A DNA stretch of 64,000 nt, from positions 16,540,390 to 16,604,389 of the forward strand of contig JAQNBH010000002.1 of assembly GCA_028752905.1 (NCBI GenBank), in the 5' to 3' direction. Of this stretch, positions 1 through 64,000 are shown piece by piece (positions within the stretch are counted from its first letter, which is position 1; each line of letters starts with the position of its first letter). A program made the position numbers and the translations under genes. The stretch is from Cladorhizidae sp. MBARI D1340-BT2 (lineage: Eukaryota; Porifera; Demospongiae; Poecilosclerida; Cladorhizidae). The notes below the pieces were generated by a model. The model saw only the letters and a list, made by a program, of their open reading frames with translations. It ran no database searches and was not told where the DNA came from.

Positions 1-360
1 TGAAATAAGTCAGAATACCACTTTTAAAACTGGAACTTGACCGGTTTATTAACATCTAATGCAATAACGTGACTGAACATTTTATTTGGGAATAGGTAGC
101 CTGAATAGGTAGCCTGCAATAATCGAGTAGGGAAATGGTATATTGCTACACAGAATAACACAATAGTTATGGATACATGAGTAGTGTTTTGAATTCAGTG
201 GACACTTTGGAGAGCTTTTCATACACACACTCAATTTAAGAATTTCTACTTCCACTGTGCACAGTAGGAGTGCCTCCAGTTGATATTTTTACATTCAGAC
301 GATCCACTGTGGGTACGAATGTGTTCAGTCTAAAGTGTTCTTTTGGATCACTTACCTGTG

Positions 361-2340
361 TTTACTTACTGCTTCATCAAAGAAACGGCGTTTCTTCTTT
401 GTAATAGATGATTTTGAGAGGCTTTCTTGTAGAACAATATCAAAATCTTGATTGCTGTTTGCATCCACAAGCTCCTGCACTTGCAAACGAAAGGTGTTGC
501 TTCTTCAAAAATGTCATGCATTCCTAGCTAATAATACAGTCTTATACTCCACAACCTGAACAGCCTGATTTAGGTGCATACCACGTGTCTGGAGATATTT
601 TGATACATGGATTAAAGATAGCAACTACTTTTTTTTATTACCGTAGCAGTAAGGAGTGAGGTGAAGCATAAAGTAGTCCATCACTCACATGCTTTGTTGC
701 AGAACTACATTGTTCAGATATGGTAAGTTCCCGCAAAAGAATATAATAGATTTGTTGCTCATCACAGATTTGTGAAATGGCCTTGTAGGCTGACCACCAA
801 CATGTTTTCCCTAATTTGACCATTTTCTTCAGTTTTTTGGATCCACCACAGTGAGCTTCAACCGCCTTTTTCCACACGTCCATTCTCCTAGAACTCTCAT
901 TGAAGAAACTACATGTTTCCTGAAGAAGCCCCATAAGATTTCTTGGTCCTTTAATTTGTGAAAAAATTGGAGAAACTACTAAATTCTGTTGATGAGCGAT
1001 TCCCCATATGAAGTAACATCTGGAACTTCATCATTGTAGTATTTCACCACTACAACTTTTTCTGATGTATTTGCAGAGGCACCATCAAGTGAAAGGCCGA
1101 TAAGTGCTTTAACATCCAGCCCAAGTCTAACAAGCTTTCCAACAAGAAGTTTCCATAGGTCCTCTCCCTTGCCAGAAGTTATGACCTCAAATCCTAACAA
1201 ACTTTCTTGAATTTTGCCTTCAGTGCCAACATATCTTGCAACAATATTCAGTTGATCTGTTCCAGAGATATTCACAGTGTCATCCATCATGATGCCATAC
1301 TTTCCTCTACAGTCCTCATTTATAGCCCTTACAATATTCTCTAGAATGCTTTCAGCTAGAGCTTTGATAATATTGTTAACAGTTGTTAAGTAATAGTGTT
1401 GCCCAGACCTTTTCCTTGTTGCTTCCCTGTCTTAGAACACTGTGCTACATGATTGCTTAGTACAGAGTCATACTTGCTAAGAATCAACAGTTTCAAGAAA
1501 AACACCATGGTCCTTTTTAAATCCTACAGATCACATGCACTTTCAGAATCACTTCGATAAGGCAATCCCTGGCCAGCGACTAGCTTGATGACATCTATTA
1601 TTCGAGCAAGTACCAGTCAATTCTGATCCACTTTACGACGAGCAGCAGTTTTTGAAGCACACCCCCACATAGGAATCAATGAAGCAAAGTCACATCCATG
1701 GAGTTGAGAAAAAATTTGTCTGAAGCTTCTCTGTGATTCAGGGAAATTTCATGTCATTTAACTAACTGACTATATAGCTCGGCAGAAATGGCCCTCACCA
1801 ATACCAAGCACAAAATTATCTCTGCTATTCTCACAAAAGCAACACATATCCTGCAGTAAAGCTTTTTCTCAATAAATGTCAAACATTTTCGCTGTAAAAT
1901 GCTGCCATCTGTTTCTTTCAGCGTAAAAATTTCCACAGAGAAAGGAATATTTTCTGTTGGCTGCTCTGGCTTCATTGAAAGAAAATCAAGTTTAGCCTTA
2001 GAATCTTTGAGCCATTTTATTGCAGCAACAGTTCCTGAAGACACGCCTGAAGATGTTCTTGCTATTTCAGTTGTGCACCTGGCACTTCACCATTGTGTCT
2101 CCTTGTTTCTGGTTGATCATGTTGTGACTCCTGTATTGGTATGACTTCCACAGATTCAGTTGCATTAGCTCTCCCCGATATTGAGTTAGTATATCTTGAT
2201 GGATTAACTGGTCATGTGGAATCTTGTGCTGAATATCCAGGACGTTTTCTTGGAAAATATATCTTTTTGGGGTCCAGCCTGTTTTGCCACATTGAGCAGA
2301 TCCATTCTTTCTTTTGCCTTCCTTTTTTCTGAGCCACACT
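361..2340 (-). pseudogene. Decayed hAT-like (TTF/ZMYM-type) transposase
   Basis: On the minus strand several broken reading frames lie in transposase order. The N-terminal part (2339-1754) has a cysteine-containing stretch ending KKLYCRICVAF. The middle (1290-979) reads DDTVNISGTDQLNIVARYV and then a GLSLDGASANTS block, which correspond to the first catalytic-aspartate region and the D-GASN block of hAT transposases. The C-terminal part (934-638) has a KKLKKM...TCWWSAYKAI stretch like the hAT K-L-TRW region. Stops and frame changes separate the blocks, so it is not functional. Bases 1-360 show no clear coding. Family placement rests on motif order; the exact hAT subfamily is uncertain. No terminal repeats were found, and the element may begin outside the window. 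Confidence 0.7.
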
Positions 2341-2739
2341 TTCCCTTCTTCTCTTGGTTCATTTCAATGATTGCTGACAACAAAGGAAAGGGGTCATTTC
2401 ACAAAACTCCAGTTTGAACTTTGTTACAGCTATTGCACGAATGAATGAACTGCAATGTGGCTTTGTGGAATGCTGTTTTACAATAACTTGACAAGATATA
2501 GTATAGTTGGATTCCCACAGAGAAGTTGCTAATCAGATTCTGATAATTCATTTTCTTCATAATTATGACAATAATGACATTATTATAGCTTGACTATGTA
2601 ACGAAACAAACATTCTATGCTGCAGCGTCGGAATATTCAGCTGAAGTTGTTTTGAACCCATCCAAGTTTTTGCTTGTTAAGTGGCTCCAGTGGCTCAGAG
2701 GAATGAGGAGGGGGGGGGGGGGGCTGTGCCATGGCTCAA

Positions 2740-3720
2740 TGGCATAATGGCCAGTCCGATACTGCAGCATGGTTACAAGAAACCTGTTAGATATGCTGGT
2801 CTTAGATTCCAGGGTGCAGTAGTGCAGCTTGCTCCTTCTGCCTACCTGGCTTCAGCTGCTGCCCCCTCTAGTCTTATTAGCCACTTTCTACCAGCTAGTC
2901 TCTACCAATGCCACACTTGGATGATTCTGGTCTCAGGGCCATGACAGTCCCCTCTCACTGGGTAATGCAGCCTTCAGTCAGAAGATCTGGGACATTTTTG
3001 TAGTGGCAACCAGAGCAAAATCCCTCCTGGAGAGTGCCCCAGATGACATGGTGAATATTGGCAGTGTCCACCAAGTGGTCTGGTGCTTGGCTATATACAA
3101 GCTCTCCCTATTTCCAGTTTAGGTCTGAGAATGGACGACAACACTGTGTGAGTTTCTGTGGGGATTCGACTGGGTTCCTCCTTGTGTTGCCCCAACACAT
3201 GTCATCACTATGGGACTGAGGTGGACCACCTGGCCACCCATTGGCTCAGTTGTAAGAAGAGCAAAGGGCGCCATTATCGTCAGGGGCTATCAATGACATT
3301 ATATACAGAACATCCCTTCAAAGGCTAGAAGAATTAGGTCTGGACCACACAGATGTCAGGTGACCGATGATCCCATGGAAGAATTGCAAGCCACTAGTAT
3401 GGTCGCGACTTTTCCAGACACCTTCGCCTAGTCAAACCAATGCTATTGAGCAGTGGCTGACCTAGCCGAGAAGAGAAAGTCAGCCAAGTTAGTACACCAC
3501 CTTAGGGCCTGGCTATTTCTTCACACCTGTGGCTATTGAGACTTTGGGGGTCATTGGGAAAGAGGTCACTGACCTTTTAGAAGGGGCTGAGCCACAGGGT
3601 GAGGCAATCTACTGGAGAGGTGAAGGTGAGAACATACCTTCTTCAACGTCTCTATGTAGCTGTACATTGCGGGCCCGGTCAGGACTGGACTTGTGCCATA
3701 GCTAGACAACTGATATAATT
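2740..3720 (+). pseudogene. Retroelement ORF C-terminal fragment (copy 1)
   Basis: Read across frameshifts, the + strand gives LAPSAYLASAAAPSSL, then ISSLGLRMDDNT, a cysteine/histidine-rich patch around CCPNTCHHYG, LATHWLSCKKSKGRH, INDIIYRTSLQRL, PWKNCKPLVW, AEKRKSAK and finally YLLQRLYVAV. This is the order seen in the C-terminal, nuclease-like part of a class of reverse-transcriptase ORFs common in cnidarian and sponge genomes (LGLRM ... HGLSC...GRH ... VPW..GK.L.WD...DT ... VAIET.G ... QR.SVAIQRGN). That family pattern is from memory. Many stops and shifts make it a fossil. A related copy lies at 41528-42300 on the other strand. Confidence 0.6.
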
Positions 3721-4940
3721 GTTTTGAAATTATTGATGTTATTATTTTTTTTAATAAAGTAAATAAATAGACAAACAAATAAATAATCATTTTGTAGATT
3801 TCCCTTTCTGTCAATTTTTTATTTTTTATTGTCAATTTTTCAATCGAAATACTTCAGGCTTCCTCAGAGTAAATAATCAATCAACTAATATCAACTCTAA
3901 AGAAAAGACGATAAGCAAGATATCCATGCAGGTCAGCTAATTGTTCAACTAATAACTTCTCTCAGGCCCTTTTCTTTGTTTGTTTCTTTGTTCTCTGTCA
4001 GTGCCCATACAGAGGACCCAGGAAGGGTACCATGGAACTAGGAAGATAGGAATAACTAGACCTGGGGAAGGACATGGGCAGAGTTTTTGGATGAGTAGGC
4101 CATGCCTTGCTCCCAAAAGTTTTAAAACGGCCATAAGGCAAGAACAGGGTCTAGTACTGCAATATTTCTCTCCACCCTTTCTGTTGCCTGTGTTTCTTTG
4201 TCCTCAATGGGTGCTTACATATGGAGACAGTTCCTGAGTGCTAGCCCAAGAGAAACCTGAAGGGCCACTTTTGTGGCTAGTAACTTATTGGCAAGCGAAG
4301 CAATCCCTCAGTGGGGATTTTGATTGGAAGATTTGGTATTGCCGCACATTGGATATCTATCTGCCATCTGTGTATTCACTTGTTCACGTTCCCCAAAAGT
4401 GCCCTTCAGGTTGCTCTTTGGCATCAATTTCAGAGAGTAAATTTCAATTTGATTATTGGTAGGGTTAGTTGCCTTTTTTACCTTCATTGCTAGAGCTTGG
4501 TATCGTCCACAATCGAGAAAGCTTCCTTGGGCTCAGGTAAAGCTTCTACACTTCATCTGTCCATGTTTCTGTAAGAGAAGGAGCATCACAACATTAAGTA
4601 TTAGCTAAACCTTGAAGTTTGCCTTTGAAATCAAGAAGCTCGAATTCCAAAAGGACACTCAAGTGTTGCTGACTCATAAGCTAGTAGCAGTTGAAACTCC
4701 ACATAGTCGCAAGGAATTAACTCCGTCTCATGCGCTACAATTAATGATGTGGGTAATTGACATGTAAACTGGGAATGGTAATGATATATAGTCATAGTGA
4801 AGAAAAAGATCGAGAAAAAGGCAGCAGATTAGAAGCTAGATAGAGGAAAGAAAACTGGCCACACTGGCAAGTGACAATGGTTAATAGCTGACAGGAACGA
4901 GTGAAGTTTCGTTCTGACTTACCCACTCAATCAATCCTGT
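3721..4940. other. No recognised gene; low-complexity and unclassified repeat DNA
   Basis: The stretch opens with an A/T-rich tetranucleotide run (3740-3790). Around 3965-4240 an imperfect duplication of a segment beginning with a TTTCTTTG-type pyrimidine block is visible. Two short reading frames (3980-4237 and 4238-4462) abut but have no recognisable motif, and I do not call them genes. Confidence 0.4.
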
Positions 4941-5610
4941 TGAGCCTGTTAAGGCCACCACATATGTAGCACATTGTTATGGAAATATAATAACTAACAC
5001 TAATAACAGTCTAAAAAATATATATGCTATCAATAATAGCTAGAGTGTCAGCCATTCAAAGAGGGGGAAGGGGAGGAGACCAAAGGTCATCCATTAGCTA
5101 ACCATACAACAATCCCTTCCTCCTCCATGACCACTTCCCTCCCCAATATATAACACACTCACCCACCTCCTCCATAACTGCATCACTTACTCCCTCCACA
5201 CTTTTCTCCAACAGTAATGCACCTTTTCATCCTTACCAATTCCTCCATATTCATCCAGCAACTGTCCAACCCCTACAATTCTGTACATCTTATCCACTAG
5301 TCCCTTCCAAATTTCTCATAAACTACCAAACATCTACCCTGCTCTTCTAAAACATATTATGTATCTCCCATCGCTAATTATTCCACATCTCTTCTTATCC
5401 TCTAACAACCTTGCCTATGCAGTCTTCAGTCTAAATTGCAATCTCACAACTTCCTGACCCTGCATAGATCTCACATACCTATCCACCACTGCACAATTTT
5501 TTGCCAATTTAAAAAAATTCAGCTATTCATGACGAAGGCTAGAGCACCTAGTCGAAAGGTTGAGTGAATATAATTTGAAGTTTATTATTGAGAAGGTGAT
5601 TATAATGTTA
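4941..5610 (+). repeat. Left pseudo-LTR-like repeat of a Penelope-like element
   Basis: The segment opens with GAGCCTGTTAAGGCCACCAC (4942 on), which recurs at 7808. It ends with a hammerhead-like motif followed by TTATTGAGAAGGTGATTATA, which recurs at 8088-8107. The PLE reading frames lie between the two copies, so these direct repeats behave like the pseudo-LTRs of Penelope-like elements. The left copy also holds a pyrimidine-rich stretch of about 400 bp (5090-5500) that the right copy lacks or has diverged in. Confidence 0.6.
5530..5600 (+). ncRNA. Hammerhead-ribozyme-like motif, copy 1
   Basis: TGACGAAGG is followed by a hairpin CTAG-AGCAC-CTAG, then TCGAAAGGTT. It has a one-base change in the CUGAUGA box and an altered NUH triplet, so it is probably inactive. 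It lies in the left flank of the PLE. Confidence 0.5.
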
Positions 5611-5699
5611 TGTATTAAGTCAACTGAGAGTTCATTGAGAGTTTATTTAAGGGAAACCTAGGCTAGCAATACCCAGAAATTAGTGAGATGCTACGAGAA

Positions 5700-7706
5700 G
5701 ATTTTTGCACCGGAGGGTTCTGTGGAAGAATCACCACATGTTCAGCATGAGATGCAGTGGCGAGGAAATTCTACCAGTAAGTTTAAGGATGAAGCCTCCC
5801 ATTAAGACCAGGGAAAGGTACAGGATAGCGGAGAGAGCCAGCAAAGTGTTCCCATCAGAGAAAATTCTCCAGTCCTACAGAAGAAGCAATGCCAGCTGAA
5901 TGTGAAGATCTGGAAGCCAAACTGGAACCAGCACTGGGAAGTGACTATCAGAGGATTCAGACCCTTTGTAGGTAAGCAGCAGAGAAGACCCACAGCAAAT
6001 CCAAGCAGAACTATCAAAAGAAGCTGGAGACGCTTTTGGAGAGGAGATCGAAAGAAGTGAAGTTTCAACCCCAAGACTTGAACAGATGGGTGGTGAATCT
6101 GACAGAGAAGAACCTTTCTCCAACTCAGAAAGAAGTGCTTGCTTTGTGTCTTAACTTTGTCCCTGCTCCAAAGAGTCTACCTCTGATGGACACCATGGCT
6201 GCAGTGGAAGAGATAGCCAGTAAGCTGGAGGATAACATGGCACATGAGCTTCGAGGTAGAGTATGTGGAATTTTGAGAAGAGCAAGGAAACCAAAGGACA
6301 ACCTGACAAAGGAACAGAGAAAAGCCCTGGGAGAACTGAGGAAGATGGAAGAGCTCATAATGTTACCAGCAGACAAGGGGAAGACAACAGATCTGATGAC
6401 AAAGGACAGTTACATTTCAAAGCTGACAGGAATGCTAGAAACTGGAATACTGAAGAAGGATCCTACCAAGGCACAGGAAAGCAAGGTGAATCATATGTTA
6501 AAGAATATGGAGAAGATGGGAGAAATAACAACTGCATTATACAATATAATTAGGCCCACTGGAAGTAGACCACCACTGATTTATGGGCTCTCTAAGATAT
6601 ATAAACTTGAGGTTCTCCTTAGGCCTATTGTGTCTTCACCATCGTATAATCTTTCCAAGTTCATTGCATATTTGATATCACCTCTAGCTGGAAATACAAG
6701 TACATATGTCAAGGATTCTGGGAAATTTATTAAGCATATTCAAGGTGAATGTTTAGCACAGGATAAGTGTCTTGTCAGTTTTGATGTTTCCTCTCTTTTT
6801 ACCTGTTCCCATAGATGAGGCTGTGGAAGTAATTTTTGGAATGTTGACACAAATGATGAGAGCTTCCGTGAGATGACTACACTTTACACTAGGTGCTGAC
6901 AGGATTTATGGACTGTTGGAGTTGTGCCTGAAATCCACTTACTTCAGGTATCAAGAAAAATACTACAAGCAGAAAGAGGTTGGAGCAATGGGCACTCCAG
7001 TACCTGCAGTGGTAATCAACCTTTATATGGAATTCTGAGGAATTGGCACTCACAACCGCCCCACTGAAGCCAAGGGTTTGGAAGAGATACGTGGATGACA
7101 CCTTCTGCATTGTGAAGAAGGGAAGTGAGCAGGAGTTGTTGGACCATCTGAATAACATCAGGCCATCCATAAAGTTTATCATGGAGCTTAAAGTGGATGT
7201 ATTGTTGCCCTTTCTGGACTGCCACCTGCACAGGAAGGAAGGTGGAAGGCTAACTGCAACCATTAACCCATGCATATCAACCGGTACCTTGATTATAGAT
7301 CACATCATCCTATCCATGTCAGAAGAGGAGTGGTGAAGAGCTTATATGATAGAGCCAGAAGAGTAGTTACTGAGAAGGAGGACCTTTGGAAGGAAGAACA
7401 TCATTTGAATAAGATCTTTATAGAGAACGGTTATCTGCAAGCCTTCATCAACCTTCATCTGCAGATACATCTAAATGCAGAAAGGAAGATGAGTACACCA
7501 GTGCAGGCAATGAGGGGTCTAAAAAGAAGGATCCTATGGTAGTGATTCCTTATGCAGCAGAAATGAGTGAAGACATCAGGAGAGGTCTGCAGGAAGTTCA
7601 ACATCAAAGTCGTTTTCAGATTGGGAAGAACTCTGAAGACACAACTGAGCTAATATGCACTCATGTGTTGTGTACCGCATCCCTTGTAGCTGTGGGAAAT
7701 ACTACA
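5700..7706 (+). pseudogene. Penelope-like element ORF (RT plus start of GIY-YIG)
   Basis: Conceptual protein pieces run from about 5900 to 7706. The longest open stretch (6036-6818) carries the N-terminal region with LPADKGKTT and YGLSKIYK, then RPIVSSP and SFDVSSLFT (RT motif A). After a break comes a VGAMGTPVPAVV-type motif (about 6980), YVDDTFCIV (RT catalytic motif C, about 7090) and FLDCHLHRKEG. The tail ends in VVYRIPCSCGKYYIGG, the start of a GIY-YIG endonuclease, where a trinucleotide repeat cuts it off at about 7733. RT followed by GIY-YIG is diagnostic of Penelope-like retroelements. Several stops and shifts show it is dead. A near-identical RT fragment lies at 19020-19375. Confidence 0.85.
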
Positions 7707-7732
7707 TAGGGGGAGACCATGACAATGATGAT

Positions 7733-7773
7733 GATGGTGGTGGTGGTGGTGGTGGTGGTGGTGGTGGTGGTGG

Positions 7774-7805
<32 letters not shown>

Positions 7806-7806
7806 C
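7733..7806 (+). repeat. GGT/GAT trinucleotide microsatellite
   Basis: A GGT run followed by a GAT run sits exactly where the GIY-YIG frame breaks. The glycine and aspartate runs read through it are repeat artefacts, not protein. Confidence 0.9.
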
Positions 7807-8490
7807 TGAGCCTGTTAAGGCCACCACATATACTACTGCATAGTTTGAAACTATCTAATGGTAACTAACACAAATAACAATATTTAATTATTATTATTAT
7901 TATTTATTTATTTGTTTGTTTGTTTATAATTTTTTTTACATCTGGCGCATGTGCTAGAGCACGTATACTAGCACGTGGTGGATAGCTAGCTACTGGCCAG
8001 GTATATATATATATATAGAAGACTCATGCGAGCCTTAGCATCATGAAGGCTAGAGCATCTAGTCGAAACGTCCAATTTGAAGTTGATTATTGAGAAGGTG
8101 ATTATAATTTGACCTCCTCCTCTTAAGCCTTTTCATTTCTCACTTTCATATTTTCCCTCCACTTATGTACCAACTCAACTTCACCGTCTATTTCATCCTC
8201 CTCCAGATCACATACTCTTCCATTATCCTCCTCGCTTAGTTACTTTCATCAACACTCTATAGCTATGGATGGGTTGCTAAACTGGAAATGCTCATCAGTG
8301 GCAATCTTGAGAATATCTGAGCTGGTTACCATCCCAACCTTACCAGTTTGGAATCTAGACATCTATTGCTTCTCCATATCACCATCCAAGCAATACAATA
8401 TTATGATTATGAAAAGTTACAGATCAGTGTCTAGGGTTAGGCCTGCAGCTATGCTTGGAGAGACCAATACCTAGAGCAGTGAATAAGACA
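7807..8490 (+). repeat. Second pseudo-LTR-like repeat, inserted in the PLE
   Basis: It starts with the same GAGCCTGTTAAGGCCACC block as 4941 and contains hammerhead-like copy 2. It continues with a region (8265-8490) that is recognisably related to 23925-24150: shared AACTGGAAAT, GAGAATATCTGAG and ACAGATCAGT landmarks. That gives a repeat family longer than the ribozyme motif alone. It separates the GIY-YIG start (7655-7705) from a GIY-YIG C-terminal piece at 8890-9045. Confidence 0.6.
8041..8110 (+). ncRNA. Hammerhead-ribozyme-like motif, copy 2
   Basis: ATGAAGG, a seven-pair stem GGCTAGA/TCTAGTC closing a GCA loop, then GAAACGTC. The GAAA box and GUC cleavage triplet are intact; the CUGAUGA box has lost its first bases. 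The shared tail TTGATTATTGAGAAGGTGAT follows. Confidence 0.6.
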
Positions 8491-8889
8491 AATACTTAAA
8501 GCAATGAATACTAGGAGGTGTCAAGCCACAAAATTGATGGGTTTCATATTTTTTAAACATCCTTCATTGCACCTTTGTTCACTACTCAATTCATTACCAG
8601 TAAACAAGAATTTAGTAGTATTATCTTACGGGTGAGCATAGCGAGCCCTCAGTTGGGAGTTGACATTGCGGCACATGGCCTATATATATGTGTCTATATA
8701 TTGAGTGGGTGGGGGGGAGCAATGAAGCCATCCACACTTTCACCGAACCATAGGCCATCTTCAGGGTCAAAGATTATGCATTCCACTGCTTCAGTCCACA
8801 CCACTTCTTCCAGCTCCTGACCATCTCGCTGTGGAAGAGAAATGGCATCTTGTGGATCCATTGCCAGCCAGTCCACACTCCAAAGTAAA

Positions 8890-9045
8890 AAATATGCCAA
8901 AGAGAAGTCTGCAATTGCTGAACATGCATGTGGTAGTGGACATCTTGTTTTGTGAGAGGAAGCTACCATCATAGACCAGGCCAGAAGACAGAAGGAACTG
9001 CCTCCTTCACCATCTTTAGCCTTCATCAGGAATGATATTCCTGAT
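8890..9045 (+). pseudogene. PLE GIY-YIG endonuclease C-terminal fragment
   Basis: The + strand reads KYAKEKSAIAEHACGSGHLV, then EEATIIDQARRQKE and AFIRNDIPDAG. This matches the end of the Penelope-type GIY-YIG domain (SAVAEH...GH...W....ID...R..KE...IR) as I recall it. It may be the missing end of the element broken at 7706, or the end of another copy. It is followed immediately by a hammerhead-like motif, as expected for a PLE 3' flank. Confidence 0.6.
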
Positions 9046-9054
9046 GCGGGTAAT

Positions 9055-9100
9055 TGTTCCAGATGACAGCTAGAGCCGACTAGCCGAAATGTCTAGTGAG
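9055..9100 (+). ncRNA. Hammerhead-ribozyme-like motif, copy 3
   Basis: CAGATGA, then a stem GCTAG/CTAGC with a different loop (AGCCGA), then CGAAATGTC. The stem is kept although the loop and outer pairs differ from other copies. GAAA and GUC are intact. Confidence 0.55.
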
Positions 9101-9119
9101 CATTCCACCATGTTATTAC

Positions 9120-9680
9120 ATATTCATTGGTATGTGTTTCTCCTTGGTTGCACCCCTCCCACCATGATTAGATAATTTAGAGGAATGCGTTTCTCCTCGA
9201 TGAGATGTTTAGGGATATGCATTTCCCATGAATAAATATATAAGGGATATGTGTTTCCCCTGGATTAAATATTCAGGTATATGTGTTTCCCCTGGATTAA
9301 ATATTCAGGTGTATATGTTTATCCTTGATTAAGTTTTCAGGGATATGTATTAGATGTTCAGGGCTATGTGTTCCCCCTGATTAGACATTCAGGGTTATGT
9401 GTTCCCCCTGATTAGATGTTCAGGGCTATGTGTTCCCCCTGATTAGACATTCAGGGTTATGTGTTACCCCTGATTAGTTGTTCAGGGCTATGTGTTCCCC
9501 CTGATTAGATGTTCAGGGCTATGTGTTCCCCCTGATTAGATGTTCAGGGATATGTGTTCCCACTGATTAGATGTTCAGGGCTATGTGTTCCCCCTGATTA
9601 GATGTTCAGGGATATGTGTTCCCACTGATTAGATGTTCGTGTTCCCACTGATTAGATGTTCAGGGCTATGTGTTTTGGTA
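9120..9680 (+). repeat. Minisatellite upstream of the transporter gene
   Basis: Head-to-tail units of about 30 bp with the core GTTCAGGGCTATGTGTTCCC and spacer CCTGATTAGAT. The upstream units are more divergent (ATTCAGGTATATGTGTTTCC), which suggests the array grew toward the gene. It ends about 250 bp before the start codon. Confidence 0.9.
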
Positions 9681-9927
9681 ATTTATGACATAGTTCTAAC
9701 TGGTATCCCTTTGTTTGGGCTTGGATATCATAAGATATAAGACTTTGTTTTGCACTCCATCAACTGGGATCTGGTGATTTAGTGACCTGCGTTCAAGGTT
9801 ATGCATTCCACTTACTTGTGTTACCCCTTAGAATTTAGTTATGCCATCAACCATATAAATTACAATTAGGCAATTCTCAGGACTAAAAAAAAAACATCTA
9901 GAATATTAAATCCCAGGTTCACAACTA

Positions 9928-10134
9928 ATGGCTGACTCTGTGCTGGAAAACAATGGGACCCCAAACTGCTTGGGAAAACTCAGGAGGAGTATGACTAGAG
10001 CAACCAAGGGAACAGTTGTGTCTTCCTTTTTCATTCTGCTCTCCAGTTCTGTTGGTGCTGGAACACTCTCTCTCCCATATGCTTTTGCCAAAGGAGGCAT
10101 CTTTGTCTTCAGTATAATATTTTTCATCATCATG
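9928..10134 (+). CDS. SLC38-like: SLC38-like exon 1 (residues 1-69)
   Basis: It encodes a 25-residue hydrophilic N-terminus, helix 1 with the [10 protein letters not shown] motif, and the first part of helix 2. Donor is ATG|GTGAGT, phase 0. An A-rich tract precedes the exon, and a possible acceptor (ATTCTCAG) about 50 bp upstream leaves room for a 5'-UTR intron. Confidence 0.9.
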
Positions 10135-13100
10135 GTGAGTGTAGTTCTAGTAGTGGGATGCTAGCAAGATATTTGTAATTAATGGGGTTGTCTTTTTTGT
10201 AAGCTGTGCAGAGCCTTGGTGCTTTATGGTACATCAATGTCCCCAAGCGGCCTAGTGTATAGGAGGATTGTCATTAAAGCCACACCACCTGAAATAGTTT
10301 GGCCCTTCATCTTCTTTGCTATGGGGCAGGAGAACAAAAAAGTCTCGTATCTCTCTCTCATATGACTTGTTTTATGCAACTATAGTTTGCATGCGCTATT
10401 ATGATTATATTCCAGGCACATGGGCAGATATCTGGGTGGATGCTGAGAAGGGTGTGTGATTAATATCTAATAATAGGTGCAATAGAAGCACCAAAACCTT
10501 CATAACCTTACTTAGCAAGCGCACTTGAGTTTACCCTATTTCCGCAACAAGATCTGGAGCATGTTGTCATGCGTAACTGTCGATGTCCTCAAGGAAACTC
10601 AACACATGCGCACATATATATATGTATATATTTATATATATATATAAATCATAAAATCTCCGTAGACATTTTCCATTTTTATATAATATTATTATTTGTT
10701 TTGCTATTCCTATTTATTTATTTATTTATATATTTATTTGTTTATTTTTTTTTGTTTTTTTTTTATTTTTTTTTGTTTGTTTGTTGTTTGTTTGTTTATT
10801 TTTTTGTTTGTTTAATTATTTATTTGTTTGTTTATTTGTTTGTTTGTTTGTTTACTTGTTTGTTTATTTGTTTGTTTGTTTGTTTGTTTGTTTGTTTGTT
10901 GTTTATTTATTTATTTGTTTGTTTGTTTGTTTTGTGGCGGCGCAATTACGGAACAGTAATCGGGACATAACTCCCTTGACTTTTAATGCTAAATATTCGA
11001 ATTGATGATCACCTTTGGTTACGTTGTATTGATACTGTCTTTCTCATGAAGTTTCAATTCTCTTTCTCTATCGGGTAGAAGAGATACAACGGTGACACAG
11101 AACCTCGCAGGGAATCCTAAACATAGACTTTCCTACAGTTTATTTTTATTTTTATTTTTTATTATTATTTTTTGTTGTTGTTTTTTTGTTTGTTTGTTTA
11201 CTTGTTTATTTATTTATTTGTTTATTTGTTTATTTATTTATTTATTTATTATTATTTTTGTTTGTTTGTTTGCTGGTTGGTTGGTTGGTTGGTTGGTTTG
11301 TTTGTTTATTTATTTATTTATTTATTATTTATTTATTTATTTATTTATCTGTTGTTGTTTTTCCCCTCAAATCCTCATATATACACACTATTTATTAAAA
11401 TTAAAAAATTAAGGTAACAGTAATAATATTCATTTCCCCCCTCAATATATATTTCTTATTGATTTCTTGTCAGTTTCCCTCCCTCCCCACTCTTGGTTGT
11501 GGACAACCCTGGGATCATCTATGGTATCCAGAGTTCTTGTATCTAATGCAGGGGCATGGGAAGCATATTTTGACTGGTCAGGCTCAAAGTTGTGGGATTG
11601 GAACTGTCCCCACTGAAGCCAAACCATAAAATCTACCTGAAATGCATGTATTACATCCTGAAATGTTTTCTACAGTTCCAAGCTTCTAGGTTACCGAAAC
11701 AGCTAAGGAAACAGCTAAGGAATAGTATGAGAGGTGACAATAAGCATGTGAGGTTACAAATAGTGAGGTTACAAATATACAGATAATATTTAAAAAATTA
11801 CTTGAACTGTCTAAAAATGTTACTATGGTGTTCATTGTTACTGGTGAATTCATTAGCAACTTCAGATAAATTAAGAGAATTGGTAAGTTGTTTATGAACA
11901 TGTAAAATCATTAAATGCTCGAGTCTTTCTTGAGATATTGTAGATCTCAGATAGGACTTGAGTCAACGTAGAGCACTAAATGTTCGTTCACTGATGACAT
12001 TAGTTGCTGGCATTACTAAAAGAAGCTTCATTATAATTACTACTTCATTCAATAGTTTCTTTTCAGCAGTTGAAAGCTTCCTAATGTAACCCATCACTTC
12101 GGAGATATTGCTGATCTTTTTTTAATCTGATTCAAAGTTTTGGCCAAAAATCTTGAGTTGTGTAATCAGGTTGTTCTCATTGATATCTGAACAATAGGTT
12201 TTGACAACACGTCTGAAAAATCTTCCTTGTTGGCTGCTTTGATCAGTAAAGCTTCTAAACACCGTTATACACTATACCCTGGTTGATCAAACCTATCTGT
12301 AATAGATTGAACAATTAGATCCAGTGCTTCAAAGTAGATTTGGCGAAAGCGATCAACTGGAGTGGTGTGAAACTCAGCAGGGGCATTTCCTGATTCATAC
12401 CTCCTAGGAGCTTTACGTCTTCGAGGAAGCGAGGGCTCATCAATTCCTTTCTCTTCAGCCATCATGTCAATTCTGGTCCAGAATAGCTTGATTTCTAAGA
12501 GAAGCAAGAGTTTTTAATGTCATAGATGCCACTGCTTTTCCTTCTGCTGCTGATGTTTTAGGATTCTGGAGGGTTCTGCTGAGATTGTCTGTATGACGAA
12601 GAAGTCATTCACCAAGAACCAGTCCAAAAAAGAAATAAAAGTGCTGCCACACCTCTAATACGTGCTATAGTTTCAGTGTCTGTCAAGTTAGAGCAAGCCA
12701 CATCCCACACCTCAAACAAAACTTAATAATACTTAGCATAGATTCAGCTCTCACTGTCCACCTTGTAGGGCAGAGTACTCTTACCCCAGGTGTGTCAGGT
12801 GCTAGCTCATCTTTTAATTGAAGAGATAAACTCTCCCTTTATTTCACTAGCTTTGTTATTTCATGGGTTGTTTTCGTAAGTTTACACTTTTGCACAGTGT
12901 CACTAGCAGCAAGGTTTAACGCATGCCCATAACAATGTTGGATTTGTTTTGCAACACCATTCCTGATTCCAGCCATGTTACTCGCCCCATCATAGCATTG
13001 ACCACATGCCTTACATAAAGGCAGATTAAAGCGAGAAAGTGCATCTTCAATTGCTGATACAATAGTAGCAGACTGAATAGTAGGTAGAATGTAGAGTCCA

Positions 13101-16100
13101 GTAGAAACTTCATGTGCATATAATTCACTATCCACCCACCTGAAGACCATCACCATCTGAAAGGAAGAAACAATGAGTGTTAGTAGAACTGTGTTTAATT
13201 ATAGAACTAACCTGTTCGCTATTAGATACATCAGTGGTTTCGTCTACCGTAATAGTGAAGAACTTGGAATCTTGCAGTCGAGAAATGACTATTCGGAGAT
13301 TCATCAAGGACATAACCTTCAATATCTCATTTTGGATGACATTAGATGTGTATTTCTCTCTCTTTCTCTTGAGCCACTCAAGAATCTGAAATATCAACCA
13401 AAAGTAATCTTACATCTCAACTTGTTTTTACTTAGCTATAACTTTGGGTCATCTTCTCCACGAAACACTAGTAGTTGGTGAAAATTGCCATCAGTTTCAT
13501 CACCATGTCCTCGTATAGCAGATCCCTGATGAGCGAGAAATCGTAAGTTAGATCAACAAACACTGTCTATTTTAAGCTTTCCCACGAGCATGTTCTGAAG
13601 ACAGTAATTCGCCAACATCACTGGTTGTTGCTGGTATAGTTAACAGCACTTGAACAGCATCTTTTTGAGACAAGCAACTTTCATGCTTTCAAAAGGATTT
13701 TGTTGCAATCCTTCCAATTACTGAAGCCTCTTGAAACCTTTCAGATTAACAGTAATAAAACTAAGACAGAGTACAAGTTAAATTAACTTACAAAAGATGG
13801 TTCTGCTTTTCCTGTTCTCATTTTTCCTTTCTTAATAGCTTCTTTTTTTTAAGACTAAATCCCTATCCACATCATAATGTAACCAGTCCCATGTCCTAAA
13901 CCAAGAAGCTTGGCAAGACCTCTCTTTGTTCTGCTTTCTGCGCTTTGGAAAGGCAAATGAGATAGATGGGTGATGAGGCTCAGCTATATCATAGACACTA
14001 ACACACTCCACTTCTACACTTGTAGAAGCAGCCATTTCAGAAGATCTAAAAAGAAGCAGCAGCTTAAGACTAGAGCACATGTGCACATAGACTTACTGAG
14101 CATGCCCAGTTTTATCCAAGGTATTTGACCTATGACCTCACTTTTTCTTTAAATATTGGTCAGGCCCGGGCCTGACCAGCCTGACCAGCTCCAACGCCTA
14201 TGTAATGCCAGCTATTTGGGGAAGGAAGAGTTCAAAGTAGTCATATGCATACCTTTGACATCAAAAATGAAACTTGTGTAATTTGTCCATAAGCTGTTTA
14301 ATGCAATGGTTATCCATCCAAATCTTCAACTTCGGTGAACAGAAATGCCTAAGAAGCACCCCCAGATAAGCACAGCTACCATCTTACTTGATGCATAATG
14401 TTCAAACCAGCACAGTGAAACTCAAAAGAGCACTCCAAGAACCGTGAGAAATGTACCTATATCTACAAACTGGTTCTGGCTAGGTTGTGGTCTGCATCAT
14501 GTAGTGGATAACTAGCTACCAGTATATAACACATGAGGCTGTTATTAAGGCTAGAGTATCTAGCTGAAACATAACTGAGAAATTCACTGTAGCTATCTAC
14601 ATTATGTCAGCTGAGAGTTGAGAAATATTCATGGAAATTGGCTGGTGATGAGCACATTTAGATTCTCTTCCTCCATACTACTATGGAGCTCCAAAGTTGT
14701 AACTACACGGGTTTTTTATTTGAGACACCCTTCACATGAACATAACTCCACTTTTAAAAAGATATATAAAAATATCTCTTTGACAATGTCTATACAATCA
14801 CAGCTGTTATAGCCTGCATTGAGTATGGAGAGTGACTGTACTTAACATTCCAACTGGTAGTTCCAAAAGATAAGCCAAAAAAATTATCACCAGAAAGCAT
14901 ACTGCACTGGCTACATTTTAGTATATAAATCAGGACCATAGCATGAATGTATGCAAAGATATGGTATTTTAAATGGTAACTTCGGTTTCAAGCCTTTGTC
15001 CCTGCAAGAGGAATATATAAGCACTGTCAACTAGCTAGCCAACCTCTCTAAGTACAACGACAATAGATTATAGGCTTAATAGTGTATTCTAGCAATAATG
15101 CAATCACTGAGGTAATTAAATTAGCCACGTAGGTTGCTAGTGATGGCAGCCTCTATATAGCAGACCTTTATCCTGGGTGCCAATTTTGTAAAGGGTCTTA
15201 GCATGAAACCACACCCTCAGCTATCTATATAGCCTCACCAAAGAATTCACACTTTCTTTTAAAAGGCTAAACATCAAGTACCTGACTTGTCAAATCACCT
15301 GCAATATTGCTACATCAGCATTATATTCGAGACATGCTTTCTTCAACTTCATATATCTATCACCTGTCTTGTGATCATGCACCAGAAGTGTAGGTGAGTA
15401 CGTTCCTTGGGAAACCTTTCATTAGTTTCCAATTAGTTTCACCAGCTAAGCCTCGCCAAAATCTACACGATGATAGTTGCTGTGTTTATTTTGTTGCTTG
15501 TCATTTTTATAAGAATTTTTTCCCCGTCAGCACCATTCACTCGAAAGAGGTTAATGGAAAATTCATTGCATTCTCATTCGTGTAAACGATACGCTGGAGG
15601 TCATATGAGTCGTCCTTCATATAAATGATACAGGTACATTTCTGCACCAACTCCAAAGGAAATAGGACTCGACCTTTTTATAATGGTTGCAGTCTTCTTC
15701 AGTGGCTATCGGACCCAGAATTGTAGTCCATCTCATGTATCCCCAATGCCTGACATCCGATACACATCATTGCTGATGGACTAGCAACTCTCTTTAGTTG
15801 TATGGGAGGATTTAACTATCTTTCCTGTTGAAGACACATTTACTTGCCTGATGTGGCATGTCTCCTCATTCTCACTTCGGAACCTGTTCTCTCTTCTCTG
15901 ATGATGACTTTTGTGTTCTCTGTTGTGAAAACATGTCCAGTGAAGCAAAATAATTTGCCAACATTTGTATGCTGAACTTTGCATTCTAATTTTTCTGTAC
16001 AACGAGCTGAAATATTTTAGGCATGCCTTACAACTGGGGAACGGTTCTTCATGAAGTGGTAACGCTACGATGATGAAGCAGGCCAACCGATTGTATGCAT

Positions 16101-16908
16101 TCCTGCTAAAAAACAATTTGGATTACTATGAATATCAGACTCCATCTGATTCATGCTTTTCACTCTCTCCTCCTATAACTCTGATTAACTTGACCAGCAA
16201 TATTGTAGGCATATATAATCATGTGTACATGAAAAGGACCCCACAGTCTTAATGGATGTAAATTATAACAATTTTAAGCTTGAATTTTGCTATCCTTCCT
16301 CATGATTTAGCAAGCGCCTCAGTCTTAGCCCTAGCCTCGCCCTATCCATAGTACTAGCTCCACCCTACTTGTGTCCAATCAGCTACTGTACATAAATGAA
16401 GACAGGATTTTTGTGTACATTTGCTATGGCAGAGGATCTTTGGTGTGCCCAGAATTATTTTCTTGGTCCACCTACATAGCTAAGTAGCTACAGACAAGGG
16501 AGATTCTCCCATTACACTTTGCACTTTTATATATCATGTGATCTGTTAAATTATCTATCTATCACACACACCTCTCTAGTTAAATGTGTTATATTTCACC
16601 CCACATGCTCCTCTTTAGTTGATCATGTGATCTATCATGTGATATGTTATTAACCATGTTATCTTTCACCCCACATGCTCCTCTCTAGTTGATCATGTGA
16701 TCTATCATGTGATATGTTGTTAACCATGTTATCTTTAACCCCACATGCTCCTCTTTAGTTGATCATGTGATATATCATGTGATTTGTTTACCAACACACT
16801 ACCTTTTAGTTGATCATCTTATCCATTCTCCCCATTCACATACTCCTCTCTAGAAGATCACGCCCATCTTTCCACACATGTCAATTTATCATGTGAGCTA
16901 CACAAGAT

Positions 16909-16943
<35 letters not shown>

Positions 16944-19900
16944 CCTCTAACGGATGATATGTTTGTCCCAACTCCAACCCTTACCTACCTCACACAACAC
17001 ACACTCTCCTTTAGTTGATGGTGTGTTTAAAACTGTTCCATGTTTGACGATCTCCCTTCCTCTTGCAGCTGATGGCAGTGTATGTTGGCATTATGTTGCT
17101 GCATAGCAAAGAATACTGCACTCAATTATACCCGGCCCTGGAGGTGTGGAGTTATGAAGACCTGGCCTATGCTGCCTTCGGAGTTGTTGGGAGGGTAAGG
17201 AATGTGAAGGGGTGGGGGGGGGGGGTGTGAGTAGGAATGTGAGTGGTAGAGGGAGTGTAGTCTCACATAGATGACTGACCCTTTACCTAAATTACAGTGG
17301 GTGTAGGGATGGAAAGAGTTGGGCACAGTAACGTTGAGTGTTTTGCTCTGAGCATACACTTAGCTTAGTGCATATGTGACCTTGCATGTGATAGAATCTC
17401 TGTGGTGACATCATGATAGCATCAAGACTGGGATGCACTCAACTGGGAAAAAATGCTTGTCAATCCTTTTCCTTCTCCCTGCAGCTGAATGTGAGGAGGT
17501 AAGGAATCAACTATGTGAGACGAGGCAATAGCAACAACAACAACAATAATAACAACAACAATAATAATAACAACAACGATGATAACAACAACAACAAAGT
17601 CAATAACAACAATAACAACAACAATAATTAAAAAATAACAACAACAAAAATAGGGAAAACAGGGGAAAAACAGATATGAATACGCAAATGCAAGCCAAAG
17701 TTTGTTAAACAAAGTATTTGTATTTTTTGCTATTGTTGTCGATTCGGTCTTCATCTGATGAGCTTATTAAAAGATACACAAGAAAATAAGAATGTTTTTT
17801 TATAACCACTATATACAATATATATATTAAATCTACCCGTGGTTATATCCACCCTTTAACGTTTAAAATCATGCCCACCAATATTATATTATTTTTTTAA
17901 TATAACTTGTATAATGACTGAGTGTTTGCATGATTTTAAATGGTAAAGACATTTTCTGGTATACTTGGGTACCTTTTCTTCTTGACCAAGCAATCTGATA
18001 TATATATATACAGAGCTGGAAAGAAAGGAGAGAGAATTTTTTTTTGTTCTTGTCTCCTGTGCATCAGGATGGTTGTGTGGGTATGTAAGTTGACTACAAT
18101 TTGATGGATGATGCAAAACTTGTGTTCTTTGTCTGAGATATATATATATATATACTGTAGATAAAACACAACCAGCTATGTGACGAGGGAGGGGGAGGAG
18201 GAAATAATATAAGATACAATGGAACATAGTCCCCCCAGAAATATGTGTATATATTTCACTTCCTCTGAGATTGTTTCAGATTCAAATTCAAGCTTGTCAG
18301 GTTGAATAAAAATGGGAGGGGGAAGTGTGTATCGTGTTACTCTTTCATCTTACGCACAATGTAGATCCTGTCTCTACTGACACTAGCCACACTTCTCTTC
18401 TTGGCAATCATTGGATACATGATATTCACCAGAAATCAGGTGAGCAAGCTTTCCTCTCTCCCTAGCATGGCCTTTCTACCATCCTTCATTGTTCTATCGC
18501 TCTCTATCTTCTTCTTCGCCCCCTCTCCACCCCCTCCCTCCTCTCCCCTCTCTCTTCTCTAGTAATGAAAAGGGGAATTCTGGCATGCTTTTCCATATCT
18601 GATTAGTGTGCTAGAAAGTGTGCTAAAATTGGTGTTGGAATCTTGTTGCTGTCTTGGTGGGTTATGCTAGAACTATGCCTGTGTATGCAGGGTCCTGGCA
18701 CATTTTCCATGTCTGATTAGTGTGCAAAAAGTATCCAGACCCCAACGATGTCATGAGGTTTTGATAGACTTTTTCGTAACTGACAACCCTGTACTAGAAA
18801 GTGGGCTGGGCCAGAACACACAATCCATTCCGGCCTCACCTTTCTACTCTGAGGCTGTACTAGAGGTGTGTTTGCCAGACCAGCACTCTAGGTCAACCCT
18901 TGACTTTCAGGAGATTCTCCCGGAGATGGAGTTGCAGGTCATCAGAACTTCCATCTTAAAGGGTGTTTTATTTGAAGCTCTTTCTTCACAGTAAAGCTGC
19001 ACAGGCATCTAGACTACCCTAGAATTGTGCCTGAAATCCACCTACTTCAGGTACAAGAAAAATACTACAAGCAGAAAGAGGCTGCAGCAATGGGCTCTCC
19101 TGTATCTGCAGTGGTAGCCAACCTTTATATGGAATTCTTTGAGGAATTGGCACTCACAACTGCCCCACTGAAGCCAAGGGTTTGGAAGAGATACGTGGAT
19201 GACACCTTCTGCATTGTGAAGAAGGGAAGTGAGCAGGAGTTGTTGGACCATCTGAACAACATCAGGCCATCAATAAAGTTTACCATGGAGCTTGAAGTGG
19301 ATGGATAATTACCCTTTCTGGACTGCCACCTACTCAGGAAGGAAGATGGAAGGCTAACTGCAACCGTCTCTCTTCTATGGGCTACACTCAGCTCCCTTCC
19401 CACCTTCGGGCCTCAGGGACTGCTTCCTATGGTCATCCCTGCTCTGCTCTTTCCTCCGGAATGACCTGTGGGGTGGTTGATGGGATCTATCCTTGTTTCT
19501 GTCAGAGGGGCTGTTCTTCTTCTCCCGAACACTGTCATGGCGAGGTTGGCTGAATCTGGAACCATCTGACTTTCATCTTTTCTGGTTCTCCAAGTGCTGG
19601 TGAGCTATCTTAAGGACCTCCTTAAATGTGTCCTTGTCCCTCACCCAAGTGGACAGCCAACTTGGCATCCATTCCAGGACAAAGTCTGAGTCATACAGGT
19701 CCTGCAGCTGCTGTTGGCTCCGGCACTTCTGGCCCACCTAAAACTGAGGGGTTGTACCTTTCTCCCAAATTGGGTCCAGCTGATAGTCGGTCTCAACTCC
19801 AACATTCATCTTCTATGTGAGTGCTGTGTCCTTAGCAGCTCCTCTTTTATTGCCTCAAAGTTCTTCTTGTCTCCAGCATCCATGTTATCATAAATTTCCC

Positions 19901-22900
19901 TAACAGTTTCATTCAATGACACTAACAAGTGCACTGGCCACACCTCTCTTGGTATTTCAAACATTTCCATAAAGTCCTGGAACTGACGGAAGGCAGCGAT
20001 GTCGTCCTCATCCTCCCTCATCTGCTGGAACTTCGGTAGGTTCTGGATCATGCTCCTAGGCATTCCTCCTGATGAAGTTCCTGTGGTATCGCAGCCTCAC
20101 CACCCAGTAGTCTCGCATTATCCCTCTCTCTCCTGGCGTCATCTGCCACAACTCCAGGCTTTCTCAGCAGCTCTCCTGCTGTTCTCTGAGATTCTCTGCT
20201 TCTCCAGGTCTCTCATGAGAGTCATCTATCATGCTGGTCATGTTTCTCTCTTGAGGATGTGTGGACCATCCCCTCTATCGGCTCCGGGAGTCGCTTCTCT
20301 TTCTGTAGTGATCATCCCGCGAGTAGTCTCTCTTTTCTCTCCTCCTTTGACTGGGCTCTCGGGAGCCACTTTGCTCTTCCCTCCCCCTGTAACTAGGCTC
20401 TCAGGAGCCACTTCGCTCTTCTCTCCCCCTGTGACTAGGCTCTCGGGAGATATTTTGCTCTTCTCTCCTCCTATAATTAGGCTCTGGGGAGTTATCTCTG
20501 ACATCCCTCCTATGTTAAGCCTTCTCTCTTTCTTGGATAGCTCTGTCTGGTAGAGATATCAGATCATGGGAACTCGCAGTTTCACTGGTATCCGCACGGC
20601 AAGGGGTGTCCTTAATGTTCCCAATCTGCTCCTGATGACCCATCTCCCTCTCCTCCTGTTCCTCCCTTCATGGAGGGGCGTTGTCCTGAGAGCGGGTGAC
20701 TCTGGCTGTCATCTGTGGTTGTGATTTATTTATATATTTTTGCAAACCTAGAACCACTTTGGTTTCCCAAAGCTGAAGCTATTCTCCTACACCAACAGTG
20801 ATGGTGTTTCCTCTTAGCCCTCTAGCTAACTCCAATAGCTAGTTCCTCAACAACTGTCAAGTGAGTTGACTGCAGAGGCAAGTTTTAGTAGTTGCCACCA
20901 AATGTAATAACACTTTCCCACATCAACAATTCACTACTTACACACTCCATCCTTCACTCCTAGTAGTCCTGCTATTCCAAGTATCTTTTCGCCAAAAGGT
21001 TACAAAAGGACACACGCTTTAGACTACACAGCAGACTTCTGTCAGTCCGAGGTAAAAAAGTCACCCTTTTCACATCTCACACTCACTTAACAAGTTCATA
21101 ACAACTCTATATTCTACTGTTCTCTCTAGATACAAGGTTTAGTCCTTGGGAGGGGTGCTTCCATCTATTAGGGCAGCACTTCCTGACAATCCAATATATA
21201 CATATATACAAGAATTGTTCTAATACAGGGAATACTTTCTAGCAAACTTTGTAGAACACTAATCAAATATGTAAAAGTGTGCCAGAATCCCCCCTTCCCC
21301 TCCCCCCCCCCCCCTCCCCACTTTTTACTACTTCTCCCTAGCTTCTTTTCCTTCTCACACTCTCTCCTTTCTCTTTTCACTCTCCTCTCTCTCGCACCTC
21401 ACCCCTCCCTCTCTTTCCTCTTGCTCACTCCCTCCTCCCTCTTCACTCTCTCTCATTTCACGTACTCTCTCACTACTACCTCTCTCCTCTCTTTATCTTA
21501 TTCTCTCCTCTCTCTTATCTCTTTCTCTCACTCTCTCTTCTCTCACTTCTTTCACACCATCATCTTCTATCCTGCAGTTAGCAGCAGTGATGCAGTTCAT
21601 TGTGATGAGGACTGGTCTTGCTGAATGCACACCACTTCTCAACTGTGGAGTTCTGATGTGCATTGCCTTCTTCCCCATCTTCCCCATCACTCTCCTGAGG
21701 AATTTGTCTCCACTCCAGTTCACCAGTTACTTGAGGTGAGAACAGACAGGCAGGGTAAAGATCACCAAGCTACTTTCACTCTAGTAGTCGACATGTACAT
21801 GCTTTAAAAAAAGTCTGTAGACTTCACTTTCATCAGCTTTTTGATTACATTTTAACTGAAATGCTTCAGTCTTCAACTGGGAAATTTCACCCTCATGAAG
21901 ACCAAAATATTGTAGAAGCTGGTTTTATGCTGATATTATCAGGTGCACATTTTTTGTTAGACACATATCCCAATGTTGATTGCAATGTTTGTTATAAGGT
22001 GATATGCGAGTCACTCTTAAATGAACGTATGACCCTGCAAGCTAGTGCATCGAGGCTAATCACCGAGTCGTGGTAGAAGATACCTAAGCATTCTTAGTTG
22101 TCACTTGTTTAAGCTTCCTGTAGTTGCTGCAAATCCTAAGATTTCCTTTTTTTTTAGTACCACTGGTGAGGCCAACGTACTGCTTGGTTATATCATTTTT
22201 ATAACATTTCCTAGATCTTGGTGAGAAGTTCCTGCGCTTCCTGCCGGCATTGAGGAGGGATATGCCATTCTCTCCAGGAAGTATGAAGTCTCCTGAGTTG
22301 ATCTCATGGTTCAACTTGCCTGTGTGACCAAGGTTATCTCTTGAACTAGCAAAGATGTCTGCGTACTGCAGCAGCAAATTAAATAGTTCTTCCTTTTCTC
22401 CAACTGTGACACGTTCACCATTTGCTACCACTAATTGGTTGGCCACCGCTGCCTTCCACTAGGTATGTCCTCTCACTTACAGGATCTGTACTGCCTGCCA
22501 TCACTAAACCCACAGCTCTTGGAGAAATGCAGACAGTGTCAACTAGGTGGATTCCCAGCTTTGCAGCTGGTAAAGGGTCCTGTGTAAGGGTATAGCTACA
22601 TGTCACCTGATCCCTCCCGATTAGGAGCTTCCTGACCCCCAAATCAATAGCGGCTCTATGCTCCTGCAAGCAATCCAAACCGGCTTTCTTTGTCACCGGA
22701 CACACCACTAGGATATTGGATAGAATCTGCCTTTCCACCAGAATGCCTGAACCCTGTAATGGCAGTTCCACCCGAACATAACGCTTTCCTGACCACAGTA
22801 GCTTACAGGTCAACTGCATTACCAAATTGACTCACTCCCAGGTATCCTTCCAAAGGAGCGTCATGAAAGCCCCAGTATCAAATAAAAAGGAAATGGTCAT

Positions 22901-25900
22901 CACCCTCATCAACCCCTCGACCTTGTACCCGCACTGTGCAAATAGTTACTGGTATTTCAATGATCCATCTATACCCTCCTCCTGATTGGCCCATCACACA
23001 GGAGGTCTCCAGTTTCCCTGCAGCTGCTAATAGCATTGGTAGTGCTTGTGGAGGCCGAGTTGGTGACTGCTACAAGAAGATGCTTATCATGAGTTCTACA
23101 AAAATAGTGCTCCCTCCATCAGTGGCCTCCCTTAAGTTGGATTCCCCACCCCTCTCCCCTTCTCTGCCCTCACCCCTTCCACAGGGTAAAGTGAAGAGTT
23201 CGCCACCTTCTATAAGAGTGCCATAGGTAAAACCTGGTTGTTAAGCAGCAATGCTTATAGCAACAGTCGGCCAACATATCTATGACCACCACAGGCATCC
23301 ACACCATACAAATTCCCACATTGTACAAAAAAAAATATAACTTTTGCTACATTGCTGAGCAACAGATTTTTTTCCACCTGCACATGCCTGGCAACTGAAT
23401 CCATAAGAGCTGATTCTATCAAACGGCAGCTTATTTTAATTGAAATTGTAAGCTTGTGTCTTGCTAACTAACTATATCTACATGGTCTAATGAACAAGTC
23501 CCAGCCTAACTAGTGCTCAGTGAACACGAGAATTTTTACTTCGTTTTGGCTGCTGGGCACTTGCCAGTCACGAACCAGCTGCATTCCTTAAAATTACTGG
23601 CGTGAGGGATAAACATGTCTACCTTGTGCAGCCATACTTGTTGTGGAGGATAAACATCTTGAAGCCAACTAGAATAATAACTACTTCCAGTGTTATAATC
23701 CAGGGAGAGGTTCTTATTTGACCACCGTTTCTGATGAATTATCTGTCTTAAACTGTCATATCATCCTTCCTTCCCACCAGTTTTCATGGATTATCTATGA
23801 TCTAACATTATTATACCAGCACAGACTTATCATTGCTGATGAAGGCCAGAGCATCTTGCCGAAACATTGAGAGACCTCAATTTATCAGCATGCTCTAGCT
23901 GTGGATGTGTGATAATGCCTTAAATAAAATGTGTTTGCTCAACTGGAAATAATTGCCTCTGTGAATCAGGAGAATATCTGAGTAGGCTCTCGCCTCAACT
24001 TTGCTCAAGTCCTAAATATGTAAAGATCTTAGCCACTTCCCTCCAATCCAAGCACTACAGAAAAAAACAGATCAGTACTTTATTAGGAGTTCAGCTAAGC
24101 TAGGATTATATTAGGACTATCTAGAGCAATATCCAATAGGCAGGCCACCACACTACCATAATTTGATTGTTGTTAATTTGGTTGTTGTTTTTCCCCTTCT
24201 ATCATGCCTTTGCTCGCCACTTAACACCTTGCATTAATTGGGACCGCTTATGTATGTTTCTTGCATAGCATTTAACAAACCAAGCACACAAAAGAAAATG
24301 GCTCACACTCTTTCCTTCGCTTTTTAAGTCTCTCTCTCTCTGTGTGTCTGTTCTTCTCTTGCATTAGTATCTTCAGTATTCTGCTGGTGGGTTACTTGAT
24401 CCTTTCTAGGACGATCATCACCCATGCGAGTGGTAGCATCGAAGGAGATCAGCACATACAGCTGGGTCCCATTAACTTCCAGGGCGTCATTACCGTCATC
24501 TCGTACTGCGGCCTCACCTTCATCTGCCACTTCAACCTCCTCCCCCTTCAGAAGGAGATGACTGGAAACCAGACGAGAGCCAAGCTCTATTTTACCATTG
24601 TGGGGGCACTTGTTACTGCTTACCTCATTAATAATGTTGTCATATTTTCTGCATATTTCAACGTGAGTGCTTATTCAGGACTAAACTTTACTGGGTTGTG
24701 CACAAGAGTAGTCTCCATTGCTTGATTCTCTTACAATATCTTTTCCTTTTGGGACTATGTATTGTGATGCACTTGTTATTATCGTGACGGAGAGCAGCTG
24801 CTAGTCACCACTTCTGGTTACATTTCCAACTTAACTCGCTCCTAGTTGCACTGTCCTACCAAAAATGAATCTCCTGGTCCATACCACATCCTTCACTTCA
24901 TGCTAAATTTACCACACCCATCAGTCCCTTTTTTTGTTGAGTTTATTTTGATTTCTGAAGAACACTAGCCAATACATAGATGATCCGATTACCGAGAATT
25001 TTATTTTTATTTTTTAATCCGTGTCAGCCGAGATTTTCTTAAGATTTATTATAATACCCTCAAGGCTCAACTTTAGTTTGTTTCTGACATTTCAGCTAAG
25101 TGCTCTAGGCTTCACTATTATTATACTCGTCAACATCATCATCACACTCATATACTCGTTTGCTTGTTTTTGTTTATTCATTTGTTTTTGTTTTTGTTTA
25201 TTCATTTGTTTGTGTTTTTGTTTATTCATTTATTTGTGTTTTTGTTTATTCATTGTTTTTGTTTATTCATTTGTGTTTTTGTTTGTTCATTTGTTAGTGT
25301 TTTGTTTATTCATTTGTTTGTATTTTTGTTTATTGTTTGTTTATTCATGTTTTTGTTTATTGTTTTTGTTGGTTCAGTTGGTTCATTTGTCATTTGTTTG
25401 TGTTTTTTTGGTTTGTTTTTGGTTTATTCATTTGTTTGTGTTTTTGTTTATTTTTGTTTGTTTTGTTCATTAATTTTTTGTTTATTCATTTTTTTTAATT
25501 TGTTTTGTTTTGTTTTTGTTTATTCATTTTTTTGGTGTGTGTGTTTGTTTTTAATTTGTTTGTTTTTGTTTATTCATTTGTTTGTGTTTTTGTTTATTCT
25601 TTTGTTTGTGTCTTAATGTATTTTTATGTAGTTCTATAGTGAAATCACCTCCGACCTCATGCTCAACTACGAAAATGATGACATACTGATCACAGTGGCT
25701 CGAATCTTTCTGTTTATTACCATACTCATGAGTTACCCTGTGCTCCTGCACCCAACTAGAGCGAATATTAATGGGTAAGTCCTTAGGAAATAGGTGGTAA
25801 ACCATTAATAATTATGCTGAATTTGTACCTAGTCATAATGATACCAGGAAAGTCCTTATAGTGGTAGGTACTTGCAAATTATGATGGTATTATATTGGGT

Positions 25901-28900
25901 AAGTTCCTAGTAGTAAATTTAGCAAGGCATTGAGTGGCAAGCAAATGAAAGAAAAGAGCTAGTGCATGCTGATGAACTGAGTAGCTATCTCTCATCCTTT
26001 CCTATCACCATGCAGCCCGTTCTCACCTCCTGTGCAGAAAATTTAATTGTTTTGCATGACGGGCTATGGGGAGGTTTTGGAGGGCTTGTGGTTTTTTTAA
26101 CAGTCTTGATTTGTTGTTTGTCCTGTTTCAGGCTGCTATCTGGTAAGGGTGTTGCTAACTATTAACTATGCAGACCATTTTCACTTTCACAGCACAGACA
26201 GTCCAGGCTAACTTTGAATGGTGGGCATTATCTGGAATGTTCTCTTCACTATGGCAACCATTCTCATGACAAACATAAGCCCACATTTTTTGACAGGTGA
26301 CCTATTAGATGATAGGGACAACTCCCACTTACAACATGTATTACAGCAGCCAACAACTAAGCCTTACATATATAAGGAATGTGTACAAAACTGAGCATGC
26401 ATGGTAAGTTAAATAGGTTACTGTTATTATCCTCTATCTCCCCCCAAGTCTTTAATATATTCTCTTCAGAAGTGAGTTGAAGGTAGATTGGATAATTCAG
26501 TCCATGTAAGTAGTCGCCGGAGTTTTGCCATGGTGGAGGTCTTTTCATGCGCGTAGAGCGTCTCGGTGGAGTAGTCATGGGCCTGATAGGAGTTGCCCTT
26601 GTCCTGAGTAGGGGGTGAGGGTAGTGGAGTAGCAAGGCTGGTGGGTCAAATAGGTATTCTGTTTGGTGGGAAGTTGGGAGGCAGGGTACTGGGTGGTTGG
26701 GGTGTCTTTAGGAGGTGGAGTATGCTTAAGTGGAGTGGTTCCATTTGTAGTCAGAAGGTGATGGGGAAGCAATAGTCATATTGGATTGGGGGATGAGTGG
26801 CTGATAAGCCAGGTCATTGCTTGTGGTACTCGGATCCTCCATCAGATGAGAGTTCATCAGGGATTCCATAGGTGGAAGCATTTCCTCAGGCAATCAATTA
26901 GGCCTTTGGCTCCCACCCGTGTTATTTCAACTATGGGCCAATTAGAGTAGTGATCGACAATGACAAGGTAGTTATTGCCTCCATAGTGAAAGTAGTCTGC
27001 ACAGATACATTGGAAGGCGTATAAGGCCGGTGTGGGGGGTATGGGTGGGGCTTGAGGTTGAGAGGGGGCCATGCGGTTGCAGTGACTGCAGCTATTGCGT
27101 GTGGAGGTGATGTTCATCAGTGTGATGCCCAGCCAGAATACGGAAGATTCAGCTCTTGCAATCTAAGCAGTCGGATCTCAGAGATGGTGGAATGACGATA
27201 CGATCTTTATACAGGTTGACCCTATCTATGGTGTAGAGGTGCTCTCAGAATGGGTGGTACATTTTAATTGCATCTGGCATGTCGTGTCGATGTTCTGGGA
27301 TGCCGTCTTCGATGGTAGAGGCAAGCAAGGTCATATTCGTGTCGCTGTTGGTGGCAATGTGAACCTTGTTCCAGTTGATTGATTGTAAGGAGTGTAGGGA
27401 GGAGATGGTGTCTATGCGGGTGAGGAGGTCGATTTAGGGGAGCGGCTGTTCGGATTGCGTAATGGCCTAGATATCGTCCTGCAGATGCATTTTGAGGGGG
27501 TGAGTGTCTCCTTTTGGGTGATGAGACATTGTGTTGGAGGCTTTGTTTCTTACACCTGGAATGTGGATCATTTAGAACCTGTAGCGTAATGTCTTATCCT
27601 TGAGGTTTCTTAGTCTGGAGTTGCTGATGTCCCCTAGGGATCGGTCACCAAACAGTTTGAGGAGTGGTTTGTGATCCACCGCGATGATCAGGTTCTCACA
27701 TCCAAGGACAAAGTGCATCAGCCACAGCTAATGCTTCACCCTCAATGGGGGCGTAATTTGACTCTGCAGGATGTGTAAACCGGCTTCCTAACAGGGTGGT
27801 GTTCCAGCCTGTATTGCAGCATAGAGGGTTGATTGTTGGGCATTCGCAATGCTTTTGAAAAAGCCAGAAGCCGATGCCATTCTTTGACCAGTCCGTCGCA
27901 AGGCAGGTTTGTCTTGTCTTATCAAAGGTGCAAACACCTTTAGAGAGATCTTCTGAGATTACTCTCTTGGAGTCTTCAAACAGTGTGTTAAGGTGATCAT
28001 CCCAGTGGAATGATGTGCTTAGTTTCAGTAGTTCACGAAAGGGTAGCATTTTGTTGGTCATGCTGAAGGTGTACGAGATCTGGTTGACCAGTCTGAACCA
28101 AGAGCGAATATCTGTGATGTTCTTGGGAGTGGGAAATTCCTCGATGGCCTGAAGATATTTTCTGCATGGGCGAACACTGTTTGTGGTGATCTCAAATCCG
28201 CTGAAGTCTACTGTGTCCATGCTGAACCTGAATTTGTCAGGGTTCAATGTGATGCCTACCGCAGGTGTCTAGCCACTGTATTGCTTGGTGAAAGCTGTGA
28301 CGTAGGTTGTCTGCCCAGAGGAGGGTGTCATCTAATATGCATTTTGTTTTGTCGGGAATGGTGGACACAATTTCATCATACCACCTGGAGTAGCCATCTC
28401 CTGAGGTGATGTATCCTTGTGGGGTGATGCAGTACCTATACCTGCCCCATGGGTTGATGAAGGTGGTGTAGTGGCGATCCTCCTGGCGATTGGGACACTA
28501 TGATAACCATTGCAGGCGTCGAAGACCGTCTTCTTTGTGTTGGGCGGTATCGATCTGGTTTGGTGGAAGGGAGATTGAGTATGGTGGGTCTCCCTGGTGG
28601 CATGGGTTTTAAGAGGTTGGAAGTCGATCGTCCTGCATGGCTTGCCATTTTTCTTTGCACATATAACCATCCGGTGCCACCATGTAACAGGTTCACCAAT
28701 GGGGACTGGTTCAATGACTCCTAGGCGGACATCTCTGTCGTGGTTGCCTTAACTTCTTCTTGCCAGTGGATTGGCACGGGTATTGCGGAGTGTTATGCGG
28801 TGGGTTTGGCATTGGGGGTGATCATTAACTTCATGGGTGGACCTTCATCGGTAGTGGCTGATGCTCACATGTGTTGAAAGTGCTATAGCTATAGTATTGT

Positions 28901-31900
28901 GCCAGGTACTTCTCGAGTTGCTCACGGTTTTCCTCGGTGGCTGGGACTGGCAGTTCCCTGTGGCATGGTGGGGGTGAGGTGAGTTGTGGGCAGTCACAAT
29001 CTAATGTTAGTTGGGAGTTGACGTTGGAGACAGTATTGCATTGTGTGGTGACCGTAGCATTTGTGGAGTGTTGGTCTGGGGGTATTTCGCCTATTGTAGG
29101 GAACCCATCAGTGATCATCCCTAACACTGTGCATGCCTCTTCACTGAGGAATAGCCTGTCGGGTGTGTCGGTGACATAGGTGAACTGGCGGGTCTCAATG
29201 ACATTGCCTGCCTTGTCTAGTCCAGAGAATCGCAATATAGCTGCTCTAAAGTTGTTGATATTGTTATCGTTCGCTGCGTGCATCTTCATCCTGATCGGTA
29301 TCAGGTTGCATTTGTGGAGGCCAAGTTTACAGACAACATTGATGCCCACTAAGCAGCTCTGACATCCGGTGTCAGCCATGGCGTGAACAGTAACGGTCTG
29401 TCGATTGGCATGAAGGGTGAAGCCGAATTGTGCGTAGTCTTCGCATTGAACTCTCATGTGTAACTTGATGTGTGGCTGAGGTTGGGATGGCTGTTTCACC
29501 CATGTACCAGTCAATTTGTTATATGGGTGGTGGTCCAGGATGACACCCTTTTTCCTCGATGTGTGGTGATGGTGCACAGGAAGTCAAAAATGGCACCTTC
29601 ATGGGCATCCAGCTCTGGGGCACTTCACTGCTGGCATTTTCAGAAAACAGGACAGGTAGTAAAAATTACTCTAGTAATCAGTTATGTACACATAGATGAT
29701 AGGGACAACTCCCACTTACAACATGTACTACAGCTTATATAAGGAATGTGTACAGAACTGAGCATGCATGGTAAGGGATATCAGTTAAATAGGTTATAAA
29801 TTGTTATTATCCTCTTCCCATTCATATTTTTATGGGTGAATATATGGTGTATAGATAGATCATAGACACATGCATGGTTTCCAACCTATTCCCACCATCA
29901 GCTACTTGGCAACAGTGAACTCCAAATATACTGAATGCAAGCAAGTGGCCTGCGAAGGTGTTGTGTACTGGAGAGAGAGAGAGACAAAAGGGGGAAAATA
30001 ACAACAATAAAATGGTAACGAAATCTAGGCACCGACTGATGAGCAAAGGTGCTATGGAGAGGGTTACAAATTAGCAAAAAAAACAATTAAGGCCAGCGTT
30101 GAATTTTTTGACAATATTTTTTGGGGGGGCTTATATCCTTTCTAAACATCTGTACAAACTGTCTTTCAAATTTGAAAACATTTGGATGCACAAGTCTCTA
30201 GTTATGGTGGATTTTATCCAGGCTCTCACTTACATTCAAAGTACTTACAAAGTAGTCTAGTGGTGGCCCAATATAGTAGTAGCCCAACTTCAATAGCGAT
30301 TTCTCAGAAACATGTTTTTTTGACGGTCAAGACAGATATCTCAAGGAAAAATTTATGTATACCTGCTTCATTATATATCATTTTGTAGCTCTATCTTTGC
30401 TCTACGATTGTAGCGCGGAGTTTTTCAATTTGGAAGTGCTAGTCCAATTATATAGTCATGTGTATATACCCTAATATGCCCATATTATAGTTGACCTTGT
30501 CATGAAAACTCCGTTAGTGTTGAGGTTAATTTTTTTTGCTGGAATCAAGCTTTAGTGGTTCCTCTACTACATCCATAAAAGGGAAGTGTGTATAGGGCAT
30601 ATCTTAGGAGAGGGATATTTTATTGTAACTCTGGTCAGAATTTTTTCAAACCTCTATACTTTACTGAAACTTCTTATAAAGCACATCATTAGAAAGCTCA
30701 TGCAGAGAGCTGTATTCTGGTACCAAAATAAAATGTAGGGGAAGAAGGACAACACAGTTATGGACGTTTACATAAACTATGATAAAATGGGCAACGCTGG
30801 CCTTAAGGATAAATCCAGGTATTGTTTGGTTGCATTGCTCAATTCATAGTTCCAACCCAAGCATAGACTACTATTGCATGCTGATCTGTAAATTTTGAGG
30901 TCAAATTGTATTGCTTGGATGCGATATGGAGAAGTAGCTGAAAATTTATGTGTTCCATACAGATTCTAAACTGGTACAATATTTTGTATGAGAACCAGCT
31001 CAGATATTCTAAAGATTTATCCCTAGCCCTAGCTCCAGCCCTAGCCCTAGCCCTGGCCCTAGCCCTAACTGCGATGAAAATTTCCAGTTTAGCAAACCAT
31101 CAATAACCAGTGCATATGATGAATTGAGTGATTATGTCAGAATTACACTTCACCATCCCTTCCTGTCAGCTACTAAACCTTGCAGCCCAAACTCACTGGC
31201 CTGTGCAGACAAGTTTTCTTTTCTCTAACTAGCTCCTAATCTGCTGCATTCTTTCTCTTCACTATGACGACCATTCCCGGTGTACATACACAAGCTTTAT
31301 TTAATGCCGGTTACCTGGGCATTTTTTATAGGTAAACATTCAGTGACTACATAAATACATAGCCGTGTGCAGCAATACCATCAATTCACAACCGCGTGCT
31401 CGCTTTGCTCTTGTCTAACGAATTCTAGGCATTGAGGAGCGAGCTAAGAAAAAGAAATAAGCTAGAGCATCTTCATGAACCAAGTAACAAAGTCCATCTT
31501 CCTTTCATGTGGGTCATACAGCCCATTCTCACCTGCCTGTGCAGCAGATTTTATTATTATTTTTTGTGGGCTATGGGGGAAGGTGGTTTTGGAGCACTTG
31601 CAGGGGGTTATTAAGGATGGGTTATTAGGAAGGGGTTAGTAGGGAGGGGTTATTAGGGAGGGTTATTAGAGGGGTTATTAGGGAGGGGTTATTAGGGAGG
31701 GGTTAGTAGGGAGGGGTTATTAGGGAGGGTTATTAGATGGGTTAGTAGGGAGGGGTTATTAGGGAGGGGTTAGTAGGGAGGGGTTAGTAGGGAGGGGTTA
31801 TTAGGGAGGGGTTAGTAGGGAGGGGTTATTAGGGAGGGGTTATTAGGGAGGGGTTATTAGGGAGGGGTTAGTAGGGAGGGGTTATTAGGGAGGGTTTTTA

Positions 31901-34900
31901 TTAGGGAGGGTTTAGTAGGGAGGGGTTAGTAGGGAGGGGTTATTAGGGAGGGGTTATTAGGGAGGGGTTATTAGGGAGGGGTTAGTAGGGAGGGGTTAGT
32001 AGGGAGGGAGGGTTATTAGGGAGGGGTTAGTAGGGAGGGGTTATTAGGGAGGGGTTAGTAGGGAGGGGTTAGTAGGGAGGGGTTATTAGGGAGGGGTTAT
32101 TAGGGAGGGGTTATTAGGGAGGGGTTAGTAGGGAGGGGTTAGTAGGGAGGTGTTATTAGGGAGGGAGGGGTTACTAGGGAGGGATTATTAGGAAGGGGTC
32201 ATTAGGGAGTGGTTATTAGGGAGGGGTTATTAGAGAGGGGTTATTAGGGAGGGGTTATTAGGGAGGGGTTAGTAGGGAGATGTTATTAGGGAGGGATTAG
32301 TAGGGAGGGTTTATTAGGGAGGGATTATCAGGAAGGGGTTATTTGGGAGTGGTTATTAGGGAGGGGATATTAGGATTTGGGTTAGTTGTTTGTTACTTTT
32401 CTGGCTGACTTCCTCCTGCCTCTCTGATAAAGGGAGACGTTAGCAACCGTGCAAGCCTGTTCTCACTCATGCAGTGCAGCCAGGCCAGTCTAGCTTCGAG
32501 CCTGCTGCCGGGAATTCTCTCAATCGTTCTCTTCATTATGACAACTGTTCTCAATTTACACAAGCCTGAATATAGCTACAAGGCAGACGGTGACTCATTC
32601 GTACTTTTTATGGTGAGAATGTACAGGAAACACACATAGGTAGATACATTCGTAGAAAGGTTGCTACGCCATGCACTGCAATACCAAGTTTTCCACCCAA
32701 TTTCCCACGAGGGCTCGCTTTGCTTGCCAATAATGGGCAGATCCCTAGAAAAGACCTGGAAATTGTCAGTGACTTGCTGGAAATTATTCAATCCACTACT
32801 CTGATCTCAATATTGGTCATGCCCTGCTACATGGGACACCCCTACAAGTCAATGGCAGGTCCCATATTGAGCAGACAGACAGGAAACCAATGTCTAGTCT
32901 GGAGAACGAATCTCCTTGGTACTCGGTGGGAAACAGGAAAGCTGGCATCTTAGCTTCTGTCCCAAGTTTGGAAATGAAATTTACCTTATAATAACTTTTT
33001 TCCCTTTCATGAGTACTGCTCATTCTTTTTTCTACTTATGGCATGACTCAACAAGAAAATGGCTGCTTAAAGCCCTAGCCCTAGCCCCTAGCCCTAGCCC
33101 TATCCCTTAACACTTGGTATGAGCTAAGCAAGCAATGCCCATGATCAATTTCTGATAGGTAAGAATTGTTTTATGCATGAAAAAGGCTATAAGTGGTATA
33201 GCAACTTCTTGAACAGAAGGAGATATAGTCAAGATCACAGTTATAGGCTACACAGGACCAAAGTAAAATAGATGCTTAACAAAAAAGTAAGTGCTTAATA
33301 TAAATACTGCCTTTGTAGCAACATGTAAATGTAGTTAAAAAAATACCATTTTTCATTGAATGGTCTGCACACAAACTATTCATTTTAACAAAGCTAGAGC
33401 CTGCATGTACTGTACGAGGGTGCGTGATAATCGAGGGAGGACCGCATTCCACTGAGCACAAGCGCACATGGCAAGTGAAAAAGGAATGCACATCCTCCCA
33501 CAGATAGAATAGCACGTGCACAATTTGTTGGGTGTAAAGATTAGTGTGCGTGCAATAAAGTGCAAGCTATTCCATGAGACTGAGCTTAGGAGTGATTTAT
33601 TGAATAATAATAATAAATAAATAAATAAAAATAAAAATAAATAAATAAATAATGTAATTATGGTGGTCCTGGCTTCAAGTTCAGGCTCTTTAGAGTAGCT
33701 TCCCAGCAACCAGGCAAGTCCATTCCACAGTCTCCATTGAAGTGATCAAGGGTGCGAAGAGATCAAGGAAATATTCTGATGCATTACTTCTAATTACAGT
33801 CTGACTACATGACCTGATGCTGGTTTTGCCTGTAAAGCTATTCCTCCTGATTGTGACTTGTTACAAATTGTCTAGTACTACATTTGGCAATGATAAAAAT
33901 GGCAACACATGAAACCAAAGTGAATCAGAGGGAGGACACAAAGACTTGCTTTCCTATAGAATGTCTCCAGCGATTCTTTCCTGCAAATGATATTATGTCA
34001 GAGAACCAACGAAGTGCAGTCCTCCTGAGTTATGTGACCCTTGAACCTTAACCTCTCAACTCCACTGGCAATTCTATTTCAACTCGTGGATTTGGAAACA
34101 AGCAGAAACAGTGCCAAACTTTGTGGCAGAGTTCAAGAAACTGTGAGGACATTGCTGTTTTAGAGAGACTCCCAATAACATGCTGTGGGATAGATCTGCC
34201 TGTATCAATCAGAGGCACATTTGATGGTGTATTTTTAACCTAGATTACAAAAGTCCACTGAAATTAGCCCAAGCTACCCAAGCTTCTGATCAGAACTAGG
34301 AAGCAACTAAGTCTGAAAAGGTTCATGCTTGGAAGGAACAGTTCTCCCCAGAAGAGACTCTTCCAGGTTTCCTAGAACACAGCCATGAATTTAACATTGT
34401 GGAGGGCATCAGTCATCTGACTTTTGTTTGTAAGATGTTTCCTGCTTCAGTTGTAGGAAACAGAGCCGCATTGCTAAAGCAATGTAAGTCCCTTAGCCAC
34501 CAAGAGGATACACCAGTTACAGAGGATAGGCAACCCATGTACCTGGCACTGAGTACACACTATTAAATGAAAGCTACCAACCAATGTCAATTTCAGCTTG
34601 TGGAACAAAACTACGAATGCAGGTAGACAAAAGTGATCTTGAACCACAAAACCTATGAGGAGGTTTGGCACAGGAAAAGGCCAACACTTAACACCACATC
34701 AGCCCATCTAAAATTACAGTGAGGTTGATGTTGAAGTTGACCTCCAACAACTAAGTAAACCAGCTGAGCTTACTTATGGTGGATGCCATGGGCCAAACCT
34801 CCTAGGTCAGGACTAATTGAAGGGAATTCTGGACCGGGCACGGCTAAATCAGGTGTACTCTTCTAGTGATTTACACAATGTTTTAGGAAGACATTCATCC

Positions 34901-37900
34901 TGTTTAACAATGAACTTGAATGTGTAAGGTGTTTGGGGCTAAGATTTACATTGATACAAAAGCCTACCCCAAGTTCTACAGGCTTAGGCATGTATTTTTT
35001 TGCACTATGTAAGATGAATCAGAAGCTCGATTGACTAGGGAGAGATTGAACTTTGTCAGATTCTCAGATTCCATTGATATGGTGGTTATGCGACTATATG
35101 CATCTGCAGAGAACACAAGGGGAGACTAAATCAAGCATCATTGTTGGAATTCTGTCCTCCACTGTCTAATGATGACCTTCTAGCTTGCTTCTCAAGAGAC
35201 ACATTATATTTTTAAGCTGGACCTGCCTCATGCCTACGTGCAGATTCCTTTAGATACAGAATCAGGGAAGCTAACCACAATATCTAAAAAGGTCTACTCT
35301 CTTACAACTGCCTACGATTTGGAGTGCCAGCCATACAAACAACCTTATAGAGGATTATTGGGAAAATCCTACAAGGAATGCCTCATATATGTATCAACCT
35401 GGGTGACATATTAGTGACCATACTCATCTACTACGCACATTATAATGCTTTGTCAGCCCAAAAAAACAACTGCTGACAAAATCTTTAAACACATGTAAGT
35501 AGAGGGGCTACAGTTTGATCATCTTGTCTAAATAGCTAGCAGCTATTTACTAGTGCTGTGGTAGGTGCCCCAAAGATACTAATCAATCAGAAATTGACAG
35601 TTCTCTTCAGATGTGAAGTTATGACAATATGTATATTATTTAGAAATCACATGATTCTTTTCTCATTCCTCTTACCATTTAAGATGCTTCAAGTTGAATA
35701 GAGAGAGAGTATTTTTAAAATTTATTTGGAGTGGCAGGCTTGTAGAATGAGAGAGAGATCTGAGTCTGCAGGGCTGATGGAGCGAGAGAGCGCAGGACTG
35801 TGAGAAATGAATAGTGGCCAGTGGAGCCGATCATAGCAAAATGCAGTGTGTACATGCTTGCCTGAATCTACATTTTTCAGTGGTGGAACTTGCAATCATT
35901 GACCTGGTAGTTGCCAATCACATCATGGCACACACATTTGATGACTCAGAGAGGTTCTTGAGTGTTCTTAATGGAGTCGAATGCATTGAGGTTATCCTTA
36001 TACACTGACATTACTTTCCAAAAAAAATTGTTTAAAGGATCTTGACATAGATGGTTGTTCAAGAGGACTGATATTCTCTGCCAACTCAGCAAAGGATTTG
36101 AATGTATAACAAGCAAGGTTAGCCATCACAGGATCATGCAGTTCTCCCTAAAGAGATAAAACATCAAATGAATGACTTTTTCAATAATTGACTTGAATTT
36201 ATTCAGTTGATGCTTCAGCTCGATGCCCTAGCTTTCATCTAACCTTCGTCAAGAATAATCTAGCCTTCCTGATGAAGGTTAGAGAATTGACCTGAAATAT
36301 CAGTGGAGTAAGATTATCGAGAAAATCAGTGTATCAAAATCAATGTTGACAGTGTATTTCCTTGTATATAGAGGAGTGGTAAATCCAAAAGATACTTTAC
36401 TTTTCACTTTGAAAGGCACCCAGAGATAGAATGGGGAATATTCTTGTGCTTAAAACTTCCTTTAGCAAAACCTCAGCTCTAACAGAAACTTCCTCTCCAA
36501 ATTTAAATGGTCCACTCTTTGTTCTGTTCATGTTACAGGTACAACAAATTTGTGACCGCTATAGCTCAATGGAAATGCATCATAGAATCAGAATGGGTCA
36601 CATTCTTGTGCTACAAACTAGCTCTAGCCAAAACTAAGCCTCAAGAGAAACTTCCTATTCATATTAAAGTGGTCAACTGTTCATTTTACTGGTACAAGAA
36701 TTTGTGACTCCCAATTACCAACCAAGTTGAGTTTCTTGGAGCTACTGTACTAGCTAATTTTGTACACTAATAATAAGTGCTGCCCTCAGGTTGGTCCCTC
36801 TACTTTAGCTCATGTAACTTGGGTATAGTTGTACATATGGAAAATGTTTTAGTATCACAAGAGAGCAAACAGAGAGACCTATCTTTTGAGCTATATATTA
36901 AGTCCATTCCATGAAGTGTGCACAATCTATGGAGCTAAAAAGTGGTAACCACACGTTTTTAGCACCTACTAGTCCATGGTCATGTCTCCTCTGTGACTCT
37001 GGATATATTAATCTGCTAAACAACATTTTTCATAAGGAGAATTGTAGAAAATCGAAGTTACTACAGGCTTTAAGAACTTGTATTTTTCTTGTCTATTCAA
37101 TGCAAACAAGAACATAATGTTGGAAAGTGTTGTTAGTACTGAGCTTGCCATTAAAAAGAACTAGCTGCAGGCCCCACATTTCCCTGACTGAACAGTTGGC
37201 AAAGTCTACTTCATGTAGGAGAGCTTGAGCACAAGTTGAAGTAAAGGGGTGTTACAGCAGCTGTTGTAGCATCTATGTGCTTCACCACTTCTTGAGCTTC
37301 ACTACAGGAAACAGACTAGGCTTACACCAATGTAGAGATACTCCAGCAACATCTTCATCTCTTTGACAAACCAGTCAACTCCCACCTGACAATGAACTCC
37401 ACAAGCTCATGGAGGTAGTTCCTTGTACACAGATGTGCTAATATAGTTTTCCAACAAAGTCTCGATGCTATTGTTCCAGACCCTTCCCCACCAGGTACAA
37501 ACAGGGCCTAGCCTGGAATCTGATTCCCAGTGCGGTGAACCTGTTCATATGTAGCCACATCAGCATTAAAAAATCTCTGTCTTGTAGCCTCACTTACTTA
37601 GCATTCCAGTGCCTCAATTAACTTGTCTAGCTTTGAATCACTGCTGTCTCCCAACATGTCAATCATGTAATGGATTTCCTTCATGTGTGACAGGTACAAT
37701 TTGACTGTTTGCTACTACAAACACAATCGTTGCACAGACACACCCCTCCAACATCGGAGATTAGTATCTTTGTTTAGTGCCACCACAAACTATAAGAAAA
37801 TTGGCACTTAATTGTGAACAGGCACTTCCTGAACAATTAATACAGACTCATTCTTTCATCAACCAAAATTAAATGAACTGGTATATAGCACCAATTCTAG

Positions 37901-40900
37901 CCTAAACATTTTGTGCACTTCACTGTAATGCTATTGTGCATGAACATAACCGATGCTGTGACAGCTAGTGACCCCAACACTTGACAGTGACATATATACC
38001 ATGGGTGAGGAGGCCTGAACAGCTTGTTGTGCACCAAACATTGACCAAAGTTTGCATAGTGTGTAGTCCTAATGTACATACATACATGCTGAACTTGTAT
38101 AAGACTATTTATATGATATCTTCAATATTGTAATCACTTTCTCAATGACCGTTTATCTAGAGTAACTAGCCAAATTATTGATCATTGAAAAATTTCAATG
38201 ACCTTCTCCAACTTGAAATTGTATTCTCTCGACATTTCGACTAGATGCTCTAGCTCTTCATCAGGAATAATGAGGATTGATTATATTCTAGTACTGTGTG
38301 ATCTGGGAGTTTGTTGAAAATTTTAACATTTTTCACTGTTAGCATTATTATGATCTGCGAATATTTCCCCCTGCGAACAACCATGCAGTTCATCACCAAT
38401 TATGTATATTAAATATCCTGTTATATTGGGACATATTATGCGGAACAATTTTTTTAATGTGAGAGAATGTGGCTCATTACTACATGCTTTGATGTAATAA
38501 TTGTTCGCAACGGTTCAGGCATGACTCAGTGTAACACTTTGGAAAATGGCTCTAATGTATAATGTATACTATTGTTTAGTAGTCTTAACTTTAAGTGTGA
38601 TTCAACGTTACATGTTACAGTTCAAGTCTGACAATATTCACATGTGTAACTCAGCATTACACATTCTTACATGCTCTGACACATTTGTTTCATGAGTCTT
38701 TATATATATGTGACTTAATGTTACTAGTTGTTGTACTCTAACAATCAAATTGTTTGAAGTCTTAGACTAAGTTACAAGTGAATCAAAGTTATTGGCATAA
38801 CCTACTAACATGTAAAGCAGTTCAGAAGTGTTATACTTATTGAATATTTGTATTGTAACTTCATTAACAAGAATTCAATGAACAATTGTCTAAAGTTTGT
38901 TAAATGCAACTGCCAAGTGTTAAGGTTTGAGCCAAATATTGGGCAAAAAAATGTCTGGCGGGGGGTTTGATTTTGTGAGCCGGTGTAAGAATGTTCATGC
39001 TGGGTCTTGCTGGTTGGATACTCACTCTATTTACAATACTACTAGTAGAGTAACTATTTTTTATTGTGACGTGCAAACCTGACAGTGGTCGTCAGATGCT
39101 CCTCCCCTCCCACCCAAACAAACAAATATGTGTAATGCAAGACAAGTTCTATGACAACATGCATACCAGAAAGATGAGCCACTTCTTCACGACCGAGCAA
39201 CCCTAGTGTGACACCATCACAATGACATAATACTGAGCAACCCTAGTATGACACCATCACAATGACATAATACTGAGCAACCCTAGTATGACACCATCAC
39301 AATGACATAATACTGAGCAACCCTAGTATGACACCATCACAATGACATAGCACCCTAGTATGACACCATCACAATGACATAACACTGAGCAAACCTAGTA
39401 TGACACCATCACAATGACATAGCAACCCTAGTATGACACCATCACAATGACATAATACTGAGCAACCCTAGTATGACACCATCACAATGACATAATACTC
39501 AGCAACTGTAGTATGACACCATCACAATGACATAATACCGAGCAACCCTAGTATGACACCATCACAATGACATAACACTGAGCAACCCTAGTATGACACC
39601 ATCACAATGACATAATACTGAGCAACCCTAGTATGACACCATCACAATGACATAATACTCAGCAACTGTAGTATGACACCATCACAATGACATAATACCG
39701 AGCAACCCTAGTATGACACAATCACAATGACATAATACTGAGCAACCCTAGTATGACACCATTACAATGACATAATACTGAGCAGCCCTAGTATGACACC
39801 ATCACAATGAGACACAATATTGAGCAACCCTAGTATGACACCATCACAATGACATAATACTGAGCAATCCTAGTACGACAACATCACAATGACATAATAA
39901 TCAGCAACCTTAGTATGACACCATCACAATGACATAATACTGATGCCTTACCTCAACATGTCTCCATGTAGTGGCAGCTGCATCACATTTGTGACGGCGG
40001 TTATTATAGCCTACCAAATGTGGCGGTAAAATTGATTACCTCTGTTATTTCTCAGGGCCATTTATCTCACCTATAAGATGGTTTCAAAGTTCTGTTCAAA
40101 GAGGAAGCAGACAGTGCCAGTCAAAGAGACAAACACTTCCATTTATGCTGAATTTAAGGTATACGAAAGTAAACTTATTATTTTGTGGATGGCTAAGTGT
40201 GTTAGGGTTAAGTGTAGAGAGGAGTTATTAGTGTGTTAAGATTGAGTGTGTTTAATTGATGTGTGAAGTAGAGTGAAGTGTGTAAAGTGAAAGGTTAAGT
40301 GTGGATCTGTTAAGAATGCTAAATTTAAGCACAGGGATGAAGTGAGACTTTTAAGTGTGTGTTGAATGTGTGAGGTTAAGTGTGGATGGTTAAGGGTGTT
40401 TTGAAAATAGCATGAAGTGTTTTGAATGTGTTAGCATTAAGCGTGTTAATGTTAAGTGTGTTAAGGTAATGTTGCCCCTTTGTCTTCTTCTCGTCTCAAA
40501 CACTACTCCCTTTCTTCTCCTCACCTCCTCCATCCTCTTTGCATGCTCCATTTATCCTCCCCCCCCCCCACTCACTCTTCCCCTAAATCTTCTTTAACTG
40601 CAACCTTTGGCATGCTCGTTAGGTACCAACTGTAGTTTGGTTTGTGGAGACTGTGGCTCTCTTCAGCTTGACATTCATTATTGCCACTTATATCAACGAT
40701 GTAAGTGAATCTATTTTCACTGTTGCTTTATACTGTTGTTTTTCATAGTATATTTTAGAAGGGTGATTTCAGTGACGTCATAAGATGTACAAAATATTTA
40801 TCTTGTAATCAGCTCAAATGCCAACATTTCAATCAAGTGTTTTGGTGCTAGCCTTCGAAACGTTGGCATAAAAAAGAAACAATTTGGACTGATTTGCTTC

Positions 40901-42906
40901 TGAGTAGATGCTCTAGCCATCAATAGGAAAAATGAGATGCCAAGACCCACGTAAAGTTGATGCTATACCACATGATGATGTGCATGATAGGATGTGGCAG
41001 CAATGAAGGGGGGTAGGAAGGGGGAGGAGGAGGAGGAGGAGGAGGAGATAATATGCAGACATGAAATAAGTAATATTACTAGTACTACATGTACTACAAA
41101 CAAAATACAAACACACCGTAAATGATTGATTTGTTAATGGTGGCTGTGGCTTGAAGTTCAGGCTCTTGGGAGTGGCCACCCAGCAGCCCATTGCAATCTC
41201 TATAGAACTGCTCACACACCTGTGCTAGGCTAATGTGCCTAGCAATTCCGTCTATCTCCTGGCCTGGGCTAAGATGGTGGGCTCTGCGAAAGACACGATC
41301 AATGAAGTAGAACTTTTTAATGGTGTACACAACAATATTAAAAAAGTAGTAAAATTACAAAATAACTAGTAATAAGCCATCTCTTAATCTGATTTTTAAT
41401 TAAAAAAACAACCCATACAGTTTGCTTCGATTTATAATTGATAAATAATAGTTGTATAATGTGCAATTGTAAATTTAAAAAATTGGGGAGGGGGGGGAGG
41501 GGGCGACTAAACTTTATTTTTTTGTTCCTAAAGTTTACAATAGCAATAATAACCAAGGAAGCTGAGATGGCCCCAGGGTGCCCAAAACTGCTGCAGCATT
41601 CCCCCTCTGTACCGCCACAGACAGATATTGAAGGAGGTACCTCCTGGAGGTGAAATCTCTGGTAGATGCATGAACTTCCTTCCCAATTCCTTCACAAAAG
41701 ATTGTGCTTCAGGCCCCAATGCACCAGATGTCTCCACCGCAAAGGGAACAAAGAAATGGCTGCTCTCGAGGTGTGCGTATTTGATCTTCTTCAATTCCTC
41801 TGCATGGTTAGCCACTAATCCGGCTCCACTGGTAGCCCTGGCAATGTATGATGATGCAAATGTATCAAGGCAAGTAGCATCCCATACCAATACCTTGCCC
41901 ATGTTCCAAGGCACCATAAATCACGCTATCCGGTCTTTTTCCATCTGAGTGGAAGGTTCCAGTCTAAAGGAAATCCCAATAGATGATAGTGACCTATGAA
42001 TGGCATCGATGATTGATGCATGTGTAGGATGACGACCATCACTGAAATGCCAGCTTAGACCATGTCTGGCCAAGCAATCCACACTAGCACCGCCCAAAGT
42101 GATTGCATGGGTGTGGCTGAGAAAGAGGGTGTTCCCAAATGAAGGCCCACTGAAATGTGCACCGAAACATCGTCCATGCAAAGACCCAGAGATGGAATTG
42201 GGAGAGCACTCCACCATGCACCTGCTTCAGGACACAAAATAGCCAGAAGTCTTGCATGAAACAGCTCATTCATGCACCTGCTTCAGGACACAAAATAGCC
42301 AGAAGTCTTGCATGAAACACCTCATTCCTGGCACCCTAAAAAAACATCCACCATAGCACGCATTTTGTATGCATCCCATGTGTTCTGCTGACAGGATGCC
42401 TCGGTGGATGGGTCTGGAGAAGGGAAGTCATGGCCTTGCTTCCAAATGGATAGAGCATTGTAATATTTTAGTCAATGCTAACTAAAGACTAAATAACTTA
42501 GGTAATAAATGCTGGAATTATAATTTTTTTTAAAGTTAAGGATGTATAATTGAATCTCACTCAGGTCAGTAAAGTATGGAACTTCTTGGGATCAATGGCA
42601 GGAGTCTTAGTCCTCTACGTCTACCCGGCTGCATTCTACCTTCGGCTGCGCTACATCCTCAACAGGAAGAGAGCACAGACCTCCGGGATTGGTATGTGGG
42701 CAATGTATGATGGCTGGGACATGTTGAAGGAAGGAGTGGCGTGGGTGATATTTGGGATTGGCTTGGTTCTGCTGGTCGTGCAGAACTACCAGGCCATAGA
42801 CGCAGTGGTCAACACGGAGTCTGCTCCCAGCAATGGAACCAATGCCAACATTGGATTCTGCCACCTAGTGTGCAAGGAGATAAATATTACCAACGCTAGC
42901 TCGTAG
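9928..42906 (+). CDS. SLC38-like: SLC38/AAAP-family amino-acid transporter, nine exons
   Basis: The coding sequence joins 9928-10134, 17069-17194, 18365-18439, 21578-21735, 24368-24662, 25632-25774, 40056-40158, 40623-40700 and 42565-42906 (1527 bases, 508 residues plus stop). Every junction is GT/AG and all phases agree. The family hallmark is in exon 1: [20 protein letters not shown], with the GAG-L-LPYA core of helix 1. I count 11 hydrophobic helices, the usual number for sodium-coupled neutral amino-acid transporters, at about residues 27-50, 56-80, 112-133, 160-180, 188-206, 225-247, 261-286, 305-326, 373-393, 397-421 and 446-464. Eleven helices put the C-terminus outside, and it holds three N-glycosylation sequons (NGT, NIT, NAS). 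Expected role: symport of neutral amino acids at the plasma or lysosomal membrane. Substrate and subfamily cannot be told from sequence alone. The start ATG has G at +4 and no competing upstream frame. Confidence 0.9.
10690..11360 (+). repeat. TTTG/TTTA tetranucleotide arrays in intron 1
   Basis: Two long arrays (10690-10935 and 11140-11355) of TTTG and TTTA units, with a short GGTT run near 11275-11300, separated by about 200 bp of unique sequence. Open frames through them are repeat artefacts. Confidence 0.95.
11550..14200 (-). mobile_element. hAT-family transposon with transposase remnant
   Basis: The left end AGGGGCATGGGAAGC...GGTCAGGC and the right end (reverse complement TAGGCGTTGGAGCTGGTCAGGC) form an imperfect inverted repeat. 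The flanking octamers TCTAATGC (11542-11549) and TGTAATGC (14201-14208) differ by one base, fitting the 8-bp target duplication of hAT elements. Minus-strand pieces in order: a TTF-type zinc-finger start ([16 protein letters not shown], about 13900); [20 protein letters not shown] (about 13235, catalytic region); [18 protein letters not shown] and [13 protein letters not shown] (about 12910-13020); [12 protein letters not shown] and [12 protein letters not shown] (12265-12507); and the dimerisation region [12 protein letters not shown]...[10 protein letters not shown] (about 11900-12000), with one internal stop. Frames are broken, so it is non-autonomous. Confidence 0.85.
14541..14590 (+). ncRNA. 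Hammerhead-ribozyme-like motif, copy 4 (degenerate)
   Basis: TTAAGGCTAGAGTATCTAGCTGAAACATAA. Helix II (GGCTAGA/TCTAGCT) and GAAA are kept; CUGAUGA is lost and the NUH triplet is changed. Confidence 0.45.
14600..16560. other. Intron 1 sequence with no recognised feature
   Basis: No reading frame above about 110 residues and no motif I recognise on either strand. A segment near 14690-14730 (GGAGCTCCAAAG...ACACGGGTTTTT) resembles 36930-36960, suggesting an unclassified dispersed repeat. Confidence 0.35.
16560..16940 (+). repeat. Minisatellite of about 75 bp followed by a CA run
   Basis: Units contain TTGATCATGTGATCTATCAT, GATATGTT and CACCCCACATGCTCCTCT, repeated three to four times over 16600-16800. 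They are followed by a perfect CA dinucleotide run (about 16911-16940), 130 bp before exon 2. Confidence 0.85.
17069..17194 (+). CDS. SLC38-like: SLC38-like exon 2 (residues 70-111)
   Basis: Acceptor CTCTTGCAG, donor GTAAGG, 42 whole codons. It completes helix 2 ([11 protein letters not shown]) and encodes a loop ending [16 protein letters not shown]. The [12 protein letters not shown] pattern is typical of the loop before helix 3 in AAAP transporters. Confidence 0.9.
17520..17650 (+). repeat. CAA/AAT trinucleotide microsatellite
   Basis: Imperfect AACAACAAT-type run in intron 2. Confidence 0.9.
18365..18439 (+). CDS. SLC38-like: SLC38-like exon 3 (residues 112-136)
   Basis: A 75-bp exon encoding helix 3 ([20 protein letters not shown]). 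Acceptor CAATGTAG, donor GTGAGC, both phase 0. The upstream pyrimidine tract is weak compared with other exons of the gene. Confidence 0.85.
19020..19375 (+). pseudogene. Penelope-like RT fragment, second copy
   Basis: It is closely similar at DNA level to 6912-7265. It encodes [20 protein letters not shown] (RT motif B region), [17 protein letters not shown] (catalytic YVDD) and [17 protein letters not shown]. Unlike the first copy, motif B and the following [11 protein letters not shown] are intact here. It stops abruptly near 19375 against Gypsy-derived sequence in the opposite orientation, so the fragment was probably truncated by that insertion. Confidence 0.85.
19380..20700 (-). pseudogene. 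Ty3/Gypsy gag region
   Basis: The minus strand around 20063-19806 reads [20 protein letters not shown], then [20 protein letters not shown], the usual capsid-like start of a Gypsy gag (charged, one helix per 15-20 residues, with a conserved W-hydrophobic-L-L segment). Further pieces continue in other frames toward 19400. Upstream (20504-20238) is a serine/glycine-rich block of four imperfect repeats with the core SLVTGGEKS. Broken frames make it a remnant. Confidence 0.6.
20890..21260 (-). repeat. Probable LTR and primer-site region of the gag fragment
   Basis: On the minus strand a sequence ending TTATTACA is followed by TTTGGTGGCAACTACTAAAA. A TGG-starting segment right after an LTR-like ...ACA end is typical of a Gypsy primer-binding site. 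The outer LTR end could not be fixed and no second LTR was found, so this is tentative. Confidence 0.35.
21275..21577 (+). repeat. Long C- and CT-rich tract abutting exon 4
   Basis: About 290 bp almost purely pyrimidine (C runs, then CTCTCT/TCACTC) running up to the exon 4 acceptor CTATCCTGCAG. It doubles as an oversized polypyrimidine tract. Confidence 0.9.
21578..21735 (+). CDS. SLC38-like: SLC38-like exon 4 (residues 137-188 and part of 189)
   Basis: It encodes the loop after helix 3 ([18 protein letters not shown]) and helix 4 ([16 protein letters not shown]). It ends in [10 protein letters not shown], the conserved short loop before helix 5. The donor GTGAGA splits codon 189 after two bases, matching the start of exon 5. 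Confidence 0.9.
22084..22935 (-). pseudogene. Ty3/Gypsy protease and RT N-terminus
   Basis: Reading the minus strand from 22935: [17 protein letters not shown], with the DTGA active site of a retropepsin. Then [18 protein letters not shown] and [20 protein letters not shown] (the protease-RT linker), and [20 protein letters not shown] with [15 protein letters not shown] (RT entry region). It ends [18 protein letters not shown], the RT block before motif A, and then stops. There are stop codons between the blocks, so it is dead. It is separated from the gag fragment by exon 4, so the two are different insertions or pieces. Confidence 0.75.
23836..23882 (+). ncRNA. Hammerhead-ribozyme-like motif, copy 5 (well preserved)
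   Basis: CTGATGA, A, stem GGCCAGA/TCTTGCC with a GCA loop and one mismatch, then GAAACATT. All three signature elements are present: CUGAUGA, GAAA and a legal NUH triplet (AUU). Related sequence continues to about 24150, parallel to 8110-8490. Confidence 0.6.
24368..24662 (+). CDS. SLC38-like: SLC38-like exon 5 (residues 189-287)
   Basis: The longest internal exon: helix 5 ([15 protein letters not shown]), an extracellular loop, helix 6 ([20 protein letters not shown]) and helix 7 ([20 protein letters not shown]). The F-x-CH-x-N pattern in helix 6 and LQKEM after it are typical of SLC38 proteins. Acceptor TTGCATTAG, donor GTGAGT, phase 0 out. Confidence 0.9.
25145..25620 (+). repeat. TTTGTTTATTCA-type array abutting exon 6
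   Basis: Irregular units such as TTTGTTTTTGTTTATTCATT over about 470 bp, ending about 10 bp before the exon 6 acceptor. Long open frames in it are artefacts. Confidence 0.9.
25632..25774 (+). CDS. SLC38-like: SLC38-like exon 6 (residues 288-334 and part of 335)
   Basis: Encodes [17 protein letters not shown], then helix 8 ([20 protein letters not shown]) and [10 protein letters not shown]. The Y-P-V-L-hydrophobic-H/F-P-x-R signature after helix 8 is conserved in the family. Acceptor TTTATGTAG, donor GTAAGT, codon split after two bases, matched by exon 7. Confidence 0.9.
26306..26435 (-). repeat. 3' LTR of the Gypsy element
   Basis: Direct repeat of 29693-29815; shared blocks include GATAGGGACAACTCCCACTT, AAGGAATGTGTACA and CTGAGCATGCATGGTAAG. 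On the minus strand it is preceded by a purine run (GGGGGGAGATAGAGG), the expected polypurine tract for second-strand priming. Confidence 0.75.
26436..29692 (-). pseudogene. Ty3/Gypsy internal region, gag mostly deleted
   Basis: In minus-strand order: a gag start [12 protein letters not shown] (about 29635) that runs within about 60 bp into the pre-protease region, so nearly all of gag is missing. Then protease (29577-28831) with [16 protein letters not shown] (28714-28260) with [28 protein letters not shown] (motif A) and ILDDTLL (motif C). RNase H (to 27696) with [16 protein letters not shown] and [15 protein letters not shown]. Integrase (27117-26860) with a [12 protein letters not shown] zinc-end and [21 protein letters not shown] (core-domain aspartates). 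A proline-rich tail with [12 protein letters not shown] ends at about 26500. Frameshifts occur in RT and after RNase H. Polyprotein order PR-RT-RH-IN places it in Ty3/Gypsy. Confidence 0.9.
29693..29815 (-). repeat. 5' LTR of the Gypsy element
   Basis: The 123-bp partner of 26306-26435, differing by an indel (CAGCAACTAAGCC-type segment present only in the 3' copy). Such short LTRs are at the low end for Gypsy elements. Confidence 0.7.
29816..31015. other. Intron 6 sequence with no recognised feature
   Basis: No motif or long frame. Two related short segments around 25990-26270 and 31150-31275 share TGCAGCCC..TCTCAC and CTCTTCACTATG..GACCATTC landmarks (see the exon-like unit at 32480). Confidence 0.3.
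31020..31070 (+). repeat. CCCTAG telomere-like repeat
   Basis: About eight CCCTAG/CCCTGG hexamers ending CCCTAACT. A second short run is at 33071-33108. Confidence 0.7.
31607..32372 (+). repeat. G-rich 14-bp minisatellite
   Basis: About 50 units of TTATTAGGGAGGGG, alternating with TTAGTAGGGAGGGG. Each unit has two G runs on the + strand. It splits a segment related to 25990-26270 and 31150-31275. Confidence 0.95.
32480..32612 (+). other. Exon-like open segment in intron 6 (cryptic)
   Basis: Bounded by CAGTGCAG and GTGAGA, 133 bp with no stop in the phase that would follow exon 6. It encodes a hydrophobic stretch [19 protein letters not shown], then [17 protein letters not shown]. Its outgoing phase (0) does not fit exon 7, which needs two bases carried in, so it is not part of the main transcript. 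Partial relatives occur twice upstream in the same intron. Confidence 0.3.
33600..33730 (-). repeat. Dispersed repeat shared with 41100-41230
   Basis: ATAA-type run followed by TGGTGG...GGCTTCAAGTTCAGGCTCTT and AGTAGCTTCCCAGCAACCAG, closely similar to 41140-41200 (GGCTTGAAGTTCAGGCTCTT). Minus-strand reading gives the shared S-(K/Q)-EPEL peptide. Identity unknown; probably transposon-derived. Confidence 0.5.
33890..35560 (+). pseudogene. Decayed Ty3/Gypsy gag-pol, second family
   Basis: The + strand starts with a gag-like piece ([20 protein letters not shown], about 33965) and keeps traces of a knuckle region near 34430-34480. The RT zone (35200-35420) reads [19 protein letters not shown], a good match to RT motif A (F-K-LDL-AY-QI-LD-ES). 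The frame then shifts, with degraded remains of the FGV..AP and GIPH-V..LDDIL motifs. Many stops. It is the opposite orientation from the Gypsy element at 26306-29815 and clearly a different lineage. Confidence 0.65.
36174..36255 (-). ncRNA. Hammerhead-ribozyme-like motif, copy 6 (degenerate)
   Basis: On the minus strand TTGACGAAGGTTAG..., a GCTAGGGCATCGAGC hairpin, TGAAGCATC, then the common tail TTCAAGTCAATTATTGAAAA. It lies head-to-head with copy 7. Confidence 0.45.
36269..36330 (+). ncRNA. Hammerhead-ribozyme-like motif, copy 7 (well preserved)
   Basis: CTGATGA, A, a different helix II (GGTTA/TGACC with loop GAGAAT), then TGAAATATC. CUGAUGA, GAAA and an NUH triplet (AUC) are all present. 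Helix II sequence differs from the other copies yet still pairs. Confidence 0.55.
36425..36710 (+). repeat. Tandem duplication of about 160 bp
   Basis: Two diverged copies (36425-36555 and 36583-36708) share CATTCTTGTGCT, GAAACTTCCT and ACAA(G)AATTTGTGAC landmarks. Confidence 0.6.
36750..38195 (-). other. Possible retroelement remnant, unassigned
   Basis: Minus-strand frames near 37690-37520 read [20 protein letters not shown], then [20 protein letters not shown] and [13 protein letters not shown], which look protein-like but match no family I can name. Stops flank them. The rest of the stretch shows nothing recognisable. Confidence 0.25.
38197..38265 (-). ncRNA. Hammerhead-ribozyme-like motif, copy 8 (best preserved)
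   Basis: Minus strand: CCTGATGAAGAGCTAGA, loop GCA, TCTAGTCGAAATGTC, then GAGAGAATACAATTTC and the shared tail. CUGAUGA, GAAA and GUC are all intact. Helix II is six pairs including one wobble. The upstream ATTATTC can pair partly with GAGAGAAT to form helix I. Confidence 0.65.
39180..39945 (+). repeat. 40-bp minisatellite upstream of exon 7
   Basis: About 19 units with the core ACACCATCACAATGACATAA plus TACTGAGCAACCCTAGTATG. Some units lack about ten bases. It ends about 110 bp before the exon 7 acceptor. Confidence 0.95.
40056..40158 (+). CDS. SLC38-like: SLC38-like exon 7 (residues 335-369)
   Basis: Acceptor TTATTTCTCAG; the first base completes Gly335. It encodes a basic cytoplasmic loop ([20 protein letters not shown]) and [11 protein letters not shown] between helices 8 and 9. 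Donor GTATAC is weaker than the others; phase 0. Confidence 0.85.
40623..40700 (+). CDS. SLC38-like: SLC38-like exon 8 (residues 370-395)
   Basis: Encodes helix 9 ([20 protein letters not shown]) and IND. Acceptor GCTCGTTAG, donor GTAAGT, 26 whole codons. Intron 7 before it is short (464 bp). Confidence 0.85.
40890..40925 (-). ncRNA. Very degenerate hammerhead-like motif
   Basis: Minus strand GATGGCTAGAGCATCTACTC then AGAAG. Only the helix II hairpin is recognisable. Confidence 0.25.
41528..42300 (-). pseudogene. Retroelement ORF C-terminal fragment (copy 2)
   Basis: Minus-strand pieces in order: [100 protein letters not shown] and [19 protein letters not shown]. Same domain as 2740-3720 but better kept; the WDATC-DTF and VPFAVET-G blocks resemble a PD-(D/E)xK-like nuclease core (inference). 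One stop and one frame change separate the two main frames (42217-41921 and 41917-41528). A 56-bp tandem duplication lies at 42215-42326. Confidence 0.7.
42565..42906 (+). CDS. SLC38-like: SLC38-like exon 9 (residues 396-508) and stop
   Basis: Encodes helix 10 ([20 protein letters not shown]) ending FYLRLRYIL, with the GS-x-G...YP-x-x-FYL-R pattern typical of the AAAP C-terminus. Then a cytoplasmic loop, helix 11 ([16 protein letters not shown]), and a 44-residue tail with NGT, NIT and NAS glycosylation sequons and two cysteines. The stop is TAG at 42904. Acceptor AATCTCACTCAG. Confidence 0.9.
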   Translation, partial: VSKVWNFLGSMAGVLVLYVYPAAFYLRLRYILNRKRAQTSGIGMWAMYDGWDMLKEGVAWVIFGIGLVLLVVQNYQAIDAVVNTESAPSNGTNANIGFCHLVCKEINITNASS

Positions 42907-43134
42907 ATCTACAAGGTGGAGTGATCCCAAGATTTTCAGTTCATCTTTGGTGGCCATTTTGTTTTGATTGTTGCTGTGGTAACCACAATTGTATTTAGAC
43001 GTGTATTTTCCTACCATAGTTGTGTATATATTATATATTTACAATACTACTCCTACTATTACTACTACAATTAATGGTGATGATGATGATGATGATGATA
43101 ATAATTTTTTGGTGATGGAAACAAATTGAAATGA

Positions 43135-43140
43135 AATAAA
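43135..43140 (+). terminator. Poly(A) signal of the SLC38-like gene
   Basis: AATAAA 229 bp after the stop codon. It is the first canonical hexamer in the 3' region, and a hammerhead-like repeat on the other strand begins about 10 bp later. Confidence 0.6.
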
Positions 43141-43150
43141 CACAATACGA

Positions 43151-43220
43151 ATGACTTTTTCAATAATCAACTTGAAATTTACCTTCTCGTCATTTCGACT
43201 GGATGCTCTAGCCTTCATTT
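43151..43220 (-). ncRNA. Hammerhead-ribozyme-like motif, copy 9
   Basis: Minus strand ATGAAGGCTAGA, GCA, TCCAGTCGAAATGAC, then the shared tail TTTCAAGTTGATTATTGAAA. The GUC is changed to GAC, which would block cleavage. Confidence 0.55.
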
Positions 43221-43689
43221 ATTCCCTCCAGTTTATGAATCTAGCTACAATTATCAGAGATGGTGTGTGGTTGTGACCAGTCAGCACCTAGTTAGGGTAG
43301 GAGGTGGAAGAAGAAGTGTTATACACTACTCCCCTACCAACAAAGCCGGCTCAACGCAGGATCATGTGCTTGGTCATGATAATGATATGTTTTTCAGTCT
43401 CATTAGCTAGTTAGGTTTACTCCCCGTGACATTATAGGTTCTCCTGAGGTGCCATTAGATGCTAGTGTATTACCCTCTACTCCCTGAAGCCCTCAGCAAC
43501 ATTCCTCTACTGGCTCCAGGATAAAGGTTAGCCTTGTGTCCCCATTGGGTGTTACGAGAGGATAATAATGAGCACGACTACTGTGTGGAAGATGACAAGG
43601 CAACCCGTTTGTCTTTAATAGCTGGACTGAATTCCTTTTTATGTTGCCCAAAATGCAAGTCCGTGAACATTGTGTACAAATAAGTAAAG

Positions 43690-44680
43690 ACTTGGCAGGG
43701 TTTGTATGTAGCCCCGGCAGGGTTTGCATATAGCCCCAGCAGGGTTTGTATATAGCCTCAGCAGGGTTTGTATATAGCCCCAGTAGGGTTTCAGCAGGAT
43801 TTACATATAGCCCTGGCAGGATTTGTATATAACTCCGGCAGGGTTTGCATATAGCCCATTTGTATATAGCCTTGGCAGGGTTTATATATAGCCCCAGCAG
43901 GGTTTGCATATAGCCCCAGCAGGATTTGTATATAACTCCGGCAGGGTTTGCATATAGCCCGTTTGTATATAGCCCCGGTAGGGTTTGTATATAGCTCTGG
44001 CAGGGTTTGCATATAGCCCTGGATGGTTAGTATACAGCTCTGGCAGGGTTTGCATATAGCCCTGGCAGGTTTGTATACAGCTCTGGTAGGGTTTGTGTAT
44101 AGCCACAGCAGGGTTTGTATATAGCCCCGGAAGGGTTTGTATATAGCTCTGGCAGGTTTGTATATAGCCCCAGCAGGGTTTGTATATAGCTCTGGCAGGG
44201 TTTGAGTATAGTCCCAGCAGGGTTTACATATAGCCCCGGCAGGTTTCTATACAGCTCTGGCAGGGTTTCCATATAGTCCTGGCAGGTTTTTATTTTGTAT
44301 ACAGCTCTGTCAGGGTTTGTGTATAGCCCCAGCAGGGTTTGTATATAGCTCTGGCAGGTTTATATACAGCTCTGGCAGGGTTTGTGTATAGCCCAACAGG
44401 GTTTGTATATAGCCTCAGCAGGGTTTACATATAGCTCTGGCAGGTTTGTATTTTGTATACAGCTCTGTCAGGGTTTGTATATAGCCCCAGCAGGGTTTGT
44501 ATATAGCTCCGGCAGGGTTTGCATATAGGCCAGGCAGGTTTGTATACAGCTCTGGCAGGGTTTGTGTATGGGTTTGTATATAGCCCCAACAGGGTTTGTA
44601 TATAGCTCAGGCAGGGTTTGTGTGTAGCCCCAGCAGGTTTGTATATAGCGCTAGCAGGGTTTGTATATAGTCCCATACTT
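43690..44680 (-). repeat. 22-bp satellite downstream of the SLC38-like gene
   Basis: Units of GCAGGGTTTGTATATAGCCC with AGCTCTG and GCATATAG variants, about 44 copies. Because 22 is not a multiple of 3, each frame cycles through all three readings every 66 bp, which creates long spurious frames on the minus strand. Confidence 0.95.
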
Positions 44681-44749
44681 TGAATGGAGTTCGAGTAAGT
44701 TCGAGTAAGTTCACTTCTAAAGTATCATTATCTTACAAGTCCAGGTCCC

Positions 44750-45810
44750 TTCAGCTCAACCATGTTTCAGTTTTTGCAGCTAAATGCGTTGGTGCAACAC
44801 ACTATACCAGCTTGAGTGCTTCTGTGCTTCAATGAATCTGCCTCCTCCGGTTTCAGTAAAACGTTATTCTGACCACACAAAGGTTTTCGAAGAAGCTTGC
44901 ACACTTGAAGTAGGTAAAGTAAACGGGGAAGTACATTCAAGATATTAATGGGTCTCTGTGTATGATAATGATGTGGATATTATTACTGTTAGTTGTGATG
45001 GAGCTTGGCAGAGGTGTGGGTTTTCTTCTCTGCTTGGGGCGGTTTTTGTAATAGACTATAATACTGCACTTGAGTTAGACTACATTGTAACGTCTAAATT
45101 CTGTGATGCATGTAGGTATAGCGAACCCTGTGACTTATGAGTGAAGAGTTTCAGGATTGGGAAAAGGAGCATGATGGACAATGTAGAAGTAATTTTGAGG
45201 GAAGTGCAGGTTCAAAGGAACCTAGTGGGACATTGGAATTGTTTTCTAGGTCTATGGACTGCAAAAGTACGATACATCAAGTATTTTTGTGATGGGGACA
45301 GCAAAACACATGGTTTGTTATGAAGCAGAAACCTTATGGGTTGTCAAAGTTAGTGTAAAAATTGAACTTTATAGGACGTGTATAAAGCGTACGGGAACAA
45401 CCATATTACGTCACCTCAAGGATCAAATATCTGAGTGAAAAATTATTGGAGAAAAGAACAGGCTAACCAAGGTCCTGATAGGCACACTACACAGTTGTTA
45501 TGGGGATTCCATTAGAAGGAACAATGGTGGAGATCAAAGGAATGATGGCAAGCGGTTCAGGCCTCCCTGTTGCATTTGAACTCCACGGATATTTTGGTCC
45601 TAAAGCCTCAGATTCTAGGTGCAAGTATGAGAAGGCCATTGCCAACAAAGTACCATACACCCATAAGCAAGCCCCAGTTCCCTCGGCCATTGTTGAAGTG
45701 CTAACCTGTAAAGGGCTAGGATCCCGGTCGCGTTTCCTAGAGGTTATCCCCAAAATGCGAATGAGTCGCTTCTCAGCATTGGTGTGGAAGGTATGCCAAA
45801 AATAATTGTT
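44750..45810 (+). pseudogene. Frameshifted Mutator-like (MULE) transposase
   Basis: Ordered blocks on the + strand across frames: VSVFAAKCVGATHYTSL and MNLPPPVSVKRYSDHTKVFE (about 44765-44910), VSCDGAWQRCGFSSLLGAVF with LDYIVTSKFCDAC (44990-45110), YFCDGDSKTHGLL (about 45285), YGDSIRRNN (about 45500), FGPKASDSRCKYEKA with YTHKQAPVPSAI (45590-45690) and QNANESLLS (about 45760). This is the order in metazoan Mutator-like transposases (S-DGTW-RG-SS ... SK-C--C ... DGDSKT ... YG-AIR-N ... SWC--Q-A ... NANES). At least three frame changes and several stops make it a pseudogene. It sits between the two host genes. Confidence 0.75.
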
Positions 45811-47940
45811 TCAAGGTAGCGTGTTCGTTCTTTTAATAGTGCTTGAGCTGGTGTGTGTGTGAGCAATTATGCTTACCACTCTCCATTCATGTCTAAGGAC
45901 CAAAGACAGATTTTGTAAGACGAGTGAACATGGGGGGGGGAACCACATCGATTGGCTCGGAGGAAGAGGAAGGGGGTTGAGTACGCTAATCAGGAGAATG
46001 AAACATGCATGGTTCTGGAGCATTCGATCTTCCTGCTAATGAGGCCGGTAATGAATCACCAGAGATAAAACAGACTAAATCCCCCACCCAAATGAGTCTA
46101 AAGTAACTGACATTCTCCTAAGCACAGCCTACTTTTCTTAGTGCGTTTAGTATTTTTGGTTTTGTTTTTATATAATGTTTTTAACAACGAAATTTGTTCT
46201 ATTCCCGAAAAGCAGTTTTTGGGGGAATTAGAGCAGCAATATCTCTATTCTATTCACCAGAGCTGGGTCAAATTTTAGAATGCTCTCAATCCAACAATCA
46301 TGTGTTTTATTTACTACTCAAAGTCCAATAGGAAGTCGTTGAGTTTACAAAACCACCTCAAACTTATATGATTTCTCTTACATGGAAACAAGTAGTAGAT
46401 TCCTATACTAACAGATGTTGCGCTCAAAGGTAGTACATTCTTGATACTGAATATAGACCTATATGAAATCACTGCACAAAACGCAAACAAAGAAGCAAAA
46501 TAAATTCACAATTCACCACATGTGCATCAATTAATAATTTTAATACTTTTGACACTCACTTCACATAGAGACGATCACAAGACTCTCTCTCTTTTTGATT
46601 AGACATGCTCCAAATTGAAATACAGCTATTAAATGGCTCAAATTAAAACTTACCTGACCCTCGCCGATTGCTACACTGGCCAGCTTATAAACTGGTGAAG
46701 CATTATTAAAGACTAGGAGAGTGTGTGGGTGTGCGGCTAAGTTAAGTTCCATTTTCTTTGGTAGGACATTTATCACGAGAAAAGAGCACCGACTCTTTTT
46801 TTATTTTTAAATACATTACATGGTGTTAAGCATGTTATCTGAAGCCTGCCTTATGGAGCAGGAGCTATGGTGGTCTGTTTAGCTTAAAACTTTACAGCCT
46901 TACTCATACATGCTGTGCATAGCTGTAAAAACATTTTGCAATCAAAATCAAATAATTCCTAAAATCAATTATACACCTTGAAGCCTGGTCATGAAGTTTT
47001 TTACAACTAAGGACAACATGGATAAGTGGGATTTCACTGGTTCCAAGCTGCTTCATATATATAAGGGAGTCTTCAAAACTCAGCTGTCATCAAGGCCAGA
47101 TATTGTGGCTTGGTCATATCCTGTGATCACCTGCATATTAAATATAGGGAGTGCCATTTAGCACACTCCCTAATATCTCCCTCGCAATCTTTCAGTGTCA
47201 GTGTTGAGCTGTTTCACAAATCTAGTGAAGCTTTAGCAATAGTCTTTTCAGTGCTGGAAGCAGTGCTAAGTTGCCTGCCCATGCTAGTAATAGGCTCAGT
47301 ACTAACAAATAGCCCACAGTATATCCTTCCAGACAACCTGTAATTACAGAGACCTCTTTTTCTTTTTTTTATACATATCTGACCTAGCAGTTAAATGAGT
47401 TTTTAGGTAGCATGCCAGCTGCTAAATTCGATAACATGTGTTTCTGTGGTGACATGAGGCATGATAAGTGAACACCATTCTTTTGACCAGAAAAACAATC
47501 AATGAAGTCTCAGTTGAGGGGTGTCGCTGGTTGTTTTTATTGTTACTAGCTTTCTAGGTATTTTTATCTAAAATTTCGTGGGATTGAAGACAGATGTGGA
47601 GTACATTGTCAAACTACATAAAAAAAGGATTGGTCAGTCACCGTAGCAACCAAAAATGGTGGCCAGAGTGCTATAACCTGTATAATTATATTATAGTTTA
47701 GGTATGAAATGACTATTTTAAGTATGCTATGATGTGCATAAATAACTTTATGACAATAAGTACATCTCAAACCATTAATTGGTTCACCACATTATCACCA
47801 CATTATCAGTAATGTTTTGGACGTGTAGAACCAAATGTAAACTCCAATATTTAGTTTCACTGGATTGAACAATTGCATTAAGAACTGCTGCAAAAATCAT
47901 ATTCTGTCCCATCCAGCTATATACATATACCATAATTATT
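45811..47940. other. Intergenic DNA with no recognised gene
   Basis: AT-rich with short frames only. A possible small frame at 47110-47343 (+) has no motif. The 100-N gap that follows may hide promoter-proximal sequence of the CRIP-like gene. Confidence 0.4.
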
Positions 47941-48040
47941 NNNNNNNNNNNNNNNNNNNNNNNNNNNNNNNNNNNNNNNNNNNNNNNNNNNNNNNNNNNN
48001 NNNNNNNNNNNNNNNNNNNNNNNNNNNNNNNNNNNNNNNN
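47941..48040. other. Assembly gap (100 N)
   Basis: Exactly 100 Ns, the conventional placeholder for a gap of unknown size. It abuts a minisatellite, the likely cause. Confidence 0.99.
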
Positions 48041-48435
48041 TCTACTGACATTAGTCAGTTCTCTCTCCTCTACTGTTCTGCAGGCAGTTCTCTCTCCTAC
48101 TGACTATGCAGCCAGTACTCTTTCCTCTACTGCTCTGCAGCCAGTTCTCTCTCCTCTATTGACTGCACAGTCAGTTCTCTCTCCTCTACTGCTCTGCAGC
48201 TAGTTCTCTCTCCTACTGACTATCTACTGACTATGCAGCCAGTTCTGTCTCCTCTACTGCTATGCAGCCATTCTCTCTCCTCTATTGACTGCACAGTCAG
48301 TTCTCTGTCCTCTACTGAGTATTAGTCAGTTCTCTCTCCTCTACTGACTGTGCAGGCAGTTCTCTCTCCTCTACTGACTATGCAGTCAGTTTTCTCTCCT
48401 CTACTGACTATGCAGCCAGTTCTCTCTCTTATGTT
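48041..48435 (+). repeat. Minisatellite beside the gap
   Basis: Units of 27-30 bp: CAGTTCTCTCTCCTCTACTG plus ACTATGCAGC or CTCTGCAGC variants. Confidence 0.9.
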
Positions 48436-48774
48436 ATCCACACATAGCTTTATTGGGAACTACATACAGTATGTACCAAAACATGAAGCTTTCCCTTAGC
48501 CTATGAACCCCTTGTTGCCCACTCTGGTTTTGGTGGCATTTTTTCTCTTCTTCTTCTTCTCCCCTTAACCATCACCCTATTTTACAGGTGTTTAATTTAC
48601 TAAGATGTTATTATTCTTGTATACTTTAGTAATCTACGTGCGGACGAGGGATACTGGCGTTTCGAGTGTCACATAAGTGTGGTGTGCAGGGGCATATAGA
48701 TGTCCTTCATCGGTAGAAACCCGAAAAAGAGAAATACCAATTCCCAATCTATAAGTTCTTCGTCTGAAGAGGCC

Positions 48775-48814
48775 ATGTCCAAATGTCCAAAATGTGGAGA
48801 ACCCGTTTACTTCG
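48775..48814 (+). CDS. CRIP-like: CRIP-like exon 1
   Basis: Thirteen codons plus one base from an ATG in the context GAGGCCATGT. The donor is G|GTGAGT. Too short for ORF searches; recognised by the CPKC LIM start and the splice phase with 62847. Confidence 0.85.
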
Positions 48815-48952
48815 GTGAGTGAGGCAATATCTCTGTATTTCTCCAATATTTCTTCATAAGGGTTCTGATCTTTCCATCTAAATTAAGGGTGTTCCCTTTA
48901 TATTCAGTGTGGGTGGGCCAAGACAATAATTTTGAGCTTAACAAACATTCTC

Positions 48953-48990
<38 letters not shown>

Positions 48991-51900
48991 CCTCCCCCCC
49001 GCACACACACACACAGCAAAAAAAAAAAACGGGAGAAAACTACATGAAACATTCTTGGTTGGCATATTGAATTACAATGACCTTCTCTATACAATAGTCA
49101 ACTTGAAATTGAATTCTCTCCATACTTCGGCTTGACTCTCTAGCCTTCATCATAATTGATATGAAGCATGACCAGTAATGGTTCCGCGGTTCAGGCATAT
49201 TGGACTGTCATACATGTCGGTGAAATCCTTGGCTTGGTGAAGACCAAATATAACTGGTGATTCTAACAACACTCACATGGTAGAACATGTGTGAAACACC
49301 AAATGGCATGCCCAAAATGCCATACCACATTCTAAACAGGCAGGTGTCAGAGTAACCCTGTGAATTCAGAGATGCTCTGGTAGGGTAGCAGCTGGAGGCT
49401 GGAGGGGTAGCAGCTGGAGGGTTGAAGCTGGAGGGGTAGCAGCTGGAGGGGTAGCAGCTGGAGGGGTAGCAGCTGGAGGGGTAGCAGCTGGAGGGGTAGC
49501 AGCTGGAGGGGTAGCAGCTGGAGGGGTAGCAGCTGGAGGGGTAGCAGCTGGAGGGGTAGCAGCTGGAGGGGTAGCAGCTGGAGGGGTAACAGCTGGAGAG
49601 TGTGAACAAAATTATTGCCTGTCGCGACATACAAGCTGTGAGTACAAGCTCAAGCCCTCGGGGCGAATATATCTCCCCAGACCCCTCTTCTCTAACGACG
49701 TACTAAGTATGTCTAAGAGCGTTCCACACATATCAGGTCAACAACCCCCCCCCCCTCACCCATTCTTACTCCCTTAGCTGAAGATCTTGTCAGAACTCCC
49801 ACCCCCTATCCCTAGAGTAGCACGCCCACTAACCTATGTACGTAGCAAGGTTTGTGCACATGTGTGCGTATGTATGTGTGTGTGTGTGGTGTGTGTGTTA
49901 GTTCTTGTTGGTGGTGGGAGAATTCTAACCCCTACAGTCATCTGGTCTTCACCATGCCAACGTAGCGTGATGCAGACTCCTTCCTGTCTAGCACAATCCT
50001 GCGCACAAGCAGTATGAATGTGTGTATGCATGCATTGGTATGCACTTGGTGATGTTGGAGCTACAATGTGTTGTTAGGGCTTTAATTCGGCTTGTGATTT
50101 AGTCTACTCGACTGACACTAAAGTGCCTGGACAGTATTACACTTGTAGAAGGATGTGTAGTCAACAGGTTTGCCTTGCACTTAGAAAGTGTAAACGTACA
50201 CCAAGGCACACATACAAACATGACCACATACACACAGGCACACATACACACAGGCACACATACACACAGGCACACAGGCACACATACACACAGGCATACA
50301 TGACCAGAGGCACACATACACAAGGCACACATATACAGGCACACATACACACAGGCACATACACACAGGCATACATGACCACATACACACAGGCACACAT
50401 ATACAGGCACACATACACACGGATACACATACACACAGGCACACATGTGCACATACACACAAGGGCACACATGTACGCATACATGTACACACAGGACAGG
50501 CACACATGCACACATAACACATGCACACATGACTACATACACACAGGCACACAACACAGGCACACATACACACAGGACCACATACACCATACACATGACC
50601 ACATGCACACAGGACCACATACACACAGGCACACATACACACAGGCACACATACACACAGGCACACATGCACACAGGCACACATACACACAGGCAGACAT
50701 ACAAATAGGCACATACATGTATGACCACATACACACTGGCATACATGACCACATACACAGGCACACATACACACAAGTACACATACGCACTGGCATACAT
50801 GACCACATACACACAGGACCATACACACAGGACCATGTACACACTGTACCCAGGCACACATACACACAGGCACAGATGAGAGATGAGAACATACATACAT
50901 GTAGTACATACTCTTAATGCATGCACACATAACCAAGCTATCGTACAAGGTAGGGCTAGGATAGGGCTATGTATGTTAGAGCTAGCTAGGAAAGGCTAGA
51001 AAGAGCTTGGATAGGGCTAAGACTAAGATAAGGTTAGGACTAGGATGGATGTAAGCTACTGTAGGAAAGGCTATGGCTTGGATAAGGCTAAGACTAAGAC
51101 TAGTTAGTAAGGCTAAAGTAAGGGTTGGTAAATCTCTGCACACGTCACTTGTATTTGTCGACATTGTGGACTTGCCCAGTTGCTAGATTGTAATATGCAA
51201 TTGTTGCATTGTGTGCCACGGCAAAGGCTGGGATGTGCCCCCTTCTGCAAGCCTCGGCGTACTGTATGATACCATTACTCTACCTTACAGAGTTAGGAAG
51301 AACTCGACAACAAGGAGTTATGGCCTTCAAAGAACTGTTGTCTTGGCAGCGTATGTACCTGTTGTGGCTGTGTGCGTATTGTAGAGTCACCTTTCAGGCT
51401 GGGCCACTTTGTCTCCCGAGTGTCTAGACGTTGCTGGTCAGGGAGCTCCCTCTCGAGCCTGAGGAAATCTACGTGGAGCTGTTTGATGTTCTGCCACCTC
51501 TTGGAACGCTTCCTGCCACGCCCTTTACACTGCCATTGTTTGCAGTGGTGTTGGTGGCACCTTGCTCTCGGCATTCAGGGCAGGTGGTCTAGAGTTTCCC
51601 TTGCAATCTCTTTGATCTTTCTCCGGGTCGTTTGTCTGCCTTGTGTTGAATGTGACATGTGTGTTGTCTGTGTTGAGGTCACTGCCAACCTTCATGGATA
51701 AAATGGTTGCTGAATTTCTTGTGCTCAAGAACTGGACACCCACTGAGTGTTTTGTGTGCTGGTGGTGTGTGTGCTAGTGTTGTGTGTGCTAGTGTTGTGT
51801 GTGCTAGTGTTGTGTGTGCTGGTGTTGTGTGTGCTGGTGTTGTGTGTGCTAGTGTTGTGTGTGCTAGTGTTGTGTGTGCTAGTGTTGTGTGTGCTAGTGT

Positions 51901-54900
51901 TGTGTGTGCTAGTGTGTGTGTGCTGGTGTTGTGTGTGCTAGTGTTGTGTGTGCTAGTGTTGTGTGTGCTAGTGTTGTGTGTGAGTGTTGTGTGTGCTAGT
52001 GTTGTGTGTGCTAGTGTTGTGTGTGCTAGTGTTGTGTGTGCTAGTGTTGTGTGTGCTAGTGTTGTGAGTGCTAGTGTTGTGTGTGCTAGTGTTGTGTGTG
52101 CTAGTGTTGTGTGTGCTAGTGTTGTGTGTGCTAGTGTTGTGTGTGTTGTGTGTGTGCTAGTGTTGTGTGTGCTAGTGTTGTGTGTGCTAGTGTTGTGTGT
52201 GCTAGTGTTGTGTGTGAGTGTTGTGTGTGTGAGTGTTGTGTGTGCTAGTGTTGTGTGTGCTAGTGTTGTGTGTGCTAGTGTTGTGTGTGTGAGTGTTGTG
52301 TGTGCTAGTGTTGTGTGTGTGAGTGTTGTGTGTGCTAGTGTTGTGTGTGCTAGTGTTGTGTGTGCTAGTGTTGTGTGTGCTAGTGTTGTGTGTGCTGGTG
52401 TTGTGTGTGCTGGTGTTGTGTGTGCTAGTGTTGTGTGTGCTAGTGTTGTGTGTGCTAGTGTTGTGTGTGCTAGTGTTGTGTGTGCTGGTGTTGTGTGTGC
52501 TAGTGTTGTGTGTGCTAGTGTTGTGTGTGCTAGTGTGTGTGTGCTAGTGTTGTGTGTGCTAGTGTTGTGTGTGTGAGTGTTGTGTGTGCTAGTGTTGTGT
52601 GTGCTAGTGTTGTGTGTGCTGGTGTTGTGTGTGCTGGTGTTGTGTGTGCTGGTGTTGTGTGTGCTAGTGTTGTGTGTGCTAGTGTTGTGTGTGCTAGTGT
52701 TGTGTGTGCTAGTGTTGTGTGTGCTGGTGTTGTGTGTGCTAGTGTTGTGTGTGCTAGTGTTGTGTGTGCTAGTGTTGTGTGTGCTAGTGTTGTGTGTGCT
52801 AGTGTTGTGTGTGCTAGTGTTGTGTGTGCTAGTGTTGTGTGTGCTAGTGTTGTGTGTGCTAGTGTGTGTGTGCTAGTGTTGTGTGTGCTAGTGTTGTGTG
52901 TGCTAGTGTTGTGTGTGCTAGTGTTGTGTGTGCTAGTGTTGTGTGTGCTAGTGTTGTGAGTGCTAGTGTTGTGTGTGCTAGTGTTGTGTGTGCTAGTGTT
53001 GTGTGTGTGAGTGTTGTGTGTGCTAGTGTTGTGTGTGCTAGTGTTGTGTGTGCTAGTGTTGTGTGTGCTAGTGTTGTGTGTGCTAGTGTTGTGTGTGCTA
53101 GTGTGTTGTGTGTGCTAGTGTTGTGTGTGCTAGTGTGCAAGTGTTGTGTGCTAGTGTTGTGTGTGCTAGTGTTGTGTGTGCTAGTGTTGTGTGTGCTAGT
53201 GTTGTGTGTGCTAGTGTTGTGTGTGCTAGTGTTGTGTGTGCTGGTGTTGTGTGTGCTAGTGTTGTGTGTGCTAGTGTTGTGTGTGGGAGTGTTGTGTGAC
53301 TGGGGATGCCCTTGGCGTGGATTTGAACTTGTCCATGCTGCTTAGGCTGAGATGGTTGTTGGACCTCCTTGCTAGTAGCCCGCAGTTGTTGGACATCCTT
53401 GCTAGTAGCCCGCGGTTGTTGGACCTCCTTGCTAGTAGCCCGCGGTTGTTGGACATCCTTGCTAGTAGCCCGCGGTTGTTGGACCTCCTTGCTAGTGGCC
53501 CGCGGTTGTTGGACATCCTTGCTAGTAGCCCGCGGTTGTTGGACCTCCTTGCTAGTGGCCCGCGGTTGTTGGAGCTCCTTGTTATAGCCCTTGGCAGAGT
53601 ACTCCCTGAGGTTTAGTGTGAGGCTGGCTTGAAGTATAACAGGCAGTAACACCATGCCCCCCAGCATTTGCCAGCTTAATCTCCCGGGTAACTGGTATCA
53701 TATGATGTGATGCTTTAATTATGATTTTAAAAATGCGCCCTTATTGAAGGACCACGAGTAGAGTGAAATTAAAGCAGTGAGGCCGAAATTAGAGCAATGA
53801 CGGTGAAATTATAGCAGTGAGGGCAAAATTGAAGCAGTCGGGGCGAAATTAAAGCAGTGAGCAGAATTATAACAGTGAGGGAAAAATTGAAGTATTGAGG
53901 GTGAAATTAAAGCAGTGATGACGGAATTAAAGCAGTGAGGTCGAAATTAAAGCAATGGTGGTGGAATTAACCCTGTCTGCCTAGTCTGTGGTTAGTGTCA
54001 GCGCTGGTTGCTAAGCACAGTGCTTAGCATCGGTCAGCAAGAAAATGGCCATCTAATACCGAGCACCAGTGCACTGCTGACTGCATTTGAGGTGTTTTTA
54101 TAACCACTATATTTATAGTTTTTTCATAAATGGACTTTTCAAACTCTTCAGAATGCAAATTCAGTGAGCTGCATTTTAGTAGGATAGGCTCTGAGGTAAC
54201 CAAAGGAATGCTGCGCGTCCTTGTGTCGGAACAAAACGGAACAACAAGGAAATCTGTCCAGGAAGGAACACCTCTTGACTCAACAGCGAAGGTATTCAGT
54301 GTGAATCCAGGTTCAGAAGCATGGATGCCTGTGCAGCCTTCCTTTAAAGGAGGGTTTCCAGAAATAGCAGCAAAAGCCATGAAGTTTGATGGTAATTACT
54401 ATTGTCATCCCCCCCCCCACCCTCCCCCCATTAATTTAATATCTTTAAGTGATAGCTTTATGATTGAATTATAATGACACGGCGCTTGACTAGACATAGC
54501 AGGTAAAACATTTCCAGTGTTCGGCGTGTGTGTGTGGTGTGTGTGTGTGTGTGTGAACGTGGACCATCTCAGTTTGCGGAAGTGTCCATTTATGGTGGGT
54601 GAATCCTGTAACAGAGACAAAAATACGGGTAGGAACTAACCCTCCGGGAAGTTGAAGGAAGAGATGTAGTAATACCCCTTATGGCCGCACCTGCGATGTA
54701 CCTACATATCCCTATATCTATCTGCCATACGTTCACCCGAAGAGATTACGAACGGTTCGCCAGGCTTAAATATACAAGGGGTGGATGTATGCGAACGAGG
54801 ACACAATTGCCTTAGCGAAGATTGATCGAGAAATCTAGCTTGCAGTACTGGCTCTGCAGATAGCTCAGGGAGGAAAGAATGCTGGAGTTCTGTTATTTGG

Positions 54901-57900
54901 CATAGCCACTCGACTCGATGCCTCAGCTGGTCGTGGGTTTGGTCGTGTGAGTGCAGAAGCTATAGTATGTCGCACTTGGCAAGGTAAGGACATGATTCCT
55001 TACATGTATACTGCTGCTTGTTGCTTCCACCTGTTGCTGCCACTTGTTGCTTCCCCTTGTTGCTGCCACTTGTTGCTTCTACAGACAGAGGGAACTGGTT
55101 ACATATTTGGAATGTAGAGGGAAGATACATAACTACTGACTGCTTATTGTCAATAGAGAAGAGTTATATGTAGCCAAAGATGGAGAACATACATGTACAT
55201 GCATGTACATCTGTATAGAAACATGTGCATGTACATATGTAGAAACATGTGCACGTACATATGTAGAAACATGTGCATGTACATATGTAGAAATGTGTGC
55301 ATGTACATATGTAGAAACATGTGCACGTACATATGTAGAAACATGTGCATGTACATATGTAGAAACATGTGCATGTACATATGTAGAAATGTGTGCATGT
55401 ACATATGTAGAAACGTGTGCATGTACATACAGTATGTAGAAACGTGTGCATGTACATATGTAGAAACATGTTCATGTACATATGTAGAAACATTTGCACG
55501 TACATATGTAGAAACATGTGCACGTACATATGTAGAAACATGTGCATGTACATATGAAGAAACATGTGCATGTACATATGTAGAAACATGTGCATGTACA
55601 TATGTAGAAGCATGTGCATATACATATGTAGAAACATGTGCATGTACATATGAAGAAACATGTGCATGTACATATGTAGAAACATGTGCATGTACATATG
55701 TAGAAACATGTGCATGTACATATGAAGAAACATGTGCATGTACATATGTAGAAACATGTGCATGTACATATGAAGAAACATGTGCATGTACATATGTAGA
55801 AACATGTGCATGTACATATGAAGAAACATGTGCATGTACATATGAAGAAACATGTGCATGTACATATGTAGAAACATGTACATGTACATATGTAGAAACA
55901 TGTGCATGTACATATGTAGAAACATGTGCATGTACATACATGTAGAAACATGTGCATGTACAGTACATATGAGGACCAAGAGTGAGTGATACTATTGTCG
56001 ACTAGTGCTCATCTTTTCTTCAGTATTCTATAATTCCGTTAGCCAGCAAGGTGACCTCAGGTGTCTGCAGCTTCTGCATGGCCTTCCCTCACCAGCAAAC
56101 ACTGCCTGGTGGCCTCAGGTGTCTGCAGTTCTGTCAGCTTCTGCATGGTCTTCCCTCACCAGCAGGCACTGCCTGGTGACCTCAGGTGTCTGCAGTTCTG
56201 TCAGCTTCTGCATGGTCTTCCCTCACCAGCAAGCACTGCCTGGTGACCTCAGGTGTCTGCAGTTCTGTCAGCTTCTGCATGGTCTTCCCTCACCAGCAAG
56301 CACTGCCTGGTGGCCTCAGGTGTCTGCAGTTCTGTCAGCTTCTGCATGGTCTTCCCTCACCAGCAAGCACTGCCTGGTGACCTCAGGTGTCTGCAGTTCT
56401 GTCAGCTTCTGCATGGTCTTCCCTCACCAGCAAGCACTGCCTGGTGACCTCAGGTGTCTGCAGTAGCTTCTGCATGGTCTTCCCTCACCAGCAAGCACTG
56501 CCTGGTGACCTCAGGTGTCTGCAGTAGCTTCTGCATGGTCTCCCCTCACCAGCAAGCACTGCCTGGTGGCCTCAGGTGTCTGCAGTTCTGTCAGCTTCTG
56601 CATGGTCTCCCCTCACCAGCAAGCACTGCCTGGTGACCTCAGGTGTCTGCAGTAGCTTCTGCATGGTCTTCCCTCACCAGCAAGCACTGCCTGGTGACCT
56701 CAGGTGTCTGCAGTAGCTTCTGCATGGTCTCCCCTCACCAGCAAGCACTGCCTGGTGGCCTCAGGTGTCTGCAGTTCTGTCAGCTTCTGCATGGTCTCCC
56801 CTCACCAGCAAGCACTGCCTGGTGACCTCAATCTTAGTGTGCTTCCCATCCTCAGGGAAGCTATTTCCTGTGTACTTGTCCTTCTTCCCTCAGCCATATT
56901 TCTCACAGGCATTCCTGCTTCACAACCTGCCAGCACATTCGGTTGCAGGACATCTGGTTGAGCAACCATGGATGAGTTAGCATCTGTAGAGAACACACAA
57001 GGACACTTATCTAGAAGCAACCATGGATGAGTTGGAACCATGGATGAGTTGGGCATCTGTAAAGAACTACTTAGAGTAGATAGTCAGTTATCTGAATGAA
57101 TATGTCGGTCAACCGAACGAGTACATCCGGTCAACCGAACGAATATGTCGGTCAACTAAATGCTAGAAGAAACCACACCCACATCAATGTTCACCACTTA
57201 ATTTTTCAATTCTCCGGAAAAGTTCTTCTGCACATGCCAACAACAACTGTATCCCTTAACATTTAATCTCTGCCGGGGGATTATTTTGATTCTTCTTGCT
57301 CCGTGACAAAAGCACAGAGTGGCTAGATGCACTTGAGAGAGGAAAAGAGTTTGTCCTCAACATCGAGGATAAGCTCAGGATCTGTGATAGTGTGAGGAAT
57401 GGGAGGAGTTTAGCTGGAGGAGCGGTGGAATGCGATGTTGGAAAGTGCACTGTCCATAATTTTATGAGGAGCAAGGCCGAGCTAGGGAAGACCTTCCACA
57501 CTGAAGGTCAGTCATCCAAACATTTCAGTTATCCAAACACCCTCCGATCCCAATGCATTTGGATAGCAACTTCCTATGCACTGTAATATAATATATAGAT
57601 ACATACATACATACACATGTACATAATTCATACTGCATACACACACAGGTGTGAGTCACACTTGTACAGATCACTGGAGAATATGATAGTGCCTGAGAAT
57701 CACACATACAAGTAGCACTGATATTTAGTAGCACGTGCAAATACCACATGTACATACACAGGTGTGGTGAAGTGACACTTGTACAACTTACTGGCGAATA
57801 CGATAGTGCCGGAGAATCACACGGAGCACTGATATTTAGTAGCACGTGCAAATGCCACATGTACATACACAGGTGTGAGTGAGTCACACTTGTACAGATC

Positions 57901-60900
57901 ACTGGAGAATACGATACTGCCTGAGAATCACACACATGTACATAGTACTGAGATTCAGTCGTCCGAATACCCTCCGGCCCCAGCGTGTTCACATAAGTGT
58001 CTTCCTGTGGTACATCTGCACTTAATCATATACAAATGAATGGACAGGAATCTAGAAGAGGACTTGGCAGGTGCTTCAGTTCACCAAATGCCTAACCCGT
58101 TCGTATCTACAGCAGCTTGTGTCCGTAACTGCTTAACAACCAGCGTTTAAGACAGGCATTTGGATTGGTCGAAGGTATTTGTTCTGCTGCTCTTTTATAA
58201 ATGTAAATAATTCAGGTATGTATATACATATATATATACACATATATATATGTATGTATATATCAAAGAGGATGATTGATTGCTATATGACTGCTGTCGG
58301 ATTCCAAGGGAAGCCATGGTTGAGGACTCAAAGGGGCTCTTTGTGGGTAACTTTTGGGATAGAGGTGCCTCCCCCCCTGGGGTGAAAATGGAATCACAGA
58401 ATGGCACAGTTCTTGACTGGTCGTTCCAGTCGGCCATTATTAAAAAATACCTGTGCACACGTTCTCGACGATGGCATGCATATAACACAGCGTGGCACTG
58501 TTACCAACAAACTACGCTGTAGCTAATAAGGGCTCACCTCGTGCAAGCAAACAGCTTGCTACCTGCAGGCAGCTTCTATTCTTGGTAAAACACACACGGT
58601 TGCTGAAATGCGGAATTTACAGGAGGCAGCAGCATAGTCGATGGGTTCTACAAAAAAAGAACCCCCCTTCTCTTTCCTACATGTACATGTAAGTGTACGA
58701 TCAGGTGTCCCAAGTTCTGCTTTGGGAGCCCAGCTACTGGATGCCTAGTCCCTGCTTCATGGGGAGCTCAGCTACTGGGTGCCTAATAGTCTCTGCTTCA
58801 TGGGGAGCTCAGCTACAGGTACCTAATAGTCTCTGCTTCATGGGGAGCTAAGCTACTGCTTCATGGGGAGCCCAGCTACTGGGTGCCCTGCTTCATGGGG
58901 AGCCCAGCTACTGGGTGTCCTGCTTCATGGGGAGCCCAGCTACTGGGTGTCATGCTTCATGGGGAGCCCAGCTACTGAATGCCTAGACTCTGCTTCATGG
59001 GAAGCCCAGCTACTGAATGCCTAGACTCTACTTCAAGGGGAGCCCAGCTACTGAATGCCTAGACTCTGCTTCATGGGGAGCCCAGCTACTGAATGCCTAG
59101 ACTCTGCTTCATGGGGAGCCCAGCTACTGGGTGCCCTGCTTCATGGGGAGCCCAGCTACTGAATGCCTAGACTCTGCTTCATGGGAAGCCCAGCTACTGA
59201 ATGCCTAGACTCTGCTTCATGGGGAGCCCAGCTACTGGGTGCCCTGCTTCATGGGGAGCCCAGCTACTGAATGCCTAGACTCTGCTTCATGGGAAGCCCA
59301 GCTACTGAATGCCTAGACTCTGCTTCATGGGGAGCCCAGCTACTGAGTGCCCTGCTTCATGGGGACCCAGCTACTGAATGCCTAGACTCTGCTTCATGGG
59401 GAGCCCAGCTACTGAATGCCTAGACTCTGCTTCATGGGGAGCCCAGCTACTGGGTGCCCTGCTTCATGGGGAGCCCAGCTACTGAATGCCTAGACTCTGC
59501 TTCATGGGAAGCCCAGCTACTGAATGCCTAGACTCTGCTTCATGGGGAGCCCAGCTACTGGGTGCCCTGCTTCATGGGGAGCCCAGCTACTGAATGCCTA
59601 GACTCTGCTTCATGGGAAGCCCAGCTACTGAATGCCTAGACTCTGCTTCATGGGGAGCCCAGCTACTGGGTGCCCTGCTTCATGGGGAGCCCAGCTACTG
59701 AATGCCTAGACTCTGCTTCATGGGAAGCCCAGCTACTGAATGCCTAGACTCTGCTTCATGGGGAGCCCAGCTACTGAGTGCCCTGCTTCATGGGGACCCA
59801 GCTACTGGGTGCTCTGCTTCATGGGGAGATCAGCTATTGGGTGCTCTGTTTCATGTGGAGCCCAGCTACTGGGTGCCCTGCTTCATGGGAAGATCAGCTA
59901 CTGGGTACAGATACAGAACTGGCTTACTAGGCACCTATTATGTTTTCAAGCTGGTGTGGCATCCAGACAGTGTGTACAAGCAATACATGATCTGTAATCA
60001 ATACATGCCTCACTTCATGTCTTGCCTGGGCAGCACCGGGCACATCTGCTGGAGTATGCATGTACATGTATAAAGGGTGAGCCTCCAATAACTACCAAGT
60101 CTTTTGATTTGAGCGCTCAATCAACACTCTCAGCTGCACATGTACATATTGCATCTTTGTCTGGTATTGCCACTAAGATATCCCTGGATACTGTCCCAGG
60201 ATATCCCTGGATACTTGGGACTGTCCCAGGATGTCCATGGTTAGTGGCACACATGCAGCATGGATCCCAGGATCAGTGCTGGGACTAGAAGGCCTGGGTC
60301 AAGACTCGGGCCTGCTGAGCTCAGCTGGAGCATTCAGGGCTAGGACTCGGGCCTGCTGAGCTCAGCTGGAGCATTCAGGGCTAGGACTCGGGCCTGCTGG
60401 GCTAAGCTGGAGCATTCAGGGCTAGTACTCGAGGGCCAGGGTTGTGGCTGGGTCAAGACTCGGGCCTGCTGGGCTAAGCTGGAGCATTCAGGGCTAGTAC
60501 TCGAGGGCCAGGGTTGTGGCTGGGTCAAGACTCGGGCCTGCTGGGCTAAGCTGGAGCATTCAAGGCTAGTACTCGAGGGCCAGGGTTGTGGCTGGGTCCA
60601 GACTCGGGCTGGAGCATTCTAGGGCTAGTACTCGAGGGCCAGGGTTGCGGCTGGGTCCAGACTCGGGGCAGGGCTCAGCAGGAGCATTCTAGGGCTAGTA
60701 CTCGAGGGCCAGGGTTGCGGCTGGGTCCAGACTCGGGGCAGGGCTCAGTTGGAGCATTCTAGGGCTAGGGTTAGTCGCTCAATGAATAATCTTAGCTACA
60801 GTTTTATTTCCTCGAATGCTCTTACATGTAGTTATTTATCGGTTGGTGAACAACTCTAGTTAGTTAGTAATGTCATGTAACTGAATCTCAACCTCTGGAC

Positions 60901-62941
60901 GTGTGTTAGTGATGTTATGAAACTGAATCTCAACCTCTGGACGTGTTTGTGTTAGTGATGTCATGAAACTGAATCTCAACCTCTGGACGTGTTTGTGTTA
61001 GTGATGTCATGAAACTGAATCTCAACCGCTGGACGTGTTTGCGTTAGTGATGTCACGAAACTGAATCTCAACCTCTGGACGTGTTTGTGTTAGTGATGTC
61101 ACGAAACTGAATCTCAACCTCTGGACGTGTTTGTGTTAGTGATGTCACGAAACTCAATCTCAACCTCTGGACGTGTTTGTGTTAGTGATGTCATGAAACT
61201 GAATCTCAACCTCTGGACGTGTTTGCATTAGTGATGTCATGAAACTGAATCTCAACCTCTGGACATGTTTGTGTTAGTGATATCATGAAACTGAATCTCA
61301 ACCTCTGGACGTGTTTGCGTTAGTGATGTCACGAAACTGAATCTCAACCTCTGGACGTGTTTGTGTTAGTGATGTCACGAAACTGAATCTCAACCTCTGG
61401 ACGTGTTTGTGTTAGTGATGTCACGAAACTCAATCTCAACCTCTGGACGTGTTTGTGTTAGTGATGTCATGAAACTGAATCTCAACCTCTGGACGTGTTT
61501 GCATTAGTGATGTCATGAAACTGAATCTCAACCTCTGGACATGTTTGTGTTAGTGATATCATGAAACTGAATCTCAACCTCTGGACGTGTTTGTGTTAGT
61601 GATGTCACGAAACTGAATCTCAACCTCTGGACGTGTTTGTGTTAGTGATGTCACGAAACTGAATCTCAACCTCTGGACGTGTTTGTGTTAGTGATGTCAC
61701 GAAACTGAATCTCAACCTCTGGACGTGTTTGTGTTAGTGATGTCATGAAACTGAATCTCAACCTCTGGACGTGTTTGTGTTAGTGATGTCATGAAACTGA
61801 ATCTCAACCGCTGGACGTGTTTGCGTTAGTGATGTCACGAAACTGAATCTCAACCTCTGGACGTGTTTGTGTTAGTGATGTCACGAAACTGAATCTCAAC
61901 CTCTGGACGTGTTTGTGTTAGTGATGTCACGAAACTCAATCTCAACCTCTGGACGTGTTTGTGTTAGTGATGTCATGAAACTGAATCTCAACCTCTGGAC
62001 GTGTTTGCATTAGTGATGTCATGAAACTGAATCTCAACCTCTGGACATGTTTGTGTTAGTGATATCATGAAACTGAATCTCAACCTCTGGACGTGTTTGC
62101 GTTAGTGATGTCACGAAACTGAATCTCAACCTCTGGACGTGTTTGTGTTAGTGATGTCACGAAACTGAATCTCAACCTCTGGACGTGTTTGTGTTAGTGA
62201 TGTCACGAAACTCAATCTCAACCTCTGGACGTGTTTGTGTTAGTGATGTCATGAAACTGAATCTCAACCTCTGGACGTGTTTGCATTAGTGATGTCATGA
62301 AACTGAATCTCAACCTCTGGACATGTTTGTGTTAGTGATATCATGAAACTGAATCTCAACCTCTGGACGTGTTTGTGTTAGTGATGTCACGAAACTGAAT
62401 CTCAACCTCTGGACGTGTTTGTGTTAGTGATGTCACGAAACTGAATCTCAACCTCTGGACGTGTTTGTGTTAGTGATGTCACGAAACTCAATCTCAACCT
62501 CTGGACGTGTTTGTGTTAGTGATGTCATGAAACTGAATCTCAACCTCTGGACGTGTTTGTGTTAGTGATGTCACGAAACTGAATCTCAACCTCTGGACGT
62601 GTTTGTGTTAGATAATCACGAAACTGAATCTCAACCTCTGGACGTGTTTGTGTTAGATAATCACGAAACTGAATCTCAACCTCTGGACGTGTTTGTGTTA
62701 GTGATGTCACGAAACTGAACCTCGACCTCTGTGGACGTGTGCGTGTCTCTGTCCTCCTCTCTCCCTTGTTCACTTCCTCGATGACCCCCTCCTCTCTTCC
62801 TCTCATCTCTCCCATCCTCATATCCTCTTCCCTTTCCTCCCTCCAGCCGAGAAACGGACAATCTTGGGGAAGGACTGGCATGCCAAATGTCTCCGTTGTG
62901 ACAACTGTGACAAGCAGCTCACCCCAGGGAAGCATTCAGCG
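48775..62941 (+). CDS. CRIP-like: CRIP-like LIM-only protein, first two exons (partial)
   Basis: Exons 48775-48814 and 62847-62941 join in phase (codon 14 split after one base) to give 45 residues: [13 protein letters not shown], then [15 protein letters not shown] and [17 protein letters not shown]. Zinc ligands C4, C7, H25, C28, C31 and C34 fit the LIM spacing C-x2-C-x17-H-x2-C-x2-C-x2-C exactly. The KCPKC start, VYFAE and LGKDWH...CL-C--C-K-LT-G-H motifs are those of cysteine-rich intestinal protein (CRIP). The rest (EHEGKPYC-type exon with the final two ligands) is not found before 64000, so the gene continues outside the window. CRIP proteins are small zinc-binding, cytoskeleton- or transcription-associated adaptors. 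Intron 1 is 14,032 bp, mostly minisatellite, which is extreme for so small a gene. Confidence 0.9.
48956..49015 (+). repeat. Poly-C tract and CA run
   Basis: About 30 consecutive C, then CCCTCCCCTCCCC and an ACACAC run. Length may be unreliable because homopolymers are error-prone. Confidence 0.85.
49077..49152 (-). ncRNA. Hammerhead-ribozyme-like motif, copy 10
   Basis: Minus strand ATGATGAAGGCTAGAGAGTC, AAGCCGAAGTATG, then GAGAGAATTCAATTTCAAGT and the common tail. GAAA has become GAAG, so it is probably inactive. Confidence 0.5.
49385..49600 (+). repeat. 15-bp minisatellite
   Basis: About 14 units of AGCTGGAGGGGTAGC, nearly identical. Confidence 0.95.
50205..50880 (+). repeat. CA-rich minisatellite
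   Basis: Units of about 16 bp, GGCACACATACACACA, with ATGACCACATAC variants. Long frames on both strands are artefacts of base composition. Confidence 0.95.
51190..51745 (-). other. Unassigned coding-like DNA
   Basis: Overlapping minus-strand frames (51574-51293 with a basic [12 protein letters not shown] segment, and 51743-51525) look like gag-type composition but carry no diagnostic motif. Possibly transposon-derived. Confidence 0.25.
51765..53295 (+). repeat. 15-bp minisatellite, about 100 units
   Basis: Core TGCTAGTGTTGTGTG with TGCTGG, TGTGAG and TGAGTG variants and occasional 2-5 base deletions that shift frame. The + strand is almost free of A. Confidence 0.97.
53355..53590 (+). repeat. 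30-bp minisatellite with 60-bp periodicity
   Basis: Unit TTGCTAGTAGCCCGCGGTTG plus TTGGACCTCC. ACCTCC and ACATCC alternate, giving a 60-bp higher-order unit. Confidence 0.95.
53750..53970 (+). repeat. Minisatellite of about 20 bp
   Basis: Units of GCGAAATTAAAGCAGTGAGG with many point variants, about ten copies. Confidence 0.85.
54130..54983 (+). CDS. Candidate nested exons of unknown function
   Basis: An ATG frame 54130-54391 (87 codons plus one base) starts [20 protein letters not shown] and ends before GTAATT. A second open segment 54846-54983 follows CTAGCTTGCAG and ends at GTAAGG; it reads [20 protein letters not shown], then [20 protein letters not shown]. The phases match (one base out, two bases in), and both have coding-like composition unlike the satellites around them. 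I do not recognise the protein. It could be a nested gene, a retroelement piece or a captured pseudogene. No third exon was found with confidence; the GTAATT donor is poor. Confidence 0.35.
55193..55965 (+). repeat. 24-bp minisatellite
   Basis: About 32 units of ATGTGCATGTACATATGTAG plus AAAC, with ATGAAG variants. The unit contains self-complementary TGCATGTACA, so the array can fold on both strands. Confidence 0.97.
56045..56835 (+). repeat. 67/61-bp minisatellite
   Basis: About 12 units with the core CAAGCACTGCCTGGTGACCT, CAGGTGTCTGCAG and CTTCTGCATGGTCT. Two length classes differ by presence of TTCTGTC before AGCTTCTG; the short form clusters at the 3' side. GTGACC and GTGGCC variants also alternate. 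Confidence 0.95.
57080..57150 (+). repeat. TIR-like repeat cluster
   Basis: CAGTTATCTGAATGAATATG followed by GTCAACCGAACGA units. This resembles the CAGT...TCCGAA-type ends of Tigger/pogo elements and lies upstream of the Tigger-like fragment. Confidence 0.4.
57300..57510 (+). pseudogene. Tigger/pogo-like transposase N-terminal fragment
   Basis: The frame reads [20 protein letters not shown], then [18 protein letters not shown], the helix-turn-helix at the start of Tigger/CENP-B-type transposases (L-IE-KL-I-D-V--G-S ... VGKSTV--I-K---K). It is followed by CAGTTATCCAAACACCCTCC (57521 on), related to a copy at 57956. No DDE catalytic part is present. Confidence 0.6.
57595..57985 (+). repeat. 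Three-copy repeat of about 120 bp
   Basis: Units hold GTGAGTCACACTTGTACAGA, TCACTGGAGAATA and AGCACTGATATTTAGTAGCA. The last unit ends in the CAGTCGTCCGAATACCCTCC block. Confidence 0.85.
58690..59910 (+). repeat. 1.2-kb compound minisatellite
   Basis: Two alternating units share GCTTCATGGGGAGCCCAGCT; one ends ACTGAATGCCTAGACTCT, the other ACTGGGTGCCCT. They are arranged in higher-order blocks. Confidence 0.95.
60280..60770 (+). repeat. Minisatellite of about 70 bp
   Basis: Units contain GACTCGGGCCTGCTGGGCTA, AGCTGGAGCATTC and AGGGCTAGTACTCGAGGGCC, seven or so copies of two lengths. Confidence 0.95.
60870..62730 (+). repeat. 46-bp minisatellite with higher-order structure
   Basis: About 40 units of GAAACTGAATCTCAACCTCT, GGACGTGTTTGTGTTAGTGA and TGTCAC. 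Variant marks GTTTGCATTA occur at 61221, 61497, 62003 and 62279, so spacing is 276, 506, 276 and the pair is repeated 782 bp (17 units) later. The array ends 100 bp before CRIP-like exon 2. Confidence 0.97.
62847..62941 (+). CDS. CRIP-like: CRIP-like exon 2
   Basis: Acceptor TTTCCTCCCTCCAG, donor GCG|GTATGT, phase 0 out. It encodes the core of the LIM domain, from the histidine ligand through the CxxC of the second zinc module. Confidence 0.9.
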
Positions 62942-64000
62942 GTATGTGAGCACATATGCACCCATACACGCGCACACACACATGCATCTACCGCCAAGCA
63001 GCTCTATATACTGTAGCTGGGAATTTTTGCCAGGATGGGTGCCCGAGAAGGAACGCTCGGAAAATTCACACAACCCCTCCCCCAAAAGTAAATAGGAATG
63101 ATGGGAATAACATTGTTGACGTTGTTTTTGTTGTTGTTGCTGTTGTTGTTGTTTGTACAATTGTTATTAACAACGTCCTGATGTTTAATGACTTGATAGC
63201 AAGTATACCATACTGAGAGAACTACATGTTTTGACACATTCAAGGCACAGAGAGTAAGCTCTGGCTGGACCCACCAGAACAGTCCCCATTCATGCTGACC
63301 TCACTGGAGCTGCATTCTGTTCTTCCTGCTTTTAAAAAAATAATTATTTAACGATGGCAGCTGCTGCAGGCACGAGGATCATTTGCTTCCTTGCGATGTT
63401 TATTCACGACTGGCATTTGGTGAGTGCCTGGCTATTCTCCAGGAGGAAGGGCATCCTCTGTTCGTGGAAGACCAGCTCTTCTCTGAGAGGTCATTGGCCT
63501 TGTCATTTATTACCCTGCTTCAGCTGAAGCACAGAGTGGAGTTCATGGTCTATGCCTTTCATCTTCGAACTCTTTGATCTGCTGTGGCTTCTCGGGGTGG
63601 CACCGGACAGCTGTGAGTTGCCCCCGCACATCTAGACACACTGTGGGCATGCATCGGTGGTGGCCTTGTTGTGCCTCACGCACCTCTTGCAGCGTGTTTC
63701 TTTCCTGGGCTCCAAAACACATCCACTAGATTGATTCACCATAACAGTTTCCATGACAATTTGCGGTTTTCTACGATATAACCCCCTAGTGGGACTATCT
63801 ATGTAGATTTGAGGGGGGGGGGGAGTGGGAGGAGGGGGTGGATCTATTGTGCTGGTGTTCCATTAGGTTTGAAGGAGGATGGGTCTCTTGTGCTTGTGGG
63901 AGTGTCCCTATAAGTTTGACGGGGAGGGGGTCCCTTGTGAAAGTGTTCCAGTGTGAGGGAGTATCTTGTGAGTAGGTGTGACGTTCGAACCCATTTTGGC
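62942..64000. other. CRIP-like intron 2 start, no further exon seen
   Basis: Contains a GTT microsatellite (63118-63150) and a G-rich degenerate repeat (63790-63960). Minus-strand frames near 63760-63550 read SGCVLEPRKETRCKRCVRHN, with cysteine pairs, possibly the end of a transposase, but too little to name. Confidence 0.4.

What the first reader, a model, noticed from the sequence alone, without database searches (positions are those of the whole stretch)
5530..49152. Dispersed hammerhead-ribozyme-like motifs on both strands
Ten clear copies (5530, 8041, 9055, 14541, 23836, 36269 on +; 36174, 38197, 43151, 49077 on -) share CUGAUGA-like, helix II hairpin, GAAA, then usually GUC or another NUH triplet, plus a common tail TTTCAAGTTGATTATTGA. 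Copies at 23836, 36269 and 38197 keep all three catalytic signatures. Helix II differs between copies yet still pairs (GGCTAGA/TCTAGTC, GCTAG/CTAGC, GGTTA/TGACC), as expected for an RNA fold under selection. Penelope-like elements are known to carry hammerhead ribozymes. An extra A after CUGAUGA and a very short helix III mean activity is not certain.
Basis: partly seen in the sequence, partly recalled or inferred. Interest (0 to 1): 0.8.

Follow-up and report, generated by a model that had tools for sequence, protein, structure and literature searches.

The report
Decayed Penelope retrotransposon leader fragments
The window holds eleven scattered copies of a roughly 75-base leader piece of a Penelope-type jumping gene that carries most, but usually not all, of a small self-cutting RNA motif; the association is already known and these copies look mostly inactive.

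Summary
The repeats are real. One is the leader of a broken Penelope-like element (PLE), ending at its start codon; another lies behind that element. Minimal hammerheads lacking helix III in PLE repeats are published (passages of PMC6155905, PMC7761336).

The ribozyme reading is partly supported. Helix II and GAA are kept, NUH in 9 of 11. But shared sequence mostly starts at U4, inside the core: identity rises from 0.21-0.32 to 0.64 there. C3 is C in 4 of 11, CUGANGA is complete in 3 of 11, and own flanks form helix I no better than swapped ones. Helix II shows no covariation above shuffles. Rfam gave no hammerhead. The extra A has a viroid precedent (PMC3705267).

Best reading: decayed copies of the PLE leader, U4 to start codon. 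Only 38197-38267(-) remains a plausible hammerhead. The two shared edges are the odd feature; they may mark short insertions copied from the 5' end of PLE RNA. The source genome could not be searched (12 attempts unanswered).

The parts
5526..5601 (+). Copy 1 of the leader unit, directly before the PLE start codon (ATG 5605-5607, inferred); C3 is A
8037..8103 (+). Copy 2, behind the PLE; core changed at C3 and G5; GUC and self-complementary ACGU
9057..9117 (+). Copy 3; C3 present, U4 is A; tail not recognisable
14538..14606 (+). Copy 4; C3 is G, core changed
23833..23889 (+). Copy 5; CUGAUGA, GAAA and AUU kept; no contiguous helix I pair; one helix II mismatch
25050..25121 (-).
36171..36244 (-). 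Copy 7; C3 is T, U4 is A; head to head with copy 8
36266..36330 (+). Copy 8; CUGAUGA, GAAA and AUC kept; lowest-energy fold pairs CUGAU with AUCAG
38197..38267 (-). Copy 9, best hammerhead candidate: CUGAUGA, GAAA, GUC, 3 contiguous helix I pairs
43150..43224 (-). Copy 10; core and NUH changed (GAC)
49076..49156 (-). Copy 11; C3 is A, AUG in place of NUH
5605..7711 (+). Broken PLE coding region: RT homology from 5632, several frames and stops; start of a GIY-YIG-type domain at 7667-7711, then cut off at a GAT repeat
18791..19395 (+). Second PLE fragment; 19022-19365 is 93% identical to 6919-7261
4938..5008 (+). Short repeat before copy 1, 79% identical to 7804-7879
7804..7879 (+). Short repeat before copy 2, same order as on the other side of the PLE
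30881..31287 (-). Paralogue without the PLE: matches 4762-4936 and 8245-8427 at neighbouring places, so about 4937-8244 looks inserted

Best explanation
The copies are decayed pieces of the 5' leader of a Penelope-like retrotransposon, running from U4 of a hammerhead-like core to the start codon. Shown: eleven related units, one of them joined to a PLE reading frame at its start codon and one behind that frame, with shared 5' and 3' edges. Inferred from published PLEs: in PLE RNA the helix II hairpin and tail belong to the region that the PLE protein binds and near which reverse transcription starts; with C3 and helix I supplied by upstream repeat sequence the same stretch would be a minimal type I hammerhead without helix III, cutting as a dimer or with protein help. 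Because the shared unit mostly starts inside the catalytic core, most copies here should not self-cleave in cis.
For: Model recovers 11 copies. The unit ends at an in-frame ATG (5605-5607) and a long relative, P0123 (827 aa), starts at the matching place. RT homology to 387 proteins. The window's VVYRIPCSCGKYYIG aligns to 26 of 228 relatives held, among them P0128 (93%), whose precomputed domains include PF01541; PF01541 taken as GIY-YIG by recall. 5' edge at U4, 3' edge in 7 copies, C3 in 4 of 11 and no helix I.
Against: The 5' edge is not absolute: gapped alignments of some pairs run about 6-12 nt further upstream, and 43193/5530 and 36213/9055 run about 45 nt further at 67% and 63% identity. 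No target-site duplications. The sequence between the paired short repeats does not align, so pseudo-LTRs are not clean. No relative's DNA could be compared.
Confidence: 0.8

Rival explanations
1. The copies are working minimal hammerheads, acting as dimers or with PLE protein, kept by selection.
For: GAA invariant, NUH 9 of 11, helix II paired in 84-86% of cells; strict descriptor CUGANGA-stem-GAAA has 1 hit against 0.04 in 100 shuffles; the tetramer 15.1-16.1 is self-complementary, as a dimer would need, in 6 of 11.
Against: Complete CUGANGA in 3 of 11, helix I 12 pairs against 11.6 with swapped flanks; no covariation excess; no Rfam hammerhead; in 23837 and 36270 the lowest-energy fold buries CUGAU in other pairs.
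Confidence: 0.08
2. The unit is an independent short interspersed element that merely resembles or was picked up by the PLE.
For: Shared edges on both sides; nine of 11 copies lie away from the main PLE.
Against: One copy ends exactly at the PLE start codon and another lies behind the PLE in the same orientation; no target-site duplications.
Confidence: 0.07
3. Chance matches to a short degenerate motif.
For: Exact CTGATGA is not enriched.
Against: 11 hits at 7 mismatches or fewer against none at that level in 10 shuffles.
Confidence: 0.01

Closest known systems
Minimal type I hammerheads in PLE pseudo-LTRs (Cervera and de la Pena 2014; Lunse et al. 2017; originals not held, seen as cited in PMC7761336 and PMC6155905)
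   Same: Hammerhead-like core without helix III, dispersed in an animal-like genome and next to a PLE
   Different: C3 and helix I not conserved here; extra A before helix II (whether published PLE motifs share it could not be checked)
Poseidon element of Anolis, PAc (PMC11167929, main text read)
   Same: Hammerhead motif at the start of the reading frame, between repeat and RT frame
   Different: PAc frame begins at stem II; here the frame begins about 70 nt later; PAc motif keeps C3 and cuts with its protein
Plus hammerhead of chrysanthemum chlorotic mottle viroid (passage of PMC3705267)
   Same: Extra A between A9 and helix II
   Different: Active viroid ribozyme; no relation claimed
Metazoan non-LTR retrozymes (passages of PMC7229834)
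   Same: Small type I hammerhead repeats in animals
   Different: Those are tandem repeats with canonical hammerheads; copies here are dispersed single units

Membership tests
Hammerhead ribozyme | Core C3-U-G-A-N-G-A | tested here: not met
   Complete in 3 of 11 copies; C3 is C in 4 of 11, P 0.19 by composition
Hammerhead ribozyme | Helix II followed by GAA | tested here: met
   84.4-85.7% of 77 cells paired, GAA in 11 of 11; copies were gathered by similarity to this stretch
Hammerhead ribozyme | NUH at the cleavage site | tested here: met
   9 of 11
Hammerhead ribozyme | Helix I | tested here: not met
   12 contiguous pairs against 11.6 with swapped flanks, fraction 0.47; duplex energy -25.1 against -24.7
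Hammerhead ribozyme | Rfam covariance model match | tested here: not met
   None in the window at gathering or E <= 10, nor in two 151-base stretches; those models expect helix III (recall)
Hammerhead ribozyme | Self-cleavage | not testable with these tools
   Needs an experiment
Penelope-like element | PLE-type reverse transcriptase | tested here: met
   387 relatives at E <= 1e-3; homology 5632-7650 in pieces with stops
Penelope-like element | GIY-YIG endonuclease after the RT | tested here: inconclusive
   Start of the domain aligns to 26 of 228 relatives, one with PF01541 at 93%; the domain is cut off and its 30-residue piece matches no Pfam family
Penelope-like element | Pseudo-LTRs on both sides | tested here: inconclusive
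   Two pairs of colinear short repeats flank the RT, but the sequence between them does not align
Metazoan retrozyme | Tandem repeats with canonical type I hammerheads | tested here: not met
   Copies dispersed on both strands

The most novel reading that the evidence does not exclude
The unit from U4 to the start codon is a discrete insertion product: PLE reverse transcription starts near the 3' edge in the 5' copy of the leader and runs off the RNA 5' end at U4, leaving very short insertions with two fixed ends, a strong-stop-like by-product that seeds genomes with most of a hammerhead and completes the core only where the neighbouring base happens to be C.
Probability: 0.2. Interest if true: 0.5.

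Novelty: new member of a known kind. Interest (0 to 1): 0.3.

Why it matters
The role of hammerheads in Penelope-like elements is described as unknown (passage of PMC7761336). Copies that keep helix II and GAA but lose C3 and helix I suggest that motif counts in animal genomes may include leader fragments that cannot cut. If the shared edges hold genome-wide, they would show from DNA alone where PLE RNA begins and where its reverse transcription starts.

Tried and rejected
Rfam at gathering and E <= 10 on the window and on two 151-base stretches: no hammerhead family listed. IMG/VR pattern scan: 0 matches. PLE RT alignment against IMG/VR (125 pattern matches) and GTDB contigs (96): no relative confirmed. 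Target-site duplications: own score 62, permuted mean 63.0, fraction 0.67. Hammerhead-encoded peptide at the N-terminus: 0 of 228 relatives. Single-strand folds of 11 copies: z from -3.68 to 1.72, three at or below -2; I see no complete hammerhead among them. ATT within 6 nt before U4 in 4 of 11 (background 0.083, P 0.0096): looked for after seeing the flanks, so not used. A tail-only match at 4432-4458 (E 0.074) starts near the predicted cleavage site: one weak case, not used.

Rows dropped: 40898-40925(-) from all family counts; the 3'-edge profile used 7 of 11 copies, those with a clear tail; the 5'-edge profile used 11, with 9055 misplaced by 6 nt, corrected. In some searches only the first 120 relatives were used; 228.

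Full report
What is there. A covariance model built from 11 copies recovers those 11 at E <= 3.7e-5, partly by construction. Exact CTGATGA alone is not enriched: the evidence is the longer shared sequence.

Where it sits. The open frame 5976-6815 has 387 relatives at E <= 1e-3, of which 120 were listed. A second search from one of them gave longer relatives, up to 847 aa among the 120 listed; 3 of those 120 carry PF01541 together with PF00078. I take this as the RT plus GIY-YIG plan of Penelope-like elements; the family names are from recall. In the window, coding homology starts at 5632 and runs on in several frames with stops. The piece VVYRIPCSCGKYYIG (7667-7711) aligns to 26 of 228 relatives, 93% to P0128, which carries PF01541; then a GAT repeat cuts the domain off. 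The relative P0123 (827 aa) has residue 9 at 5632, and an ATG in that frame lies at 5605-5607 (sequence, frame). So the unit at 5526-5601 ends at the start codon: it is the PLE leader. Another copy, 8037-8103, lies behind the PLE. A second short repeat (4938-5008 and 7804-7879) stands in the same order on both sides. A paralogue at 31287-30881(-) matches the outer flanks up to about 4936 and from about 8245 at neighbouring places, so about 3.3 kb looks inserted.

Is it a hammerhead? For: helix II pairs in 84.4-85.7% of 77 cells; GAA is invariant; NUH in 9 of 11; a strict descriptor has 1 hit against 0.04 in shuffles, and its extra-A form 1 against 0.10. Against: identity between copies is 0.21-0.32 up to the base before U4 and 0.64 from U4 on; C3 is C in 4 of 11, as composition would give (P 0.19); permuting upstream flanks leaves helix I pairing unchanged (12 against 11.6, fraction 0.47); one double change in helix II, no more than in shuffles. 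Complete CUGANGA survives in 23837(+), 36270(+) and 38263(-); of these only the last has contiguous helix I pairs (3). Copy 5530 has 5 but lacks C3.

How sharp are the edges? At the 3' side identity falls from 0.52 to 0.29 about 20 nt after GAGAAGG in the 7 copies with a clear tail. At the 5' side some pairs extend 6-12 nt in gapped alignments, and 43193/5530 and 36213/9055 about 45 nt at 67% and 63%. So the U4 edge is a strong tendency, not a rule.

Literature. PLE repeats carry minimal type I hammerheads lacking helix III, which may act as dimers, with unknown role (passages of PMC6155905 and PMC7761336). The Anolis PLE motif cuts only with its protein, is not needed for insertion in vitro, and reverse transcription there starts inside the RNA, 111-118 bp into the frame (main text of PMC11167929). 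An A10 like the extra A here exists in CChMVd with a moderate rate loss (passage of PMC3705267). Two searches on PLE, hammerhead and truncation or non-autonomous terms listed one and five papers, seen as listings only there; none of their titles names short PLE units with two fixed ends. Many papers are not in that library.

Mechanism. Shown: related units, PLE linkage, shared edges, loss of C3 and helix I. Inferred: the unit is the PLE leader; the PLE protein may bind it and start reverse transcription near its 3' edge; the 5' edge may be the RNA 5' end. No target-site duplications support this last step. Cutting in cis by most copies is unlikely; 38197-38267(-) is the one worth testing.

Limits. 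One window, 11 copies, no relatives' DNA; the genome search did not complete (12 attempts). Copies were gathered by similarity, so conservation inside the unit is partly chosen. The host is not identified.

Noticed in passing
36171-36330: Two copies of the unit stand head to head about 21 nt apart and form an imperfect inverted repeat; Rfam lists a sub-threshold MIR5304 match there (E 0.15).
   Followed up: partly
27696-29583 (-): Open frames with RNase H-type retrotransposon domains in the first (PF17919, PF17917), likely an LTR element.
   Followed up: no
979-1431 (-): Frame with a sub-cutoff DUF4371 match (27.5 bits against 32.1), possibly a DNA transposon remnant.
   Followed up: no
51701-53345, 55092-56034, 60764-62401, 31577-32207, 39116-40012: Long tandem arrays with periods of about 15, 24, 46, 14 and 40 bases.
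   Followed up: no
4417-4469 (+): Weak tail-only match to the unit (E 0.39; 0.074 with a tail model), starting near the predicted cleavage site.
   Followed up: partly
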